DNA of 64,000 bases from Ruminococcus sp. (lineage in GTDB: Bacteria > Bacillota > Clostridia > Oscillospirales > Acutalibacteraceae): the NCBI GenBank assembly GCA_017457955.1, contig JAFTGL010000012.1, forward strand, positions 62,001 through 126,000. Direction: 5' to 3'. Under the pieces are notes generated by a model. The model searched no databases, was not told the origin of the DNA, and saw only the letters and a list, made by a program, of their open reading frames with translations. Below, in pieces: positions 1-64,000 of the stretch. Made by a program: the position numbers and the translations under genes. Positions within the stretch are counted from its first letter, which is position 1. Each line of letters opens with the position of its first letter.

Positions 1-1487
1 TACAAATAGATTTGCCCTAATTTATACGCTGATAATCCGTCATCGAGCTGATCGGCAGCTATTCCATACCACATAGCTGCCATTTCAACGTCTTCATAGG
101 ATGGGTTATATAAATAATAATCTGCCAATTTCCGTACAGAATAGGCGTCTCGCAAACCGATACTTTCCGCTTTATACTTTATTAGTTCAAAATCATCCGA
201 CTGTCTATTGTGTGCTTTGAATTGATAATTATTAGAATATTTTAAAGGATTTGTATGCAGATCAACAGAAGGATTGTCCGAAAATTCAAACTGTGTCCCG
301 CCTATCTCGCAGCACTGACGAATAATCATATTTCGGAAGAGGTTGAACTTTTCTCCCTGTTCATCAATTGGCACAGAGTTGGGATCTGAAATATAGATTT
401 TTTCAATTGAAAACTGGTGTTCACACCATTGTTTATACAAATTCGAAAGATGGTCATTATCATAAACAATATGTCGAAGTATCTCATTTACTCGTTTCTT
501 TAGCTCAGGCTTTAAATATCCGTATTTAGTATTTGAGCCTTGAAGGGAAGTTGACAGATCCATCATTCTATTTATGATAAACTGTTTGTCTTCGCCACTA
601 TAGCCGGACAAAGGGTTATTTAATAAGCTTTTTAGCTCATAGTCCATACCGCTCTTAATCTCATTAAATACGTCATCCTTAAGAACATATTCGTTATACA
701 TTTCATCGGCAAAAATATCATTTGCAAATGCAGATTTGCAACGAGATATAGATTGATATTTTTTCTCAGAAAAGAAACCTTCATCAGGATCTTTTGACAT
801 TATAAAAAGGTGAATATGCGGATGATGGGATTCGTTGTGCATAGCCGCATACCACTCTAAATTTTCAAGTTTAATATTATGTGCTTTTGCAAGTACATCA
901 AGCTTAGACATCACCAAATCTCGCCACGGTTCAGCTGATTCGTAGCCAAGCATATGTGCGTCTTCTCTTCTAAGAGAAACTATATGTGTCCAAATATTAC
1001 CTTCGTGTGAGGACACACGATCTTTAACCAATTCAAGATCCACGGTCTCTTCTGAAGAGAAAAGACCGTGAGACTGAATTATTTGTGCACCGGGACGTTT
1101 TGCAGCATACTCTATAAGGTTCGCTGTATATTCTTGACTGGCAGCTCCCGAGAAGCGTAAACGTTCTGAAAGATATGATATATATTCAGAAGCTGTTCCT
1201 TTTGAAGAAAAATCTGTGTAGTCTCTGTATTCAAAGGATTCCTTATAATCAATCCTCTGTTCAGAAAAGGCTTTTTCCAGATCTTTTATCAAACTCAACT
1301 GTTTCAATGTCGGAGGATCATTTAGGTGTTCATCGGCAATTCTTAAGGCTACACCTTCACGGCTTGCACAGTATTCAACCAAATTCACTACCTCGGTGGC
1401 TGACTTTGCATACTTTGTTGCTGCTTCACCCGGCTTTGCCACATGGAAATACTGTGTGTTCCATATAAAACGTGCTCCCTTTGACAC
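1..1487 (-). CDS. MobL/MobP3-type conjugative relaxase (partial, runs off left edge)
   Basis: This is the conjugative relaxase that would nick the element at oriT and lead the strand into the recipient. About 495 residues are visible and the 3' end lies beyond position 1. The reading frame was translated by hand from a GTG at 1487, which follows an AGGAG ribosome-binding site by 7 bases; the next in-frame ATG is far inside the conserved part. The HUH metal-binding motif HHPHIH lies at residues 221-226, followed by a hydrophobic strand. The region just before it (NIWTHIVSLRREDAHMLGYE) is typical of Firmicutes MobL/MobP3 relaxases. Residues from about 455 onward (YEDVEMAAMWYGIAADQ and on) look like Sel1/TPR-like repeats, a common C-terminal extension. 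It follows the ribbon-helix-helix gene, which fits a relaxosome pair, with one of the element-wide palindromes in between. Family assignment is by motif reading only. Confidence 0.85.
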   Translation of the reverse strand, partial: MSKGARFIWNTQYFHVAKPGEAATKYAKSATEVVNLVEYCASREGVALRIADEHLNDPPTLKQLSLIKDLEKAFSEQRIDYKESFEYRDYTDFSSKGTASEYISYLSERLRFSGAASQEYTANLIEYAAKRPGAQIIQSHGLFSSEETVDLELVKDRVSSHEGNIWTHIVSLRREDAHMLGYESAEPWRDLVMSKLDVLAKAHNIKLENLEWYAAMHNESHHPHIHLFIMSKDPDEGFFSEKKYQSISRCKSAFANDIFADEMYNEYVLKDDVFNEIKSGMDYELKSLLNNPLSGYSGEDKQFIINRMMDLSTSLQGSNTKYGYLKPELKKRVNEILRHIVYDNDHLSNLYKQWCEHQFSIEKIYISDPNSVPIDEQGEKFNLFRNMIIRQCCEIGGTQFEFSDNPSVDLHTNPLKYSNNYQFKAHNRQSDDFELIKYKAESIGLRDAYSVRKLADYYLYNPSYEDVEMAAMWYGIAADQLDDGLSAYKLGQIYL

Positions 1488-1507
1488 TTAGCAACTCTCC
1501 TTTAAAA

Positions 1508-1540
1508 GGTGTAAGTGTCCCTTCGAGGGACACTTACACC
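1508..1540. repeat. Element palindrome copy 1 (between RHH gene and relaxase)
   Basis: A 15-bp perfect stem with a 3-base centre (TCG). The core is TGTCCCT/AGGGACA with flanks GGTGTAAG/CTTACACC. It overlaps the stop codon of the RHH gene and ends 20 bases before the relaxase GTG, just upstream of its ribosome-binding site. It belongs to a family with copies at 6630, 11323, 11782, 18071 and 20390, and a decayed copy at 23804. Confidence 0.9.
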
Positions 1541-1920
1541 TGTGCTTCATATGCAGATATAATTCCTTTTGTGCTTTTGGCGTCTTCTACTGCACGACGT
1601 CGCAGGCTGTCATACTGATCCTTTGAGATATCAAGTTGAGACGCCAATAATCTTGATACTATATTCATTTCCACTGCCAGTTTAAACAGATTACTGTTGA
1701 TTCGCTTTGTGCTGTTGCCCACAACTCCTTCAACCTTTTGACCGTATATAGAACAAAGAAAATCCTGAGAAATCTCCGAGTTCTTGTAGCTATAATAAAA
1801 ATCTACAGCTGCTTCGATAACGGCATTTCTGCTCCCCGCACTTTCTGTCTTTTGTAAGGCTTCCAGTTTTCGGAGTTTATCCGGTGCTATATGCACCGTT
1901 ATTTTCTCCTTCTTTTCCAT
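1534..1920 (-). CDS. Ribbon-helix-helix relaxosome accessory protein (MobC-like)
   Basis: A 128-residue protein. The N-terminus (EKITVHIAPDKLRKLEALQ, then SRNAVIEAAVDFY) reads as a ribbon-helix-helix fold: a short DNA-contacting strand with alternating Thr/His/Ile followed by two helices. The rest is helical and could be an oligomerisation domain. It lies 3 bases after the lipoprotein gene and directly before the relaxase, the usual place for a small DNA-binding protein that loads the relaxase at oriT and represses its own operon. The last codons and the stop lie inside the first palindrome. The RHH reading is fairly clear; the relaxosome role is inferred from position. Confidence 0.65.
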   Translation of the reverse strand: MEKKEKITVHIAPDKLRKLEALQKTESAGSRNAVIEAAVDFYYSYKNSEISQDFLCSIYGQKVEGVVGNSTKRINSNLFKLAVEMNIVSRLLASQLDISKDQYDSLRRRAVEDAKSTKGIISAYEAQV

Positions 1921-1923
1921 CCA

Positions 1924-2499
1924 TTACCCCCCTATCATGTCCCGGTAGTTGTCAACTGAGTTGATCAGCCACCCTCGATCAGGATCTTTCACAAGCTTAA
2001 AAACATAAAACGTACTAATAGTGCTTGATGTTTCATTTATGACAGTGTTTTGGAAACATAAGCAGGCAACTTCCACTTGTTCTACTTCATCCGGGTTTTC
2101 GCTGAAATACAGTTTATTTACAGCGACAGCTTGAGAATAGTTTTCGTCCTTTGAATAGTAGCCCATAATATTCTCAACATTACTGCTATATTCTTTAGTA
2201 ATAAGATCCTTAATATCTTCAATATTATTTAGCGGAGAATCGGTAAAGGTTAGGAAACTCCCGCAAAAGGAATTCACAACATCCCGGATCTGATCCATAT
2301 TGCCCGTTGCTACGGTAGCAGAATCCGGTGTAGATTCTACAACAAACACCTTTACGGTTTCATCGGTATTATTCCCTTCTTCGGTAGTATCAGCTGTCAA
2401 TAAACTGCTTGAGCCGAAGCTTCCCAACCCGTTGCTGCAGCCGCTGAAAGTAACGGCGAGCAGTATAGCTATTATTACTAATACAAAATGATTCTTCAT
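1924..2499 (-). CDS. Conjugation-associated lipoprotein
   Basis: A 191-residue lipoprotein with a short signal sequence and a lipobox FSGC, so Cys21 would be lipidated after cleavage by signal peptidase II. After a Ser/Gly/Thr-rich linker the mature domain (about residues 65-191) has mixed alpha/beta character, with a conserved-looking end (FKLVKDPDRGWLINSVDNYR) that resembles NTF2-like or TcpC-like extracellular domains of Gram-positive conjugation systems. It sits between the CHAP hydrolase and the RHH protein, 10 bases after the hydrolase gene. The lipoprotein call is firm. The specific T4SS role is inferred from context. Confidence 0.65.
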   Translation of the reverse strand: MKNHFVLVIIAILLAVTFSGCSNGLGSFGSSSLLTADTTEEGNNTDETVKVFVVESTPDSATVATGNMDQIRDVVNSFCGSFLTFTDSPLNNIEDIKDLITKEYSSNVENIMGYYSKDENYSQAVAVNKLYFSENPDEVEQVEVACLCFQNTVINETSSTISTFYVFKLVKDPDRGWLINSVDNYRDMIGG

Positions 2500-2509
2500 A
2501 ATTACTCTC

Positions 2510-3808
2510 CTATAAATCTGTAAAGTTATAATCCTTCACAATGTTATACACAGTTGATCTTCGATTATAATAGTTATATCGTGAATCAGACCATCCTTTT
2601 TGTGAGTTGTATATTTGGTCAAGGCTCCAACTGCCATCAACGCCCCTTAAGCACCCTACATCAAATGAATACAGTCCCCACTGATTCAGTATATCTGAGC
2701 AGTATGCTACTGCACGAGGATCTGTAACACCGTGTTCGTTACACTTTTTAATGTAACTGTCAGCATACTCGAGAGACATTTCATCCTGCGCGCTTTTTCC
2801 ATAAGGAGACAGCAGAATCGCTTTAATACAAGCAGCTTCTGTATCATTGGGAATATAAGAACCCCAGTTATCGCCATTTTGAATTGATGACAGAATTCTC
2901 TGACCGCTGTAGCCATAAGAATAACAGATACTACTGACCGCAGAAGTGTTAAGATGATAAGCCTTTTGTAATAGTTCAAGGGCAGAGTTACTGTGCCACT
3001 GAAACACCCCCGCTGAAACAGCTCCCACATCGTTTGGCACTACCGTGCCATACTCCGTTGTGATTTTGTCATACTCGATTCCTACCTCAAATCTACAAAT
3101 TACATTTCTGATAAGGGAATTGAGCCCCGACGCCGCAACACCTTCATCTACACCAACAGCACCATATAAGGCTATAGTATAGTCGGTTATGGAACGAGTG
3201 TACTTATTGACTCTTGAAGTCATAGCCCATGTGCCGCCGTTTTCGTAGGTGCCGCTCTCATTTCCCGCTATAATAGTGATTTGATTGTTTTCAGTATCAA
3301 CATCAACAACAACTCCTATATGATCCGTGTGTCCGGTTCGATGATAGTCGTCCCTTCCCCTATAGTCAAAAATCACAACGTTGCCCCGACGCGGTTGATA
3401 GGTTTCGGGGTCTCTCAAACAATCCAAAGCGATCAAATTGTCTGTCCATACACCTGTATTAGGCGAATATCCTATTTCAGATAGATCAATTCCGGCTTTA
3501 TCAGCACAATAGCCTACAAAGTAACAGCACCAATCCGCGCCCGGATCGTTGAAATGTCCGTTATATCTTTCTCCTTGACATGAAAGCCCCGCCTCTTGAG
3601 GGGTGTGATCTTGCCAAAAGGCATATTCTGCTTCGGCTTGATCAGCTAATCCCGATCCCGTTCCCTGCTGATTATAGGTCATAATGCAGATGACAAGAGT
3701 CGGTATAATGAGGACAAGAATGACAGGAATAACCAATAGCACAATTAAAAAATGCCGAAAGCGTTTATCTTTCAGCTTGGTTAAAAACCATTTTTTGGCA
3801 GCGGTCAT
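2510..3808 (-). CDS. T4SS peptidoglycan hydrolase with CHAP domain (VirB1-like role)
   Basis: A 432-residue protein with a basic N-terminus, one membrane segment (about residues 19-43) and an outward-facing CHAP amidase/endopeptidase domain. The probable catalytic residues are the Cys in ADWCCYF (94/95), His163 in TDHIGVV and Asn183 or Glu184. The C-terminal half carries a second domain around GAVSAGVFQWHSNSALELL, which looks like the muramidase-type domains of phage-like endolysins. The protein would open the wall for the mating channel. Its ATG overlaps the VirB4 stop codon by one base (TAATG), so translation is probably coupled. The CHAP part is well supported; the identity of the second domain is less certain. 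Confidence 0.8.
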   Translation of the reverse strand: MTAAKKWFLTKLKDKRFRHFLIVLLVIPVILVLIIPTLVICIMTYNQQGTGSGLADQAEAEYAFWQDHTPQEAGLSCQGERYNGHFNDPGADWCCYFVGYCADKAGIDLSEIGYSPNTGVWTDNLIALDCLRDPETYQPRRGNVVIFDYRGRDDYHRTGHTDHIGVVVDVDTENNQITIIAGNESGTYENGGTWAMTSRVNKYTRSITDYTIALYGAVGVDEGVAASGLNSLIRNVICRFEVGIEYDKITTEYGTVVPNDVGAVSAGVFQWHSNSALELLQKAYHLNTSAVSSICYSYGYSGQRILSSIQNGDNWGSYIPNDTEAACIKAILLSPYGKSAQDEMSLEYADSYIKKCNEHGVTDPRAVAYCSDILNQWGLYSFDVGCLRGVDGSWSLDQIYNSQKGWSDSRYNYYNRRSTVYNIVKDYNFTDL

Positions 3809-6351
3809 TAACGACCACCCGCCGTTCCAAACAATTCCGCTTTATGCTCAGGAGCGATTACGTGAAGATGATATCGTTCCTCACCACATGAATAAAGACA
3901 AAATCCTCTGTGCGGTGTTGAAATCAAGGAATACTCGCTGTCTGTAATATTCGTGATCCGCTTATACTTCTCAATATCCACTGTTCCGGGAAAGAACAAG
4001 AAGCGGTGTGTCGGGATAGAGAAAAGCGGTGTGGTCAGTTCCACGATCCCCGGCAACATTAAATCTTCTATGTTTTGTGAGGACGTCAGAATGTTACTGT
4101 CTCTTTTACGACCGCGCTTAACAAAAGAGCGAATGTAGGAGACTACGATCATGGATTTAATGATTTCATGTATTTCATCACAAATAACTACTGTATTTCC
4201 CTGTGTGAAATACTTATGCTGCATAAAAGAGAATATGTTGAGGTACATAGCGTTCTTCAAATTCTCGTTTGTATTCAGCATTTCGTTGATATCAAAATTG
4301 ATATGATCGGCATTAGGAATATTTGTATAGCCGTTGAAATAGAGAGAATCGTTTCCGACACAAATACTATTGATTGAAAGCGCCAAGTCTCGGAGGTTTT
4401 CTTTGCTGTAAAGCATTTCCCGAGGGTTTTTCAAAGCTTTATCAGCATATTCATTCAATTCCTCTTCGACTACTTTATAGAGGTCAGACAGAATAGGAAA
4501 GTCCTCTGCGGATAACTTGAGCAAATTTGAATCATTGGTGATATTAAATTTTTCATAAGTCCTTACAAGCATGATCTCAAGGATATCCAGTTGAAGGCTC
4601 GTCAGTTCCGGCTTGTACACACTGAAAAAATCCCGCAGGAAGGCGATATGCTGTGCGAGCTGTGTATTTTTCTGAATAGCCGAAGGTGTGAACGTATCAT
4701 AATCACTGGCGTCTTCTTCAATATCCTTTAATAGCTTTGGTTGTAGAACATTGATAATGTATCTTCCCGACATCATATCAACATTAGTGCCGCCGAGATT
4801 ACTGGTGACATCGTTGAATTCCGAATCCACGTCCAAAGAGTAGAGTGACTTTTTCTTCTGTCTGAAAATACAGATGAAGAGTTTTATGATCCATGACTTA
4901 CCTTCGCCGGAATTGCCGAAAACGGAAATATGACCGTTTGTTTTATCAAAATCGCGCCGATCGAAATCGGTAAGTATATATCCCCCGTTGACGTCCTTGC
5001 CGAGGATAAAACCTCGGGGATCTGTTTTACCCGAATAAGAGAACGGGAAAAGATTAGCGGCAGATATTGAAGGCATGAAGCGATCAAATATTTTCTTGAA
5101 AGCCTTCTTTCCCCACGGCATGACCGAAGTAAAGCCATCCCGCTGCTGAAAGTGAAGCTTATCACACACCAGTCGCAAACTGGTCAAAGTTTGTGCGATG
5201 GTATCATTGAGAGATTTGAGATCATCCAAGCTTTTCGCAGAAGTCTCAATAAAAACGGTAACCGCGAATAATGATTGGTTCGAGGATCGCTTATTGGTAA
5301 TGTACTTCTTTATATCGTCTATGTCCTCAACACCGTCTACTTGTTCTCTAAGTTTCTTTGCGCCGATGATTTTACTCTTACTGTTGATTTCAGAGTTATC
5401 TATAACCTTATTTGTTTCTGCCGAGTTGAGACGCTTTGCATAGATATGCAACGTGACGCCTTCCTTCTCACCAAATTCTTTAAGGATCGCCCTCTGATCA
5501 GTAAGTGTCTGATACTCCCTCAGTGCAATTACTGAACGGAATGTATTGCCGATCACATAGTAATTTGGTTGCTTGAAAACAGCAACAGACGGACAAACGA
5601 TATCAACGAAACCCTTATAGTGTTCTTCGTCTATCTCAGAAGAATGAACATATTCCTCACCATCATAATCAGCAAAGTGATTTGAAAAAGGATTCTGCTC
5701 AAGATAAATTGCAGCTAATCTCTTCAAATCCTCTTTTTTGACCAGAGTAACACCCAATTTATTCTCATTGCAAATTTGAATAGTTGAACTGAGAATATGC
5801 TTTTTATTGATAGGCGGTTCGTTTTCGGAGATACGCAGCAACAAATAAAACGCCCTGCTTGTCGCCGTATTTATGCGTATATTATCAAGATACTCTTCGT
5901 CCTTTATGTTTAAGTCCCTGATATAAGGATTGTTTTCTGTCTTAACCAAGGTATTAAGATATTGAAGATTATCTTCATAGTTCTGAGCGCCGTCTGTACA
6001 CACAAACTCAACATTCTCAGCTTGAATCATAATATTAGATATCGCTTCAACAAAACCATCCTGCTCAGACTGGGATAAGACAGTTAAGTTCTTAGGTGGA
6101 ATGTTTATATAATAAAGCTCTTGTCCTTCGGTTGTAAGAATATGATCATCTTCAATAGACTTGATACCAAGCAGATTCTGAACGCTGTCATTGTTCTTTT
6201 TAATCTGCTTATTTGTTCTCTTCTCTGTCGCCTTTGCGGACGTTTTCTTTACCGAAGATTTCTTGCCGCTTTTCTTGATAAGATACATAACAAGAAAGGT
6301 GGCAGCGGTTGAGATACACATCACAATCGCTACAATTAGAAATGTTATCAT
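3808..6351 (-). CDS. VirB4-type conjugation ATPase
   Basis: The main energising ATPase of the type IV secretion channel, about 847 residues. I chose the ATG at 6351 because GGAGG precedes it by a normal distance; the upstream ATG at 6363 falls inside that ribosome-binding site. An N-terminal hydrophobic segment (first 25 residues) suggests membrane association, which is unusual for classic VirB4 but seen in Gram-positive variants. Walker A is GNSGEGKS near residue 480 and Walker B is VVICDEIHEI in the last quarter. The terminal region (NILTSSQNIEDL and on) matches the VirB4/TraE C-terminus. It follows the VirB3-like gene by 2 bases. Confidence 0.92.
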   Translation of the reverse strand: MITFLIVAIVMCISTAATFLVMYLIKKSGKKSSVKKTSAKATEKRTNKQIKKNNDSVQNLLGIKSIEDDHILTTEGQELYYINIPPKNLTVLSQSEQDGFVEAISNIMIQAENVEFVCTDGAQNYEDNLQYLNTLVKTENNPYIRDLNIKDEEYLDNIRINTATSRAFYLLLRISENEPPINKKHILSSTIQICNENKLGVTLVKKEDLKRLAAIYLEQNPFSNHFADYDGEEYVHSSEIDEEHYKGFVDIVCPSVAVFKQPNYYVIGNTFRSVIALREYQTLTDQRAILKEFGEKEGVTLHIYAKRLNSAETNKVIDNSEINSKSKIIGAKKLREQVDGVEDIDDIKKYITNKRSSNQSLFAVTVFIETSAKSLDDLKSLNDTIAQTLTSLRLVCDKLHFQQRDGFTSVMPWGKKAFKKIFDRFMPSISAANLFPFSYSGKTDPRGFILGKDVNGGYILTDFDRRDFDKTNGHISVFGNSGEGKSWIIKLFICIFRQKKKSLYSLDVDSEFNDVTSNLGGTNVDMMSGRYIINVLQPKLLKDIEEDASDYDTFTPSAIQKNTQLAQHIAFLRDFFSVYKPELTSLQLDILEIMLVRTYEKFNITNDSNLLKLSAEDFPILSDLYKVVEEELNEYADKALKNPREMLYSKENLRDLALSINSICVGNDSLYFNGYTNIPNADHINFDINEMLNTNENLKNAMYLNIFSFMQHKYFTQGNTVVICDEIHEIIKSMIVVSYIRSFVKRGRKRDSNILTSSQNIEDLMLPGIVELTTPLFSIPTHRFLFFPGTVDIEKYKRITNITDSEYSLISTPHRGFCLYSCGEERYHLHVIAPEHKAELFGTAGGR

Positions 6352-6353
6352 CG

Positions 6354-6614
6354 TTACCTCCATTTAAAAATCAAAATATCTGTTATGAAAAATTTTATAT
6401 ATAAAATGATCAACCGCGAAAGCGAATATCCGTTGTACAATCGCGCGGTCAGTATTGCATAGGATATAAACACAAGCGCAAACCAGATGATTCTCAGAAA
6501 CAGAAAAGCAAGTACGGCTGCTATGAAGAGAATCAACATAACAGCCGCGTTTTTTCCATTCCAATGATTGAACAGAATTGTTTCAGAAGTAAGGTTTTTA
6601 GGATAATAATACAT
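6354..6614 (-). CDS. VirB3/PrgI-like small membrane protein of the T4SS
   Basis: An 86-residue protein with an N-terminal cytoplasmic stretch, two closely spaced transmembrane helices (about residues 22-60) and a short basic end. Size, topology and position immediately before VirB4 match the VirB3/PrgI/TcpE class, which anchors the ATPase to the channel. Its stop codon lies 2 bases before the VirB4 ATG and within that gene's ribosome-binding site, so the two genes are translationally linked. A TGTCCCT palindrome ends 15 bases before its own ATG. Confidence 0.72.
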   Translation of the reverse strand: MYYYPKNLTSETILFNHWNGKNAAVMLILFIAAVLAFLFLRIIWFALVFISYAILTARLYNGYSLSRLIILYIKFFITDILIFKWR

Positions 6615-6629
6615 TATATCTCCTTCCCG

Positions 6630-6656
6630 GTAACTGTCCCTTGAAGGGACAGTTAC
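6630..6656. repeat. Element palindrome copy 2 (between VirB6-like and VirB3-like genes)
   Basis: A 27-base palindrome: core TGTCCCT/AGGGACA with a TGA centre and flanks GTAAC/GTTAC that also pair. It lies between the stop of the VirB6-like gene and the ribosome-binding site of the VirB3-like gene. The flanks differ from copy 1 yet stay self-complementary. Confidence 0.9.
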
Positions 6657-6658
6657 TC

Positions 6659-7564
6659 TTAAAATGAACGTACAATATTTGTGATACCGGACACAGCGTA
6701 TATAGCTTGGCTTGCATTAGATCTCACTGAACTTTCCAAGCCAAACTGTTGTAAAATTCTTGGAGCTTCCGAAGAAGACAGTAGTATTCCCAAAGCGATG
6801 AATAAATTAGTGAGATTAAGACTGCCGGAATTTGAAAAAACAAGAATAAAAAGAGCAAGTAGAAAGTTCTGCACAAAGAATGTTATACATTGTCCCACAA
6901 CTTGTTTACACCAAGAATAAAAACCATCTGTATATCCTCTCGGAATAGAAAGCAGATGAATAGGACAGATGGTAAGAAGAATGATCAAAATTCCGCTCCT
7001 CTTAAGATTTCCAAGCAGGATTTTCACGACAAAAACAAACATAATAATGCAGAATATCGAACCCACAATGCTACCTGTAAATTCGTTAGTATATTGTTCT
7101 CTCAATGAATCCAAAATCCCTTCCGGGGTAGTATCTTCCAACAATCTCCATTCCATCAAGGACTGAAAGTTTTGACCCTCTACTGCAGATGAAACCGTGC
7201 TTCCTATCAACATGTGCGTTACTTCTATTGTAAAAGTATACAGAAGAATAGGAAGCTTAACGAATCCGAAGCTTGCAAACAAGCCGACCGCGATGTTTTT
7301 AAATGTCCCTTTCACATCAGCTCCGTTGCCTTCGTTGTAACTGGCTGCAAATTCTGCTAAAGCAAGTCCAACGCCTATTATGAACATAACACCGCCCCAC
7401 GAAGACAGGAAATAGATATACGATAAAACTGATTTTTCAGTAAACACATTTATAAAGCTATTAAACGTGTCATGTAAAATGAGTAATGTTATCCTTGCAG
7501 AATATGCGCCTATCCACCTCATAAGGTTCGGAAATATCGAGATTAACATAGTGAAAATAGTCAA
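6659..7564 (-). CDS. VirB6/TrbL-like polytopic channel protein
   Basis: A 301-residue integral membrane protein with about six hydrophobic segments, including FLSSWGGVMFIIGVGLALAE near residue 55, FCIIMFVFVVKILLG near 170 and FFVQNFLLALFILVF near 230. The soluble tail APRILQQFGLESSV precedes a final hydrophobic turn. The topology, and its position between the small pilin-like protein and the VirB3/VirB4 pair, fit the VirB6/TrbL inner-membrane channel of Gram-positive conjugation systems. No enzymatic motif is visible. The assignment is by topology and gene order, not by a specific motif. Confidence 0.72.
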   Translation of the reverse strand: MTIFTMLISIFPNLMRWIGAYSARITLLILHDTFNSFINVFTEKSVLSYIYFLSSWGGVMFIIGVGLALAEFAASYNEGNGADVKGTFKNIAVGLFASFGFVKLPILLYTFTIEVTHMLIGSTVSSAVEGQNFQSLMEWRLLEDTTPEGILDSLREQYTNEFTGSIVGSIFCIIMFVFVVKILLGNLKRSGILIILLTICPIHLLSIPRGYTDGFYSWCKQVVGQCITFFVQNFLLALFILVFSNSGSLNLTNLFIALGILLSSSEAPRILQQFGLESSVRSNASQAIYAVSGITNIVRSF

Positions 7565-7601
7565 ATAATCTCACCTCTTTCTTAACGAAACTCCGGCACA
7601 A

Positions 7602-7877
7602 TTACACACCGAACCATGAGAAGAAGGTTCCGGCAGATAATACACCCGCAATCACGGCGCCGATCAGGCAGCCGATACCGGGACCAAAATTGTAGTCATC
7701 ACCTCTGCCCCTTTTAGCAAAAGCCGTAACCACTTTAACCAGACCGACAACGAGCAGAATAACGGTAGCAACAAGGAATATTGCTCCCGCAACTGCCTTT
7801 ACCTGAGAGATCACTTCATTTGTAACCTCTTGAATACCGCCGCTTAAGTCAACATTTGCATTGATAATTGTTTTCAT
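7602..7877 (-). CDS. Small two-helix T4SS protein (VirB2/TrbC-like)
   Basis: A 91-residue protein with two transmembrane helices (about residues 30-55 and 65-88) joined by a short basic, Gly-rich loop (AKRGRGDDYNFGPG). Size, topology and location directly upstream of the VirB6-like gene match VirB2/TrbC-type pilin subunits and related small proteins of Firmicutes ICEs. No clear cleaved signal peptide is visible. A good AAGGAAAT ribosome-binding site precedes the ATG. Confidence 0.6.
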   Translation of the reverse strand: MKTIINANVDLSGGIQEVTNEVISQVKAVAGAIFLVATVILLVVGLVKVVTAFAKRGRGDDYNFGPGIGCLIGAVIAGVLSAGTFFSWFGV

Positions 7878-7924
7878 AATGATTTCCTTTCTAAAATAAA
7901 TTAAAGCATATAGAAATATGCGCC

Positions 7925-8770
7925 TTAGTTGATAGTAACTTTACACGTATATGTTTTATTATGATAGCTTGCTGAGATTACTGTAGTACCCGCTGTGTTG
8001 TGAGCCTTAAGCAAACACGAATTACCGGAAGTATCTTTTATTTCAACGAGATCTCCCGAAAGTTCCCATCTTATATCACTTCCTGCTCCTATCAGTGATA
8101 TTGAAAAAGAATCTCCTTTATTAACCGAAATAGCGGACGGATTCAGTTTGATATCATCTTCCGCTGTGCCGCCGTTTTGCGGGTGAACAACATCATCTGA
8201 CTGATTGTATTCCAGTATGGGCTGTTGTTCATAAACCGGAGCTTTATCGGATCCTTCCGGGTCTATCTTAACATTATCGTTATTAGAACGGGAAGCGACC
8301 GGTTCGGTTGCAGGACGTTGTGTTGGGCTTTGTGTCGGAAATACTCTTGTTGGCGCAGGAGAGGTAGGTAAAGAAGTGCTTTCTTTTGGCTTCGGAAAAG
8401 TCTCAGCAGCTGATGAATCTTCACTTGATTGTTCTCTGATTTCTTTAATGGAAATGCTGTACAAAGAACCGTTGTGAATCACTCTGATAAAACCGTCATA
8501 TTGCAGATAATGAATCTCATTTTTATCAAGCACTTTACCAAGCTCCCCTATATGAAACCCGTATATCCGAATAATGTCTTCGTTGGTAAGAGGTGTTGTT
8601 GTTTCCCATTCATAATACTGACTGTTTTCTGCGTCCACTTCGGCGTTTGCCTTTTCCGCCGCTCCATAATGAAGGTTGATTAAAAGAACGACCATAAAAA
8701 CAACTGCTATCAGTAAAAAAACAGCCGATAAAACAAGAAAAATCGGCTTAGTCCTCCGAAGTTGGGTCAT
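7925..8770 (-). CDS. Membrane-anchored protein with C-terminal bacterial Ig-like domain
   Basis: About 281 residues from the ATG at 8770, which has a GGGAG site 8 bases upstream; an earlier GTG at 8779 is possible. One N-terminal transmembrane helix (FLVLSAVFLLIAVVFMVVLL) is followed by a small folded region, a long Pro/Ser/Thr-rich stalk and a C-terminal BIG2-like Ig fold of about 75 residues (PSAISVNKGDSFSISLIGAG, ending in YTCKVTIN). The protein would stand on the outer face of the membrane and reach through the wall. It overlaps the sortase gene by about 20 bases, so the pilus and T4SS genes form one unit. No homologue is recognised; a role in linking pilus and channel is speculation. Confidence 0.6.
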   Translation of the reverse strand: MTQLRRTKPIFLVLSAVFLLIAVVFMVVLLINLHYGAAEKANAEVDAENSQYYEWETTTPLTNEDIIRIYGFHIGELGKVLDKNEIHYLQYDGFIRVIHNGSLYSISIKEIREQSSEDSSAAETFPKPKESTSLPTSPAPTRVFPTQSPTQRPATEPVASRSNNDNVKIDPEGSDKAPVYEQQPILEYNQSDDVVHPQNGGTAEDDIKLNPSAISVNKGDSFSISLIGAGSDIRWELSGDLVEIKDTSGNSCLLKAHNTAGTTVISASYHNKTYTCKVTIN

Positions 8771-9590
8771 TGACATCACTCCCTTTCCTACGAAATAGAA
8801 CTATTAATAATAAGCAGATAATGAAAAACGCAATCACACATAAGGGAACTATATCGATATGATCAGATCCTTCTTTCTGAACATCAACAGTCGAATCAGA
8901 TTCAAGAACCCTTTCCCCTCTCACCAAAAGCCGATGAGTGTTTAAGGCGTATGGCGTACAAGTAACCAAAGTTACAAGATCCTTGCCGTTCTCAATCTTC
9001 AATAAAGCAGAATCAGACGGAAGTACCACATTGATTTCAGTTACTTTATAAGTTAGTTTCATGCCGAGAACCGTAATATAAAATTCATCGCCCACGTCAA
9101 CATCTGTCAGCTTATTGAAAAACTCCTTCCCGGGATAAGCTGTGTGAGCTGAGATAACAGCATGAGTAGAAACACCGCCGATTGGGAATGAAGTAGACGC
9201 CATGTGAACAGCACCCTTTTCAAGAATCTTCTCGGACGTACCGTGATAAATAGGCAGCACACAGTTGATGGAGGGAATTGTAACACTTCCGATCTGTCCG
9301 TCCTCGGTAACATTCAAAGTGTTTGCGTATGATTCCTCAACATTAAACGCGTCAGGAGAGAACGAATCGGAAATAACATTAGTTAGTCGGGCATTATAGT
9401 TCCTTGCTGCAGTTAACATCTTCTCCTTTTCAACGTCTGAAAGAGTGGTTACTTGCCGATTATATTGCTCAACAGTTCCTTTTGCGTAAAGATTATTAAC
9501 GAATTCGGAAACAGTTGGATATAGAGCGGCAAATATAGAACAGAGAATCAAAAAACACGCAGTAATAGCAAACAACTTACTCTTTTTCAC
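8748..9590 (-). CDS. Class C (pilus-polymerising) sortase
   Basis: A 280-residue sortase with an N-terminal signal anchor (residues 7-25), the sortase beta-barrel and a second C-terminal transmembrane helix (about 247-267), the two-anchor layout of class C enzymes. The catalytic residues are visible: His149 in ISAHTAYPG, Cys211 in LVTCTPY and Arg220 in THRLLVRG. The usual lid motif (DPF/W/Y) is not obvious; SPDAF near residue 80 may stand in for it. It would cleave the LPQTG pilin encoded just upstream and polymerise it into a pilus. It is the only sortase in the window, so it may also handle the atypical sorting signal of the 1,082-residue protein. Confidence 0.92.
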   Translation of the reverse strand: MKKSKLFAITACFLILCSIFAALYPTVSEFVNNLYAKGTVEQYNRQVTTLSDVEKEKMLTAARNYNARLTNVISDSFSPDAFNVEESYANTLNVTEDGQIGSVTIPSINCVLPIYHGTSEKILEKGAVHMASTSFPIGGVSTHAVISAHTAYPGKEFFNKLTDVDVGDEFYITVLGMKLTYKVTEINVVLPSDSALLKIENGKDLVTLVTCTPYALNTHRLLVRGERVLESDSTVDVQKEGSDHIDIVPLCVIAFFIICLLLIVLFRRKGSDVNDPTSED

Positions 9591-9709
9591 TGATTCACTC
9601 TCATTTCTTTATATAGTTTTGATATCGAATAGGCGGCGAGAACAATCCCCACCGCCTATAAAAGTTGTATTAATGAGCTATTATGCAGCTCAGAAAGCTG
9701 TTTATTATG

Positions 9710-11233
9710 TTAGGTATTATTGCTTTTCTTATAGATCCTTTTTCTGAGAAGCAAGAAGGCTGCTGCCATAACTGCCAACCCTACAGAAACAATGTAGATT
9801 AACGCATTACCTTCTCCGCCAGTCTGAGGAAGGATCGTCTTTGTATTTGTAACGGACACAACAGCGACGCCGTTCTTGGGAGCAGAAGTAACATAGGTGT
9901 TGTTGATAAAAGTATTGCCGTATGTTACATCGATCTTAACAGGGTTATCGCCAACGCCGATAACTTCTGTGTAGCGATTATAGCCTGTCGGTGTTTTTGT
10001 TTCCTTAATAAAGTATCTTCCGCTCTGGAGCTTCATTTCTTCTTTATCAGAGTTGTAGAACTTAACAATACCATCTTCACCCGATGTACCCGTCGCAATA
10101 GCGTTCTTTTCATCGGCGGCGTCAGACTCGGTTTTGTAAAGAGCGAAGTCAGCTCCTGCGAGCGGCGCACCCTTCTCGTCAAGCTTGTTGACTTGAAGCC
10201 CGTATGTGTAAACATAAACCGTATTGCCCTCTACGGTAGAAGAAACGCCTGTCTTGTTTGCATACGTGAGGGAAGTAGCTTCATTGGGATTACCCTCAGT
10301 TGTCGTAACAGCATACTTATTGAGCGTTGCAGAGTAGGTGACAGATACCTTAGAGGCTTTATAAAAATCATCTTTTGCTAAGAAAGCAGGGGTTAGCGAA
10401 ACAGTAAAGACCGTATCAGAACCTTCGGAAGCAGTGATATCCACAGCATAGTCATCTTTAGACTTCAACGCCGGAGAAGCGGATCCGTCCTCTCCGATCA
10501 GCTTGACTTCAAAGCTGTTGCTGTTAAGGGTCAGACCCTTTGACATCTTATCCGAAATCACATATGAAGACAACTTAAAGTCATGTGTTGCCACTTCCTG
10601 AGATAAACCCATAGTATCAGTACGGATCTCAAAGTTGACCGTATCGCCGAGTGAAACATCGGTGTAATTGACGTTTCCCTTTGTACTGTTGGTGATGATC
10701 TTTTCAATTTCCGGCTCGGATTCATTTACTTTTGCAGCAAGAGCGATTGTATCACCAAGTTCATACACCCAACCTTCTTCCGCTGTGTAATACGGAAGCG
10801 CAAAAACCGAGTTGGTAACAGATTTTACATTGGCGGGATAATTAGTAGCCCTGATGTAATAGATTCCCTGCGACAGTTCGGAGAACGTCTTCTTTACGCC
10901 ATCATCGGAAACCTTATAGGTACCGGCAGACGAAGCGCCTGCAAGAGAAGAATCAGCGTCTAACGCCGATAAAAGAGCCTCGGTATCGCCCGCGGTAACA
11001 GCGTCGGAAATGCTTGTCACCAGACTGTTATACTTGGTCTGATAGGGCGAAGTGGTCGTGACAAGGTCTGCGACCTTGTAAACCGTGAATTCATAGCCGG
11101 GCTTTGAACACGTAACAGTGAACGAGACCTTCTGAGCGGTATCAAGTGCAGTGTTTGCCGCAGACGCCGCAGGGATGGAGGCTGCCAGAATCATAACAAT
11201 TGCAAGCAGCATAGCGAATAGTTTCTTCTTCAT
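9710..11233 (-). CDS. LPQTG-anchored major pilin (Cna-B/SpaA family)
   Basis: A 507-residue major pilin candidate. The start chosen is the ATG at 11233 (protein begins MKKKLFAML), which opens a standard signal peptide ending near AASAAN; a longer frame reaches back to 11299 but has no good start. A possible pilin-motif lysine lies in GWVYELGDTIALAAK. The C-terminal Cna-B domain contains an E-box (YFIKETKTPTGYN) expected to support an intramolecular isopeptide bond. The sorting signal LPQTGGEG is followed by a hydrophobic helix and the basic tail RKRIYKK. The sortase gene follows after about 120 bases containing an imperfect hairpin (9631-9657). Confidence 0.9.
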   Translation of the reverse strand: MKKKLFAMLLAIVMILAASIPAASAANTALDTAQKVSFTVTCSKPGYEFTVYKVADLVTTTSPYQTKYNSLVTSISDAVTAGDTEALLSALDADSSLAGASSAGTYKVSDDGVKKTFSELSQGIYYIRATNYPANVKSVTNSVFALPYYTAEEGWVYELGDTIALAAKVNESEPEIEKIITNSTKGNVNYTDVSLGDTVNFEIRTDTMGLSQEVATHDFKLSSYVISDKMSKGLTLNSNSFEVKLIGEDGSASPALKSKDDYAVDITASEGSDTVFTVSLTPAFLAKDDFYKASKVSVTYSATLNKYAVTTTEGNPNEATSLTYANKTGVSSTVEGNTVYVYTYGLQVNKLDEKGAPLAGADFALYKTESDAADEKNAIATGTSGEDGIVKFYNSDKEEMKLQSGRYFIKETKTPTGYNRYTEVIGVGDNPVKIDVTYGNTFINNTYVTSAPKNGVAVVSVTNTKTILPQTGGEGNALIYIVSVGLAVMAAAFLLLRKRIYKKSNNT

Positions 11234-11274
11234 TTTAATAATCATCCTTTCATATAGTATTTTCTTCTGAATAT

Positions 11275-11306
11275 AAAAAACGCCGTAGTACTTAAGCACT
11301 ACGGCG
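11275..11306 (-). terminator. Strong intrinsic terminator just upstream of the pilin gene
   Basis: A near-perfect hairpin (arms CGCCGTAGT/ACTACGGCG around CTTAAG) followed on the minus strand by six T residues. It ends only about 42 bases before the pilin start, so it stops or gates transcription arriving from the toxin and FN3 region before the pilus/T4SS operon. Confidence 0.85.
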
Positions 11307-11339
11307 CATGAAGAAGCGAATGTGTCCCTCTGAGGGACA
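11290..11339. repeat. 50-bp direct repeat copy A, containing element palindrome copy 3
   Basis: Fifty bases are identical to 11749-11798. The repeat includes the 3' arm of the terminator and the palindrome at 11323-11339 (TGTCCCT-CTG-AGGGACA). Together the two copies bracket the toxin/antitoxin unit. Confidence 0.93.
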
Positions 11340-11387
11340 GTTTAAAAAGCAGATAGTTAGTAACCATCTGCTTTCTTTCGTAATCTA

Positions 11388-11416
11388 TTGACTTTTCAAT
11401 AATAATTATATATAAT
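11388..11416 (+). promoter_or_regulatory. Sigma-A promoter for antisense (antitoxin) RNA
   Basis: TTGACT, 17-base spacer, TATAAT. It reads rightwards toward the 3' end of the small hydrophobic reading frame and has no coding sequence downstream on its own strand, so an RNA product is expected. Confidence 0.82.
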
Positions 11417-11422
11417 GAAACT

Positions 11423-11505
11423 ACAGGGAAACCGTTTAAACGGTTAGCCAAGTTTTCGACTAATTAAGATAGCCGTCCAATGGCAGTTGGGCGGCTATCG
11501 CTTTG
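11423..11505 (+). ncRNA. Candidate type I antitoxin RNA (RatA-like arrangement)
   Basis: The RNA expected from the promoter at 11388-11416. It begins near ACAGGGAAACC, passes a short self-complementary stretch (CCGTTTAAACGG) and runs antisense into the 3' end of the 22-residue frame, through the stem-loop at 11469-11499 (arms of 13 bases with one mismatch). Convergent overlap at the toxin mRNA 3' end is the txpA/ratA and bsr-type layout. The 3' end is not determined from sequence. Confidence 0.6.
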
Positions 11506-11563
11506 TGCTGATTATAAGTAGAAGAATCAGAACAAGGACAATAACAACAGATGTTACATCCAT
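11495..11563 (-). CDS. 22-residue hydrophobic peptide, probable type I toxin
   Basis: A very short frame starting MDVTSVVIVLVL, made of one membrane-spanning stretch of Val/Ile/Leu and ending in a Ser-Thr-Lys-Arg tail. It has a strong GGGAGGT ribosome-binding site, a perfect-consensus promoter 100 bases upstream (11662-11690), a stable stem-loop right after the stop and a converging sigma-A promoter on the other strand. Single-helix peptides with an antisense RNA are the hallmark of Firmicutes type I toxin/antitoxin loci, which often stabilise mobile elements. Peptides this short lack reliable family matches, so the call rests on architecture. Confidence 0.68.
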   Translation of the reverse strand: MDVTSVVIVLVLILLLIISTKR

Positions 11564-11661
11564 TGGCAACACCTCCCAACACGCGATTAAGCCAAAGCTT
11601 TTATTGCAGTTAATGGGCGAATGGTGCTAACCGTCCAAACTATCCCTGTAATTTCGACAAG

Positions 11662-11690
11662 ATTATACAATAATTATCGTTTCCTGTCAA
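11662..11690 (-). promoter_or_regulatory. Consensus sigma-A promoter for the toxin mRNA
   Basis: TTGACA, 17 bases, TATAAT on the minus strand: a perfect match to the consensus. It is followed by about 90 bases of leader before the 22-residue frame. A GC-rich hairpin (arms AACACACGGCA/TGCCGTGTGTT, 11689-11722) lies against its -35 side. Confidence 0.88.
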
Positions 11691-11748
11691 CACACGGCAA
11701 GCTTCGGGCATGCCGTGTGTTTCTATAAATAAGACAAGAAACCGAAGC

Positions 11749-11798
11749 ACTTAAGCACTACGGCGCATGAAGAAGCGAATGTGTCCCTCTGAGGGACA
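11749..11798. repeat. 50-bp direct repeat copy B, containing element palindrome copy 4
   Basis: Identical over 50 bases to copy A. Here it lies about 105 bases past the stop of the FN3-repeat gene, and its terminator hairpin is degraded (the far arm reads CCGAAGC in place of the full partner). Palindrome copy 4 is at 11782-11798. Confidence 0.93.
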
Positions 11799-11903
11799 AA
11801 TTAAAAGCAGAGATCTATTTACATAAATCTCTGCTTAGATATAATACGGTTTCTGTTTGATCGATCAATAATATCCTGCTTCGCGAATAATCTTCTTTTC
11901 CGT

Positions 11904-14312
11904 TTAATCGTCTTTAATCACAACAGTCTCCCAGTGACCTTTCGCTGGAACCTCAATGGTCGCAGTACCGATCTGTACCGGAAGAACTTTATTCCTATAA
12001 CTCCAACAAGTGTCCCAATTTGCTTTCAAGTGAGAATCAAGATTGTAGGTAATATCCGCGCCGCACTGGTTGCAAATCGTCCTACTCTGTTTTTCGTATA
12101 CAGGCTTTTCATAAGAATAGCCTGCTTCATCCTCTACAAATTCAGATTTGGTCGAAAAAGACTTATATGTATAAGCAGAAGTGGTCCCGCTTTCACTGAC
12201 GGCTTTGATACGGAATTGGTAATCGGTATTGCCTTTTGGCGTGAATTCGTAGTATGGGGTTGATACCGTTGCTTCAACGATCCATGATCCGTCTTTCATC
12301 ACTTCAACGGTATACTTGCTTGCACGATCGACAGGATCCCATGACACTTTTGCTTCTGCAGGGGTTTCGGATAAAACAGGAAGATCAATCGTACAGCAAA
12401 AGCTGTCGGTCACAACAGGGTCTGCAACCCATTTTTTGTTTACCTTATGACCCGCAAGGAATAGATTCTTGGAAGCTATAGCTTTTTCTTCGCTTTCTGT
12501 CATGCGAAAGAGCAATATATCGTATGAATAGCAAGAATAACCATCTTTATCTTCTGTTTTATTCCAATGAATCGTAACCTGGGAACCGTCGTCGGAGTAT
12601 TCGATTTCTGATTCGATATATCGTTCTTTGTCAAGCGGTTTAATCTCACTGTTTTCATAACCCGTTACATTTGCGATATATTCAAACTCATCGTGTACAC
12701 CAGAAGCGCCTGTTGTATCATCGAAGTAGCATTTCGTAATCTCCCATTTACCGACTGAATCATAGGTAACAGAACCATTGTCAACCATTTCTGCTTGTAC
12801 ATTGGAAGGAGTGTCCAACGGAGCTTCTGTAGGAGCTTCCGTCGGTAACTCGGTAGGCTCAATGTATGAATAGATATGTTCCCATCCGTTATTGTTAAAA
12901 TCAGTAACGAAATCGTCGTTTTTGTTTAACCCACGAACTGTATATGTATAGGTTGCGTTGTATCTGACCGCGCTGTCCAAAGCTGTTGTATCAGTAGTTT
13001 CAGCGAAACGTGTCCAACCGCCCTTACTGTTTTTAGAATAAACGCGGTACTTATAAACGCCGTCGATCGGAGTCCAGTTGATGTGAACGCCCTCGAGGTC
13101 ATCGGTAAAATCAGTGATCTCGGGATTATCATAAGGATACTGATATGTGTATCTCCAACCTGTGCTATTATATCCGCTGATAAATCTGTCATGAATGGAA
13201 TCGTAGCAACGAACAGTGTAGGTATATGTTTTTGTGTAACTGACATCTGTATCGGTATAGGATGTACCTAATACGGTAGCCATCCGTACCCAAGCTCCGT
13301 TTCTGTTTTTATAGTACACACGATAACGGTTTGCGCCGTCAACAGCATTCCATGATATTTCTACACCTTTCTCAGTGCTTTTAAATGCGCTGATCTTAGG
13401 TGTATCAACACTATAAGTGTGTTTCCACCCCGAACTGTTCCAGTCTGTAACAAATCTGCCGTATTCATTCACTCCCTGTACGGTATAAGTATAGGTTGCA
13501 TTGTATTTAACGTCGGTATCCACGGCAGTTGTATTGAAGGTTTCTGTGATTCGTGTCCAACCGCCCTTACTGTTTTTATAATAAACGCGATACTTATAAA
13601 CGCCTTCGATCGGAGTCCAGTTGATGTGAACGCCCTGATAGTCATCGGTAAAACTGCTGATAACAGGTTTCGCAAAAGGATACTTGTAGGTGTGCTTCCA
13701 ACCACTGCTGTTAAAATCGGTTACAAAATTGCCGTTTTTGCTCAAGCCACGAACAGTATAGGTATAGGTCGAATTATTATTGACAATCGTATCAAAAGCA
13801 AAGGTATCTGTTGTTTCAGCAAAACGTGTCCAACCACCTTTACTGTTCTTATAATAAACGCGGTATTTATAAACGCCTTGAATTGGCGACCACTTAACCC
13901 GAACACCATCCGAAACATCATCCATATTTGTGATTTCAGGTTTGCCGTAGGGATACTGATAAGTGTATTTCCAACCATTGGTGTTGTAAAGACTTGTAAA
14001 TCTTTTCTCTGCGGAATCGACGCAACGAACTGTGTAGGTATATGTTTTGGTGTAACTGACATCTGTATCGGTGTAGGATGTACCTAATACGGTAGCCATC
14101 CGTACCCAATCACCATACCTGTTTTTATAGTACACGCGATAACGTTCTGCACCTTCAACAGGGTTCCATGTGATTTTCACACCTTGTTCCGTGCTTGCAA
14201 AATCAACGATTGTAGGCGTGGCAAGCTGATTGTTGATTGCCGCCGCAGAAATTCCTTCAACAGAAAAGATGAATATAAAGATAAGGACGATTGAGAATAA
14301 TGTTTTTTTCAT
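11904..14312 (-). CDS. Secreted protein with tandem fibronectin-III-like repeats
   Basis: An 802-residue secreted protein with a signal peptide ending near ISAAA. Residues about 30-500 hold five FN3-like repeats of 90-95 residues; the recurring elements are YRVYYKNxxGxWxR and TYTYTVRG. A TEAPTEAP linker (about 505) leads to a mixed domain, another FN3-like module (about 650-740) and an end containing CNQCGAD, a later His and WDTCWSYRN, which could bind zinc. No LPXTG signal or membrane anchor is visible, so attachment, if any, is non-covalent. The repeats alternate between two subtypes, suggesting internal duplication. It sits between the two Cna-B genes and may act in cell contact during mating; that role is inferred. 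Confidence 0.75.
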   Translation of the reverse strand: MKKTLFSIVLIFIFIFSVEGISAAAINNQLATPTIVDFASTEQGVKITWNPVEGAERYRVYYKNRYGDWVRMATVLGTSYTDTDVSYTKTYTYTVRCVDSAEKRFTSLYNTNGWKYTYQYPYGKPEITNMDDVSDGVRVKWSPIQGVYKYRVYYKNSKGGWTRFAETTDTFAFDTIVNNNSTYTYTVRGLSKNGNFVTDFNSSGWKHTYKYPFAKPVISSFTDDYQGVHINWTPIEGVYKYRVYYKNSKGGWTRITETFNTTAVDTDVKYNATYTYTVQGVNEYGRFVTDWNSSGWKHTYSVDTPKISAFKSTEKGVEISWNAVDGANRYRVYYKNRNGAWVRMATVLGTSYTDTDVSYTKTYTYTVRCYDSIHDRFISGYNSTGWRYTYQYPYDNPEITDFTDDLEGVHINWTPIDGVYKYRVYSKNSKGGWTRFAETTDTTALDSAVRYNATYTYTVRGLNKNDDFVTDFNNNGWEHIYSYIEPTELPTEAPTEAPLDTPSNVQAEMVDNGSVTYDSVGKWEITKCYFDDTTGASGVHDEFEYIANVTGYENSEIKPLDKERYIESEIEYSDDGSQVTIHWNKTEDKDGYSCYSYDILLFRMTESEEKAIASKNLFLAGHKVNKKWVADPVVTDSFCCTIDLPVLSETPAEAKVSWDPVDRASKYTVEVMKDGSWIVEATVSTPYYEFTPKGNTDYQFRIKAVSESGTTSAYTYKSFSTKSEFVEDEAGYSYEKPVYEKQSRTICNQCGADITYNLDSHLKANWDTCWSYRNKVLPVQIGTATIEVPAKGHWETVVIKDD

Positions 14313-14417
14313 GATGTTACTTCCTCTTTCTTAGCATGTAGCTGTTATCTTTCGACTATTCTATCAGCTTCAATCAAACAAGCTTGATTTAGGCTTGATT
14401 TAATTTAGCTTGTTTAC

Positions 14418-14479
14418 ATTATATCGGAACATCATATCCATAAACGGGACTTTGAACACTTGGGTGTACACTTGGGTGT
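14418..14479 (-). promoter_or_regulatory. Promoter region of the FN3-repeat gene with tandem 12-mers
   Basis: A TATAAT -10 element lies at 14418-14423 with no recognisable -35. Instead a perfect tandem pair of the 12-mer ACACTTGGGTGT occupies 14456-14479, directly upstream of where the -35 would be. This fits an activator-dependent promoter. Confidence 0.55.
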
Positions 14480-14518
14480 AAACTTTTAATTATTTTAAAT
14501 CCATTTATATGAAATGTC

Positions 14519-14542
14519 AACGTAAACAAATTTGTTTACGTT
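14519..14542. repeat. 24-bp perfect palindrome with GTAAACAA half-sites
   Basis: A perfect dyad centred at 14530/14531 built from GTAAACAA half-sites, lying between the large Cna-B gene and the FN3 gene promoter. A single half-site (GTAAACAAG) recurs immediately after the -10 element at 14408-14417, so the same regulator could bind both. Confidence 0.7.
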
Positions 14543-14609
14543 CCTGTCAGCAGAGAGGGTACACAGCTTAAACCGCGCCCTCCCTGCAAACGATCAAGAA
14601 AAAGCAGAC

Positions 14610-17600
14610 TTATGATTGCTTTTTCTTCTTTCTCTTTTTCGAGATGGCAACTGCAAGTATGATCACCGCAGCCGCGACAGCAGTTCCTATCGCAATCGCA
14701 TAGAACACCGTATTGCCGACGCCACCGGTATTATACATCACGGCTCTGTGATTACTGACAGACACAAGCTGTTCGGAGATAACGTCATCTTCCTCGAGCA
14801 GTGAGAAAGGAATCGGCTCGGTATAAGGCATATAACCTTCGGTGGTTTCCAGTTCCTCAAAGACATAATCTCCGACAGGCAGCCCTTCAATTTGTATGAG
14901 CCCGTCAACGTCGGTTACATATTCAACCTCGCTCCCATCAGGATCAAAAACATATATACCGTCAATCAAACTGCACGTGATCAGCATTTTATCCGCTTCA
15001 CGGTACAGCTTAAACTTCACGTTTGCAAGCGGCTGTCCGTTTTCATCGACCTTGCTCATAGTAACTTTGCCCGTCTTCAATACGTTGATCACAGAGAAAT
15101 ACGGAATTGAATCACCGGGTTCGGTGTTCTCAGATATTGTACTGGTATAGTTGTTTACGTCTGTTTCGAGAACAGAATAGTGGATCAACTCACCATGATC
15201 GTAATACTTGTCCAGATTATCAAAGGAAAACTTCCAACTCTTAGAAGCGTCCGTTTTGACTGACCGATACGATTTGCCGTTCATCAGCAAGGTGATTGTG
15301 ATCTCGCCCGGGCGAAGACCAAATGTATCGTCATAGTCGTCCCATATCTTCTTACCCTCAATCTCGATCTTCTCGGGGGTATAGGTATTGGTAAACGTGA
15401 CCTCATAATTATGAGTAGTCACATTCCACTCGTCTGTTTCGGTAGAAACTTCAACCAGATCGCCCCCTGTCGACTTATAGCCGGGCACGTTGCTTTCTTT
15501 GACAGAATAGGTGTAATAGTAGATGTCATCATCCGCAAGAAGATCACCGTGACCCTCGGGCAAGTCAAGAAATTCAAAGCGCCAGTCCTGCGTTTCATCG
15601 GTAACATAGCTGTCGATGACTTCACCATTCCTTAAAAGATCAATCATGAGGCTTTTGGGACGCTTACCGTCTCGATCGTCATCATCTTCCCATTTCTTGA
15701 CGCCGGAGATATTCACGATACCCGCTCTCGGTTCGCGGATAACAGGAGCGTTATAGGTATTGACCTCGTCAAGATCGCCTTCGGACGTGATTTGCTGAAT
15801 GTAAGCGTCGGCACTAAGCTTGTACCCGATTGGCGCTTTTGATTCCTTGATATAAACAGTTCCGAGCGGCAAAACCGGATTTGGGGAGCCGAGGCTGTCA
15901 TAATAGAATTCATCACCGGAAACCAAATAATCGTCAGACAACCGACAAAAACCGTTATCATCAGTTTTTACAACCCAAGTTTTATCCGGTTGAGCAGAGA
16001 GACATTCCTCTTCTGTCGAGAAATAATCGCGGTAGTATTTTACGGTAAATTCTGCGCCTTCAATCCGCTTTCCGACAGCTCCCGTCTGCTCGTCTTCCTT
16101 TGTCAAGAGAATACGTACAGGGTCGTTCTGCGGAGGGTCGTACATTTCAACCATGTTGTCCGCTCCTTCGTCGGCGCTGACAGTCAGCTCACCGATTTGA
16201 TCCGACAGTGCGTAGCCGGAAGGAGCAACAATCTCACGAACATAGAACTTCTTTCCGGATTCACCCGGATCAGGCAGATTGGAAATATGCGCAACACCGT
16301 TTACATCTGTTTCAATATCTGTCATAAACGGATTGGTGTCGTTCTCGGCGTCTTCTTTGCTCTCATAGAGATTGAATTTTGCGCCTTGCAGCGTGTAGCA
16401 GCTGTTACCGTCCGTCATTTCGGGATCAGAGGATTTCTTGATAATCTTAGCGCTGAGGGTACCCTCTGGTTCATCGTATACGCGCAGGATGTAAGGATTA
16501 TCACTGTTGTGATTCTTAGTCAGCTTAACGGTATAGACGGTTTCATCAAGCTTATAACCGCTATTTGCTAAAGATTCATTATTATATTCTTTAGCATAAT
16601 AGGTTCCGATACCGAGATTACGGATAGTCTCGTTGGAGCCATCATAGGAGAAACCTGTTCCGTCTTCGCTCAGCTCAATATAACCGACATAGTCCGGATT
16701 AGAGCTGCCCGTCACAAAACTCTTTGTTGACTTGTACAGACAGTAGGTGATCCCCTTGAACGTGTAGTGACTGTTTCCGTCCGTCAGCTCAGGCTTAGTC
16801 GAGAACTTTTCGATCTTTAAAGTTGGCTTTACGGGCGGGTCGGAAACGCGCAGGACAGCAGGGTTGCTGAGAGTATTATCAGACGTCACCTTAACAGTAT
16901 ATACAGTATCATTATACTGATAACCGCTTTTCCGTAATGCGGTATTATCATATTCTTTAACATAATACGTACCCGGATCCAGTTCACGTAAGGTTGCTCG
17001 AGATCCTTTCTCCGTCGTAGCCACACCGTTTTTGTCAAGATCAACAGCACCAAGATAGTGACTTCCGTTCGTATCAAAGTCGGTTTTTGACGTTGAGAAC
17101 ACATATGTGATTCCCTCAAACGAATAGTTCTTGTTTCCGTCTGTGGTTAACGGAGTATCAGAAACCTTTCTGATTTCAACAACGGGATGATACTCATAGC
17201 TCATAACAGACTGAGCGGAGCCGCCGCCCGGATAACAATAGTAAACTTTGATATTTCCGGGAACACTGGGGAAATAATCACTTTTAGGGTTGAGTACATC
17301 AAGCACTTCATTCCATGCCTCACCGTTATCATCATTATTCCAATTCTGCTGTAAGCTGTCAATCAAAGTATGTGCTAAAGCGTATTTGGTAACTGTTGCA
17401 GACGGTGATTTTTTCTTGATATCTGACATAGCAGCTTCAAGATTGTCCGTATATGTACTACAGCTGCTATTATACTTTGAAGCATTATTGGCAAGCCTTG
17501 CGCTTGGATTCACAAAATACCAATAAAATGTTTTTGCACGCATGGTATCGTTGGCGAGATAATACTTCGTCAATGAGTAAGTGCCTGTCGTAGGAGTATC

Positions 17601-17858
17601 ACGTGATGATCGGGCACAAGTCGCAAGATTACCGTTACAGTACAGCCAGTGTGTTCCCCAAGCGCTTCCGCTGCTGCCATAGAAAACATAATCACCTGCA
17701 ACAAAATTCACAGTACCTTTTTTGGCATAATCATAATTGACACCGTGATCATTATTTTGTGTATACTCTGTAGCTGCTGACATCGAAATGATTGAACATG
17801 ACAGCATAATAACGACAGCGAGCAACAAGCTCGTTATTTTAGAAAGATACTTTTTCAT
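14610..17858 (-). CDS. Large Cna-B repeat surface protein, probable pilus tip or adhesin
   Basis: A 1,082-residue protein. I start it at the ATG at 17858 (MKKYLSKITSLL), after AAAGGAAAAG, which gives a clean signal peptide; the frame opens further upstream at 17906. Residues about 30-230 form an N-terminal domain rich in Cys, Trp and Tyr (LYCNGNLATC, VYYCYPGG) that resembles thioester or adhesin heads. Seven Cna-B-like modules follow, most with an E-box (YYVKEY, YYAKEY, FYVREIVAPSGY, VYIKESKAPIGY, YSVKES, VFEELETTEGY). The C-terminus has VMYNTGGVGN, a hydrophobic helix and the tail KKRKKKK, so the sorting motif is not LPXTG. Placed next to the pilin/sortase operon, it is a likely minor or tip pilin. 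Confidence 0.8.
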   Translation of the reverse strand: MKKYLSKITSLLLAVVIMLSCSIISMSAATEYTQNNDHGVNYDYAKKGTVNFVAGDYVFYGSSGSAWGTHWLYCNGNLATCARSSRDTPTTGTYSLTKYYLANDTMRAKTFYWYFVNPSARLANNASKYNSSCSTYTDNLEAAMSDIKKKSPSATVTKYALAHTLIDSLQQNWNNDDNGEAWNEVLDVLNPKSDYFPSVPGNIKVYYCYPGGGSAQSVMSYEYHPVVEIRKVSDTPLTTDGNKNYSFEGITYVFSTSKTDFDTNGSHYLGAVDLDKNGVATTEKGSRATLRELDPGTYYVKEYDNTALRKSGYQYNDTVYTVKVTSDNTLSNPAVLRVSDPPVKPTLKIEKFSTKPELTDGNSHYTFKGITYCLYKSTKSFVTGSSNPDYVGYIELSEDGTGFSYDGSNETIRNLGIGTYYAKEYNNESLANSGYKLDETVYTVKLTKNHNSDNPYILRVYDEPEGTLSAKIIKKSSDPEMTDGNSCYTLQGAKFNLYESKEDAENDTNPFMTDIETDVNGVAHISNLPDPGESGKKFYVREIVAPSGYALSDQIGELTVSADEGADNMVEMYDPPQNDPVRILLTKEDEQTGAVGKRIEGAEFTVKYYRDYFSTEEECLSAQPDKTWVVKTDDNGFCRLSDDYLVSGDEFYYDSLGSPNPVLPLGTVYIKESKAPIGYKLSADAYIQQITSEGDLDEVNTYNAPVIREPRAGIVNISGVKKWEDDDDRDGKRPKSLMIDLLRNGEVIDSYVTDETQDWRFEFLDLPEGHGDLLADDDIYYYTYSVKESNVPGYKSTGGDLVEVSTETDEWNVTTHNYEVTFTNTYTPEKIEIEGKKIWDDYDDTFGLRPGEITITLLMNGKSYRSVKTDASKSWKFSFDNLDKYYDHGELIHYSVLETDVNNYTSTISENTEPGDSIPYFSVINVLKTGKVTMSKVDENGQPLANVKFKLYREADKMLITCSLIDGIYVFDPDGSEVEYVTDVDGLIQIEGLPVGDYVFEELETTEGYMPYTEPIPFSLLEEDDVISEQLVSVSNHRAVMYNTGGVGNTVFYAIAIGTAVAAAVIILAVAISKKRKKKKQS

Positions 17859-17937
17859 AATGTCTTTTCCTTTCGTAAAATTCAGAACAATAAACGAAGA
17901 AATCAACGGGAGGATCTCTGTTTCGAGATAAATACAT
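17839..17937 (-). CDS. 32-residue leader frame overlapping the large Cna-B gene start
   Basis: A short frame starting MYLSRNRDPPVDF with a good AAAGGAGTGA ribosome-binding site. It runs across the ribosome-binding site and first 20 bases of the large Cna-B gene. It may be a leader frame whose translation exposes or hides the downstream start. No homologue is recognised and it could be chance. Confidence 0.3.
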   Translation of the reverse strand: MYLSRNRDPPVDFFVYCSEFYERKRHYEKVSF

Positions 17938-17957
17938 TTAATTCACTCCTTTACAAA

Positions 17958-18056
17958 TCAAACGACAAATGTATAGATGAAAAGAAAAATGGCACTACGC
18001 TTGAGCTCCACCGATGAAGCCGTTTTAGGGCTTAAAATAATTCTCTGATCGCTCAT
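17958..18056 (-). CDS. 32-residue small ORF coupled to spoVG
   Basis: This frame (MSDQRIILSPKTASSVELKR, then a hydrophobic end rich in Phe/Ile/Val) begins inside the spoVG stop codon (ATGA overlap) and uses AAGGAGAACG as its ribosome-binding site. The same overlap style links spoVG to parB, which argues that it is translated. The short hydrophobic C-terminus could insert in the membrane. Function unknown; palindrome copy 5 lies 14 bases upstream of its ATG. Confidence 0.4.
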   Translation of the reverse strand: MSDQRIILSPKTASSVELKRSAIFLFIYTFVV

Positions 18057-18340
18057 AAGCGTTCTCCTTCAAACTGTCCCTCGGAGGGACAGTTTTTATT
18101 TTGAATAATTGCATGTATGACAGCAGCCTTGATCAGATACCACGTATCAGAGTTCTTGACGACGATATTCTTCTTACCTCTCTTTCTTGTCATTTCACTG
18201 ACAGGAAACACAAGGCGTATATCATAGCTGTTTCGATACACTTTGATATCATTGATAATCAAGGCGCGATCTATGGTGATACTGGCTATCCCAATAAAGT
18301 TTTTCCTCTCTATCGGGCGAAATTCCGCTGTAACTTTCAT
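18053..18340 (-). CDS. spoVG: SpoVG-family nucleic-acid-binding regulator
   Basis: A 95-residue SpoVG-family protein. The N-terminus (KVTAEFRPIERKNFIGIASI), the phrase IINDIKVYRN and the stretch VFPVSEMTRKRGKKNIV match the conserved strands and basic patch of SpoVG, including the position of the substrate loop. Cellular SpoVG binds DNA and RNA and affects sporulation and septation; element-borne copies have no settled role. The ATG overlaps the parB stop (ATGA). Unusually, the last residues (NCPSEGQ) are encoded by palindrome copy 5, so the repeat has been absorbed into the coding sequence or placed there by selection. Confidence 0.85.
   Translation of the reverse strand: MKVTAEFRPIERKNFIGIASITIDRALIINDIKVYRNSYDIRLVFPVSEMTRKRGKKNIVVKNSDTWYLIKAAVIHAIIQNKNCPSEGQFEGERL
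18071..18095. repeat. Element palindrome copy 5 (inside the 3' end of spoVG)
   Basis: Twenty-five bases: core TGTCCCT/AGGGACA with a CGG centre and paired flanks AAAC/GTTT. It lies within the spoVG coding sequence and 14 bases before the next start codon (18056). Confidence 0.9.
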
Positions 18341-19575
18341 TCTATTTCACCTTCCTCTTCGTTGTAGAAAACACCGAGGATCTCACTTTCAGAGATACAG
18401 TTGCGCAGATAGTAACGACAGATATAATCGATCTCTGTTTGCCACAACGACCAAAAATACTTCTTGCCGTTAAGAAAAAGGTTAATATGATTGAGATTAG
18501 AGTAGAATTTAAACTGACAGGAATCGCCTGTTTCTACTGAATAGGTATGGTCGCTGTATTGATAGTTTTTAATCAGAAATTTTCCAACCTCATAGGATGA
18601 AGGGAATTCCTTAACGATGTAGGCAAATAAAGGCTGAAACAAAGAGTAGAGCGCTTCACCGATAAATGCGAGCTGATAGTCTGTCATTTTGAAGTTCTGC
18701 TCCAACGGAAAGCCTGCTTCATTAACTGTTATTTCAGTTTTTTTCTCGGTTTTTCGGGGCTTCTTCACCGTTGATCGGTTTTTTTCCTTCTCTCCGTCTT
18801 CTGTGGCGTTTGATACAGAAGCTCTATCACCGTCGTTAAGAATGTCATATATCCCAACACCGGGAGTATCGTTGTGGCGAAGCTTCTGGACTATCTCGGT
18901 AGTCAGCTTATAGTCGGGATGATTAACAAGATATATCCAAATAACGTTTTGCTCTGTTTGGTCAAGAAAAGAAAGCTCATAACCGGTGTTGACGGTGAGC
19001 TTCCCTTCATCAACGAGATTTAAAAGGCTCTTATGAAGCTTATTCAGCGCTTTGTATCTGTGAACAGACTTACGATTTGTTCCGTTAGCTTCGGCGATCC
19101 TCGAAGCCGTCTGATTATACCCCAAAGCACGATACAGTTCGTCAAGCCGTGAAAAGGCTTGCGCCAATTCCGAAGGTTTATAGTCGTTATTACGGCTTAA
19201 ATTGGATAACAGAAGAGAGATCTCCTGCTTTGTGTTGCTTGATTCTTTCTTGATATATCCCTTAACCGTTTTTAAACCGTTCTCAATACAAGCACGTTTC
19301 CGATGACGCCCTGCTATCAAAAGATATCTTCCTTCACGATCCGGTGAAGGTGTTACAATGATAGGATCAAGCTGTCCGACGATCTTCATGCTTTCAGCAA
19401 TCTCAATCACCTTTTCTTCGTTGATATGAAACGCCTGATCCTCAATTTCATCAATCAGATCCACAGGAATTTCAATGATCTGATTTTCATCGGAACCTCC
19501 AAGAAGCTGATTAAAGGATTGCTCCGGGGTCAGAAGGGTTTGGGGCTTGATGTCAAATTTACTCTTACTCTTCAC
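18337..19575 (-). CDS. ParB-family partition protein
   Basis: About 412 residues from a GTG at 19575. I prefer this start because GGAGG lies 9 bases upstream and it overlaps the parA end by only 11 bases; the ATG at 19644 would add residues translated from inside parA. The N-terminal ParB/Srx domain spans about residues 35-130 (VDLIDEIEDQAFHINEEKV, then the nucleotide-binding box LIAGRHRKRACIEN). An HTH follows (ALGYNQTASRIAEANGTNRKSVHRY). The C-terminal third after a Lys/Glu-rich linker is not recognised. With ParA it should segregate or stabilise the excised circular element. Confidence 0.9.
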   Translation of the reverse strand: MKSKSKFDIKPQTLLTPEQSFNQLLGGSDENQIIEIPVDLIDEIEDQAFHINEEKVIEIAESMKIVGQLDPIIVTPSPDREGRYLLIAGRHRKRACIENGLKTVKGYIKKESSNTKQEISLLLSNLSRNNDYKPSELAQAFSRLDELYRALGYNQTASRIAEANGTNRKSVHRYKALNKLHKSLLNLVDEGKLTVNTGYELSFLDQTEQNVIWIYLVNHPDYKLTTEIVQKLRHNDTPGVGIYDILNDGDRASVSNATEDGEKEKNRSTVKKPRKTEKKTEITVNEAGFPLEQNFKMTDYQLAFIGEALYSLFQPLFAYIVKEFPSSYEVGKFLIKNYQYSDHTYSVETGDSCQFKFYSNLNHINLFLNGKKYFWSLWQTEIDYICRYYLRNCISESEILGVFYNEEEGEIE

Positions 19576-20362
19576 TTGCCAACACCTCCAATACAGCACG
19601 GGCAACCTCGAGATACTGCTGTCCGACTTTGCTGTTTGAATCACTCACGCTGCTGCAATGCAGCCCTACGGCGTTTTTTGCCTCTGTCCTGTTGCTGATA
19701 ACCGTATCAAAAACAAGACTTCCGTAACTTTCTTTCAGACTTTGTAATATCTGCATAGAATGAATCGTATTTGTAACAAACATAGTCACAAGAAATCCTA
19801 ATAGATATTTTGAAACATCCATATCTCCTTTGATTCTGGTAAGTGTTTGGATCATCTGGGGAACGCCTTCATATGCCAAAAGGTCAGCCTGAACAGGAAT
19901 GAGGAGCTTGTCACAGCATTTGAGGACATTCGTTACAAGGAGATCAAGCGCCGTCTGACAGTCAAAGATAACGAAATCGTAGGCGGAGAAAACATTGTTG
20001 TCAAAGATTCTTGTAACGACGTTAGAGCTATCAGAATCAGTAGCGAGAATTCCAAGCATACCCGCTAAAAGAGGGCTTGACGGAATATAGTCAAACCCCT
20101 CTTCGTGGTGTTGTATGCAATTGCACAGATTGAACGGAATCTTTGCGATGTTGGTATAAATGAGGTCAGTTGATGTAGGCTCTCCGTGAGGCTCATACCC
20201 GAGCCACTTTGAAAGGTGACATTGCGGGTCAAAGTCCACCAACAGTACGCGGCTGCCGAGCGCGCTTAGAGCTGCGCCGAGATTAATTACGGTAGTCGTT
20301 TTGCCGCAGCCGCCCTTCTGATTAGAAACTGCAATTTTAATTGTTTTGCTTTTGTCTGTCAT
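19565..20362 (-). CDS. ParA-family partition ATPase
   Basis: A 265-residue ParA/Soj-type ATPase with the deviant Walker A KGGCGKTT at residues 16-23 (signature lysine Lys16), the switch region VLLVDFDPQCHLSKWLG and Walker B FVIFDCQTA. It lacks an N-terminal HTH, so it resembles chromosomal-type (Ib/Soj) rather than P1-type ParA. The gene starts 27 bases after palindrome copy 6 and is followed by parB, spoVG and a small frame in a chain of overlapping genes. It probably helps maintain the element when it is excised. Confidence 0.92.
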   Translation of the reverse strand: MTDKSKTIKIAVSNQKGGCGKTTTVINLGAALSALGSRVLLVDFDPQCHLSKWLGYEPHGEPTSTDLIYTNIAKIPFNLCNCIQHHEEGFDYIPSSPLLAGMLGILATDSDSSNVVTRIFDNNVFSAYDFVIFDCQTALDLLVTNVLKCCDKLLIPVQADLLAYEGVPQMIQTLTRIKGDMDVSKYLLGFLVTMFVTNTIHSMQILQSLKESYGSLVFDTVISNRTEAKNAVGLHCSSVSDSNSKVGQQYLEVARAVLEVLASEE

Positions 20363-20389
20363 AATTTATCTTTCCTTTCTTTGCAAAAC

Positions 20390-20406
20390 TGTCCCTCAGA
20401 GGGACA
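20390..20406. repeat. Element palindrome copy 6 (parA leader)
   Basis: Seventeen bases, TGTCCCT-CAG-AGGGACA, in the 5' leader of parA, between the terminator of the preceding gene and the parA ribosome-binding site. Confidence 0.9.
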
Positions 20407-20409
20407 AAT

Positions 20410-20435
20410 AAAAAAATAAGACAGCTTTTGCTGTC
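20410..20435 (-). terminator. Intrinsic terminator after the ArdC/ImmA gene
   Basis: Perfect hairpin GACAGC-AAAA-GCTGTC followed on the minus strand by TTATTTTTTT, starting 5 bases past the stop codon at 20440. No promoter was recognised between it and parA, so parA may depend on read-through. Confidence 0.75.
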
Positions 20436-20439
20436 TGAA

Positions 20440-21459
20440 TTACATTGATTGAATCATCCCGCTCATGCCGGAAACTTGATTAGGCAACGCAACTGTAACT
20501 GTCTGTGTTGAATCCTGTTCTTGAACGATCTGAGGACTTTCTCCTTCTATCCCATCCATAATCGTTTTATATGCGTCATTAGCTCGATTCAAAGATTTCA
20601 GAATCTGCTCAGAAGTATATCCACCATCTATCAAAGCCTTGTAATGATCGCTTATATGAGATTTTCGGCTTTCCGCTATATCTATGCCAAACCTTTTATG
20701 CAGCATAATACTAACGGCGTCTGCCTCGAATTCCTTTTGTGATACGGGAGCTTTGAAATCTTGACTGACATTGTGCAGCATAGCGTGTCCGATCTCATGG
20801 GACAGAATCGAAAGTTTTGTAGTATCGTCAAACATGGAGCTGATATGAATATCGTTTTTAACCCTGTCATAATAGCCCCTTGTTTGAAGTGAACTAAACC
20901 CTTCTTCGTATACAGGACAGCTAAGTCGTTCCTTCGAGAAATCCTTAAGCTTTTCAAACAGGAACTTATGCTGCTCCGAAGTATATCCCAAATCAAAGAT
21001 TTTCGGATAATCTGACTTAGGACAGTTTGTTTGCTTTATATCAAAAACCGTCCCCACTTTAAAATAAAGCTTCTCATGAATCTTATACTTTCCTTGCTTG
21101 TAATTCTCTTTTTGCTCCTTAGAGGCGTCGCTTAAAGCAAGCCATCTGTCAGGAGCAACTTCGATGAATTTTTTATACACAGGAACGAGGATCTTCATCC
21201 CGTGTTCTCCCTTGCGAATAGAATAGCCCATATCCTTAAACGACTTAAAGCTGTTACAAAATTCAGCTTCGGGGTTTTGTGATTGAATCAATATCGAATT
21301 TCCGAAGCTATAACGATAGAAACGGCTTTGAAATTCAATAGCTTCAACGAGACGTTCTGTATTATCTCGAAAGGTTTCAGCGGTTTCTAATACGGTTTTG
21401 TTCAACTCTTGCCGCTGCAATTCAGATTGTCGTATATATTCCTCTTTATTGTACGCCAT
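20440..21459 (-). CDS. ArdC-like antirestriction protein with ImmA/IrrE metallopeptidase domain
   Basis: A 339-residue protein of two parts. Residues about 1-100 (NSILIQSQNPEAEFCNSFKS, then YSIRKGEHGMKILVPVYKK) resemble the N-terminal ssDNA-binding domain of ArdC-type antirestriction proteins. The middle carries the zinc-protease motif HEIGHAMLH with a downstream Glu in FEADAVSIMLHKRFGI, as in the ImmA/IrrE family. Such fusions are common on conjugative elements, where they protect incoming single-stranded DNA or cleave a repressor. The last 40 residues are Gln/Val-rich and unassigned. Its stop is followed closely by a terminator. Confidence 0.78.
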   Translation of the reverse strand: MAYNKEEYIRQSELQRQELNKTVLETAETFRDNTERLVEAIEFQSRFYRYSFGNSILIQSQNPEAEFCNSFKSFKDMGYSIRKGEHGMKILVPVYKKFIEVAPDRWLALSDASKEQKENYKQGKYKIHEKLYFKVGTVFDIKQTNCPKSDYPKIFDLGYTSEQHKFLFEKLKDFSKERLSCPVYEEGFSSLQTRGYYDRVKNDIHISSMFDDTTKLSILSHEIGHAMLHNVSQDFKAPVSQKEFEADAVSIMLHKRFGIDIAESRKSHISDHYKALIDGGYTSEQILKSLNRANDAYKTIMDGIEGESPQIVQEQDSTQTVTVALPNQVSGMSGMIQSM

Positions 21460-21463
21460 ATAA

Positions 21464-21691
21464 CTATGCCCCTTGAATTTTATACTTTTGATAAACTTTC
21501 ATTTGAAGTTCTATCGGTAGTTCATTCAGTGGAGTTAACTCGTTTTCTGCTACGGTTTCTCCAATCGGCAACAGATTGGCAGGCGCTTCCAGAAAAAAGA
21601 GCTCCCCGTCATCTTTCTCGATTATGGTATAGCCGCTTTCATAACCTATGATGGTGTTATCCATATAGGCGTCTTCGTATACTTCGCACAT
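21464..21691 (-). CDS. Small acidic hypothetical protein
   Basis: A 75-residue, acidic, soluble protein (MCEVYEDAYMDNTIIGYESG and on) with no recognised domain. The core GYTIIEKDDGELFFLEAP reads as a beta-hairpin, followed by a helical end (LPIELQMKVYQKYKI). It ends 4 bases before the ArdC-like gene, so the two are almost certainly co-transcribed and may act together. The start is supported by AGTAGGA eight bases upstream. Confidence 0.6.
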   Translation of the reverse strand: MCEVYEDAYMDNTIIGYESGYTIIEKDDGELFFLEAPANLLPIGETVAENELTPLNELPIELQMKVYQKYKIQGA

Positions 21692-21710
21692 GCTTTTGTC
21701 CTACTCTCTG

Positions 21711-21956
21711 TTAAGAAATAATCTGCTTATAGCAGTCACAGCAAATCGGCTGATCATTTGCGTATGTAATGATAGGATTATTCAGCCCGCAAATGATACA
21801 GCGAGTAGATCGCGGCTGTAGGATAATCTTATTGTCATCACAAAAAACCTCTAATTTGTCTCCGCTTTGAATATTAAGTTTTTGCCTAACATTAACCGGA
21901 ATAACAAACCGATGAAGCGGGTCTACTTTGATGATGTAATCAGGTTTACAGCTCAT
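21711..21956 (-). CDS. AbrB/SpoVT-domain regulator with C-terminal zinc ribbon
   Basis: An 81-residue regulator. The ATG at 21956 is chosen because AAGGAG precedes it by 8 bases; the frame extends to 22022 but that N-terminus is hydrophobic and unlike the family. Residues 5-50 form the swapped-hairpin AbrB fold (VDPLHRFVIPVNVRQKLNI, then GDKLEVFCDDNKIILQP). Two CxxC pairs, CIIC and CCDC, near the end form a likely zinc ribbon, as in some clostridial AbrB proteins. It lies between the integrase and the ArdC cluster and may govern excision or transfer genes. An 11-bp inverted repeat upstream could be its operator. Confidence 0.8.
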   Translation of the reverse strand: MSCKPDYIIKVDPLHRFVIPVNVRQKLNIQSGDKLEVFCDDNKIILQPRSTRCIICGLNNPIITYANDQPICCDCYKQIIS

Positions 21957-21984
21957 TTTTTCACTCCTTACATAATAAAAATCG

Positions 21985-22055
21985 TATAGGGCGAGGAAAA
22001 GAAGAGGAATAACATATTGCAACGTGTTTCTGTATTATAATGTTCTCGCCCTATA
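21985..22055. repeat. Inverted repeat in the abrB-integrase intergenic region
   Basis: Two perfect 11-base arms (TATAGGGCGAG at 21985-21995 and its complement at 22045-22055) are separated by 49 bases that include a TATAAT-like sequence. This suits an operator pair or a looped regulatory structure for the AbrB-like gene. Confidence 0.6.
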
Positions 22056-22063
22056 CTATATTT

Positions 22064-22100
22064 AAAAGGCATGAAACGAACAAAGACGTTTCATGCCTTT
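22064..22100 (-). terminator. Bidirectional-type hairpin downstream of the integrase
   Basis: Perfect 14-base arms (AAAGGCATGAAACG and its complement), with T-rich sequence following on the minus strand. A second, GC-rich hairpin (arms GAGGGCGGGA/TCCCGCCCTC, 22133-22166) lies between it and the integrase stop at 22241. Confidence 0.7.
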
Positions 22101-22240
22101 CTGGCTAACGACTACTCCTACTAAAAGGAGTTGAGGGCGGGAATAAAAGCCACGAATCCCGCCCTCTATGAGAAAAACAAATGATATTGGTAATCTTTAA
22201 TTAATAATGCAAATCACAAATGTAATAAGCCCATTTTTTC

Positions 22241-23258
22241 TTATAACGATGACACTTTTAGCAACTCATTCTGTATGTAATGATCAAATTTAATAATATT
22301 GATCTTCTTGAATTTTTTATCAAGATCGGTATAAATGTTAAGTGTCGTTTTCGCGTCGGCATGACCTAACAACTCTTGCGCTGTCAAAACATCGACGCCC
22401 GAAAGGTAAAGCATGGTTGCAAAGGTATGCCGGAGCTGATGGGCGTTAAAACGAACGTTCATGTCAGGTATTCCGGTAGGACTGTATTTGTTTTTAGGCT
22501 CAACCCCTAATTCTTTACACCTTTCCTTGTAAACGGCATAATTGAGTGAAAACTGATAGGACTTCCATGTTCTCTTCCAAGTTGTCGGCGTATGCAATTC
22601 TCCGTTTTTATTTACAACAAATTCAGATACGGAACTGAGCTTTTGCCTTTCAAGATATTCTGCAACAGAAGATGGAATGGAAACTTTTCTGCATTTACCG
22701 TTTTTCGTTCCAAACTTGATACTATACTTATTAGAAGCAACCCGTTCACAGCTTGTACGAACATTAATCACTAACTCGTTTAAATCTATATCACTCCATT
22801 TAAGAGAAAGGACTTCGCCAGTGCGAAGTCCCATAAACATCATTAATATAGCAGCGATTTTAGCGGGATGTTCAATCATCATCACAAGTTCCCTCTGGTA
22901 TTCAGTAATACTTGTCACCATCTTTGTGGGTGCGTTCTTAGGAATCACTTTGTATGCCTTACAAGCAGGATTTTTAACAATCATATCATTCTCTACTGCA
23001 AACTCAAAAATTTGATTTGCGGTACTTGATATTGCCTTCAGCAGCCGTTTTGAAGCTCCCTTTTTCGTGTTAGGATTATAACAGGCAAGTGACTTAAGTG
23101 CTTCTTCAATTCTATACGGCTTAATCTCACTAATTTCATCATTTCCAAAAAAAGCGGCACAAATGATTGATATTTGACAGTACTTGATTCTTCCAATTAT
23201 AGGATAATCCAAAGCAGTGCGTTGTGTACCAAAGCTCTGCCAATTTCTTAAACGTCAT
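22241..23258 (-). pseudogene. Tyrosine recombinase (ICE integrase) with one-base frame break
   Basis: The integrase that would recombine the element at the tRNA-Val site. The coding sequence begins at the ATG at 23258 (MTFKKLAELW, GGAGG 11 bases upstream) and reads the N-terminal SAM-like domain until a stop at 23139. The remaining 300 residues are in another frame, entered by skipping one T in the T7 run at 23147-23153; the joined reading CRFF-GNDEISEI is typical of the family. The catalytic residues are present: Arg in LRTGEVLSL, HQLRH, LLGHAD and Tyr in NIYTDL. With six T residues the protein would be about 338 residues and complete. This may be true decay, slippage-based control or a homopolymer sequencing error. 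A good promoter lies upstream. Confidence 0.82.
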
Positions 23259-23292
23259 ATTCTTGTATACCTCCAAATAGTGATGTCGTTTT

Positions 23293-23321
23293 ATAATATT
23301 ACAAAACTTTTTAGATTGCAA
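23293..23321 (-). promoter_or_regulatory. Sigma-A-like promoter of the integrase gene
   Basis: TTGCAA, 17 bases, TATTAT on the minus strand, about 35 bases before the integrase ATG and within 62 bases of the tRNA remnant. Integrase expression is therefore driven from inside the element. Confidence 0.7.
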
Positions 23322-23382
23322 ATTAATGCCTTTTTTACGACACACAGTTTTGAGTACAGTAGAATATAAAAGTAGAATAATC

Positions 23383-23432
23383 TCTGCTTCACACGCAGGA
23401 GGTCACTGGTTCAAGTCCAGCAGTCTCCACCA
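23383..23432 (+). other. 3' half of tRNA-Val(CAC): ICE attachment site junction
   Basis: The sequence folds as the 3' part of a tRNA: anticodon arm TCTGC-TTCACAC-GCAGG with anticodon CAC, a 5-base variable loop, T arm with TTCAAGT loop, acceptor strand AGTCTCC, discriminator A and encoded CCA. No 5' half or D arm precedes it. Tyrosine integrases commonly enter tRNA 3' ends, and the integrase gene lies just left of the remnant. The intact gene should therefore be at the other end of the element, outside the window. One T-stem pair (A-C) is mismatched. Confidence 0.85.
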
Positions 23433-23434
23433 TT

Positions 23435-23475
23435 GATAACAGAGGGAGAGCCCAAAGGGTACTCCCTCTGTTATC
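23435..23475 (+). terminator. Hairpin following the tRNA remnant
   Basis: Perfect 13-base arms (GATAACAGAGGGA and its complement) begin two bases after the CCA, the usual place for a tRNA transcript terminator. The run of T residues after it is weak. Confidence 0.6.
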
Positions 23476-23491
23476 ATATCATACAAACAAA

Positions 23492-23706
23492 GTGGAGACT
23501 GATGTGACTTGAAGGCGACCGTGCCGAGGTTCAAGCTGCGCGAAGAACCGAAGGTAAAAACACCATAGTATGGCGTTTTTAGGGAGAGCGCAGATGGCTG
23601 TCGGACAGGAAGTGACGGTATCAGACAAGGTAACCGACAACCAACAGATCATACCAAAGCACTCTCCACCATTACCCTCATGAATTCTCTATTCATGAGG
23701 GTTTTC
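23492..23706 (+). ncRNA. Possible structured RNA ending in a terminator
   Basis: No protein frame is convincing in this stretch. It opens with GTGGAGACTG, the exact complement of the tRNA acceptor region (CAGTCTCCAC, 23421-23430), which can also pair in part with TCTCCAC at 23663-23669. An internal hairpin (AAAAAC-CAT/ATG-GCGTTTTT, about 23553-23583) follows. It ends in a strong terminator with 12-base arms at 23674-23702 and four T residues. An 11-base direct repeat TCTCCACCATT occurs at 23424 and 23663, so part of it may mark a second attachment core. The identity is unknown. Confidence 0.35.
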
Positions 23707-23803
23707 GCTGTTTTCCCCCAAAAAAGTTGACCTCTTGCGTAAATCGTGAAAATACGATGACGCAAGAGGTCAGAAATTATGTGATAAGCGTGTCCAGTAA
23801 TAC

Positions 23804-23820
23804 TGTCCCTTCAAGAGACG
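23804..23820. repeat. Decayed copy of the TGTCCCT palindrome outside the element
   Basis: TGTCCCT-TCA-AGAGACG differs from the family core at two positions of the right arm. It lies just after the hicB stop codon, on the chromosome side of the tRNA remnant. Confidence 0.5.
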
Positions 23821-23824
23821 CTTA

Positions 23825-24223
23825 TTATTTCACTCCCAAATACTCCATCAACGCAGTTTGAAAGATTTTGGAGCAGTTAACACCATCTTTATCCGCGAGA
23901 TCGGCGAGCCACGCAGGGAGCGACAGGGTCTTCTTCACGAAACGGTTGTTCAGTTTGTCTCTGAACGTAGGCATAAATACATCGATCACAGCGACTGCTT
24001 GATGTTGATCGCACTTGATCTGATCAAACGGTGTAGGTACAGGCAACTCTTCGCCATCCTGTTCAAGTCCCCAGATATGAAGTCCGAGAGCTTCCCGCGC
24101 GTTTTCAATCGCTTCTTCGAGCGTATCGGCACAAGGAAGGCAGCCCGGAAGATCGGGAAATGAAATAGAAATGCCGTCATCGGCAATATCAAATAAGGCG
24201 ACATAAGCGTACCTGTCTTTCAT
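23825..24223 (-). CDS. hicB: HicB-family antitoxin
   Basis: A 132-residue protein starting at the ATG at 24223 behind GGGAGGAT; the frame is open further upstream but that part covers the hicA remnant. The N-terminal HicB fold reads YAYVALFDIADDGISISFPD, then LPGCLPCADTLEEAIENARE, the degraded RNase-H-like fold that caps HicA. The C-terminus (LPAWLADLADKDGVNCSKIF) is a ribbon-helix-helix-type DNA-binding tail for autoregulation. Its partner gene upstream is broken, so this is likely an orphan antitoxin that may neutralise another HicA. Confidence 0.88.
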   Translation of the reverse strand: MKDRYAYVALFDIADDGISISFPDLPGCLPCADTLEEAIENAREALGLHIWGLEQDGEELPVPTPFDQIKCDQHQAVAVIDVFMPTFRDKLNNRFVKKTLSLPAWLADLADKDGVNCSKIFQTALMEYLGVK

Positions 24224-24263
24224 AATATCCTCCCAAACATCATAATGGTAAGGGGTGCGGATA

Positions 24264-24395
24264 TCAAGGAATCTTGATACCCGCTTGAGCCTCAATACTC
24301 TTTAAAGTCTTTAGCGGTATATCCTTTCGGGGATGGGTAATAGTTACTCTTCCCTTTTTTCGTCGGATGTTTAAGCTGTAGATGGTCACCAACAC
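24264..24395 (-). pseudogene. hicA: Truncated, frame-broken hicA toxin remnant
   Basis: Between the dockerin gene and hicB, minus-strand sequence reads GDHLQLKHPTKKG in one frame. After removing one base from the A6 run (24355-24360 on the plus strand) it continues as GRVTITHPRKDIPLKTLKSI and ends QAGIKIP, the C-terminal two thirds of HicA including the His of the active-site region. The first 20 or so residues of HicA are missing, replaced by sequence ending near the dockerin gene. The toxin is therefore doubly inactive unless the run is a sequencing error. Confidence 0.72.
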
Positions 24396-24412
24396 AGCCC
24401 CTTTTTCATAGA

Positions 24413-25369
24413 TTAATCTGAATTGATTTCTGATTCGTACACAACATAACTGACTGTTTCACCTATATTGTATGGATCATAGAAACCGGCTAAATACCGC
24501 TGGATCTTTGTAGTGTCGGTATTATCCAAACCGTCGCCGTCAACGTCTGCGGCCATCTCATCAAACGCAAACACAGTGAGACCGGCAAGCTGTCTTTGTA
24601 TCAGCGCCGCGTCGAGGATCGTGACATCTCCATCGCCATCAACGTCGCCAATGACATAAGTGATCGGCTCCGGCTCGGGATCAGGATTCGTGATCACATA
24701 GTCGATCCCGTTATCGATCGCATATTGCAGAGCGTAGCTTTCCTTCGTGCAGTAAATCTGTAGATTGTCGCAGCCCTCAAAGGCGTTGCCCGCTATCTGT
24801 GTCACACTGTCGGGAATCTCTATGCGCTTCAGTGCAGTACAATAGCCGAAAGCAAGAGGTCCGATAGACTCAGGATCGTTCATAAAAATCACTGTATTCA
24901 GTGCAGTACAGCCGTAGCAGCACTGGCGGGGAATATCCTTGAGAGAGCCATCCCGAAAGCGTATATATTCGAGAGCTGTACAGCCGTCAAACACACCCAT
25001 ACCCATGTTTTGAATGGAAGATGTTATTTCAACCTTTTTGAGTTTTGTACAACGGGCAAAGGCGCACTCGCCGAGGGTTTCCAGATGCGACGCTTCAAAG
25101 AAAGAGAGATTTTCAACCGTGTCATTCTCAAAGAAAGCGTACTCCTCAATTTCAGTCACATCATACTTGTTCAAAAACTTTTCGCGGATGACAATATCCC
25201 ATGCTTCGCCGTTGCTGCCGTGAACATACGCCGCACCGTTTTCGCCGATACCATAGTAGATCCCCTCATAGAGGAAGTAGGTGCCTGCAGCGCTGACGGA
25301 AAGGATGGTCGTCATAAGCAGAAACAGCGCAAACACAGCTATCGCCATCTTTTTTAAATGATTCATCAT
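24413..25369 (-). CDS. Secreted leucine-rich-repeat (BspA-type) protein with type I dockerin
   Basis: A 318-residue secreted protein with a signal peptide ending near SVSAAG. Residues about 70-210 form BspA/LRR_5-type repeats (AFARCTKLKKVEI, VFDGCTALEYIRF, AFGYCTALKRIEI, AFEGCDNLQIYC). A Pro/Glu linker leads to a type I dockerin with two calcium-binding segments, GDVDGDGDVTILDAALIQR and DVDGDGLDNTDTTKIQR. The dockerin should dock to a cohesin on a scaffold, so the LRR part would be displayed on the surface as a binding module. Its ATG overlaps the stop of the preceding 54-residue frame (ATGA). Confidence 0.88.
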   Translation of the reverse strand: MMNHLKKMAIAVFALFLLMTTILSVSAAGTYFLYEGIYYGIGENGAAYVHGSNGEAWDIVIREKFLNKYDVTEIEEYAFFENDTVENLSFFEASHLETLGECAFARCTKLKKVEITSSIQNMGMGVFDGCTALEYIRFRDGSLKDIPRQCCYGCTALNTVIFMNDPESIGPLAFGYCTALKRIEIPDSVTQIAGNAFEGCDNLQIYCTKESYALQYAIDNGIDYVITNPDPEPEPITYVIGDVDGDGDVTILDAALIQRQLAGLTVFAFDEMAADVDGDGLDNTDTTKIQRYLAGFYDPYNIGETVSYVVYESEINSD

Positions 25370-25530
25370 GGCGTCAGATCTCCAAAATTATCGTCATCAT
25401 CATCGTCGTCAAATGTCCATCCCGAGTTGTTACCACCATGTTCAAAGCTGGAATGTATAATGTCGCTTAGAACACCGGGGAGCGAAAACGAAACGATTTC
25501 GAGATCCGGAGTTTCATATTCTTTTTTCAT
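25366..25530 (-). CDS. 54-residue acidic peptide between two surface-protein genes
   Basis: The frame starts MKKEYETPDLEIVSF and ends in a seven-aspartate run followed by NFGDLTP. It has a strong AAAGGAGGG ribosome-binding site, starts 26 bases after the giant protein stop and overlaps the next gene by ATGA, so it is very probably translated and coupled. It has no signal peptide, Cys or membrane segment. Short proteins opening with Lys-Lys-x-Tyr-x-x-Pro and ending in an acidic, Gly/Asp-rich tail occur in gut Clostridia without known function. The aspartate run could bind calcium, on which dockerins also depend; that link is speculative. Confidence 0.6.
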   Translation of the reverse strand: MKKEYETPDLEIVSFSLPGVLSDIIHSSFEHGGNNSGWTFDDDDDDDNFGDLTP

Positions 25531-25556
25531 ACATTCCCTCCTTTACTTTTGATTGG

Positions 25557-28500
25557 TCAATCTGAGGACTGTTTAGCGCTTCGCTTTGCATAGTCGATCG
25601 CAAGATTTGACTTTGCATAATCGTACATCGTGATATACTTCGGAGCGCTTACGATGACATTTCCTTTGGGAGTCTGCATATAAGCATACATACGGAGCAC
25701 TTTATTCTTGACGCCGCTCGTATTAAAACTGCGGGCAAACTCAGACCGATTGAAGGAAGATACGGTATCTTCGGTAATGCTTATTTTGGAGAAATAGCAG
25801 TTCACATCGCTGATCTTAGCCGTTCCGCTGGGTTTTGTATTAGCGTTAATCAGGGTTTGGGCGCGGGAAGCCATTCCCTCTTCGCCGGCAGCATAAGCGG
25901 TTTTATCAAACGTGCCGTCTTCCGTAGTATCGACTACCTCAAACATCACGCCAAGCTGATATTGGTTATTTCCGACTTCATCGACCGCGTCGAGAATCTT
26001 GTGGTCGCCGTCGATAAAACTGATATCCATATCGACGACCAGCTTATCGCTGACCTTGGTTCGGTTGGAAGCATCTTTGTCATCTATGACCTCCTCACCC
26101 CACTGGTTGCGGGAGGTGTCGATATAGTCAAGCGTAATATGAGCTTCTTCATCCGCTAATGACGCGGGTGTTGCGGAATAATGCGGGGTGATGGTATAGT
26201 CGTTCCATACGGCAAAGGTAAATTTCTCGCTGTAACAGTTGGCGATATGCTCACCTGTCTTGGTATTGACGATCTCCCAATAATCGAACAGCTTGCCGTC
26301 CTTTTCGGATGGGGCGATGTGCTTCTCTGCCTGTTCGTCGGAGAAGGTCTCGCCATATTCTACGCGTTCGGTCGGCGTATAACCGCCTGCCTCCATAATA
26401 GTTACGGTGCATTTTGAACGGAAGTTCGCTATTTCCGTTAAAGTCGCATTCATACCGTTGTCGTCGATCGTCTGCGTGATGTTTTCGATATCCCAGACGG
26501 TGTCGCCCGCCAATGTTCTCTCATAGGGGGTCTGTTCAATGACATATTCATCAAAATCGTCAAAGGTATCTGTCGGCCCCTTCTTTGTATATGTCTGAGT
26601 TGAGCCGTCGCGGGCGGTATACTGATAGGAAATAGTATAGTTGCGCGAGAACACAGATGAATAGCTGACTGTTCTGAGTTCCATGAGACCCTTGACGGTG
26701 TCGGAAGCGACAAAGCGCTTTGAAACAGGAGCGTCAAAGACAGCATAGGTATAGCCTTCCGAATCCTGTCCCAGTCCGTCCTTACGCACTTCTTCCAGAT
26801 TACGGTAGGTTGCTTTATAGGTACTTCCTGTTTCGGGTCTTGCGCGAACCGTAACTTTGAGGTGGCCGGTGGTATTCTTCTCGTCGATAATAGTATCAGA
26901 AAGAGTGCAGGTCGCAGGATTGGAGCTGTTGCCGGAGGCAGAAGTGATGTCCTGAAGCGTTGCATCCGCATCAGTATAATACTGAATCTTAAGTCCCAGT
27001 CCGGCGTTATCGTCACAGTGACCCGCGGAGTCGGCGCGTTCGTTATGCTGGATCGTCAGCGAACCCTTGATATACGGCACAAAGAGCGCGTAGTAAACCG
27101 TTCTTTCGGGCGGAACAGCCAGACCGCTGATATTCGCTTCGCCGAAATCACTGGCGTGGCGGTCGACTGAATAGGCGTTGGGAGCTGCCGTAGGCGTATA
27201 ATACCAGCCGATGAATTTATAATTCTCGGTATCATAGCTGTTGACCTTCAAACCGAAAGTAACCGTATTATTGTTATTGATCAGGTTTACTTTCGTCGTA
27301 TAGCCATCGGCAGATTGGGTTTCCGAATAACCCGAAGCGAGGTTGAAGTGAGCATCAGCTTTAGCGCCGGTTGTGCTTGTACCGTCTTTCCACTCGCCGG
27401 CGTCAACGTCATAATAACGCGATTTAAGATCAAGTTCGGTTTCCTGGTTACTTTCGACAAAGCGAACGAGACGTCCCTGAGGGCCTTTGACCAGCGAGCC
27501 TTCCGTCGAATACGAGATTGGTGAATCGGACGTGGTCGTACCGTTCAGCTCCCAGGTATTGCCTCTCCCTTCGATCGAAACGCTGGTTGCGGAGCCGGAA
27601 TTATAGATAAAGAGATTCTTTGTGTTATCTCTTGAATATGTACCGCTGACAGTATACGTTCCTGCGCCGTCGGCGAGAACGCCCGCGGGCACGACGAGCT
27701 GGATCTTTTTTCCTGCGGGAAGCGTTACATTAAAGTCACCGGAGCTGTTCTTGGTGACGAACGTTTCGCTGCTGAACGGTGTACGTTCCAACTCTCCGGT
27801 CATCGTGTTTGCATAGCCTGCATACACAGTGCCGTCATAATTCTTGAATTTAAGGTTGAAAGAAATCGCCTGTGAAGTCGTATTGTTCAGCGTGAGATAG
27901 ATCATCGGCTCCCACACGGCGTAGAGGTTATTTGGCAGATTCTCTTTATTGACGCCGATCACTGCGTCAGCGTAATACTCGGGGATATACGTGTCCGCAT
28001 CAGGGGTCGTGTTCCATCCAAGCAGCAGGCTGCCGTCCGAGTTGGTGAAGTTCTTGATATAATTCGCAAGCTCGACCTTAAAGTTATTGTTTCTGCGTTC
28101 GAGCTTTAGCTGCTTATTCAGAATATCGGCATACTCATACTTATCATTTGCCAAGCCTTGTTCGTTGACAGAAGCAGTCTCCGAATTTGCGTGCAGGGTA
28201 ACAGAGGCAACATCAACACGGCGAGTCGTGTTTGCTCTTCGCTCGTAGTACGCCTCCATATGAATGACGCCCTGGGAATCTGCATTGGCGGCGTCGAGGA
28301 TCATCGTATCGCCGGGATCATAGAATACGCCGGGCTCCAGCGGCTCACGGGTCGAATAGTGAACAACGCGCCATCCGCGGAACACCCACTCTGAAGCGTC
28401 GATCTCGTGACCGCCCGCACCTGTCGTACTGAGATTACTCGGCTCTTGAAGAATTACAACAGGGGCTTTATCCGCATATTTACGACCGGATTCAAGAGGG

Positions 28501-31500
28501 TCATTAACACGAGCCATATCGCCGGTGATACCGGTCGAAGTCATCGTGGGGTTATAAGTTAAGGCATAACCACCAACCTGCACCCATCTTGCTTGGATTT
28601 TAGTATCCTCGGTCAGCTGACTCTTGAAGTTGAAGGGCGTGACCTCTGTAGTGCCGTCCGCTCTGACCTTGTGCCAGGATACCAAACGGAACGATTCCGT
28701 TGTGCCGGCGGTCGGGCTGTAGGTCTTATTCATATTAATACAGGCGCGGAATTGGTCGAAGCTCATTACGCTTATGTATGAGTATTCGGCGCCTCCAACG
28801 GTAAAGACCATATTATAGGTGTTTTCGATCTCCGATTTTTTGATATAGAACGCCTTGCGGTACGCACCGTCGAGGTCGACATCGGGGAATTCCTTTATGA
28901 TGTTATAGTCGGCGCAGAAATATACATAATCACCGCTGCTGTCCTCGTAATAGGTACGCTCAGTCGTGCCGTACTCGGTGACCGGCTCGTCATAATCGAC
29001 CTTGAAGTAGGTGGAGAAGTTGCCGCCCAAGGGGAATTCACCGCCGTTAGGATCGACCTGAACGCGGAAACGGATCTTTGACCAGCCGGCATAGACCATC
29101 TTATTCGCCGCCGGCATAGTGGTGTTGAAATCAAACTTTCTTGTACAGCTCGAGTCCTCATACCATCCGGTGAAGTTGTAATTGGCGCGCGGAGCGGGAG
29201 TATAAGCGTCGGCATACGCGTTCAGCGGCTGGCCGAAGCTGAGGTCGTACAGTGTATGCATACCACCGCCGGTATAGTTGTCGTTGTATACGAATTCTAA
29301 GCTGGACAAACGCTTGTGGTAGACATAATAGATCGTTGTGGAGCTTGGGGAGAGTGACGCTTCTTCGCCCGGAGAGACAGCGTTGAACCCCGTACCCGAA
29401 CCCGACGAAAGCAGCGTCGTACTGTAACCGCAGACCTCGTAGCCGTCGAACTTATTCGTAAAGGTAAAGGTGACGTTGCCGGTCGATACGTGGGCGATAT
29501 CGCTGTACGCCTCGTCGGTGCTATAGGTGCCATCGAGCTTCTGGCGCAGGTGATAGAGCGTGCCGGTATTTGCGTCGCCCTGACAGTACAGGTGATAGTC
29601 TGTGTTAGACGCATTGTGTGCGGAATTCAGGTTAGTGAAACCGGAGAGCAGCGTCTGAGTCGAGCCGCCATTGGTCTGTTCTTTCCACATATACTCGGAG
29701 GGGAAGGTGTAACCATACATCGAATACGGCTGGCCATACAGCCCCGTCCAGACGACCTGATAGGTAAAGGTAGAATCATTCGTCGTTTGAAATCGCAGAT
29801 AGCGCGTACCGTTATATTCGGCGCCGGTATCGGCTCTTTTCCATGTATAGGTGTAGGTATTCGACTTTGACAGTTCTGCATAGACGCCGTTACTGTCAAT
29901 ACCGTACACCGTGCCCGAGTCATCCGCTGCAGCAACAAAGCTGCTGCCGGACTTTTTGTAAAGCGTTCCGGTGTATGCAGTATTGGAATTCGTACGCGTA
30001 TAGCGCGTGCCGGTATACTCTGTATCGTTATAGGTGAAGTAATAACCCGACGGATTCGTGCTTCTTGACAGGGTATAGACAAAGCCGTTCTCTACACCGT
30101 ACTGGGTAGAGCTGGTAGAAGTTGAATTTGTTTCTTCCAGCGCGTCATCACCGAGAATATACCGCGTACCGGTATAGGTACCGGAAGTGTTGTTTCTCCC
30201 GCGGGTATAGCGCGTGCCGTAATACGGATCACTATAAGTATAATTCCACCATCCTGATCGCGTCCTGTACCATGTACCGTCATAGTAATATAAATAAGTT
30301 GATGTAAAACTGCCGTTTGTTATCAGATAATAATTTCCCTCATTAGTAGAAGTAGACGGCGTATACATCATATTATTACCGGTTCTCTTTGTCCATGTAT
30401 AAATACCTACCTGTGTCAGCGGTACATATGTATCGCCGACAACGCCGTAGTAGGTGTTGCTCGTAGAGGTGGAGGTCGTGGAGCTGTAACGGTACGGGAA
30501 GAAGTAATCCGTCTCAACCGAAGCGTCTACCGAAAGCGGAATATACTCTCCGTTGATATATCCGTACAGTTCGCCTGTGTTGGATGTGGTAGCGATATAA
30601 GTATAGCCGCTGTCCGTAATCATGGTTCCCGAGGGCAACTGACTGGTCTGGTAATGATACGTTACCGTCATCAAATCACGGTCATAGTAGACATTGACGA
30701 CCGTACTGCCGTTGGAGTTAATCTTATTGCCGTTTGAACCGTAGCCGTCGTCCGTAACAGTAGTCAGTGAAGCGTTATAATGGAATCCGATGAAATCAGA
30801 CGCTTTGGTACTATCTGTGGTAAAACTCGTGTAATGCCCGTTGATAAACGCTGAGGTAGCGGTCGCGTCCTGATCCGTACTTCCGCTGAGCGTGTAATAG
30901 CCCTCGAAGTCGTAGGTCTTATTTGCGTCGGAAGCATCCTTGTCATCTGTAACCTTCTGCTTCCACACGATGACGTGATAATCCGCGGTGGACGCCTTCT
31001 CCCACTCGGCATAGAAGGTCTGCTCCTCTGCAGCGGTCGTCATGACCAGCTTGCCGCCGGAGATAGAGACGCCGGTCTCCAGATCGACATTGACGCCTGA
31101 CAGGATATTTGCGTTGCTGTCGGTGATCTGTATGCTTTTTCCGTCCTTCTTGTAATACCATCCTTTGAAATTCCAGCCGGTACGGACAGGCACGTTGCCG
31201 AAAGATGTGGGCGGCTCGTCAAGCATGATGAACTGTGGCGGCGTATAAGCGGCGCCGTTGCCGCCGTTGTCAAAGTATACCCAGCGCGCTTCCTTAAAGA
31301 CAGGCCAGATATCATAGATCATATGGCGCTGTTCCTCGTCGGTAGGCTGGATGCCGTTGATGACTCTCTTATCCTCGATGGTAATGGTAGAGGGAATCTC
31401 GCTGTCATCAACGCTGACGGTCTGGATCGTCTCGGTCTGTCCTTTGAGAGAATCGCCCTCGGTGTGAGTGAATTCCCATCCCCAGAAGATGATACGGTTC

Positions 31501-32549
31501 GGGTTGGTAGACGGAGCGCGTACATCGCTGATGGAGAGAGTGCACTTTCTGTCGTCGCCGAGTGCGATCAGCTTACGGGATACGATGACGTTCTCGTTCG
31601 CGGAGCCTTTGACATCCTGATGGAACGTCAAAAAGCGATAGCGTCCGAACAGCGGCGCGAGCCATATATCACTGTCGTCGGTATCTGAAAAAGTGATCGG
31701 CTCGTTAAATTCAACGTGCTCCGGAGTTCCGTTCCCCCAATCATAAATATAGTTGGTTCGAGTAACCTCAACGTCATTTTCGGTGGTTGTAACATCCTCT
31801 GTTCTGCCGGAATACTGTACGACGAACCAGCCGTAGAACAAACCGGAATTGTCGTTCTCCGGCAGGACGATCTCCTGCAGGCTCTCGCCGGAGCGGATGG
31901 TCTGTGTGGTGACCATCTCTTGGAGCTTGTTGGGGAACTCGTATGCGGGCGCCTGATAGTGTGTCACTCCGTCGATCTCAGTCTGTGAGAATTTAGGAGA
32001 AAGGAAATGATAAGTACGGCGCGGATTGAGGTTCTCGTTATTCTCGTCGTGGGTTTTGATGACATAGACCGAGAAGCTCTCCGCCTCAAAGGTCGCCTGA
32101 TCGTCCTCGGCAGAGATCAGTTCAATACTCTCTGTCTTTCCGCTGTCAGCGATATGCTCTACTTCGAGTACAGCGTCATCCTCAATCGCGTCGGCAATCG
32201 CGTCGCTCATGAAGCTGACGGTGATAGGCGACGCCTCGGAAGGCTCGAATGTAGTGCCGTCGGCGTAATAGATGGAGATATCATATGCGTGGATGACGCC
32301 CTCTTCTTCCACCTGCGCCGATTCAGCCTCAGCCGAACCGTTCGCGGGCATGAGTCCCTCCAGCGTGATCGTCACGCCTTCCTCAGGAGTGAGAGTATAT
32401 GTCTGCTCTATAAGTGATCGCATCGCTTGCAGCGTGTCCAGCGCCGTCACCGTGGAGCCGGATGTGAAAAACATGGCAACTGCCAACAGCAAAGAGATGA
32501 CCTTGAAGCTCACCCTCCAAGCAGCGGTATTTAGTTTATTTTCATTCAT
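25557..32549 (-). CDS. Giant secreted repeat protein with InlB-type (Listeria-Bacteroides) repeats
   Basis: A 2,330-residue secreted protein with a signal peptide (VISLLLAVAMFFTSGSTVTA). Residues about 50-160 form a domain seen ahead of Cna-B or InlB repeats (EEGVIHAYDISIYYADGT, ending FEAESFSVYVI). InlB B-repeat/Flg_new-like modules recur, recognised by GW(Y)-containing ends such as WNFKGWYYKKDGK, NYNFTGWYEDSS, YKFIGWYYTP and KLFDYWEIV. Residues about 680-1000 are a low-complexity Tyr/Thr/Ser-rich tract with repeated YTGTRYTR-like units. The C-terminus (AIDYAKRSAKQSSD) has no sorting signal, dockerin or membrane helix, so anchoring is unexplained. It is probably an adhesin or surface-layer component and heads a three-gene unit. 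Confidence 0.78.
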   Translation of the reverse strand: MNENKLNTAAWRVSFKVISLLLAVAMFFTSGSTVTALDTLQAMRSLIEQTYTLTPEEGVTITLEGLMPANGSAEAESAQVEEEGVIHAYDISIYYADGTTFEPSEASPITVSFMSDAIADAIEDDAVLEVEHIADSGKTESIELISAEDDQATFEAESFSVYVIKTHDENNENLNPRRTYHFLSPKFSQTEIDGVTHYQAPAYEFPNKLQEMVTTQTIRSGESLQEIVLPENDNSGLFYGWFVVQYSGRTEDVTTTENDVEVTRTNYIYDWGNGTPEHVEFNEPITFSDTDDSDIWLAPLFGRYRFLTFHQDVKGSANENVIVSRKLIALGDDRKCTLSISDVRAPSTNPNRIIFWGWEFTHTEGDSLKGQTETIQTVSVDDSEIPSTITIEDKRVINGIQPTDEEQRHMIYDIWPVFKEARWVYFDNGGNGAAYTPPQFIMLDEPPTSFGNVPVRTGWNFKGWYYKKDGKSIQITDSNANILSGVNVDLETGVSISGGKLVMTTAAEEQTFYAEWEKASTADYHVIVWKQKVTDDKDASDANKTYDFEGYYTLSGSTDQDATATSAFINGHYTSFTTDSTKASDFIGFHYNASLTTVTDDGYGSNGNKINSNGSTVVNVYYDRDLMTVTYHYQTSQLPSGTMITDSGYTYIATTSNTGELYGYINGEYIPLSVDASVETDYFFPYRYSSTTSTSTSNTYYGVVGDTYVPLTQVGIYTWTKRTGNNMMYTPSTSTNEGNYYLITNGSFTSTYLYYYDGTWYRTRSGWWNYTYSDPYYGTRYTRGRNNTSGTYTGTRYILGDDALEETNSTSTSSTQYGVENGFVYTLSRSTNPSGYYFTYNDTEYTGTRYTRTNSNTAYTGTLYKKSGSSFVAAADDSGTVYGIDSNGVYAELSKSNTYTYTWKRADTGAEYNGTRYLRFQTTNDSTFTYQVVWTGLYGQPYSMYGYTFPSEYMWKEQTNGGSTQTLLSGFTNLNSAHNASNTDYHLYCQGDANTGTLYHLRQKLDGTYSTDEAYSDIAHVSTGNVTFTFTNKFDGYEVCGYSTTLLSSGSGTGFNAVSPGEEASLSPSSTTIYYVYHKRLSSLEFVYNDNYTGGGMHTLYDLSFGQPLNAYADAYTPAPRANYNFTGWYEDSSCTRKFDFNTTMPAANKMVYAGWSKIRFRVQVDPNGGEFPLGGNFSTYFKVDYDEPVTEYGTTERTYYEDSSGDYVYFCADYNIIKEFPDVDLDGAYRKAFYIKKSEIENTYNMVFTVGGAEYSYISVMSFDQFRACINMNKTYSPTAGTTESFRLVSWHKVRADGTTEVTPFNFKSQLTEDTKIQARWVQVGGYALTYNPTMTSTGITGDMARVNDPLESGRKYADKAPVVILQEPSNLSTTGAGGHEIDASEWVFRGWRVVHYSTREPLEPGVFYDPGDTMILDAANADSQGVIHMEAYYERRANTTRRVDVASVTLHANSETASVNEQGLANDKYEYADILNKQLKLERRNNNFKVELANYIKNFTNSDGSLLLGWNTTPDADTYIPEYYADAVIGVNKENLPNNLYAVWEPMIYLTLNNTTSQAISFNLKFKNYDGTVYAGYANTMTGELERTPFSSETFVTKNSSGDFNVTLPAGKKIQLVVPAGVLADGAGTYTVSGTYSRDNTKNLFIYNSGSATSVSIEGRGNTWELNGTTTSDSPISYSTEGSLVKGPQGRLVRFVESNQETELDLKSRYYDVDAGEWKDGTSTTGAKADAHFNLASGYSETQSADGYTTKVNLINNNNTVTFGLKVNSYDTENYKFIGWYYTPTAAPNAYSVDRHASDFGEANISGLAVPPERTVYYALFVPYIKGSLTIQHNERADSAGHCDDNAGLGLKIQYYTDADATLQDITSASGNSSNPATCTLSDTIIDEKNTTGHLKVTVRARPETGSTYKATYRNLEEVRKDGLGQDSEGYTYAVFDAPVSKRFVASDTVKGLMELRTVSYSSVFSRNYTISYQYTARDGSTQTYTKKGPTDTFDDFDEYVIEQTPYERTLAGDTVWDIENITQTIDDNGMNATLTEIANFRSKCTVTIMEAGGYTPTERVEYGETFSDEQAEKHIAPSEKDGKLFDYWEIVNTKTGEHIANCYSEKFTFAVWNDYTITPHYSATPASLADEEAHITLDYIDTSRNQWGEEVIDDKDASNRTKVSDKLVVDMDISFIDGDHKILDAVDEVGNNQYQLGVMFEVVDTTEDGTFDKTAYAAGEEGMASRAQTLINANTKPSGTAKISDVNCYFSKISITEDTVSSFNRSEFARSFNTSGVKNKVLRMYAYMQTPKGNVIVSAPKYITMYDYAKSNLAIDYAKRSAKQSSD

Positions 32550-32683
32550 ACCCGTTACCTCCTGAATGGAATGTCGAGAAAAATATGTAAAAACACAAAA
32601 AGGACACAGCTAATTATACTGCGCCCCAATCGTTCAAAACGCAATAAGTCTGAGTATTCTTATCCCCTGTCTGTCTTTCAAGT

Positions 32684-32713
32684 ATTATCACTCTTTATCG
32701 GGTGATAAGTCAA
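32684..32713 (-). promoter_or_regulatory. Proximal promoter of the giant-protein operon with dyad operator
   Basis: TTGACT, 18 bases, GATAAT on the minus strand. The inverted repeat TTATCAC/GTGATAA (10-base spacing) fills the space between and overlaps both elements, so a repressor bound there would block RNA polymerase. It lies about 135 bases before the start codon. Confidence 0.55.
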
Positions 32714-32840
32714 GATTACTGCAAAAATCTATATTTTTGCGCCGAGAGAAAGGAAGAAGTAGAGAAAAATCTCTTTCGGTATCTCTGAAAATCACCAGCT
32801 TAGTTATGACGATTTAACATATTCGGATGTTATTTTAGAT

Positions 32841-32869
32841 ATTATACCACATTTTCTTATACAACTCAA
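32841..32869 (-). promoter_or_regulatory. Distal sigma-A promoter of the giant-protein operon
   Basis: TTGAGT, 17 bases, TATAAT on the minus strand. A transcript from here would have a leader of about 285 bases. I saw no known riboswitch in that leader. The remaining intergenic sequence (32870-33067) is AT-rich with no further feature I can support. Confidence 0.6.
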
Positions 32870-33067
32870 CTCAATAAAATAGACAAAATTCACACAAATC
32901 ATTTGCTCATGCTTATATATATAGCATATTCCAACAGTTTGATCTATACTTTTTGTTAGTACATTGTTTATAAAGACAACGAGGGATAAATCATTCTATT
33001 TTTCTCGTCCTCTCCTTGCATATAACGCTTGTCGTTTTCTTTATTGCATTTCTTTGTCCTTTCGCCG

Positions 33068-33190
33068 TCAGCATCGCAGGGGATGGGATTGCGGCTGTTC
33101 CCAGCGGCAGTAGATATAGAGCAATATCCGCGCAACATCGCCTTTGACGTTATCCTTACATTCAAACAGATCGGCTTTTGAATACCCGAT
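33068..33190 (-). pseudogene. Decayed fragment of an endonuclease-I-like protein
   Basis: In one minus-strand frame the sequence reads YSKADLFECKDNVKGDVARI and continues to a stop after HPLRC. The NVKGDVAR signature is characteristic of secreted endonuclease I-type nucleases. Upstream residues in a different frame (EGYTQRELNGEVCYRVF) suggest more of the decayed gene. No start, signal peptide or complete domain is left, so it is a remnant. Confidence 0.4.
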
Positions 33191-33245
33191 AGCACACCTC
33201 GCCGTTTAGCTCCCGCTGTGTATACCCTTCGGATAAGCTGTCCAT

Positions 33246-34712
33246 CTATTCTTTCTCATTACGCTTCTCCTGCTTTGCTATCATTTCGACAGCCGCTTTA
33301 CCTGCTTTTGCCGCTACGGGCAAGCCGCCGGGCGCCTGCTGCCACTGGGTCGCCAAATAAGCGTTATCCAAGCCCTTGATCCTGCCGCTTCGGAACAGCG
33401 GATTCAGCTTGGCGGGAAACGCAAAGCCCATATAGGAGCCGACGTCCGCGCCTGTGTAGCGCTTGTAGGTCGCGGGCGTCCAGCTGTCGAGGCGGCTCAG
33501 CTTGCCTTGCAGCTCGGGGTACTTCGCGACAATAAAGGCTTCTATCTCATCGGTTATCATGTGTTTCAGCGCACGGTATTCGACCGGACTGTCTTTCAGG
33601 CGGATAAAACGGCGGCACTCCGTCTCGTTAAAATAATGCATTGTCTGGATCAGACACTTACCCTGCGGCGAAAAGCCCGCTTCATGCGAATACTCGCGCA
33701 GGATGATATATTTGGATCGCAGTTTTTCCCGTAAAGCAAGCGGCAGATCGAATATCCTGTCGCCGCAGAAAGGCAGTTCGGGCACATCACACGCGAACGC
33801 GCTGTGGAAGCTCGAAAAGCGGTTGACCGACGCATGGTCATAGAGTCGGCGCAGATAGGACGGCATCAACGACTCTTTGAGCAAGGCGCCGAAGGTGATG
33901 GCAGGATCGGCCGCAAAGATGAAGGCGTCCGCCGCCGCGGTACTGCCGTCACTGAGAGTCACCGATACGACACGATTCTTTTTCAGCTCTGCGCCCGTAA
34001 CAGAGACGCCGCAGTTCAGTCCGCCGCCGAGAGAGCGGAAACGGTTTGCCATGCGCAGCGCCATCGCGCGGGAACCGCCCTGCGGCAGATCGCCGTTGTC
34101 CGAGCAGAACGTCGCCATCGCGACGAGCAGTCCCAAAGCGCCGAAGCCTTCGACAAACAGTCCCTGTAAAAAGCCGCGGATAACAGGGTCACGGAAGCGC
34201 TCTGCCAATTCACGCGTCGTCAGCTGATGATAGCGCAGAAGCAGAGGAAGGGAGCTGAGCAGTTCGGACGTCGTAGCTTTTTTGTCATTCGACTTCCCCG
34301 AAACCTCGATGATGGTTTTGGCGGCGTTCAGCGCTTTGATAAAGGAAGAAATCTCCTTCTCGTCTTTCGGCGAGAGAGCCAGCATATCGGTATGGAGCTT
34401 GCTGACGTCACGGCTCAACGAAAGCTTGACGCCGTTATGCTCGTAGGTAAAGAGAGAATCCGCACGATAGATCCCGACGCCGCCGAGCGCGCCGGTATCG
34501 TGCCAAAGACCGTACATGTCGGTCACAGGATTCGTACCCGTCAGCCAGTGGATGCAGTTGTCGATATGATAGCCGCCGCGATTCCATCCGGTAAGGTTAC
34601 CGCCGGGGACATGGTGCTTTTCGTAAATCACGGCTTCATAGCCGTTCAGCCGTGCGTAAATACCCGCGGTCAGTCCGGCTACGCCGCCGCCTGTTATGAT
34701 GATCTTTGACAT
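33246..34712 (-). CDS. CrtI-like FAD/NAD(P)-dependent oxidoreductase
   Basis: A 488-residue flavoprotein of the phytoene desaturase/CrtI-like family. The N-terminal dinucleotide-binding motif is GGGVAGLTAGIYARLNGY (about residues 8-25), followed by the acidic residue in YEKHHVPGGNLTGW. The second conserved FAD region lies at the C-terminus (GLDNAYLATQWQQAPGGLPV). No carotenoid genes lie nearby, so the substrate is unknown; relatives in Firmicutes act on lipids, retinoid-like compounds or unknown polyenes. It is a single-gene unit next to the deacetylase. The C-terminal tail is short and basic (KQEKRNEKE). Confidence 0.82.
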   Translation of the reverse strand: MSKIIITGGGVAGLTAGIYARLNGYEAVIYEKHHVPGGNLTGWNRGGYHIDNCIHWLTGTNPVTDMYGLWHDTGALGGVGIYRADSLFTYEHNGVKLSLSRDVSKLHTDMLALSPKDEKEISSFIKALNAAKTIIEVSGKSNDKKATTSELLSSLPLLLRYHQLTTRELAERFRDPVIRGFLQGLFVEGFGALGLLVAMATFCSDNGDLPQGGSRAMALRMANRFRSLGGGLNCGVSVTGAELKKNRVVSVTLSDGSTAAADAFIFAADPAITFGALLKESLMPSYLRRLYDHASVNRFSSFHSAFACDVPELPFCGDRIFDLPLALREKLRSKYIILREYSHEAGFSPQGKCLIQTMHYFNETECRRFIRLKDSPVEYRALKHMITDEIEAFIVAKYPELQGKLSRLDSWTPATYKRYTGADVGSYMGFAFPAKLNPLFRSGRIKGLDNAYLATQWQQAPGGLPVAAKAGKAAVEMIAKQEKRNEKE

Positions 34713-34731
34713 GATTTATCAGAACCTTTGC

Positions 34732-34769
34732 AAAAGGCGCCGCACCGCGATAGCCGTGGGTGCAGCGCC
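34732..34769 (-). terminator. Terminator after the polysaccharide deacetylase gene
   Basis: GC-rich hairpin with arms GGCGCTGCACC/GGTGCGGCGCC on the minus strand, followed by TTTTG, 26 bases past the stop codon at 34795. Confidence 0.75.
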
Positions 34770-34794
34770 GTTCATTGTTGTATTAATCCGATTA

Positions 34795-36438
34795 TTAAGG
34801 AGTCAGTTCTTCGAACGCGTTCCTGTACTGCTTGCCGGGCACAGGCTCAGAGCCGCCCTTCAAGGTCATCAGATCGTGACAGGTGACCAGCTGGAAGCCG
34901 CGGTCAATCAGCTCGGGAACCATCTTCTCCACCGCGTCGGCGGTAGAGTCGTAAATCTCGTGCATCAGAACGATATCGCCGTCCTGAACATAATCCACCA
35001 CCGCGTGGTATACGGCGTCGGCGTCCTTAGAGCTCCAGTCCTCTGTATCGATCGACCAATAGTAAGCCGACATTCCTTCAGCGGCGCATTCGTTCAGAAT
35101 CGCGTCAGTGGTCATGCCGCCGGGCGAACGGAAGCAGGTCGGGTACTGTCCGCAGACATTATAGATCTCATTGCTCGCCATGCTGATATCATCCGGCGTC
35201 ACTTCATTTCCGTAATGGGCATGGTTCCATGTGTGGTTGCCCAGCTCCATCTTCAGCTGAACCTTGCGCTTCAGATTATCCGCACGGTCGGTCACATTAC
35301 AGCCGACCATAAAGAAGGTCGCGCGGGCGTTATACTGTTCCAAAACGTCGAGGATCTTCTCGCCCGAACCACCGTCCAGAGGACCGTCGTCAAAGGTAAG
35401 GGCGATCATCGGCTTGTCGGGGTCGATGGTGCTGTCCACTGTCTGCTTCGCCGCTTTCGGCGTAACAGGCGTATCCTCCGAGACGACCTGAACCGACTGC
35501 TCCGCGCTTCTCTGACCGGTCAGCTGTTCTTCACCGGAGAGATATGCCGCTACGCGCACATAATAGGTCGCGCCTGTTTCGAGGTCGGGGATATCCGCTC
35601 TGCATTCCGTAGGATCGGAAACGGTCAGCGTCGTGTCGGAGCCATACTCACCGCCGTCCTTTTTATACTCGACGATATAGCCGCTTGCCTTATCGTTCGC
35701 ACTCCAGTCGAGATGGATCTCACCTTTTTTCGCGGAATAGATATTGGTGATCTCGGGCGCTTCGGGTAGCGTCCAAACGCTGTTCAAAACTGTCTGTTCG
35801 CTCTCCTTATCCCCTCTGAACGCGGTCACACAAAAGCTGTAAGAAACAGCCTGATCGAGACCGCTTACCGTGGCGGTACAGGTATCGGGGTCGTCGATCC
35901 TCAGATACTCCTGATAATCTTGGGAGTCACCCTGCGCCATCAGCACACGATAGCCGTCGGCATGATTCGCCTTCTCCCATGAAAGCACCGCCTGATCCGC
36001 CGTCAGCTCAGAGACCCGGAGCGATTCGACCTTACCGACTCCGCCGACAGATACCGCTATCGCGACAATGCCTGTCAAAATCCCCAACACAAGGATGATA
36101 CCGATGGTCAGGATCAGCGTGCGGCGCGTCTTGCGGCGGAGCTTGTACGGATGCTGAGCAGATGGATTACGTCGGTTTTGTATCCGCGCGTTGCCGCCGT
36201 AGACGTTTTTGCTTCTCACGGCGCGTCGGTTAGACTCATTCATCACACGGCGGTTTCTGTCAAAATCCTCACGGTCATAGTCATAGTATTCGCGACTGTG
36301 CTGTGATCTGCTGCTGAAATCATTGAAATCATACTCTTCGTACGAATGACTCGCGGCAGAAGATCTCACATTCTTTTTATTTGAATCCGAGTAAATTTCT
36401 TCATACTCCGAGAAAAAATCATCGCTGTATTTGCTCAT
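34795..36438 (-). CDS. Membrane-anchored polysaccharide deacetylase with two FN3-like domains
   Basis: About 547 residues from the ATG at 36438; an ATG two codons earlier sits on the ribosome-binding site. A 105-residue cytoplasmic part rich in Ser, Tyr, Asp and Arg precedes one membrane helix (ILTIGIILVLGILTGIVAIA). Two FN3-like modules follow outside (about 138-225 and 228-320), then a NodB domain with TFDDGP (about 348-353), the zinc motif HTWNHAH (about 402-408), RSPGG, YYWSIDTEDWS and the final His in VLMHE. It should remove N-acetyl groups from peptidoglycan or another wall glycan, often giving lysozyme resistance. The long charged tail could be a signalling or localisation segment. Confidence 0.9.
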   Translation of the reverse strand: MSKYSDDFFSEYEEIYSDSNKKNVRSSAASHSYEEYDFNDFSSRSQHSREYYDYDREDFDRNRRVMNESNRRAVRSKNVYGGNARIQNRRNPSAQHPYKLRRKTRRTLILTIGIILVLGILTGIVAIAVSVGGVGKVESLRVSELTADQAVLSWEKANHADGYRVLMAQGDSQDYQEYLRIDDPDTCTATVSGLDQAVSYSFCVTAFRGDKESEQTVLNSVWTLPEAPEITNIYSAKKGEIHLDWSANDKASGYIVEYKKDGGEYGSDTTLTVSDPTECRADIPDLETGATYYVRVAAYLSGEEQLTGQRSAEQSVQVVSEDTPVTPKAAKQTVDSTIDPDKPMIALTFDDGPLDGGSGEKILDVLEQYNARATFFMVGCNVTDRADNLKRKVQLKMELGNHTWNHAHYGNEVTPDDISMASNEIYNVCGQYPTCFRSPGGMTTDAILNECAAEGMSAYYWSIDTEDWSSKDADAVYHAVVDYVQDGDIVLMHEIYDSTADAVEKMVPELIDRGFQLVTCHDLMTLKGGSEPVPGKQYRNAFEELTP

Positions 36439-36558
36439 CTTCATCCCCGTATCTATCCATATTCAAAGTCATTATACTTTAGATCGATACGGCTATATTT
36501 ACTTCTGAGAATTATTGTAAGAATTTGTCTAATTTTATCAGAATAGGAAAAGTTACAG

Positions 36559-36598
36559 AAAAAACGGCATACAGTCTTTGATAGAGACTGCATACCGC
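36559..36598 (-). terminator. Terminator after the peptidoglycan-binding protein gene
   Basis: Hairpin CGGTATGCAGTCT/AGACTGTATGCCG followed by six T residues on the minus strand, 8 bases past the stop at 36606. Confidence 0.85.
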
Positions 36599-36605
36599 AA
36601 TGATT

Positions 36606-37949
36606 CTACAGATTGTTGCCGCGGGTGATGATCTCCACCCATTCGACCGGTCCGACAGCGCCGTTTTGTTCAATGCCCAACTGCGCCTGCAAAGCGATGA
36701 CCGCGCGCTTGGTCTGCGGTCCGAAGATTCCGTCTACCGAAAGCTCGGGAATGGCAGGGTCGATACGGGCGATACGGCTGAGGTAGGTCTGGATCACCCT
36801 GACCTCTTCTCCCCTGTCTCCCTCTACCAGAAAACGCCCGGGATATGGCTCGCCGATCGCGCTCTGGTAATTGGCGGGCAGGTCGGCTACCGCCCTGCGG
36901 TATTCGCGCTCGATGGTGTAATAGGTCGCTAAATCGACCACGCCTGTCACGGGCAAGCCGTACTCATTCTGAAAGGTAAAGACCGCGTCGCGGGTCGCAT
37001 CATCAAAGAAACCCGTGATCGGGATCGGCGGGAGCTGGGGATAGAAATACCCTAAAAACGCCAGATAATACTGTACCGCCTCGACCTCGACGCCGCTGTC
37101 GCCGACGCTAAGCTCAGTACGGAACACACGCTCGATCTCGGGGATCGTCAAGCCCTCGCTGGTCAGCTCCGACAGACGCTTGACAGCCGCGAAAATCTGC
37201 TTGATCTTGTACCACGTCGCCTTGCCGACCACCCCGTCGGGAGTAAGGTTAAAAATGCGCTGGAACTCCCTGACCGCTTCTTCCGTTTCGCTGTCATAAA
37301 CCGAAGTGGAAGAATTGATGTTCGGGATCGCGGGATAGTTGCGGCGGATACGGTTCAGCTCATTTTTGATGATACGGACGTCGTCGCCGAAGGAGCCGCG
37401 CGACAAAGCAGCGCTGGGATAGGACTGGGTCTTATCCGTCAGCGGGGCGTTCTCCACCAGCTCGATATCGTCACCGTAGTAGTACTTCAAAATCTCCATC
37501 GCGGTATAGCCCTGGTTGGCAAGCTCTACCGAACCCCACTGGAGCAGTCCGTTGCACTGGGTCACAACGCCGTCGCAGAACTTCGCCGCGAGCGGTTCGA
37601 CCGCTCCCGAACGGCGGATATAGTTGTTGAAGATCTCATCCACGATCAAGCTGATCGTGTCAAAGACCTCTCCGTCCCGCGTATAGGCGTGATCGTATCG
37701 GGTGTCGTTGGTGATGTCAAAATCATAGCCGCGGCTGGGATAATACTCTGTATAGACGCGGTTGAGAGTATAGGATATCTGCGCGAGGATATTCGCCCGC
37801 AGCGCCTCGACAGGCCAGTTCGGAAAGATCTCTGAGGACGCGACGTTTTTGATATAGTCCGTAAAGCGCACCGTAACGTTTTCGGCATTGCTGTTGGGCG
37901 CGCCGAGGTGAACGGTGACATAAGACGGGATCGTCGGTAAATCAGCCAT
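36606..37949 (-). CDS. Protein with three peptidoglycan-binding (PG_binding_1) domains
   Basis: A 447-residue protein without a signal peptide. After an N-terminal domain of about 175 residues (IPSYVTVHLGAPNSNAENVT and on) come three PG_binding_1 modules near 185-255, 275-345 and 370-440, each ending in the family pattern (EEAVREFQRIFNLTPDGVVG, then TRDAVFTFQNEYGLPVTGVV, then TKRAVIALQAQLGIEQNGAV). Related clostridial proteins occur near spore cortex and germination genes. Lack of a signal peptide suggests mother-cell or forespore use. It overlaps the preceding gene by 8 bases. Confidence 0.78.
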   Translation of the reverse strand: MADLPTIPSYVTVHLGAPNSNAENVTVRFTDYIKNVASSEIFPNWPVEALRANILAQISYTLNRVYTEYYPSRGYDFDITNDTRYDHAYTRDGEVFDTISLIVDEIFNNYIRRSGAVEPLAAKFCDGVVTQCNGLLQWGSVELANQGYTAMEILKYYYGDDIELVENAPLTDKTQSYPSAALSRGSFGDDVRIIKNELNRIRRNYPAIPNINSSTSVYDSETEEAVREFQRIFNLTPDGVVGKATWYKIKQIFAAVKRLSELTSEGLTIPEIERVFRTELSVGDSGVEVEAVQYYLAFLGYFYPQLPPIPITGFFDDATRDAVFTFQNEYGLPVTGVVDLATYYTIEREYRRAVADLPANYQSAIGEPYPGRFLVEGDRGEEVRVIQTYLSRIARIDPAIPELSVDGIFGPQTKRAVIALQAQLGIEQNGAVGPVEWVEIITRGNNL

Positions 37950-38409
37950 CTTCTCTCTCCCCTGTCAGCGGCACTAAGGATATGGGCAGGATGGTCTCGG
38001 TCTTGTCGTGAATGACGACAGGACAATCGGACAGCTCCTGAAAATCGGGGTGGAAGATCGTGACCAGATACTCCGCTTCGGGAAGCTGTGCCGACTCATA
38101 ATTCAGCGTGCTCTCGATCGAGCGCGCGGGCAGTACCATATTGTCGACGATTCCCGAGATATCGGTGATGTCGTTATAAAGGCTGTAGCGCACGCCGTTA
38201 TAGATTTGCGAGACGTCGACCAGCACATTTTTCATCGGGAAGGCTCCGCGCGCTACGCTGATCTGCACCTTTAGCGTCCCGCGTCCGGGATACTCGCGGA
38301 TGTATTCCTCATACTCGTCGCGGAAGGGTGTTTCACCCTGCTGAACAGTCCGCGGCTGAGCATAAATCTCATCGGGTTTTACATCGCTGTTCAAATAATC
38401 TCTGTACAT
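37942..38409 (-). CDS. Small protein paired with the PG-binding protein
   Basis: A 155-residue soluble protein. Residues about 45-150 (GTLKVQISVARGAFPMKNVL and on, ending IHDKTETILPISLVP) resemble a carboxypeptidase-regulatory-like beta-sandwich. The N-terminal 40 residues are polar and acidic. It overlaps the next gene by 8 bases, so the two products are likely partners. The same gene pair recurs in spore-forming Clostridia as far as I know, but no specific function is established. Confidence 0.6.
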   Translation of the reverse strand: MYRDYLNSDVKPDEIYAQPRTVQQGETPFRDEYEEYIREYPGRGTLKVQISVARGAFPMKNVLVDVSQIYNGVRYSLYNDITDISGIVDNMVLPARSIESTLNYESAQLPEAEYLVTIFHPDFQELSDCPVVIHDKTETILPISLVPLTGEREDG

Positions 38410-38451
38410 AAAAATCCCCCTTATACCTCAGCATATGCAGGGTATAAGGGG
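38410..38451 (-). terminator. Terminator after lysA
   Basis: Hairpin with arms CCCCTTATACC/GGTATAAGGGG followed by five T residues on the minus strand, about 15 bases past the stop of the decarboxylase gene. Confidence 0.85.
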
Positions 38452-38466
38452 AATTATTCGTTATTA

Positions 38467-39747
38467 TTACTTCGTATTGAATTTGTAGGGTGAGAAGTCA
38501 AAGGTCGCGAAATAGTCGTCCATGGTCTCGGCACGGCGGATCAGCTGATGGGAGCCGTCCTCCTTGAGAAGGACCTCGGCTGAACGGAGCTTGCCGTTGT
38601 AGTCGTAGCCCATAGAGAAGCCGTGTGCACCGGTATCGTGAATATAGATCAGATCATCGGGCAGGATCTCGGGCAGCATGCGGTCAACGGCAAATTTGTC
38701 GTTGTTCTCGCACAGACCGCCTGTCACGTCGTACTTAAAGTTGCAAGGCTCGTTTTCCTTACCCAGTACGGTGATGTGATGGTAGGAGCCATACATCGCG
38801 GGACGCATGAGGTTCGCGGCGCAGGCGTCCAGACCGATATAGTCCTTGTAGATGTGCTTGGTATGCAGGCACTTCGCGATCAGCGCGCCGTAGGGGGCGA
38901 GCATATATCTGCCGAGTTCGGAGAAGATCGCGATATCATCCATACCCTCGGGAACGAGGATCTCTTCATACTTCTGACGGACGAGGTCGCCGATGATCAT
39001 GATATCGTTGGTCGGCTCGTCGGGTCGGTAATCGACGCCGATACCGCCGGACAGGTTAATGAAGCTGATATGCACACCACAGCGGTCTCTGAGACGAACG
39101 GCGAGCTTGAAGAGGATCGCCGCAAGCTCCGCGTAATACTCGTTGGAAACGGTGTTGGACGCTAAGAACGCGTGGATGCCGAAGTGCTTCGCGCCGTCGG
39201 CTTTCAGACGGGTGAACGCCTCAGCCATCTGATCCTCGCTCATGCCGTACTTCGCCTCGCCGGGGTTGTCCATGACCTGAACGCCCGTGCGGGACGCGGC
39301 AAGTTCAAAGGTACCGCCGGGATTGTAACGGCAGCAAACGGTCTCGGGAACGCCGCAGACGCGCTCGATAAACGGCACGAAATTGATATCGTCGAGGTTG
39401 ATATAAGCGCCCAGCTCGTAAGCCTTTTTCATATCTTCCTCGGGGGTAACGTTGGACGAGAACATGATGTCCTCTCCCTTAAAGCCGCAGGCTTCGGACA
39501 TGATCAGCTCGGTCAGCGAGGAACAGTCGACGCCGCAGCCTTCCTCCTTGAGGATGGTCAGCAGATAGGGGTTCGGGGTCGCCTTGACGGCAAAATACTC
39601 CTTGAAGCCCTTGTTCCAGGAGAACGCCTTGTACAGACGGCGGCAGTTCTCGCGGATGCCTTTTTCATCATAGACGTGGAACGGCGTGGGGACGTCTTTG
39701 ATGATGTCCTCTGCCATCGCCTTCGTCAGAAATGGTGTTTTTTTCAT
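38467..39747 (-). CDS. lysA: Diaminopimelate decarboxylase
   Basis: A 426-residue PLP enzyme that converts meso-diaminopimelate to lysine. I start at the ATG at 39747, 7 bases after GGAGG; another ATG two codons earlier abuts that site. The N-terminal TIM barrel carries the PLP lysine in YFAVKATPNP, followed by the family pattern GCGVDCSSLTEL. Further matches are NLSGGIGVDYRP, FSELGRYMLAPYG (phosphate and substrate contacts), the active-site Cys in GGLCENND and the Tyr in FSMGYDYNG. The CENND box departs slightly from the textbook CESxD. The gene appears monocistronic with its own terminator. Confidence 0.85.
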   Translation of the reverse strand: MKKTPFLTKAMAEDIIKDVPTPFHVYDEKGIRENCRRLYKAFSWNKGFKEYFAVKATPNPYLLTILKEEGCGVDCSSLTELIMSEACGFKGEDIMFSSNVTPEEDMKKAYELGAYINLDDINFVPFIERVCGVPETVCCRYNPGGTFELAASRTGVQVMDNPGEAKYGMSEDQMAEAFTRLKADGAKHFGIHAFLASNTVSNEYYAELAAILFKLAVRLRDRCGVHISFINLSGGIGVDYRPDEPTNDIMIIGDLVRQKYEEILVPEGMDDIAIFSELGRYMLAPYGALIAKCLHTKHIYKDYIGLDACAANLMRPAMYGSYHHITVLGKENEPCNFKYDVTGGLCENNDKFAVDRMLPEILPDDLIYIHDTGAHGFSMGYDYNGKLRSAEVLLKEDGSHQLIRRAETMDDYFATFDFSPYKFNTK

Positions 39748-39784
39748 ACTCATACCTCCAAATCTATATCAATGAACCGATATA

Positions 39785-40360
39785 CTAATCCAGATGCGCG
39801 TTGATCGCGTCCATGATCGCCCCTGTGCCGTCACCCTTCAGCGCGGAGAAAGGATAAAGCTCCACTCCCTCATAGCCGGCAAAGGTCTCTGTGAGCAGTT
39901 CAAGCTGTGCGGCATACTCGGTTTTATTGAGCTTGTCCGCCTTTGTCGCGACGATGATGAACGGGATACCGCTTTCATAGAGGAAGCTGATCATGTTCAT
40001 ATCGTCGGCAGTCGGCTTGTGGCGCATGTCGATGATCTGCACCACCAGCGCGATATCGCGGTCCGCGGCAAAATAGCCCTCGACCAGCTCTGCCCAGCGG
40101 AGCTTTTCGACCTTGCTGACCTTGGCATAGCCGTAGCCGGGCAGGTCGACGAGGTTGAACGTACCCGCGTCAAAGAAATTGATGGTCGCGGTCTTGCCGG
40201 GCTTGGAGCTGACGCGCGCGAGTCCTTTGCGGCTGCACAGTTTATTGATCAGCGAGGACTTGCCAACATTGGAGCGGCCCGAAAAAACCACATCGGGGCG
40301 GTCATCGGGTCTCAGCTGAGAGCTGAGTCCCGCGGAATAGGTAAATTCTACGTTGAGCAT
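39785..40360 (-). CDS. engB: Ribosome biogenesis GTPase EngB/YsxC
   Basis: A 191-residue TrmE-Era-EngB-type GTPase. Motifs: G1 GRSNVGKS (28-35), a G2 Thr in GKTATINFF, G3 DLPGYG, G4 TKADKLNK and G5-like SALKGDG. It is needed for late assembly of the 50S subunit. It lies 9 bases after lon, and the lon-engB (ysxC) neighbour pair is also known from Bacillus. Length is normal for the family. Confidence 0.95.
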   Translation of the reverse strand: MLNVEFTYSAGLSSQLRPDDRPDVVFSGRSNVGKSSLINKLCSRKGLARVSSKPGKTATINFFDAGTFNLVDLPGYGYAKVSKVEKLRWAELVEGYFAADRDIALVVQIIDMRHKPTADDMNMISFLYESGIPFIIVATKADKLNKTEYAAQLELLTETFAGYEGVELYPFSALKGDGTGAIMDAINAHLD

Positions 40361-40369
40361 ACGATCTCC

Positions 40370-42772
40370 TTATGCTGTTACACCGGCACGCTTGGAAGCG
40401 GACTTCGCCGTTTTCTTGCGCGTGTTAGCGGATTTCGCGGCGGACTTCTTCTCCCTGACCGTCGCCAGCGCGATCACTTCGTCGATGGTCTCGACAGGGT
40501 GGTAAGTGATATTCTCACGGATCTCGGGATCGAACTCCGCCAGATCGCGCTCATTCTCCTTGGGGATGATGACATGCTGTACGCCGGCTTTGTACGCCGC
40601 CATGCTCTTTTCCTTCAAGCCGCCGATGGGCAGGACCTTTCCGCTGATACTGATTTCACCGGTCATGGCAACGTCAGCGCGGACGGGCTGATCTGTCAAA
40701 GCGGAATACAAGGCGGTCGCCATCGTCACGCCCGCGGAGGGTCCGTCCTTCGGGATCGCTCCTTCAAGGGCATGGATGTGGATATCGAAGTTTTTATAAA
40801 AATCGGAATCAATATGATACTTCTCGGCACGGGTGCGGATGGCAGTGATCGCCGCCTTGCCGCTTTCCTGCATGACGTCGCCGAGAGAACCGGTCAGCTC
40901 CAGCTTGCCGGAGCCGGGCATGACAACGCACTCGAGCGGCAGAAGGGTGCCGCCGACAGCCGTCCACGCCAGACCGTTGACCATGCCGACCTCATCCTTC
41001 TTCGCAGAGATATCGTCAAGGTACTTTTTCACGCCCAAGTAAGCGTCGAGGTTTTTGTCGCTGACTCTGACGACCGTATCGGGATCGGCAAGGATCGCGA
41101 CAGCCGCCTTGCGGAGGATCGCGGTCAGCTCGCGTTCGAGGTTACGAACGCCCGCTTCACGGGTATAGAAATCGATCACCGCGTAGATCGCCTTATCGGT
41201 CATGCGGAAGTTCTTGCGTTTGATACCGCAGAGCTTCATCTGCTTCGGGAGCAGGTGTTTTTTGGCGATATTGAACTTTTCGACGCGGGTGTAGGACGGC
41301 AGTTCGATGACGTCCATACGGTCGCGCAGAGGCGCGGGGATCGCGTCGGGATCGTTCGCGGTAGTGATGAACATGACGTCGGACAGATCGAAGGGCAGGT
41401 CGATATAGTGATCAACAAAGGCGTAGTTTTGCTCGCTGTCAAGCACTTCCAGCAGTGCGGAGCTGGGATCGCCCTTGTAATCGGCAGAGAGCTTATCCAC
41501 CTCGTCGAGGATCAAAAGCGGATTGCGGGAGCCGCATTTACGCAGGGCATTGATGATCCTGCCGGGCATGGAAGCGATATAGGTGCGGCGGTGACCGCGG
41601 ATCTCCGCTTCGTCACGCACGCCGCCTAACGCGACGCGGTAGCTCTTTCGCCCGATAGCGTCGCCGATCGAGGTCGCAATCGAGGTCTTGCCGATACCGG
41701 GAGGTCCGACAAGGCAGATGATCTGTCCCTTCGCCTTATCGCTGAGCTTGCGCACGGCAAGCTGCTCGATGATGCGCTTCTTGACCTTATCGAGACCGTA
41801 GTGGTCGGCGTCCAGCTGCTCACGCACCTTTTCAAGGTCAATGCTCTCTTCGGTCATCGTGTTCCACGGCAATTCTAAAACAGTATCTATGTAGGTCTCG
41901 ATCACGCTCGATTCGTTCGTGCCGACGGGCAGACGCTCGAGACGGGAACATTCCTTCATCAAAGCCTGCTCGACCTCTTCGGGCAGCTTCATGTCCGCGA
42001 TCTTTTTCCGCAGTTCGTCGATATCATTGAAGTCGCCGTTCTCCCCCAGCTCGTCGCGGATCACGTTCATCTGCTCGCGCAAATAATAATCGCGCTGGCT
42101 CTGGTCGATACGGGATTTTGCCTTCTCCATGATATCCTGCTCGACGCTCATGATGAAGATCTCATTCTGCATCGCGTCGATCAGCACCTCGAGACGGTCG
42201 GAAAGGTTGACGGTTTCGAGGATGATCTGCTTGATCTCCACGTCGAGGATGACGTTGGACGCGACGAAATCGGCAAGCTCGCCCGGCTCGTTGGACATCC
42301 CGATCTTGAAGAGGATGTCGGCGGGGAGCTTGGGCGTCAGCTCCATATAGCGCTCAAAGGTCGCTTTCAGGGAGCGCATCAGCGCGATGTCGCGGGTCGT
42401 CAGCGTATGCTTGCGGCTGTCGCCGTAAGGCTCGACAGCGGCATACATACAGCTGTCGTTCGGCACGGACTCGACAATAGCGCCGCGCCAGAGTCCCTCG
42501 ACGACCACACGGGTCGCCTTCGAGTCCTCTTTGACGACCTGCTTGACGCGGCAGACCACGCCGACCTTGTATATATCGTCAACCGCGGGCTCGTTCACGC
42601 CGGCGTCCATCTGGGCGGTGACGAAAATGAGCTGATCGCCCTCGACCGCCATGTCGATAGCGCTCTTGGAACGCTTGCGGTTCACGTCAAAGTTCAGCAT
42701 CATCTTCGGGAACATCACAACGCCCCGAAGCGGCAGAACAGGTAAATTCAAACTGGTGTTTATCTCGTTCAT
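40370..42772 (-). CDS. lon: ATP-dependent Lon protease
   Basis: An 800-residue LonA protease that degrades damaged and regulatory proteins in the cytoplasm. The N-terminal substrate-recognition domain starts LPVLPLRGVVMFPKMML. The AAA+ module has Walker A GPPGIGKTS (about residue 350) and Walker B LLILDEVDKL. The proteolytic dyad is Ser679 in KDGPSAGV and the Lys (about 720) in GGLKEK. A Lys/Ala/Ser-rich basic tail of about 25 residues follows the catalytic domain (KKSAAKSANTRKKTAKSASK), a lineage-specific extension that might bind nucleic acid. It follows clpX after about 140 bases. Confidence 0.96.
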   Translation of the reverse strand: MNEINTSLNLPVLPLRGVVMFPKMMLNFDVNRKRSKSAIDMAVEGDQLIFVTAQMDAGVNEPAVDDIYKVGVVCRVKQVVKEDSKATRVVVEGLWRGAIVESVPNDSCMYAAVEPYGDSRKHTLTTRDIALMRSLKATFERYMELTPKLPADILFKIGMSNEPGELADFVASNVILDVEIKQIILETVNLSDRLEVLIDAMQNEIFIMSVEQDIMEKAKSRIDQSQRDYYLREQMNVIRDELGENGDFNDIDELRKKIADMKLPEEVEQALMKECSRLERLPVGTNESSVIETYIDTVLELPWNTMTEESIDLEKVREQLDADHYGLDKVKKRIIEQLAVRKLSDKAKGQIICLVGPPGIGKTSIATSIGDAIGRKSYRVALGGVRDEAEIRGHRRTYIASMPGRIINALRKCGSRNPLLILDEVDKLSADYKGDPSSALLEVLDSEQNYAFVDHYIDLPFDLSDVMFITTANDPDAIPAPLRDRMDVIELPSYTRVEKFNIAKKHLLPKQMKLCGIKRKNFRMTDKAIYAVIDFYTREAGVRNLERELTAILRKAAVAILADPDTVVRVSDKNLDAYLGVKKYLDDISAKKDEVGMVNGLAWTAVGGTLLPLECVVMPGSGKLELTGSLGDVMQESGKAAITAIRTRAEKYHIDSDFYKNFDIHIHALEGAIPKDGPSAGVTMATALYSALTDQPVRADVAMTGEISISGKVLPIGGLKEKSMAAYKAGVQHVIIPKENERDLAEFDPEIRENITYHPVETIDEVIALATVREKKSAAKSANTRKKTAKSASKRAGVTA

Positions 42773-42816
42773 AATTCTCCTTAAGAATTAAAATAGATTA
42801 TCTATAAAATCAGCAT

Positions 42817-42850
42817 AAGGCTGTACGGTTTTCCACATACAGCCTTTTTA
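42817..42850. terminator. Hairpin between clpX and lon
   Basis: Arms AAGGCTGTA/TACAGCCTT with T-rich sequence on the plus-strand side and a weaker tail on the minus strand. It may end or reduce clpX transcription before lon. Confidence 0.55.
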
Positions 42851-42914
42851 TGATTCGGTTGAGATTGCTACAGCCCCGACACATGTATCAAGGGGCTTCG
42901 CAATGACGTTTTTA

Positions 42915-44210
42915 TTAAGACGCGTTATCCTGCGTCTGATCATCAAACTCATGCGACAGCGGGAACGCGGAATCGTTGCGGAAAATCTGCGGTTCTGCTC
43001 CGTTCTCCACCACATCGCGGGTGATGATGATCTTCTCGATCGTGGTATCGGAGGGCGTCTCGAACATCAGATCCGTGAGCAGTCCTTCGATAATGCCGCG
43101 CAGTCCGCGCGCGCCGGTATTCTGCTCCTTTGCTTTCTCGGCGATCGCATAGAGCGCTTCTTTCTCAAACAACAGCTCAACGTTGTCGAGCTTGAAAAGG
43201 TGCTTGTACTGGGCGATGACCGAATTCTTCGGCTCTGTCAGCACGCGTACCATGTCGTCCTCGGAAAGATCGGACAGCGCCGCGATAACGGGAAGTCTGC
43301 CGATCAGCTCGGGGATAATGCCGAACTTTATCAGATCGTGACCCGTCACATGCTTCATCCAATCCTTTTCAAGCGCCTCGTTGGTCGCGGATACATCCGC
43401 CTCAAAGCCGAGGACGGAGGAGCCCATGCGCTTCTTGACGACCTTGTCGAGACCGTCGAACGCGCCCGCGCAGATGAAGAGGATGTTCTTTGTGTCGATC
43501 TGCAAAAACTCCTGCTGAGGGTGCTTTCTGCCGCCCTGCGGAGGAACGTTGGAGACCGTGCCTTCGACGATCTTCAAAAGCGCCTGCTGTACGCCCTCGC
43601 CGCTGACGTCGCGGGTGATGGAGGGATTCTCGGATTTGCGGGCGATCTTGTCGATCTCGTCAATATAGATGATGCCGCGCTCCGCCTTCTCGATATCGAA
43701 GTCAGCCGCCTGGATCAGCTTCAACAGGATATTCTCGACGTCCTCGCCGACATAACCCGCCTCTGTCAGGGTGGTCGCATCGGCGATCGCGAAGGGTACG
43801 TCGAGCGCCTTCGCGAGCGTCTGGGCAAGCAGGGTCTTGCCTACGCCGGTGGGTCCCAGCATCAGGACGTTGGACTTGGAGAACTCCACGTTCTCATCAT
43901 GATTGAACACGCGCTTGTAGTGGTTGTAGACCGCTACGGCAAGCGTCTTTTTCGCGGCGTCCTGACCGATGACATAGTCGTCAAGGATCTTCTTGATCTC
44001 AACAGGCTTTAACAGTGTGCCGCTGACAGGAACAACGTCCTCGCCGATGTCGTGAGGCGCTAAATCGCCGTCCTCCAAGATGGACATGCACAGATCGACG
44101 CACCGGTCGCAGATATACACGCCGTTGCCGGCAATCAGCCGTCCCACCATGTCCTGCGGCTTGCCGCAGAAGGAACAGTATATGTTTTCATCAGGTCTCT
44201 TTCCTGCCAT
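42915..44210 (-). CDS. clpX: ClpX unfoldase subunit
   Basis: A 431-residue AAA+ unfoldase that feeds substrates to ClpP. The N-terminal zinc-binding domain has Cys12, Cys15, Cys34 and Cys37 ([14 protein letters not shown]). Further motifs are Walker A GPTGVGKT, the pore loop within [10 protein letters not shown], Walker [15 protein letters not shown], and sensor 2 in [12 protein letters not shown]. An IGF-type loop for ClpP docking should lie near [10 protein letters not shown] (sequence LGF), and the partner clpP is about 70 bases upstream. Gene order tig-clpP-clpX-lon is widely conserved in Firmicutes and Proteobacteria. Confidence 0.97.
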
Positions 44211-44231
44211 ACGAAACTCCTCGGTTTTAGC

Positions 44232-44250
44232 GGGCGACCAATGGTCGCCC
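44232..44250. repeat. GGGCGACC palindrome between clpP and clpX
   Basis: A 19-base dyad GGGCGACC-AAT-GGTCGCCC, followed by CTAC. A near-identical copy lies at 44922-44940 on the other side of clpP. The shared flank (CGGGCGACC...GGTCGCCCCTAC) shows that it is an interspersed repeat. Confidence 0.9.
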
Positions 44251-44279
44251 CTACTATTATCTGGTCACTGATCGCTCAG

Positions 44280-44861
44280 TTATCTATGCTCGATCACCTT
44301 GTCGATCAAGCCGTATTCCAGCGCCTGCTGAGCGGTCATGAAGTTGTCGCGCTCGGTATCGGCTTTGATGGTCTCAAGAGGCTGACCGGTGTTAGCGGCA
44401 AGAATCTCATTGAGCTTCTGCTTGGTGTGCAGGATGTGCTGGGTGTGGATCTCGATATCGGTCGCCTGACCCTGAGCGCCGCCGGAAGGCTGGTGGATCA
44501 TGATGTCGGCGTTGGGCAGGGCGTAACGCTTGCCCTTGGTGCCTGCCGCGAGCAGGAAAGCGCCCATCGACGCCGCCATGCCCATGCAAATGGTGGAAAC
44601 GTCGCACTTGATATACTGCATGGTGTCATAGATCGCCATGCCGTCGGTGACGGAACCGCCGGGGGAATTGATGTAAAGGCTGATGTCCTTGTTGGGGTCC
44701 TGACCCTCCAGGTACAGAAGCTGAGCGACTACCAGACTGGCGGTAGCGGAATTGACCTCTTCGTTCAGCATGATGATCCTATCGTTCAACAGGCGGGAGA
44801 AAATATCGTAAGAACGCTCGCCGCGGTTGGTTTGTTCTACTACATAAGGTACTAATGCCAT
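44280..44861 (-). CDS. clpP: ClpP protease subunit
   Basis: A 193-residue serine protease forming the proteolytic chamber for ClpX. The catalytic triad is Ser98 (MAASMGAF), His123 (MIHQPSGG) and Asp172. The N-terminus [20 protein letters not shown] is typical, including the axial-loop and hydrophobic-groove residues. Length is normal and no propeptide extension is seen. Gene order places it between tig and clpX, and both of its flanks carry copies of the same palindromic repeat. Confidence 0.97.
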
Positions 44862-44921
44862 AAACTATCATCCTTTCGCAGTAATATAGTATTATTCAAA
44901 ACAGGTGATTTATTCGTTTGC

Positions 44922-44940
44922 GGGCGACCATTGGTCGCCC
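44922..44940. repeat. GGGCGACC palindrome between tig and clpP
   Basis: GGGCGACC-ATT-GGTCGCCC followed by CTAC, lying 17 bases downstream of the tig stop codon at 44958. It is the partner of the copy at 44232-44250. Confidence 0.9.
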
Positions 44941-44957
44941 CTACAATGATCGGATAA

Positions 44958-46235
44958 TTATTTGATAACAGCGTTATCCTTGACGAGCTTCATCGCGAGC
45001 TGTACGCCGAGATCCTCGGTGACGCTCTCTACGGGGATGATGTCCTTGACCTTATCCGCTTCCATGTTGTAAGCGGCAGCCATCTTGTCGTACTCGGCGT
45101 TGATATCTTCCTCGGTGGGCTTGATATCTTCGAGCGCAGCGATCTTCTCAAGAGCAAGACGCATCTTGACTCTGCGCTCTGCTTCGGGCTTATACATCTC
45201 CAGTACGGAATCGGCGTTCATGCCTGTGTACTGCATATAGGTGTTCATATCCATGCCCTGCTGGCGCAGACGCATATCCATCTCGCGCATCATCTGGTTC
45301 GCTTCGTTGTCGAACATCTGCTGGGGGATCTCACCCTCGACCTTCTCGATGATCGCGTTGGTCAGCTTATCGTCGAGATCGCGCTCGGACTCGGACTCGA
45401 GGCGCTTTGCGATCTGCTCTTTCAGCTCGTCGCGATACTCCGCAACGGTATCCTTCTCGGAAACGTCCTTGACAAAGTCGTCGTCAACCTCGGGCAGCTC
45501 CTTAGTCTTGATCTCATGGAGCTTGATCTTGAACTGAGCGTCCTTACCCTTGAGGTTCTCCGCCTGATACTCCTCGGGGAACTTGACGTCGATGGTGAAC
45601 TCGTCGCCGGTGCTGTGACCGACGATCTGCTCCTCGAAGCCGGGGATGAAGTTGCCGGAGCCGAGCTCGAGGTTGTATTCCTCAGCCTTGCCGCCGTCAA
45701 AAGCCTCGCCGTCGCAGAAGCCCTCGAAGTCGATAACAGCGGTGTCGCCGTTCTCAGCGGCACGATCCTCAACGGTGACCATACGGCTGTTGCGGTCGCG
45801 TACGCGCTCGATCTCTTCGTCGATCATTTCCTCGGTGACCTCGGTGGAGAGTTTCTCTACCTCGATACCCTTGTAATCCTTGATCTCGATCTCGGGCTCA
45901 ACGATCACGGTCGCCTTGAAGGTGAAGCCGTCCTTGGAGACCTCGGTCGCTTCGAGACCCGTTACGGTAACGACCTTCAGGTCAGCTTCCTTGCAGGCAG
46001 CGTCGAGCGCCTCGGGATAGCAATCCTGCATCGCGTCGTCATAGAACACCTCAGCGCCGTACATCTTCTCGATGATAGCACGGGGAGCCTTGCCCTTGCG
46101 GAAGCCGGGAACCTGGATCTTCTTGGATTCCTTCTTATATACCTTATCGACAGCCGCCATAAAGGTCTCGCCGTCTACGGTAACCTCTACCTCATAGGTG
46201 TTTGTTTCTGTCATAGCAGATGATTTTAAAGCCAT
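44958..46235 (-). CDS. tig: Trigger factor (ribosome-associated chaperone and prolyl isomerase)
   Basis: A 425-residue trigger factor. The N-terminal ribosome-binding domain includes the signature loop GFRKGKAPRAIIE (about residues 45-57), which contacts L23. The central FKBP-type isomerase domain has DTAVIDFEGFCDGEAFDGGK and GSGNFIPGFEEQIVG. The helical C-terminal domain (KDVSEKDTVAEYRDELKEQI onward) forms the chaperone cradle. It lies first in the tig-clpP-clpX-lon cluster and its ATG follows AGGAGGAATAT. Confidence 0.96.
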   Translation of the reverse strand: MALKSSAMTETNTYEVEVTVDGETFMAAVDKVYKKESKKIQVPGFRKGKAPRAIIEKMYGAEVFYDDAMQDCYPEALDAACKEADLKVVTVTGLEATEVSKDGFTFKATVIVEPEIEIKDYKGIEVEKLSTEVTEEMIDEEIERVRDRNSRMVTVEDRAAENGDTAVIDFEGFCDGEAFDGGKAEEYNLELGSGNFIPGFEEQIVGHSTGDEFTIDVKFPEEYQAENLKGKDAQFKIKLHEIKTKELPEVDDDFVKDVSEKDTVAEYRDELKEQIAKRLESESERDLDDKLTNAIIEKVEGEIPQQMFDNEANQMMREMDMRLRQQGMDMNTYMQYTGMNADSVLEMYKPEAERRVKMRLALEKIAALEDIKPTEEDINAEYDKMAAAYNMEADKVKDIIPVESVTEDLGVQLAMKLVKDNAVIK

Positions 46236-46333
46236 TTTATATTCCTCCTAATTGAACTTTTGATAAATCGTTAATAATATAACATATACGGTAAAAAATT
46301 ACTATGGATAAAATGTAAAATTTTTGACCGTGA

Positions 46334-46492
46334 ATACTAGTTGTTCATTAAACGCTTTAACAAATTTATTAACGGAAAATTTCGCAGAGCAAGGCGGAGG
46401 ACGCAGGCATACCGGCGTATGTCAAGGACGACAACGCAGCTATGCGGAATTTAACGCAATAAATGTTAAAGTGTTTTAATGACAATTAGTAT
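46334..46492. mobile_element. MITE-like element with about 29-bp terminal inverted repeats
   Basis: A 159-bp unit. The left end (46334-46362, beginning ATACTAGTTG) and right end (46464-46492, whose complement begins ATACTAATTG) match over about 29 positions with a few differences. The interior has a second imperfect inverted repeat (AAATTTCGCAGAGC against GCATAGC-type sequence) and a GC-rich centre, with no coding sequence. The right end supplies the last four codons (TNCH) and the stop of the phosphoesterase gene. Confidence 0.6.
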
Positions 46493-47183
46493 AAGGTACT
46501 AAAATAGGGATAAAACGTGTATAATCGGCGGCGATCAGATGGAAATTGATCCCTTTATACATACCTGTCACCGCGTTTTTGTGGGTACGCTCGCCGTGAA
46601 GGTGTCCGTAGTAGCACTCCTTGATGCCCAGCTCCAGCAATGCCTGCATGATCTCTTCGCACTCCACGCCGCCGTAAACAGGCGGATAGTGGAGAAAGGC
46701 GATCGGCGTTTCATCGCTGAGCTTCTTTGCTTCGGCAAAAGACATCCTCAGGCGTCCGATCTCACGGTTGATCACCTTGATATCGTGCTCACCCTCTTTG
46801 TCGTAGTACCAGCCGCGGGTGCCGCAGACGGTCCTGCCCTCGATCTCAAAGGCGTTGTTGAACAAGATCCTGATGGTGTCGAAGTGATTCGCGGCAAGAT
46901 AGTCGTCGATCTTCTTCTTCGTCTGCCACCAATAGTCGTGATTGCCTTTGAGAAAGAGCTTCTGCCCGGGCAGAGCGTTGATGAAGGAAAAGTCCTCATA
47001 ACATTCCTCGAGCTTCATCGCCCACGAAATGTCGCCGCCGACAACGACCGTATCGTCATCGGTCACAAGACGCTCCCAGTTGGTTTTCAGCCGATCCACA
47101 TAATCCGCCCAGCCGTGGAACACGTCCATCGGCTTGTCTGTGCCTAAGGAAAGGTGCAGGTCGGCGATGGCAAAAAGACTCAT
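46476..47183 (-). CDS. Calcineurin-like metallophosphoesterase
   Basis: A 235-residue metal-dependent phosphoesterase. Metal-binding motifs in order: IADLHLS (DxH), VVGGDISWA (GD), LKGNHDYWW (GNHD), and FLHYPP followed by GHLHGER for the second metal. The substrate is unknown; family members act on nucleotides, phosphoproteins or nucleic acids. Its start overlaps the thrC end by 4 bases (ATGA), so the two are co-translated. The last residues and stop come from the neighbouring MITE-like element, so the protein may end slightly differently from its relatives. Confidence 0.88.
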   Translation of the reverse strand: MSLFAIADLHLSLGTDKPMDVFHGWADYVDRLKTNWERLVTDDDTVVVGGDISWAMKLEECYEDFSFINALPGQKLFLKGNHDYWWQTKKKIDDYLAANHFDTIRILFNNAFEIEGRTVCGTRGWYYDKEGEHDIKVINREIGRLRMSFAEAKKLSDETPIAFLHYPPVYGGVECEEIMQALLELGIKECYYGHLHGERTHKNAVTGMYKGINFHLIAADYTRFIPILVPYTNCH

Positions 47184-48688
47184 TCGCTGATTCCCAGCGC
47201 GTTTAAAACAACGCCCTGCATCTTGTCCTTATCGGTGACGTCGCCGAAGCGCGCCGTCTTGCCGCGCAGATTCGCGAGCGGAGCGGGGACCTCAGCCTTA
47301 GAGATCTCATGCAGCTGTTCGACCATATCGAACTCGCTCTCGGGCATATCACCTTTGTCGAGCGCCGAGAGAACCGCCTTGGAAAACTTGTAAGGGCTGG
47401 CGGTGGAGGCGACGACAACAGGAGTGGTATCGCCTGTTTCCTTGATGTACGCGTCGCATACGCTGACCGCTACGGCAGTGTGGGTATCGCAGAGATAGCC
47501 CTGCTGCTCGAAGAGGTCGTGGATGGTTTTCTTTGTCGCGTCCTCATCGGCATAGCCGCCCCAGAACATCGTCTGTATCTTCTCCTTGATGGAGTCGGAA
47601 ACCTCATAAACGCCCTTCGCTTTCAACGCGTCCATATAGCCCTTTGTCTCGACGTCGTTGCTGCCGGACATTGTGTAGAGCAGACGCTCCAGATTGGACG
47701 AAACCAGAATGTCCATCGAGGGAGATACGGTGGTGTAGAAATCACGGTTTTTATCGTAGACGCCGGTGCGGATGAAATCGGTGAGAACGTTATTGGAGTT
47801 GGACGCGCAGATGAAGCGCTTGACAGGCAAGCCCATTTCGTAAGCGTAGTAGCCCGCGAGGATGTTGCCGAAGTTGCCGGTCGGCACGGTGATGTTGATC
47901 TTTTCTCCGAACGCGACCTTGCCGAGGTTCACCATATCGCAGTAAGCGGAAATATAGTAGACGATCTGCGGCAGGAGTCTGCCCCAGTTGATGGAGTTCG
48001 CCGACGAGAACATCATATTGTGATCGGCTAAGATCGCCTGCGTCTCGGGGTCGGTGAAGATCTTCTTCACCGCGGTCTGGGCGTCGTCAAAATTGCCGCG
48101 GATCGCGCAAACATAGACGTTGTCGCCCTCCTGCGTATTCATCTGGTGCTTCTGCATCGCGGACACGCCGTCGACCGGATAGAACACGATGATCTTGGTG
48201 TGCTCGACATCCCTGAAGCCCTCGAGCGCCGCTTTGCCGGTATCGCCGGAGGTCGCGACGAGGATGACAGCGTCCTTGCCGCCGCCGACCTTCTGGAGCG
48301 ATTTTGTCAGAAAATGCGGCAGGATCTGTAACGCCATATCCTTGAAGGCGCAGGTCGGACCGTGCCACAGTTCAAGAAGATTCTGCTGTGCGCCGTTGAA
48401 ATCGACCGTAGCGATCGGAGCGGGATTCGCGGAACCGAACTTCTCGACGGTATAGGCGCTGTCGACGCAGTCGGCGATCTCCTCCTCGCTGAAATCGGTC
48501 AGATATTTTGAAATGATCAGTTTCGCTCTGTCCTGATACGACATCGGGAGCATCGTTTTCAGCTCGTCGGACGTCAGCTGAGGGAAGCTCTCGGGGACGA
48601 ACAGACCGCCGTCCTGAGAAATGCCCTGCGCGATCGCCTGCGCGGACAGAACAGATTTGCTTTTATCCTGAGTAGAGTGATAAACCAT
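47180..48688 (-). CDS. thrC: Threonine synthase
   Basis: A 502-residue PLP enzyme making threonine from O-phosphohomoserine. The PLP-binding lysine is Lys116 in GPTCAFKDMALQ; the N-terminus YHSTQDKSKSVLSAQAIAQG and the glycine-rich phosphate cup ATSGDTGKAALEG match the long (fungal/enterobacterial-type) threonine synthase class. The C-terminal domain contains the conserved SNNVLTDF and VVASTASPYKFSKAVL. It is translationally coupled to the phosphoesterase gene. No T-box or other leader was recognised in the 140-base upstream gap. Confidence 0.95.
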   Translation of the reverse strand: MVYHSTQDKSKSVLSAQAIAQGISQDGGLFVPESFPQLTSDELKTMLPMSYQDRAKLIISKYLTDFSEEEIADCVDSAYTVEKFGSANPAPIATVDFNGAQQNLLELWHGPTCAFKDMALQILPHFLTKSLQKVGGGKDAVILVATSGDTGKAALEGFRDVEHTKIIVFYPVDGVSAMQKHQMNTQEGDNVYVCAIRGNFDDAQTAVKKIFTDPETQAILADHNMMFSSANSINWGRLLPQIVYYISAYCDMVNLGKVAFGEKINITVPTGNFGNILAGYYAYEMGLPVKRFICASNSNNVLTDFIRTGVYDKNRDFYTTVSPSMDILVSSNLERLLYTMSGSNDVETKGYMDALKAKGVYEVSDSIKEKIQTMFWGGYADEDATKKTIHDLFEQQGYLCDTHTAVAVSVCDAYIKETGDTTPVVVASTASPYKFSKAVLSALDKGDMPESEFDMVEQLHEISKAEVPAPLANLRGKTARFGDVTDKDKMQGVVLNALGISE

Positions 48689-48793
48689 ATAGACCCTCCT
48701 AACCCATATTAACTTTATTATTTTAACATAAATCCGCTATCGAAGCAATAGGTAAAGGTACAAAAAAGGGGATGAAATCGGCGTATTTATAGC

Positions 48794-48819
48794 AAAAACG
48801 CCGTCATTAAGACAGCGTT
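48794..48819 (-). terminator. Terminator after yraN
   Basis: Arms AACGCTGTC/GACGGCGTT with a short AT loop, followed by TTTTTGC on the minus strand, about 17 bases past the yraN stop. Confidence 0.75.
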
Positions 48820-48835
48820 GCTTTAACTGACAGAT

Positions 48836-49237
48836 TCAGAACCTCGCGTAGTTCTCAGTCTGCCAGAATGCGTTTTTGATATGATTGATTTTGACAAGCT
48901 CTCCCGAAGCGCGGTTCACCTCGACCTCGATGATATCGAACCGCGGCTGTAAAAGGATGCGTTTCTCTACCAAATACTTCGACGCGGTGCGCATGATGTG
49001 GAACTGCTTGCGCTTGTCGACAGCGTACATACCGCTGAGGTAGGGATCGGCAGAGCGGGTCTTGACCTCGATGAAAGCGATCTCTTCCCTGCCTGAGTCA
49101 CGCGTGACGGCGATGATATCGACTTCACCGAGTTTTGTTTTATAATTCTTTTCGAGAATTTTATAATGCTGTTGTTTCAGATATTTGACGGCGAGCTTTT
49201 CACCCAACGCACCGAATTCATTGTTGGTAAAGCTCAT
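48836..49237 (-). CDS. yraN: YraN/UPF0102-family endonuclease-like protein
   Basis: A 133-residue protein of the Holliday-junction-resolvase-like YraN family. Characteristic pieces are NEFGALGEKLAVKYLKQQ, the nuclease-fold core KLGEVDIIAVTRD (Glu, Asp), EIAFIEVKTRS (ExK) and PRFDIIEVEV. Cellular function is unsettled. It overlaps rnhB by 4 bases (ATGA); rnhB-yraN is a widely conserved pair. Confidence 0.92.
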   Translation of the reverse strand: MSFTNNEFGALGEKLAVKYLKQQHYKILEKNYKTKLGEVDIIAVTRDSGREEIAFIEVKTRSADPYLSGMYAVDKRKQFHIMRTASKYLVEKRILLQPRFDIIEVEVNRASGELVKINHIKNAFWQTENYARF

Positions 49238-49860
49238 TTCTGCACCTTTGGATAGCCGTGCTTTGCGTAGATCTTTTTCAGAAAGCTCGGCCGGTGGATC
49301 GGGGTCTCGCCGTATTCGAGGATCCGTTCCACGTGGAGCTTCGTGCCGTAGCCCTTGTGCTTTTCAAAAGCGTATTCGGGATACTTTTCGGCATACTCCA
49401 GCATCAGGCGGTCCCTGCTGACTTTGGCGAGGATAGACGCCGCGGCGATCGACATGGACTTTGCATCGCCTTTAACGATATACTCGGCAGGGACAGAAAG
49501 CGGCGGAAGACGGTTGCCGTCGATCATGGCATAGTCCGCCTTGACGGATAAGCCCTCGACCGCGCGCTTCATGGTGTTCATGGTCGCCGCGAGGATATTG
49601 TCGCGCTCGATCTCCTCAACCGTTCCGAAGGCGATCGAGCAGGAAACGGCGGTTTCGATAATGACGTCAAAGAGCGCGTCGCGCTTCTTCTCCGTCAGCT
49701 TTTTACTATCGTTCACGCCCTTGATGATACAGCCCTCGGGCAGGATAACGGCGGCGGCGCAGACGGGTCCCGCGAGAGGTCCGCGGCCTGCTTCATCCAC
49801 GCCGCAGATATGCTGATAGCCCTTTTCTCGGGCTTCGTTTTCATAATACAGCCAGTCCAT
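49234..49860 (-). CDS. rnhB: Ribonuclease HII
   Basis: A 208-residue RNase HII that removes RNA from RNA-DNA hybrids. I start at the ATG at 49860 (MDWLYYENEA) behind AGGAGG; the frame extends to 49932 through repeat sequence that is unlikely to be coding. Catalytic residues are in CGVDEAGRGPLAGPV (Asp, Glu), YAMIDGNRLPPL (Asp) and SIAAASILAKVSRDRLM (Asp). It follows rbgA, as in Bacillus, and is coupled to yraN. Confidence 0.95.
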   Translation of the reverse strand: MDWLYYENEAREKGYQHICGVDEAGRGPLAGPVCAAAVILPEGCIIKGVNDSKKLTEKKRDALFDVIIETAVSCSIAFGTVEEIERDNILAATMNTMKRAVEGLSVKADYAMIDGNRLPPLSVPAEYIVKGDAKSMSIAAASILAKVSRDRLMLEYAEKYPEYAFEKHKGYGTKLHVERILEYGETPIHRPSFLKKIYAKHGYPKVQK

Positions 49861-49880
49861 GTATCCTCCTATCGAAATTA

Positions 49881-50018
49881 GTGAGGAGTGAGAAGTGAGG
49901 AGTGAGGAGTTATTGATCCGAACAATGTGCAAAATATCTTATGTTTTCCTTTTACTCTTAACTCCTAACTCCTAACTTCTAACTCCAAACTCCTAATTCC
50001 TAACCCCTAATTCCTAAT
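49881..50018. repeat. Heptamer-type tandem repeats in an inverted arrangement between rbgA and rnhB
   Basis: The left block (49881-49911) is built of GTGAGGAGTGAG units; the right block (about 49954-50018) has nine or more imperfect copies of a 7-mer (CTAACTC/CTAATTC). The two blocks are roughly complementary, so the transcript can form a long imperfect hairpin. No coding sequence is present. Confidence 0.75.
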
Positions 50019-51041
50019 TTATTGCGGCAGCTCCAATGTGATTCTGCCGAGCTTTGCCGCGCGGAACTCGTCCAGCAGGGTGTACGCGGCTCTCTCGGTA
50101 TCCGCTTCTCCGCCGGAGATCAGCATGCCGCGGTTGCGAGCGATCTTTTCCAACAGCTCATAGCTCGGTACGGATAAATCTTCTTCGCTGAGCTTGTAGC
50201 GTTCCGTGAATTCAGACGTATTCAGTTCTTTAAGCAGATCGAGCAGGCGCACTGCCAACAGCTCGGTGTCCATGACCTCGCTCTTGATCGCGCCGGTGAA
50301 AGCAAGGTGTTCGCCGACAGTCTGGTCGTCGAACTTCGGCCACAGTACGCCGGGGGTGTCGAGCATTTCGAAGCCCTTCGATACGGTAAACCACTGGTTG
50401 CCGCGGGTAACGCCGGGACGGTCTGCGGAGACCGCCTTCGTCTTTTTAGAGATACGGTTGATAAAGGTGGACTTGCCGACGTTCGGGATACCGACGATCA
50501 TCACGCGCATAGAGGGATTGACCATGCCCTTCGCCTTATAGCTTTCGATCCTGTCGGTCAGAAGCTCTGTCAGCACGGGAACGAACTTGTCCACTCCCCT
50601 GCCGCTTTTGCAGTCAACGGGGATCGCGCGGACGTTCTCGCGGCTGAGGTAGCTGACCCACTTCGCGGTCGCGCGGCTGTCAGCCATGTCACATTTGTTC
50701 AGCAGGACGATCCGCGGCTTGCCCGAGGTGAGGTGTGCGATATCGGGATTGCGTGAAGAGATCGGGATGCGCGCGTCGATGATCTCCGCGACCGCGTCGA
50801 CCAGCTTCAGATCCTTTTCGATACGCCGCTTGGTCTTGGTCATGTGACCGGGATACCACTGGATCACCTGCGTGTGCTCAGAGGATGTCGGTGCAGGCGC
50901 TTTTTTGACCTTGACAGGCTTCGGCTTTGGCTGCATCGGCTTTGCGGAGCGGGCTTTTTGATTCTGGTTCATCCTCGCGCCGGAGCGTCCGCCGCGCCGG
51001 GTCTGCTGTGTATTCTTGCGTTTATTCGATGTTTTTTTCAT
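50019..51041 (-). CDS. rbgA: Ribosome assembly GTPase RbgA/YlqF
   Basis: About 340 residues from the ATG at 51041, which has AAAGGATCG upstream; the frame opens earlier but would overlap lepB. A 60-residue Arg/Lys/Gln-rich N-terminal extension (NKRKNTQQTRRGGRSG) precedes the conserved QWYPGHMTKTKRRIEKDL. The GTPase is circularly permuted: G4 LLNKCDMAD and G5 come first, then G1 GIPNVGKSTF and G3 DTPGVLWP. It is needed for a late step in 50S assembly. The basic extension is longer than in Bacillus RbgA. Confidence 0.94.
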   Translation of the reverse strand: MKKTSNKRKNTQQTRRGGRSGARMNQNQKARSAKPMQPKPKPVKVKKAPAPTSSEHTQVIQWYPGHMTKTKRRIEKDLKLVDAVAEIIDARIPISSRNPDIAHLTSGKPRIVLLNKCDMADSRATAKWVSYLSRENVRAIPVDCKSGRGVDKFVPVLTELLTDRIESYKAKGMVNPSMRVMIVGIPNVGKSTFINRISKKTKAVSADRPGVTRGNQWFTVSKGFEMLDTPGVLWPKFDDQTVGEHLAFTGAIKSEVMDTELLAVRLLDLLKELNTSEFTERYKLSEEDLSVPSYELLEKIARNRGMLISGGEADTERAAYTLLDEFRAAKLGRITLELPQ

Positions 51042-51093
51042 AATCGATCCTTTAAGGAAAGCCTGCTCCGACAGAAGCAGGCTTCGTGTGACA

Positions 51094-51765
51094 TTATTTG
51101 TATACGTATCGGATACCGCCGAAATCAAATTTCAGGATACCGTTTTCATCATAGGTATGCGGGATCACGTCCAGCTGTGCTTTACCGATGATGTAGCTCT
51201 CGTCGATCAAGCCGATCTGTCTGTAACGGCTGTCCAGCGAAATGCTGCGGTTATCGCCCATGACAAACACCTTGCCCTCGGGAACGATACCGTTGAGCTC
51301 CTCAACAGGTGTATCGCCGCTGACGGTCATCCCTTGGATATACGGCTCATCCAGCTTTTTGCCGTCCACATATACCGCGTTGTTATCAAAATCGAGCTTC
51401 AGCTCCTGCCCCGCGGTCGCGATCACGCGCTTGACCAGAGGCTTCGGGTATTCTTCCGCGTGGCTGATGATCACGATATCGCCGTCGTGAGGCGTATAGA
51501 ACAGATCGGTGATGACCACCTTATCGGTATCGATGAGGGTCGGTTCCATCGACTTGCCGTCGACGTCGATAATGCGGAAGCCGAAGGTCATGATCAGCAG
51601 CACAACGACCAGCGCCATGAACAGACTGCCCAGCCAATCCAGAACGGTAGCAACCAATTCGTTATTATTGACTCTGATCTCACCGTTGTCGTCGTCGGTA
51701 AGCTCCGCCTGTTCGTCAAGGAAAAACTCGTCTAACTTTTTTTCGTCTATATTCAAAAAGAACAA
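51094..51765 (-). CDS. lepB: Type I signal peptidase
   Basis: A 223-residue signal peptidase I. An acidic cytoplasmic N-terminus of about 45 residues precedes the membrane helix (SLFMALVVVLLIMTFGFRI). The catalytic Ser is in GKSMEPTL and the Lys in PLVKRVIATAGQ. Boxes C-E follow (FVMGDNRSISLDSR, GKAQLDVIP). It cleaves signal peptides on the outer face of the membrane, including those of the many secreted proteins in this window. It lies between rplS and rbgA, as in other Firmicutes. Confidence 0.94.
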   Translation of the reverse strand: MFFLNIDEKKLDEFFLDEQAELTDDDNGEIRVNNNELVATVLDWLGSLFMALVVVLLIMTFGFRIIDVDGKSMEPTLIDTDKVVITDLFYTPHDGDIVIISHAEEYPKPLVKRVIATAGQELKLDFDNNAVYVDGKKLDEPYIQGMTVSGDTPVEELNGIVPEGKVFVMGDNRSISLDSRYRQIGLIDESYIIGKAQLDVIPHTYDENGILKFDFGGIRYVYK

Positions 51766-51803
51766 CTCCGAACTTCAAAATTCTGCATTATAATAATAGC
51801 ACG

Positions 51804-51828
51804 GAAAAAGGGGGCTGTAAAGCCCCCT
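51804..51828 (-). terminator. Terminator after rplS
   Basis: Hairpin GGGGGCT-TTAC-AGCCCCC followed by TTTTTCC on the minus strand, about 18 bases past the rplS stop. Confidence 0.92.
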
Positions 51829-51845
51829 CGTAAATTATTAACTGA

Positions 51846-52193
51846 TTATTTACGAATTTCTTCCTTGACTTTAGCAGCCTTACCGACTCTGTCACGCAGA
51901 TAGTAGAGCTTGCTGCGGCGAACCTTACCGCGGCGAACGACCTTAACGTCAACAACGTTCGGGCTGTGGAGCGGGAATACTCTCTCTACGCCTACGCCGT
52001 AGGAAAGACGGCGAACGGTGAAGGTCTCGGCAACGCCGGAACCGCGCTTTGCGATAACGGTGCCCTCGAACATCTGAATTCTTTCTCTCTCACCCTCGCG
52101 GATGTTTACGGAAACCTTTACGGTGTCACCGATGTGAAACTCGGGTGCGTTCTCTTTGACAGAACCTGCTGCGATTTTCTTTAATGCGTCCAT
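51846..52193 (-). CDS. rplS: 50S ribosomal protein L19
   Basis: A 115-residue L19 protein. The conserved features are [54 protein letters not shown] and [14 protein letters not shown]. Length matches the family. The gene has its own terminator and a structured-looking leader upstream. Confidence 0.98.
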
Positions 52194-52204
52194 GTTTTCC
52201 TCCT

Positions 52205-52328
52205 AAGTGTTTTTCAGATATTCGTACCCCGATAGCTGCCTATCGTGCAGAGGACTATCCGCTTCAAATTTGGGTTTTTACCCAGATCTGAACCCCGTCC
52301 TTGGACAGACGGTATCCAAATGCCTAAA
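52205..52328 (-). promoter_or_regulatory. Probable L19 ribosomal-protein leader RNA
   Basis: The 125 bases before rplS fold into several stems on the minus strand: GTCC-AAGG-ACGGGG-type pairing near 52300, CTGGG-TAAAAA-CCCAA near 52275, and GATAG-GCAG-CTATC near 52235. Firmicutes L19 genes are preceded by an autoregulatory leader; its position and stem pattern here suit that, but no match was computed. Confidence 0.45.
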
Positions 52329-52398
52329 TATATTATCATAAAAGTCCGATAAATGCAAGACTTTTTTGAAAATATCTCGTTTATTTTCCGAAATAGAA

Positions 52399-53319
52399 TT
52401 ATAACTGATTCCTGAGCTTCTCCCGAAACTGTATAAACGTCTCGGGCGGATCGGCGGTGAACTCTAAATACTCGCCTGTAACGGGATGGACAAAGCCCAA
52501 TTTATAGGCGTGCAGGCATTGACCGTTCAGCTGAGTGATAACCTTCGACGGACCGTAGACGTCGTCGCCCGCGATCGGGTGACCGATATAAGAAAGGTGC
52601 ACGCGGATCTGGTGCGTCCTGCCTGTTTCCAGCCGGCAGAGGATATAGGTAAAGCCATTGTAGCGTTCCAGCACCTTGATATGGGTGACGGCAGGCTTTG
52701 AATTCAGCTGTGTCACGCACATGCGCTTGCGGTCGGTCTTATGCCTGCCGATCGGCGCGTCGACGGTGCGTTCCTCTTCTTTGATATTGCCGTAGCAGAT
52801 CGCCAGATACTCGCGGGTGAAGCTGTGCTCTTTGATCTGCTCGCTGAGTCCCGCGTGAGCGATATCGGACTTTGCGACTGCTAAAAGCCCGCTGGTGTTC
52901 TTGTCGATACGGTGGACGATACCCGGACGCAGCTCGCCGTTGATACCGCTGAGACCGTCACGGCAGTGATACATCAGCGCGTTGACGAGAGTGCCGCTGA
53001 AATGCCCCGGCGCGGGATGAACGACCATGCCCTTAGGCTTGTTGACGACCAGCAGGTGCTCGTCCTCATATACCACGTCGAGAGGGATATCCTCGGGCAG
53101 AACATCTACGGGCTGAGGGCTGTCTGTCAGCACGGTGATTAGATCGCCCACGGCGGTTTTGTAATTCTTCTTCACCGCGGCGTCCCCTACCGTCACTTTT
53201 CCTTCAAAAATCAGACGGCTCGCCGAAGAACGGCTCAGTCCCTCGATCTGCTCGGACAGATATTTGTCGAGTCTCTCGCCGGCGTCCTCGGCGGCAACGG
53301 TCAGCTCATACCTCTCCAT
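52399..53319 (-). CDS. rluD: Large-subunit pseudouridine synthase (RluD type)
   Basis: A 306-residue RluA-family pseudouridine synthase. An N-terminal S4 domain (about residues 12-70) precedes the catalytic domain with the Asp-containing motif GIVHRIDKNTSGLLAVAK and the conserved ETGRTHQIRVHLSYIGHPI. It modifies 23S rRNA. It overlaps lspA by 14 bases; lspA-rluD is a standard pair in Firmicutes. The paralogue specificity (RluD or RluC) is not certain from sequence alone. Confidence 0.9.
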   Translation of the reverse strand: MERYELTVAAEDAGERLDKYLSEQIEGLSRSSASRLIFEGKVTVGDAAVKKNYKTAVGDLITVLTDSPQPVDVLPEDIPLDVVYEDEHLLVVNKPKGMVVHPAPGHFSGTLVNALMYHCRDGLSGINGELRPGIVHRIDKNTSGLLAVAKSDIAHAGLSEQIKEHSFTREYLAICYGNIKEEERTVDAPIGRHKTDRKRMCVTQLNSKPAVTHIKVLERYNGFTYILCRLETGRTHQIRVHLSYIGHPIAGDDVYGPSKVITQLNGQCLHAYKLGFVHPVTGEYLEFTADPPETFIQFREKLRNQL

Positions 53320-53794
53320 CGTCTTTCAGCTTCTTTTTATCGCTCTTCATGAAATCGGAGAAGAACAGGAGATAGACGATCAGGCAGATCGTTCCCGCTG
53401 TGATACAGTAATCGGCAAAGTTGCAGATCGGCGGGAAGAACGACAGGCTGAGATAGTCGGTCACATAACCCATGAATACGCGCTCGAACAGATTGCCCAG
53501 TCCGCCGCCGATGATCAGCGCGGCGGCTGTCGCGAAGAGCTTGCTTTTTTTATAATTCTTTATCAGAAGAATAGAAAAAATAATGATCACGACAGAAGTG
53601 GTGATCGCAAAGAAGATCGTACCGTCCTGAAACAATCCGAAGGCGACGCCGCGGTTCTCGGAATAGGTCAGGCTGAACAGCCCCGGGATCACGGTGACAA
53701 AGCCCTGCGGCTTGACGTTCGACTCGATCACGGTGCGGATACACTGCGCGAGGATCGGCAGGATCACGATGATAGCGATATAGATGAGCAGCAA
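53306..53794 (-). CDS. lspA: Lipoprotein signal peptidase (SPase II)
   Basis: About 162 residues. I favour a TTG start at 53794, nine bases after AGGA, because the ATG at 53836 lies within the terminator hairpin of ileS. Four transmembrane helices are visible. The family boxes are SLTYSENRGVAFG, GGGLGNLFERV, MGYVTDYLSLS and FNFADYCI-like ICNFADYC, with the two catalytic Asp residues in the last two. It processes lipoproteins such as the one in the conjugative element. The C-terminus is charged (KSDKKKLKDD). Confidence 0.9.
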   Translation of the reverse strand: MLLIYIAIIVILPILAQCIRTVIESNVKPQGFVTVIPGLFSLTYSENRGVAFGLFQDGTIFFAITTSVVIIIFSILLIKNYKKSKLFATAAALIIGGGLGNLFERVFMGYVTDYLSLSFFPPICNFADYCITAGTICLIVYLLFFSDFMKSDKKKLKDDGEV

Positions 53795-53813
53795 AAAATC
53801 ACATCCTAATACA

Positions 53814-53841
53814 ATGCGGTGTACCAAGAGATACACCGCAT
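53814..53841. terminator. Hairpin between ileS and lspA
   Basis: Perfect 11-base arms ATGCGGTGTAC-type around a short loop (ATGCGGTGTATC/GGTACACCGCAT), 19 bases past the ileS stop. The T-run on the minus strand is weak (TTGTATT). Confidence 0.65.
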
Positions 53842-53859
53842 TTGATGAACTAATAAATC

Positions 53860-56628
53860 TTATTTTGTCAGAATAGCGGCACAGCGCGCGCAGAGCGTGG
53901 AATGCTCAGCGCAGGAGCCGACGGACGTCGAGTAACCCCAGCAGCGTTCACACTTCTCGCCCTCAGCCTTTGTGACCTCAACGGACAATCCCCCATCACC
54001 CTCGACCAGCTTGACGTCAGAGACGATGAACACCGCCTTCAGCTCGGGGAGAACGCTTTCGATAAAGCTGTACTCCTCACCGCTTGCCTTGAGAGTGACG
54101 CAGGTCTCGAGAGAAGCCTTGACGACCTTTTCCTTGATGACGACCTCAAGAGATTTCTTGACGGTATCGCGTAAGGATTGGATGCGATCCCATGACGCCA
54201 TAAAGCCGTCCTCGACCTCGAGCGCGATCTTCGCGGGCATTTCGTTATAGAGAACGTTCTCGGCGTCGACGCCGTCGCCGTGAGGCATATATCTCCAGAT
54301 CTCATCGGCGGTGTAGGCGAGGATCGGCGCCAGCATGCGGGTCAGCGCGTCGAGGATGCAGTACATCACGGTCTGCGCGGCGCGGCGCTCCTTGGAGTCA
54401 GCCTTTTCGGTATACAGTCTGTCCTTGAGAACATCAAGGTAGAAGTTGGACATATCGACGACGCAAAAGCGTAAGATCGAATGGTAAACCTGATGGAACT
54501 CATACTTGTCGTATGCGTCGGTCACGGTCGCGATCAGTTCGCCCAGCTTAACTGCCGCCCATTTGTCGATCGGCAGGAACTCGTCGGGAGCGACCATATC
54601 CTTATTCGGGTCGAAGTCATAGAGGTTGCCGAGGATATAACGCGCGGTGTTGCGGATCTTGCGGTAAGACTCGCTCATCTGCTTTAAGATCTCGCGCGAA
54701 ATGCTGATATCGGACTGATAGTCGGAGGAAGCGACCCACAGACGAAGCACGTCTGCGCCGTACTGCTTGATGACCTCCTGCGGGCTGATACCGTTGCCTG
54801 CGGACTTACTCATCTTGCGGCGTTCCATATCGAGGATCATGCCGTGGGTGAGCACGGTGCGGTACGGAGCCTTGCCCTCGGTAGCGACCGAGGTGAGCAG
54901 GGAACTCTGGAACCAGCCTCTGTACTGATCGTTGCCCTCGAGATAAAGGTCGACGGGGTAGCCTAAATACGGACGGCGTTTGCAGACAGCGCGCCATGAC
55001 GAACCGCTGTCAAACCATACGTCCATGATATCTCTTTCTTTATCGAACGCGGTACCGCCGCACTTCGGGCACTTGGTACCCTCGGGCAGGATCTCGGACG
55101 CGTCCTTCTCAAACCATGCGTTAGAGCCTTCTTTGCCGAAAAGCTCCGCTACCGCGAGCATAGCGTCCTTGTTGACGTAAGGCTCGCCGCAGTCCTTGCA
55201 GTAGAAGATCGGGATCGGAACGCCCCACTTGCGCTGGCGGGAAATACACCAGTCCTTGCGGTCGCGCACCATCGCGGTGATACGATCCTTGCCCCACGCG
55301 GGGATCCACTGTACAGTGTTGATCGCGTCGACTGCCTGCTCTTTGAAGTCATCGACGGAGCAGAACCACTGGTCTGTCGCGCGGAACAGGATAGGAGTCT
55401 TGCATCTCCAGCAGTGCGGATACTGGTGGATGATCTTCTTCAGCGCGAACAGATAGCCGTTTTCGTCCAGATAAACAGCGATCTTTTTATTGGCTTCATC
55501 TGTCGTCAGCCCCGCGAACTGACCGGCTTCTTCGGTCAGAACGCCGTTGGAGTCAACGGGACAGATGGTCGGAATCTCGGGATAGTTCTGGCAGACGTTG
55601 TAGTCGTCTACGCCGTGACCGGGAGCGGTGTGAACACAACCGGTACCGCTTTCGAGCGTGACGTGCTCGCCGACGATCAGCAGAGACTGACGGTCGAGGA
55701 ACGGATGCTGTGCCTTCATATACTCAAGCTCAGCGCCCTGGATGGTAGCGACGACCTCATAATCGGTCAGTCCACCCTCTGCCATCGCGTTCTCATACAG
55801 GTCTGTCGCCATGACGTAGTACTCGCCGCCGCATTTGATGATCGAATACTCATAGCGCGGACCGACGCAGATCGCGAGGTTCGCGGGCAGGGTCCATGTG
55901 GTGGTCGTCCAGATGACGAAGCTGACCTTAGAGGGGTCGATACCCATAGCGGAGAACTTGCCTAAATCGTCGGTCACAGGGAACTTAACATAAATCGAAT
56001 GGCAGGGGTCCTCGGCGTACTCGATCTCAGCCTCGGCGAGAGCGGTCTTACACTCGGGGCACCAGTATACGGGCTTGAGGCCCTTATAGATATAGCCCTT
56101 ATCCGCCATCTCGGCAAAGACCTTGATCTGCTCTGCTTCGAACTCATGCTTCAAGGTGATATAAGGATCGTCCCACTCGCCGATGATACCGAGGCGCTTG
56201 AACTGGGTACGCTGGTCGTTGATGTAACCGCGCACAAACTCCTCACAGAGCTTTCTTAATTCCAATACAGAAATATCAGCCGAATTGCCGATACCTGCCT
56301 TTGCTCTCGCTTTCAGCTCGGTAGGCAGACCGTGGGTATCCCAGCCGGGTACAAAAGGCGACTGATGTCCGTCCATGTTCCTGTAGCGGACGATAAAATC
56401 CTTCAAGATCTTGTTCAGCGCGTGACCGAGATGGATATCGCCGTTCGCGTAAGGAGGACCGTCATGCAGTACAAACAGCGGCTTGCCCTCGTTCTTCTTG
56501 ATCAACTTGTCATAGACCTTTTCCTGCTCCCAGCGCTCCAGCGTCTTAGGCTCGGACTGAGGCAGACCGCCCCTCATAGGGAACTCGGTCTTGGGCAGGT
56601 TAAGGGTATGGTTATAATCCTGGGACAT
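53860..56628 (-). CDS. ileS: Isoleucyl-tRNA synthetase
   Basis: About 922 residues from the ATG at 56628 (MSQDYNHTLN), with GGAG 11 bases upstream; a GTG four codons earlier is the alternative. Class I motifs: HLGHALNKIL (HIGH) in the N-terminal part and KMSKSAGNG (KMSKS) near residue 605. The inserted editing domain includes the TTTWTLPAN region and GTGCVHTAPGHG. The C-terminal zinc site is CERCWGYS with CARC. This is the bacterial, mupirocin-sensitive-type architecture. No T-box leader fits in the short upstream gap. Confidence 0.97.
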   Translation of the reverse strand: MSQDYNHTLNLPKTEFPMRGGLPQSEPKTLERWEQEKVYDKLIKKNEGKPLFVLHDGPPYANGDIHLGHALNKILKDFIVRYRNMDGHQSPFVPGWDTHGLPTELKARAKAGIGNSADISVLELRKLCEEFVRGYINDQRTQFKRLGIIGEWDDPYITLKHEFEAEQIKVFAEMADKGYIYKGLKPVYWCPECKTALAEAEIEYAEDPCHSIYVKFPVTDDLGKFSAMGIDPSKVSFVIWTTTTWTLPANLAICVGPRYEYSIIKCGGEYYVMATDLYENAMAEGGLTDYEVVATIQGAELEYMKAQHPFLDRQSLLIVGEHVTLESGTGCVHTAPGHGVDDYNVCQNYPEIPTICPVDSNGVLTEEAGQFAGLTTDEANKKIAVYLDENGYLFALKKIIHQYPHCWRCKTPILFRATDQWFCSVDDFKEQAVDAINTVQWIPAWGKDRITAMVRDRKDWCISRQRKWGVPIPIFYCKDCGEPYVNKDAMLAVAELFGKEGSNAWFEKDASEILPEGTKCPKCGGTAFDKERDIMDVWFDSGSSWRAVCKRRPYLGYPVDLYLEGNDQYRGWFQSSLLTSVATEGKAPYRTVLTHGMILDMERRKMSKSAGNGISPQEVIKQYGADVLRLWVASSDYQSDISISREILKQMSESYRKIRNTARYILGNLYDFDPNKDMVAPDEFLPIDKWAAVKLGELIATVTDAYDKYEFHQVYHSILRFCVVDMSNFYLDVLKDRLYTEKADSKERRAAQTVMYCILDALTRMLAPILAYTADEIWRYMPHGDGVDAENVLYNEMPAKIALEVEDGFMASWDRIQSLRDTVKKSLEVVIKEKVVKASLETCVTLKASGEEYSFIESVLPELKAVFIVSDVKLVEGDGGLSVEVTKAEGEKCERCWGYSTSVGSCAEHSTLCARCAAILTK

Positions 56629-56659
56629 CTTTATATACACTCCAAATTACAGTTTATCA

Positions 56660-56691
56660 TACAAACACCAAGCGCCTTGACGGCGCTCGGT
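56660..56691 (-). terminator. Terminator after divIVA
   Basis: Arms ACCGAGCGCC/GGCGCTTGGT followed by GTTTGT on the minus strand, 17 bases past the divIVA stop. It separates the division cluster from ileS. Confidence 0.75.
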
Positions 56692-56707
56692 ATCTGTTTT
56701 ATTCGCA

Positions 56708-57373
56708 TTATTCTACGTCGTAGTTATCGCCGAATTTCAGCTGATCGAACTTGTCGTGTCTCTCGCGCTTTAACTCGGGACGGACCTTCACGTCGGCGTC
56801 GTCGGCAGGCTGAGCCGCCTGGACCATTTCTTCCTCGACGTCGGTGTTATCGGTCTTGATGATCTCTTCCACCGGCTCGAAGGGGTATTTCTCGTCGAGC
56901 TCGGCGCGCTTTGCTTTGACGTCCTCTTCCTTCGGCAGCTCTTCTACCATGGCGAGGTGCTTTTTATACAGAGCGATGATCTCAGAGCGGAGCTTCGCGG
57001 TCTCGGCGTGCAGCGCTTCGAACTTATCCTTCTCGCGCTCGGTAGCCATCTCAGCCTCGGTGAGGATGGTACGGCTCTTCTTCTCGGCGGATTTTACGAT
57101 GTACTCCGCCTTGCTCTGCGCTTCCTTGATGGTGGTGTCGCTCAGCTTCTGAGAGGTCAGCAGCGCGTTGCGGACGGTTTCCTCGTCCTCGCGGTACTGC
57201 TCGATCTTGCTCGCTAAAATATCCATCTTGCGCACGCAGTCGTTCTTTTCGGCGATCAGCTGCTCAACGGTAGCGGTTACCTCGTCGATAAACTCGTCTA
57301 CGTCAGCGGCGTTATAGCCGTTTTTGCCCGCACGGCGAAAACTGATTTCTCTGATTTCGTCAATCGTTAACAT
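56708..57373 (-). CDS. divIVA: DivIVA cell-division protein
   Basis: A 221-residue coiled-coil protein. The N-terminal lipid-binding domain reads IREISFRRAGKNGYNAADVD, then VDEFIDEV. Long heptad-rich helices (about residues 30-160) follow, then an acidic C-terminus with a Pro/Ala/Asp stretch. DivIVA recognises negatively curved membrane at poles and septa and recruits division or sporulation factors. It is last in the sepF-ylmH-divIVA run, as in Bacillus and many Clostridia. Confidence 0.94.
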   Translation of the reverse strand: MLTIDEIREISFRRAGKNGYNAADVDEFIDEVTATVEQLIAEKNDCVRKMDILASKIEQYREDEETVRNALLTSQKLSDTTIKEAQSKAEYIVKSAEKKSRTILTEAEMATEREKDKFEALHAETAKLRSEIIALYKKHLAMVEELPKEEDVKAKRAELDEKYPFEPVEEIIKTDNTDVEEEMVQAAQPADDADVKVRPELKRERHDKFDQLKFGDNYDVE

Positions 57374-57396
57374 AGTTTTACACTCCTATCCTTATC

Positions 57397-58128
57397 TTAT
57401 CTATAGTGTCTGACCGCTATCCGCAGTTTTCCCTTGCGGGAGGTGCCGAGCAACGCGGTCAGAACAAATTTACCGTATTTTCTGATGGTGACGGTCGCGC
57501 CTTCATAAAGCTGAAAGGCAACGCCGTCCTGTATCACATGGTCGACCATGACCATCTCGTTTTTGATCAGCCGCGCCGCTTTATCGCGCGACAGGTTGGC
57601 AGCAGCAGCGACAAAGGCGTCGAGCCGCAGAGAGCTCAGTGTGAACACCGGCTCGTCAAAATCATCGGGCACAGGCAGATCGGATGTATCCGCATAGCTG
57701 ATCTTCACCCCGACCTTACCGATCTTCTCAACGTTCGCCATCATGTACGGCACGATATCGTCGCGTACAAAGATGACCGTCCTGCCCTCGCCCGTCAGGA
57801 TATCTCCGAGGGTGTCGCGACGGATGCCCAGCGCCATCAGCGAGCCTAAAAAGTCGCGGTGACGCAGATCAAATTCCGGCTTATAGGAAAACTCCAGAGC
57901 CGTGATCGGAAAAGCCTCCTCCCCTGCCGACGCACCGAGCATGAGCCGTGTCGCGTCGGGGTAGCCGCCGTAAAACAGGATATCGGCGCGCTTCGGGAGA
58001 TTCTGCCGCAAAAACAGGCTTTCGTGCTCGTTGAGAAAGCCTAAGAACCGCGGAAAGTTCCGCTGTTCGGACAGCTCTATCGCGTCATACGCCTTGTCGA
58101 GCAGGAGCTTATCTTCCGCGCTGATCAC
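57397..58128 (-). CDS. ylmH: YlmH-family S4-domain RNA-binding protein
   Basis: A 243-residue protein with an N-terminal globular region (LLDKAYDAIELSEQRNFPRF, LFYGGYPDATRLMLG) and a C-terminal S4 domain (LRLDAFVAAAANLSRDKAAR, then VDHVIQDGVAFQLYEGATV). YlmH binds stalled 50S-nascent chain complexes in Bacillus and is linked to ribosome rescue. It sits between divIVA and sepF, its usual place. Confidence 0.92.
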   Translation of the reverse strand: MISAEDKLLLDKAYDAIELSEQRNFPRFLGFLNEHESLFLRQNLPKRADILFYGGYPDATRLMLGASAGEEAFPITALEFSYKPEFDLRHRDFLGSLMALGIRRDTLGDILTGEGRTVIFVRDDIVPYMMANVEKIGKVGVKISYADTSDLPVPDDFDEPVFTLSSLRLDAFVAAAANLSRDKAARLIKNEMVMVDHVIQDGVAFQLYEGATVTIRKYGKFVLTALLGTSRKGKLRIAVRHYR

Positions 58129-58136
58129 TGAATCGC

Positions 58137-58628
58137 TTAGAAATAAACGCCGCTGTGCTCGAGCTCGTCGAGCAGATCGTCGCCGGTGAGGTCAACGTTG
58201 TTGGGGATGATGATGAAGGTAGAGGTCGCGACCTTCTTGATCTTGCCGCGGTTGGCATACGCCACGCCGGACAAAAAGTCGATGATACGGCGCGCCATAT
58301 CCTTGTTGGTGTTCTCCAGATTGAGGACGACCGTATGGGTCTTGATCAGCTCGTCGGCGATGTTGCGGGTCTCTTCGCCGAAGCGCTCCGGCTTGAAGAG
58401 CGCAACGGAGAGCTTCGCGGTCGCGCTGATGTTGACTACCTTGTTGCGGCGGGACGAATCACGGGAGCCGAGATCGTCGAAGTCATCATAACGGGATGTG
58501 GAGCGGCGGGAAGAACGAGGTTCCTCAGCCGGCTCGTCATCGGTATCATAATCCTCATATTCATTATACTCATACTCGTCGTCAGGCGCATCCCACATGC
58601 GCTTGAACTTGTCTACAAATCCTGCCAT
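58137..58628 (-). CDS. sepF: Cell-division protein SepF
   Basis: A 163-residue SepF. The N-terminal membrane-binding helix is GFVDKFKRMWDAP. An acidic Tyr/Asp/Ser/Arg-rich linker follows (about 15-65), then the conserved core (LFKPERFGEETRNIADELIK, VVLNLENTNKDMARRIIDFL, FIIIPNNVDLTG). SepF polymerises and tethers FtsZ to the membrane. It follows yggS and precedes ylmH by 8 bases. Confidence 0.95.
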   Translation of the reverse strand: MAGFVDKFKRMWDAPDDEYEYNEYEDYDTDDEPAEEPRSSRRSTSRYDDFDDLGSRDSSRRNKVVNISATAKLSVALFKPERFGEETRNIADELIKTHTVVLNLENTNKDMARRIIDFLSGVAYANRGKIKKVATSTFIIIPNNVDLTGDDLLDELEHSGVYF

Positions 58629-58673
58629 TTTGGTTTCCTCCGTTTTTATTTAGTATTGTTTCTGTTTTTATCT

Positions 58674-59390
58674 TTACTTCGTAGGATAATAACGCGCGCC
58701 GAACAGAGCCGAACCGACTCTGACCATATTCGCGCCGCAGCGTATTGCTTCCTCATAATCGTCAGACATACCCATGCTAAGTATATCCATAGATATATTA
58801 TCTATATTTTTGCTGCCGATGTCAAGGAAGATATTACGCATATTATCGAAAAATTTACAATTTTCTTGTGCATTTTCACAAATCGGGGGTATTGCCATCA
58901 GTCCGCGCACCTTCACCGAAGGGATATCCTTGACTATTTCGAGCAGTTCGGGGAGCGCTTCGGGCAGAACGCCTGACTTGTTCTCTTCCCTGCCGATGTT
59001 CACTTCAAGGAGAATATCGGTGGTGATCCCGAGTTTCTCGGAACAACGGGAGATCTCGCGGGCGAGCTTTTCGGAATCGACCGACTGGATCAAATCGACC
59101 TTGCCCACGATCTGACGCACCTTGTTTGACTGCAGATGTCCGATAAACTGGAGCGACGCGTGTTCAAGGTCATAGTCCTCATATTTGGACAACAGCTCCT
59201 GCACGCGGTTCTCGCCGATGTAACGCAGACCGAGAGAGATCGCGTGGTTGATCGTCGGGGCGTCGACGGTTTTGGTCGCCGCTAAAAAGGTGATATCGTC
59301 AGCCGTTTTGCCGACCGACTGCGCCGCCAAAGCGATATTCTCGCAGATGTGCCGATAGTTATATTCCACATCACTGAATGATTTTGCCAT
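58674..59390 (-). CDS. YggS/YlmE family PLP homeostasis protein
   Basis: A 238-residue single-domain alanine-racemase-fold protein that holds PLP and controls B6 balance. I start at the ATG at 59390 (MAKSFSDVEY) behind GGAGGAG; a longer frame reaches 59411 but lacks a site. Motifs are ITFLAATKTV (PLP lysine), GENRVQELLSKY, FIGHLQSNKVRQIV, EVNIGREENKSG and LSMGMSDDYEEAI. It overlaps the preceding HlyD-like gene by 20 bases. The neighbour pair with sepF is typical. Confidence 0.94.
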   Translation of the reverse strand: MAKSFSDVEYNYRHICENIALAAQSVGKTADDITFLAATKTVDAPTINHAISLGLRYIGENRVQELLSKYEDYDLEHASLQFIGHLQSNKVRQIVGKVDLIQSVDSEKLAREISRCSEKLGITTDILLEVNIGREENKSGVLPEALPELLEIVKDIPSVKVRGLMAIPPICENAQENCKFFDNMRNIFLDIGSKNIDNISMDILSMGMSDDYEEAIRCGANMVRVGSALFGARYYPTK

Positions 59391-60678
59391 TGAACAAATC
59401 TCCTCCTTCAACGACCACTTTATCGTAAAGCGATACCGTAGAGCCGTTTAACAATACGCCGTCGTCGGGCTCTTCGTTGCAGATGATATAATCATCGCCC
59501 GAATACAGGATGGCGACCTGCTTGAACACCAGTTCGGTGCCGTACTCGACATAGACGCCCTGTACGCGTTCGGTCTTTTCGGTCTCGTTGCCCTGATCGT
59601 CCTTCACGGTATAGGTGATGTCATCGTCGTGCAGAGCCGATTTGCTGAGCTTCAAGCCCTCGTACTCGTTAACGATGATCTCGACGTTCTCTTTCCTGAG
59701 TTTGGAGAGCGCGTCATTCATGTAATTGCACTGCAGAACCGCTACCGCCTTATCGCTGTCGGCATAGTTGTTCACGTACAGGATCTTCGCGGGGATCTCG
59801 CCGTCGACAGCGGACGGCAGGCGGATCTTGATATTCGCGTCGGCGTGGCTCAGCGCGGTAGCTTCATCCGCCGTGACAGGACACAAGAGGAACCAGTTGA
59901 CCTCGGTGATGATCTTGCCGATGTACGCGTCGGGGTCGATCTCAGCGGGAGCGGCGTTCTCGATGTCCTCCACGGTGATCTCATCCAGCTTCGTGATGTC
60001 GAAGGTGTTTTCATAGCCGTCTACCTTGGAAACAAAGTATCCCGCGGAGCCTGCCTTCACCGTTCCGACGGGAGAACCCGCCGAAACAGCCGCACGCTGG
60101 CTCTTAAGGTCGTTGATCTTCTCGGAAATATTTCCCTGCTCGCCTGTCAGGATCTGCTTGCGCAGGATGGACGTCAGCAGATTTTCTTCAGGAGCTGAAA
60201 TATTATCAAATTCGCGCGCGTTGACCGCCTTCAGCACCGCGGTCAAACGCTCGTTGATCTGGCTGTTGATGGTGTCGATACCGACGTTCGCGGACGAGTT
60301 GACTTCATTGAGCATTTCCAGATACGCGATCTGGGCGTCGAGGTCCTCGATCTGCTGGACGGCGGCAACGTCCTCCTGACTGGCGTATGCCGTGGCGACA
60401 ACGCCGTCGCCCGTCACCTTGTCGCCGTCGCTGACGTCGTAGACCATCACGCCCGAAGCATCGGACTTGAGGTACTCTTCGCCTCTGGCGATCATACATC
60501 TGGACTCGACGATATCATACGCCTTCGAGCGATACGCGGTCTCGGTGACGATGTTGTTGTTGCCCAGAAAGTTGGTGGTGATGAACAGGAACACGATATA
60601 CACCAGCACCAGAGCGATGGCAACGCCGATCAATATTCTTTTGGTAAGCTGTGAACGGGATGTTTTTGACTTACTCAT
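59371..60678 (-). CDS. HlyD-like membrane protein of the division cluster
   Basis: A 435-residue protein with one N-terminal membrane helix (ILIGVAIALVLVYIVFLFIT) and an outward-facing body resembling periplasmic adaptor (HlyD/RND fusion) proteins: a lipoyl-like half (SGVMVYDVSDGDKVTGDGVV), a helical hairpin (about 120-200), and a second half with beta repeats. Homologues occur upstream of yggS/sepF in many Clostridia but I know no established function; a link between wall assembly and division is a guess. It overlaps miaA by 8 bases. Confidence 0.65.
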   Translation of the reverse strand: MSKSKTSRSQLTKRILIGVAIALVLVYIVFLFITTNFLGNNNIVTETAYRSKAYDIVESRCMIARGEEYLKSDASGVMVYDVSDGDKVTGDGVVATAYASQEDVAAVQQIEDLDAQIAYLEMLNEVNSSANVGIDTINSQINERLTAVLKAVNAREFDNISAPEENLLTSILRKQILTGEQGNISEKINDLKSQRAAVSAGSPVGTVKAGSAGYFVSKVDGYENTFDITKLDEITVEDIENAAPAEIDPDAYIGKIITEVNWFLLCPVTADEATALSHADANIKIRLPSAVDGEIPAKILYVNNYADSDKAVAVLQCNYMNDALSKLRKENVEIIVNEYEGLKLSKSALHDDDITYTVKDDQGNETEKTERVQGVYVEYGTELVFKQVAILYSGDDYIICNEEPDDGVLLNGSTVSLYDKVVVEGGDLFNGKIIQ

Positions 60679-61615
60679 ATAATTCCTTCTTTATGATCTT
60701 GATCGCTTCGCTTTCTATCTCTTCAAAGCTCAGCTCATCTATGTTGAACCAGTTTATGGCAGGATCGCGGCGGAACCACGTCAGCTGACGCTTCGCGTAA
60801 CGGCGGGTAGCGCGTTTGAGGTTGCCGACACAGGTCTCCAACGCGGCTTCACCCATCAAGTACGGGCGCAGCTCCTTGTAGCCGATCGCTGAGACGGCGG
60901 TATCGCCAAAGTCGCTGTCATAAAAACGCTGTGTTTCTTCCAAAAGACCGCTCTCCATCATGATATCCACACGGCGGTTGATGCGCTCGTAGAGGAACTC
61001 TCTGTCAGAAGCGGTCAAACCGATCTTCACCGCCTGATAGGGCGACTCACCGCCAAGCTGTTTTTCATTCAGCGCGGTCTGGGTCATGCCCGTGGAGCGG
61101 TAGACCTCGATACAGCGGATGATCCGCTTCGGATTGCGACCTTCACTGAGCCTTTCGGCAGAGTCGGGGTCAAAGGAACGGATCTCGTCGAGCATAGCGT
61201 CGATCCCTTTTTCCTCTAACTGTGCGGTGATCTCGGCGCGTAAAGCGGGATCTTCTTCCTGCTCCTCAAAACGCATATCGCCGAGCAGGGCGTCTACATA
61301 CAAGCCCGTACCGCCCGCGATGATCGGCAGCTTACCGCGCGCGGCAATATCTTTGATCGCTTCTTTCGCAAGCTCGCAGAAGCGGGCAACAGAAAAGCTC
61401 TCTGAGGGCTCTAAAAAGTCCATCAGATGGTGGGGTATCCCCTGCTTTTCTTCGTCCGTCGGCTTTGCGGTAGCGATATCCATGTTGCGGTAGATCTGCA
61501 TGGAGTCAGCGGAGATGATCTCGCCGCCAAGCTCCTTCGCGATCTTGACCGCCAAAGCGGTTTTGCCCGAAGCGGTCGGCCCGACAACGGCGACGACAGG
61601 GTTCTTCTTCATCAT
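60671..61615 (-). CDS. miaA: tRNA dimethylallyltransferase
   Basis: A 314-residue enzyme that adds the isopentenyl group to A37 of tRNAs reading UNN codons. The P-loop is VVGPTASGKTALAVKIA (about residues 9-25). Further motifs are ISADSMQIYRNMDIATAKPT, HHLMDFL, GGTGLYVDALLGDM and the C-terminal tRNA-binding part ending RYAKRQLTWFRRD. Its ATG overlaps the mutL stop (ATGA). mutS-mutL-miaA is a conserved Clostridia order. Confidence 0.96.
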   Translation of the reverse strand: MMKKNPVVAVVGPTASGKTALAVKIAKELGGEIISADSMQIYRNMDIATAKPTDEEKQGIPHHLMDFLEPSESFSVARFCELAKEAIKDIAARGKLPIIAGGTGLYVDALLGDMRFEEQEEDPALRAEITAQLEEKGIDAMLDEIRSFDPDSAERLSEGRNPKRIIRCIEVYRSTGMTQTALNEKQLGGESPYQAVKIGLTASDREFLYERINRRVDIMMESGLLEETQRFYDSDFGDTAVSAIGYKELRPYLMGEAALETCVGNLKRATRRYAKRQLTWFRRDPAINWFNIDELSFEEIESEAIKIIKKELYE

Positions 61616-63585
61616 TCTATCCTGCCGAACATCCGCTCAAGCTCATGCTTTTTGAGGATGATACACACGGGTCTGCCGTGGGGACAATGGCGGATATCCT
61701 CGTCCTCTACTCGGCGGGCAAGCTCGATGAGCTCCCGCTCGGTATTGCGGTTGCCGCCCTTGATCGCGGCGCGGCAGGAGACGTTCGCGTAAATCCACTC
61801 CATTTTCTCGGACTTGATCTCTTTTTTATTCTCGGACAGATACCCCGCCATCTCGATCACGGACGGCTCGATATCTTCAAGCGGCAAATACTGAGGCGCT
61901 GAACGCACGATGATACTGCCGCTGCCGAAATCATCAATGTCAAAGCCAGCCTCGCGGAATACTTCGAGGTCGGAGATGACGGCGTTATAATCGATTTTGT
62001 TGAGGGTGACGGTGATGGGCGTCAGCAAAAGCTGGCTGTAACCGCTTCCCTTTTCGCTTTTCAGCTTTTCATATATGATACGCTCGTGAGCGGCATGCTT
62101 GTCGATCAGCATGATCTCGCGGTCGTTTTTCTCAACGATGATATAGGTTTTGAACGCTTCGCCGATGTATTTGTAGTAGTTTTCGTCAAGTTCGATCAGC
62201 GGCTGCGGCTCCTGTGCGGCAGGTTCTTCTGCCAAAGCGGGAGCTTCCTTCGGCTCAGCGGGCTGAGCGATAACGGTATCGTTTGATTGGGATTTTTCCT
62301 CGCGCTTTTCTTCGATACGCTTCTGATACTGCTCGACAAAGGGTGAGGCGGAATCCGCGACCTTTACCGTATGATTCATCTTCGGTACGCTGACCTCGGG
62401 CTCGTCGAGCATTTGGAACAGCTTCTCCGCTCTCAGCTCTTCGGCACGCAGATTCGTCTTTTGCGCAGGCTTTGCGGCAGGCTGAACAGGCGGCTGTTCG
62501 TCGCGCTCGCGGAACACCTTCTGCGCCAGTTCAAAGGGATTGACGCGCTTGACGGGCTTCGCCGTGTTGTCGGACAGCTTCGCTTCCACACGCTGTTCCC
62601 CGTTCATCAGAGCGGTCTTGACCGCGTGATACACCGCGTCAAAGACAGGACGCTCGTTGACAAAGCGCACTTCGAGCTTTGTCGGATGGACGTTGACGTC
62701 CACCGCGTTGAAGGACATATCGAGGTTGAGTACGCAGGACGGGAACTTACCGACCATGACCGAGCCCTTGCACGCTTCGCTGATTGCCGCCATCGCGGTC
62801 TTGCAGATCACAAAGCGGTGGTTGATAAAGAAGTTCTGCATGTTGCGGTTGGGGCGGGCATTCTCGGGGCGGCTGATGTAGCCGCTGACACGGACGCCGC
62901 CGAGGGTGTAGTCGACGGGGATCAGGCTCTTTGCGAAATCGCGTCCGTAAACGGCGTAGATCGCCGACAGGAGCTTTGAGTCGCCCGCGGTACGCAGGAC
63001 GGTTTTGGAATCTTTGATATAGGTGAGCGCGATCTCGGGGTGAGACAGCGCGATCTTATCGATCACATTGGATACGGCGTTGCCCTCCGCCATATCGGTT
63101 TTGAGGAATTTCATGCGGGCAGGCACGTTGTAAAACAGGTCGCGGATGATAAAGGTCGTGCCGTCTGGACAGCCCGCGTCGTCAAAGCTGATCTCTTCCC
63201 CGCCCTCGATCAGATAGCGGGTGCCTGTCTCTTCCTCCCGCGCCTTGGTGATCAGCTCCAGATGGGAGACGGATGAGACGGAAGCCAGCGCTTCGCCGCG
63301 GAAACCGAGGGTCGCGATGGCGTCGAGGTCGTCCTCGACTTTGACCTTGGAAGTGGCATGACGGATGAACGCGGGACGGATATCGTCCTTCAAAATGCCG
63401 CTGCCGTTATCGGAGACGCGCATAAAGGTGACGCCGCCGTTTTTGATCTCTACAGTGACGGCGGTCGCTCCCGCGTCGATCGAGTTTTCAACCAGCTCTT
63501 TGATGACCGACGAGGGTCTCTCGACAACTTCGCCTGCCGCGATCAGCTCGGCGACGTGCTTGTCGAGCACATTGATCCTGCCCAT
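61612..63585 (-). CDS. mutL: DNA mismatch repair endonuclease MutL
   Basis: About 657 residues from the ATG at 63585 (MGRINVLDKH), preceded by AAAGGAGG; an ATG at 63621 inside the mutS end is less likely. The N-terminal GHKL ATPase shows ELVENSIDAG, RVSDNGSGI, TLGFRGEALASVSSV and the DNA-binding core. A Pro/Glu-rich linker (about 350-470) follows. The C-terminal endonuclease domain contains DKHAAHERIIYE, a variant of DQHAx2Ex4E with Lys replacing Gln, and CPHGRP for zinc binding. So this is the nicking type of MutL used where MutH is absent. Confidence 0.95.
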   Translation of the reverse strand: MGRINVLDKHVAELIAAGEVVERPSSVIKELVENSIDAGATAVTVEIKNGGVTFMRVSDNGSGILKDDIRPAFIRHATSKVKVEDDLDAIATLGFRGEALASVSSVSHLELITKAREEETGTRYLIEGGEEISFDDAGCPDGTTFIIRDLFYNVPARMKFLKTDMAEGNAVSNVIDKIALSHPEIALTYIKDSKTVLRTAGDSKLLSAIYAVYGRDFAKSLIPVDYTLGGVRVSGYISRPENARPNRNMQNFFINHRFVICKTAMAAISEACKGSVMVGKFPSCVLNLDMSFNAVDVNVHPTKLEVRFVNERPVFDAVYHAVKTALMNGEQRVEAKLSDNTAKPVKRVNPFELAQKVFRERDEQPPVQPAAKPAQKTNLRAEELRAEKLFQMLDEPEVSVPKMNHTVKVADSASPFVEQYQKRIEEKREEKSQSNDTVIAQPAEPKEAPALAEEPAAQEPQPLIELDENYYKYIGEAFKTYIIVEKNDREIMLIDKHAAHERIIYEKLKSEKGSGYSQLLLTPITVTLNKIDYNAVISDLEVFREAGFDIDDFGSGSIIVRSAPQYLPLEDIEPSVIEMAGYLSENKKEIKSEKMEWIYANVSCRAAIKGGNRNTERELIELARRVEDEDIRHCPHGRPVCIILKKHELERMFGRIE

Positions 63586-63617
63586 ATGCGTTCCTCCTTT
63601 CATGCTGTAGTGTTTGA

Positions 63618-64000
63618 TCAATCCACCATACCCTTTAGTTCATAGAGGATGTTCATCGCTTCTATCGGGGTGAGGGTGTTGACGTCCACCGCGCGCAGCT
63701 TCTTTTCGATCATGCCGTCGGATGTGGGCATGAGACTGAGCTGCATGTCGGGTTCTTCGGCGGGGACAGTGGTCTGTATATGCTCACGCGGAGCACTTGC
63801 ATTTAGCTCCGCTAAAATTTCTTTCGCTCTTTCGATGATGCTGTCGGGGAGTCCCGCTAATTTCGCGACCTCCACGCCGTAGCTTTCATCCGCGCCGCCG
63901 GGCACGATACGCCTGAGGAAGGTGATCTCGTCGCCGCGCTTCTTGACGGCGATATTGTAGTTCTTGACGCCGTCTAGCAGCTCTTCCATCACGGTCAGCT
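63618..64000 (-). CDS. mutS: DNA mismatch recognition protein MutS (C-terminal part only)
   Basis: The C-terminal 127 or so codons of MutS; the gene continues past the right edge. The visible part has the end of the ATPase domain (ELTVMEELLDGVKNYNIAVK, TFLRRIVPGGADESYGVEVA, LAGLPDSIIERAKEIL) and a linker to the C-terminal tetramerisation helix ending LYELKGMVD. Walker motifs lie outside the window. It is followed 32 bases later by the mutL start. Confidence 0.95.
   Translation of the reverse strand, partial: LTVMEELLDGVKNYNIAVKKRGDEITFLRRIVPGGADESYGVEVAKLAGLPDSIIERAKEILAELNASAPREHIQTTVPAEEPDMQLSLMPTSDGMIEKKLRAVDVNTLTPIEAMNILYELKGMVD

Follow-up and report, generated by a model that had tools for sequence, protein, structure and literature searches.

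Which molecule reads a short palindrome that is repeated along a conjugative element of Ruminococcus? The window, the whole stretch of 64,000 nucleotides analysed here, contains six exact matches to the dyad TGTCCCTNNNAGGGACA; all six copies named by an earlier sequence-only reading were found, against about zero expected. When two mismatches are allowed, the window gains a seventh dyad, while the chance level at this tolerance has a mean of 0.08 and none of 100 shuffles reached seven. The window's own genome (1.83 Mb, 74% complete) holds seven exact dyads, namely the six window copies and one at C10:50853-50869. Every one of them lies on the window's contig, dispersed across ~31.5 kb, and none occurs elsewhere in the genome. 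We propose, with a probability of roughly 77% and by comparison of sequences, that the dyads are binding sites of the element's own ParB.

Table 1. Dyads and partition genes of the window. Here and in the text, relaxase, VirB3, VirB4, VirB6 and TraG, as well as sortase, pilin, TOPRIM, RHH, HicB and toxin-antitoxin, are names that we presume from the look of the sequences; the GTG start of ParB at 19575 was deduced from its relatives.
Feature	Position	Sequence	Strand (for dyads, that of the sequence shown)	Context
Dyad 1	1516..1532	TGTCCCTTCGAGGGACA	+	Palindrome extended by flanks; adjoins stop of ORF 1534-1920; 28 bp upstream of relaxase start
Dyad 2	6635..6651	TGTCCCTTGAAGGGACA	+	Palindrome extended by flanks; between stop of VirB6-like ORF and ribosome-binding site of VirB3-like ORF
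Dyad 3	11323..11339	TGTCCCTCTGAGGGACA	+	Flanked by two terminator-like hairpins, upstream of pilin-like gene
Dyad 4	11782..11798	TGTCCCTCTGAGGGACA	+	Preceded by terminator-like hairpin
Dyad 5	18075..18091	TGTCCCTCGGAGGGACA	+	Palindrome extended by flanks; within 3' end of spoVG-like ORF, downstream of parB
Dyad 6	20390..20406	TGTCCCTCAGAGGGACA	+	27 bp upstream of parA
Degenerate dyad, 2 mismatches	23804..23820			Stop of HicB-like ORF 4 bp before
ParB, proposed dyad ligand	18337..19575		-	ParB_N match at 2.8e-10; HTH_ParB match below cut-off
ParA-type ATPase, partner of ParB	19565..20362		-	

The survey of the dyad covered 15 genomes, in which 141 exact copies are known, and used 139 of them (one of the 21 copies of G542 and one of the 7 copies of G549 were omitted). 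G546 is a part of G543 repeated at 100%, and raw site counts contain duplicates; the deduplicated sets comprise 120 and 74 sites. Single matches in G069, G547, G551, G552 and G553 were excluded as probable chance matches, and genes were called by custom scripts rather than by a standard caller. A dyad match is present in 3 of 398 genomes of the family and in 6 of 147 genomes of a second set searched, and one relative carries 25 dyads; in viral contigs a flank-restricted dyad pattern gave no match. The dyad is constrained, the mismatch spectrum falling from 139 exact copies to 28 with one mismatch and 6 with two, and then to background, so that the 7-base core cannot be called fully invariant, as had been claimed. 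On the other hand, in close pairs the arms (4/84 and 2/238 changes) do not clearly change more slowly than flank positions 9-25 (9/204 and 12/578). Promoter-like pairs, scored with a loose consensus against a mononucleotide shuffle, occur 34 times 40-80 bp past the dyad start and 22 times 20-60 bp before it (11.8 expected in both cases).

The partition genes are recurrent neighbours of the dyad. PDB relatives of the window ParB include ParB, Spo0J, Noc and KorB; the match to KorB (8.7e-5) covers residues 33-143 only and ranks below those to ParB, Spo0J and Noc. Of the 10 genomes whose fetched dyad regions include VirB4, 9 have adjacent parA and parB genes there, and in 8 of these 9 a dyad lies at most 200 bp upstream of parA, compared with 94 of 408 genes of the same spans. 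In G543 the called parA start has no dyad within 200 bp, and two parA starts called 1 bp from a dyad are probably wrong. A dyad is also present inside parB in 4 of 9 genomes, the other five parB genes being without one, and in-frame copies occur in the parB linkers. The tenth genome with VirB4, G400, is a fragment that has two dyads and lacks a close ParB (best match 1e-28; 10 kb examined, genome 89% complete), and no close ParB was found in G441 (two dyads) or G458 (one); dyad genomes of this kind may be fragments of elements. As to the ParB profiles, scores are high by construction for G318, G426 and G473, which A1 includes, and for G399, G440 and G462, which A2 adds to A1.

ParB is proposed as the ligand because three types of recognition helix match three palindromes, a match that spans three ParB groups in which other proteins diverge alongside ParB. 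The exact TGTCCCT dyad is absent from all four genomes with the next-closest ParBs (G399, G440, G462 and G468), which hold 8, 14, 6 and 10 genome-wide copies, respectively, of TGGACAANTTGTCCA, mostly as GTGGACAANTTGTCCAC. This palindrome is 17 bp long with the same 8-N-8 geometry as the TGTCCCT dyad and, in these four genomes, it is placed likewise upstream of parA and inside parB. A third palindrome, GRGGACAANTTGTCCYC, accompanies the ParB of G019, from another genus, in 6 copies. The HTH segment reads [TS]NRK[ST]VH in 9/9 members of the TGTCCCT group, [QL]SKKKIY in 4/4 of the TGGACAA group and VTTKEVQ in G019, the recognition helix being constant within each ParB group and different between groups. 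Moreover, the residue aligned with R173 of Caulobacter ParB is Arg in the TGTCCCT group, Lys in the TGGACAA group and Thr in G019; R173 is described as a specificity residue in the sections of the source covered (PMC7383237). Otherwise the TGGACAA elements differ widely from the dyad elements: in their fetched parts, VirB4 and TraG were seen in G399 and G440, with 21-23% identity to their counterparts, and the relaxase, F009 and Rep-like families have no blastp match. A SpoVG-like ORF follows parB in 4/4 of these elements. Eight of the 12 genomes with TGGACAANTTGTCCA hold one to three copies without a close ParB and may likewise carry parts of elements, G458 has one copy of the TGTCCCT type and one of the TGGACAANTTGTCCA type, and no clear repeated palindrome was seen near the ParBs of G121 and G192.

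The 17-bp palindrome can be described as a pair of TGTCCCTY half-sites separated by a single free base; each half-site would be read by one monomer of a ParB dimer, and the window ParB would prefer TGTCCCT dyads over GTGGACAA dyads. ParB would nucleate at the dyads, spread onto the neighbouring DNA and serve the ParA-driven maintenance (partition) of the excised element. Genes adjacent to dyads, i.e., parAB, ssb and an ArdC-like operon, would share a common control, as would the relaxase in some elements and exchangeable toxin-antitoxin-like modules, through a putative effect on transcription, be its sign positive or negative. The alternative that the sequence-only reading had kept in reserve, a DNA operator bound by a dimer, gains support, with ParB as the likely, putatively binding, protein.

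A wider role can be suggested tentatively. The partition protein could be a genome-wide organiser, in which modules bounded by ParB sites (toxin-antitoxin-like, ssb) are exchanged at the sites and so placed under ParB control, the parallel elements using other ParB/site codes. If this were true, the different codes would separate the cassette pools of the parallel elements.

The dyad could instead be the operator of another protein of the element, such as the integrase, the small protein F009 (presumably RHH, judged by eye with no Pfam match), the Rep-like protein or an unrecognised one. The integrase family is present in 10 genomes, and F009 and the Rep-like protein in nine each. However, integrase similarity crosses the border between motifs, with 61-77% from G399 to G542b and 54-61% from G440, G462 and G468 to G473a; we therefore rejected the integrase as the ligand. 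F009 and the Rep-like protein were likewise discarded, as the fetched parts of the TGGACAA elements have no blastp match to either. The dyads are kept in the surroundings of parAB. Another such protein is unlikely to be the ligand.

A different possibility, favoured by the sequence-only reading, is that the dyad acts post-transcriptionally as an RNA hairpin, located in leaders or at operon junctions and recognised by an RNA-binding protein or a small RNA. Indeed, a ribosome-binding site follows four of the six window copies, and the start-codon distances given for them fit the sequence (relaxase 20, VirB3-like 15, the small frame after spoVG 14, parA 27). This placement is not general, since convergent genes enclose 27 of the 139 sites and a further 10 are intragenic, so that the dyad is not bound to leaders. 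Flank complementarity is seen at sites 1, 2 and 5, in line with the three copies noted earlier, and is absent from sites 3, 4 and 6. Among 120 sites, complementarity exceeds shuffles at position 4 (69 vs 43.4) and position 5 (51 vs 37.5), with a weaker excess at positions 1 and 3; the excess at 4-5 lies in sites symmetric at positions 1-3 (36 vs 21.1 and 30 vs 17.9, n = 49). The claim of compensatory change is thus partly right, as the covariation of positions 4-5 persists when independent sites alone are counted; a simple operator would not need it. The arms have no G-U preference: on the transcribed strand, the 28 one-mismatch copies give a G-U pair in 7 cases, an A-C pair in 10, another combination in 6 and are undecided in 5. 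Furthermore, the half-sites vary independently at the central Y and R (Y8 against R10, Fisher p 0.41, 74 clusters), flank position 1 reads G/G or C/C in 38/120 sites, and Rfam has no match at gathering score in window positions 1-24500. SpoVG and AbrB, which had been put forward as ligands, were not found in most of the fetched dyad regions: of the nine ParA-ParB elements, tblastn detects both proteins in G000 and G545, SpoVG alone in G548 and neither in the others. Taken together, we regard an RNA role as quite improbable.

The dyad might also be a recombination site that shuffles gene modules as cassettes, its other roles being secondary. Homology ends within 12 bp of dyads in 27 of 285 cases, compared with 3.0 expected at random places. 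In junctions that carry a dyad, the 3,910 bp at dyads contain 30 ends and the other 34,625 bp contain 70. In addition, G473 has a 986-bp module between two dyads where G542 has one dyad, and an ssb unit is duplicated together with its dyads. Yet the comparison with dyad-free gene junctions of 60-600 bp leaves a modest excess (37/95 vs 32/155, odds ratio 2.45), and the conserved dyad itself stretches alignments up to its edge. The integrases differ from element to element, module order is mostly preserved (judged by eye) and, for a site of a tyrosine recombinase, a centre of 3 bases would be short. Recombination as the whole explanation was therefore rejected, the excess looking strong under the first control and shrinking to the odds ratio of 2.45 under the better one; we consider it very improbable. 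Finally, a REP-like selfish palindrome or bidirectional terminator, acting without a trans-acting ligand, would fit placement at gene ends and the in-frame copies in parB linkers, but is hardly tenable given that few genomes have dyads, that those of the own genome are on one contig, that the mismatch spectrum is sharp and that the parallel elements place a different motif at the same places.

As candidate ParB sites, the dyads resemble dispersed parS or KorB operators, though they are also set at module borders. The comparisons that follow refer to the sections of the cited papers covered. KorB of the IncP-1 plasmid RK2 is a ParB-family protein whose 16-bp operators (OB) control replication and transfer genes and lie 4-10 or 45 to more than 1000 bp upstream of promoters (PMC11790492). 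Both systems combine a ParB-family protein with operator-type sites dispersed on a conjugative element; the dyads differ in being 17 bp long and in also bordering modules and lying inside parB, and the KorB sequence match is weak. In NAH7, repeated ParB sites (parS_NAH) are likewise close to partition and transfer genes and ParB alters transfer-gene transcription, activation having been shown by experiment; unlike the present element, NAH7 is a proteobacterial plasmid, and module-border placement is not reported in the sections covered (PMC12421886). In Noc/NBS and chromosomal ParB/parS, too, an HTH dimer reads a palindrome, with specificity determined by a handful of residues within or close to the recognition helix (PMC7383237); these systems are chromosomal with 16-bp sites (PMC8494293, PMC8429893), whereas each dyad spans 17 bp and its central base is free. 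The SAS/ESAS repeats of cluster K mycobacteriophages are also repeats of mobile genomes near translation starts, some with inverted repeats, but SAS is 13 bp and asymmetric, while the dyads are symmetric, also convergent or intragenic, and paired with a matching ParB type (PMC3203893). A literature search that included the core letters gave no such system by title or abstract opening among the matches listed.

ParB-family sites that couple maintenance with transfer-gene control are known from the proteobacterial plasmids RK2 and NAH7, in the parts of the sources covered (PMC11790492, PMC12421886). Conjugative elements of the Ruminococcus group now show a similar layout, in which three protein/site pairs have a common geometry and different sequences. 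This layout offers a handle on how elements control mosaic cargo, makes the change of ParB specificity directly testable through swaps of the recognition helix, and the three pairs may supply orthogonal sites for DNA labelling. As a minor observation on the window itself, terminator-like hairpins, judged by eye, precede sites 3, 4 and 6.

All six copies of TGTCCCTNNNAGGGACA that the sequence-only reading had listed in the window were found, exact and in the places it gave, together with a seventh carrying two mismatches; at that tolerance 0.08 copies are expected in the window. The own genome holds seven exact dyads, namely these six and one more, all on the window's contig (C10) within ~31.5 kb. 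Matches were detected in 3 of 398 family genomes (own 7, G318 16, G069 1) and in 6 of 147 relatives of G318 (G318 16, G473 25, G426 11, G400 2, G441 2, G458 1). A scan of named genomes with a flank-restricted pattern returned 39 stretches, 35 of which belong to Ruminococcus sp. or uncultured Clostridia MAGs, and this pattern gave no match in viral contigs.

The palindromes had tentatively been interpreted as post-transcriptional RNA sites with SpoVG or AbrB as ligand; we propose instead that they are DNA sites of ParB. Within the TGTCCCT group (the own genome and the relatives with the window's dyad), SpoVG was found in 3 of 9 elements and AbrB in 2 of 9, and ParA and ParB occur together in 9 of the 10 genomes with VirB4 in the dyad regions examined, the tenth (G400) being a fragment. 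The window's ParB contains ParB_N, with an HTH_ParB match below cut-off, and matches structures of ParB, Spo0J, Noc and KorB. A profile of seven TGTCCCT-group ParBs (G473, G318 and G426 among its members) was searched over the 147 relatives; beyond its own members it matched G399, G440, G462 and G468 (6.3e-80 to 4.4e-56), after which no ParB match was better than 7.7e-34.

These four genomes, the TGGACAA group, lack the exact TGTCCCT dyad and carry TGGACAANTTGTCCA in 8, 14, 6 and 10 copies, respectively, mostly as GTGGACAANTTGTCCAC; this motif is absent from the own genome, G318, G473 and G426. It lies upstream of parA and inside parB, and in G468, where the parB frame is split, the sites fall in the second piece. 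Of its 38 sites, 13 fall within ORFs, and 24 are no more than 60 bp from a gene end. Overall, 12 of the 147 relatives contain the motif: the four ParB-matched genomes with 6–14 copies, and eight with 1–3 copies, in which no ParB better than 1.1e-32 was found. G458 carries both motifs, each once.

The N-terminal parts of ParB are 47–98% identical within the TGTCCCT group and 38–48% to the TGGACAA group, and the HTH segment is constant inside each group and different between them. R168 of the window's ParB aligns with the residue numbered R173 in PMC7383237, one of four specificity residues according to that paper (chain index plus ten gives its G170, K171, S172 and N178). The residue aligned with R168 is Lys in all four members of the TGGACAA group and Thr in G019. 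As for the other proteins, VirB4 and TraG of the TGGACAA elements (seen in G399 and G440) are 21–23% identical to those of the TGTCCCT group, and the relaxase, F009 and Rep-like families of the element gave no blastp match in the TGGACAA-element parts examined. The integrases are 54–77% identical between the two kinds of element, and SpoVG-like ORFs (36–41%) follow parB in 4 of 4 TGGACAA elements.

When the 398 family genomes were searched for ParB (E up to 1e-55), five had a match: own, G318, G019, G121 and G192. G019, from another genus, has GRGGACAANTTGTCCYC twice inside parB and six times genome-wide, with one match for the reversed control. Around the two ParBs of G121 and that of G192 (loci L175–L177), no clear repeated 8-N-8 palindrome was found in the surrounding 3.5–3.9 kb, which runs counter to the pairing of ParB with a palindrome unless the sites lie farther away. 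These ParBs are of intermediate distance, and their HTH ends KQIYRY. More distant ParB-like ORFs contain a single 7-N-7 or 8-N-8 palindrome in 13 of 20 loci (L141, L144, L146–L148, L150–L156, L159), always at the same codon position (150–156 of the profile), which encodes [SCV]-x-[QP]-[VL]-x-x-[KN] in the ten whose sequences were inspected. Since the position is fixed while the arms differ between genomes, the palindrome persists at the DNA level as the protein sequence varies; it may act as a self-site or as a target. One such palindrome, GTCGCAANTTGCGAC, occurs once per genome in its four carriers.

The anatomy of the site was analyzed using 139 exact dyads from 15 genomes. The centre is YNR in all of them (C/G 96, T/G 21, C/A 17, T/A 5), Y and R being independent of each other (p 0.41, 74 independent clusters). 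The dyad spans (452,010 bp) contain 139, 28, 6, 7 and 79 copies with 0, 1, 2, 3 and 4 mismatches; because 8.3 and 75.7 copies are expected with three and four, dyad copies are either close matches or background. The innermost arm position takes 14 of the 28 one-mismatch changes. At flank position 1, G or C predominates on both sides, with only loose complementarity (65 versus 54.2 of 120; G/G or C/C in 38). The flank complementarity previously noted holds in part: positions 4 and 5 do covary, being complementary in 69 versus 43.4 and 51 versus 37.5 of 120 sites (36 versus 24.2 and 33 versus 24.0 in the 74 clusters), but solely in sites already symmetric at positions 1–3 (49 of 120 unique sites). 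This covariation could reflect a second, structural constraint or the repair of imperfect palindromes. Dyads 3 and 4 of the window have a common neighbouring segment with a terminator-like hairpin, a short stretch that is duplicated upstream of the pilin-like gene.

Coordinates of dyads, segments and ORFs in the window, on contig C10 and in loci from compared genomes
Feature	Sequence	Positions	Strand
Dyad copy with two mismatches	window	23804-23820	
Additional exact dyad of own genome	C10	50853-50869	
Dyad 3 and neighbouring segment	window	11280-11339	
Dyad 4 and neighbouring segment	window	11740-11798	
Presumed HicB-like ORF	window	23825-24295	-
Presumed HicB-like ORF	L005	6912-7382	-
ssb unit with its dyads, first copy	L043	7022-7656	
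ssb unit with its dyads, second copy	L043	8859-9493	

In the best-supported account, a ParB dimer would read the two half-sites of the dyad, with many putative nucleation points along the element, and the system would behave like a network of dispersed parS sites or KorB operators. It is not filed as a KorB member, because the KorB homology of the window's ParB is weak. ParB may repress or activate genes near the dyads, by analogy with KorB, for which clamp sliding and silencing are described in PMC11790492, or with NAH7 ParB, which activates transfer genes according to PMC12421886. Either sign would be allowed, since a loose scan shows an enrichment of promoter-like pairs on both sides of the dyads.

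The gene context of the 139 dyads is tandem in 82, convergent in 27, divergent in 16, inside an ORF in 10 and at an edge in 4. Of 136 cases, 59 have a gene stop no more than 20 bp away, and of 114 cases, 50 have a gene start no more than 40 bp away. When perfect dyads and those with one mismatch were both counted within 200 bp before each gene, we found a dyad upstream of parA in 8 of 9 genomes, of ssb in 8/11, of the ORF preceding the ArdC-like gene in 6/8, of family F002 in 6/9 and of the relaxase in 3/7, the baseline for all genes in the dyad spans being 94/408; VirB4, TraG, Rep-like, F009 and parB had none. In four ParBs the dyad is translated, as CPSEGH or CPSKGH, within the variable linker behind the HTH.

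Dyads may also mark module borders. In G318 and G473 they bound the ssb unit, toxin-antitoxin-like pairs and other small modules, and clustering of 97 inter-dyad segments revealed modules in common, with indels; for instance, where G473 has a 986-bp unit flanked by two dyads, G542 has a single dyad. Homology ends near dyads are far commoner than at random places, but only modestly commoner at dyad junctions than at dyad-free gene junctions of similar length (odds ratio 2.45). In one element the ssb unit is duplicated along with its dyads (98.8% identity, 754-bp alignment). Finally, two very similar ORFs, which we take to be HicB-like, flank the element's genes 37 kb apart, and 4 bp past the stop of each lies a degenerate dyad.
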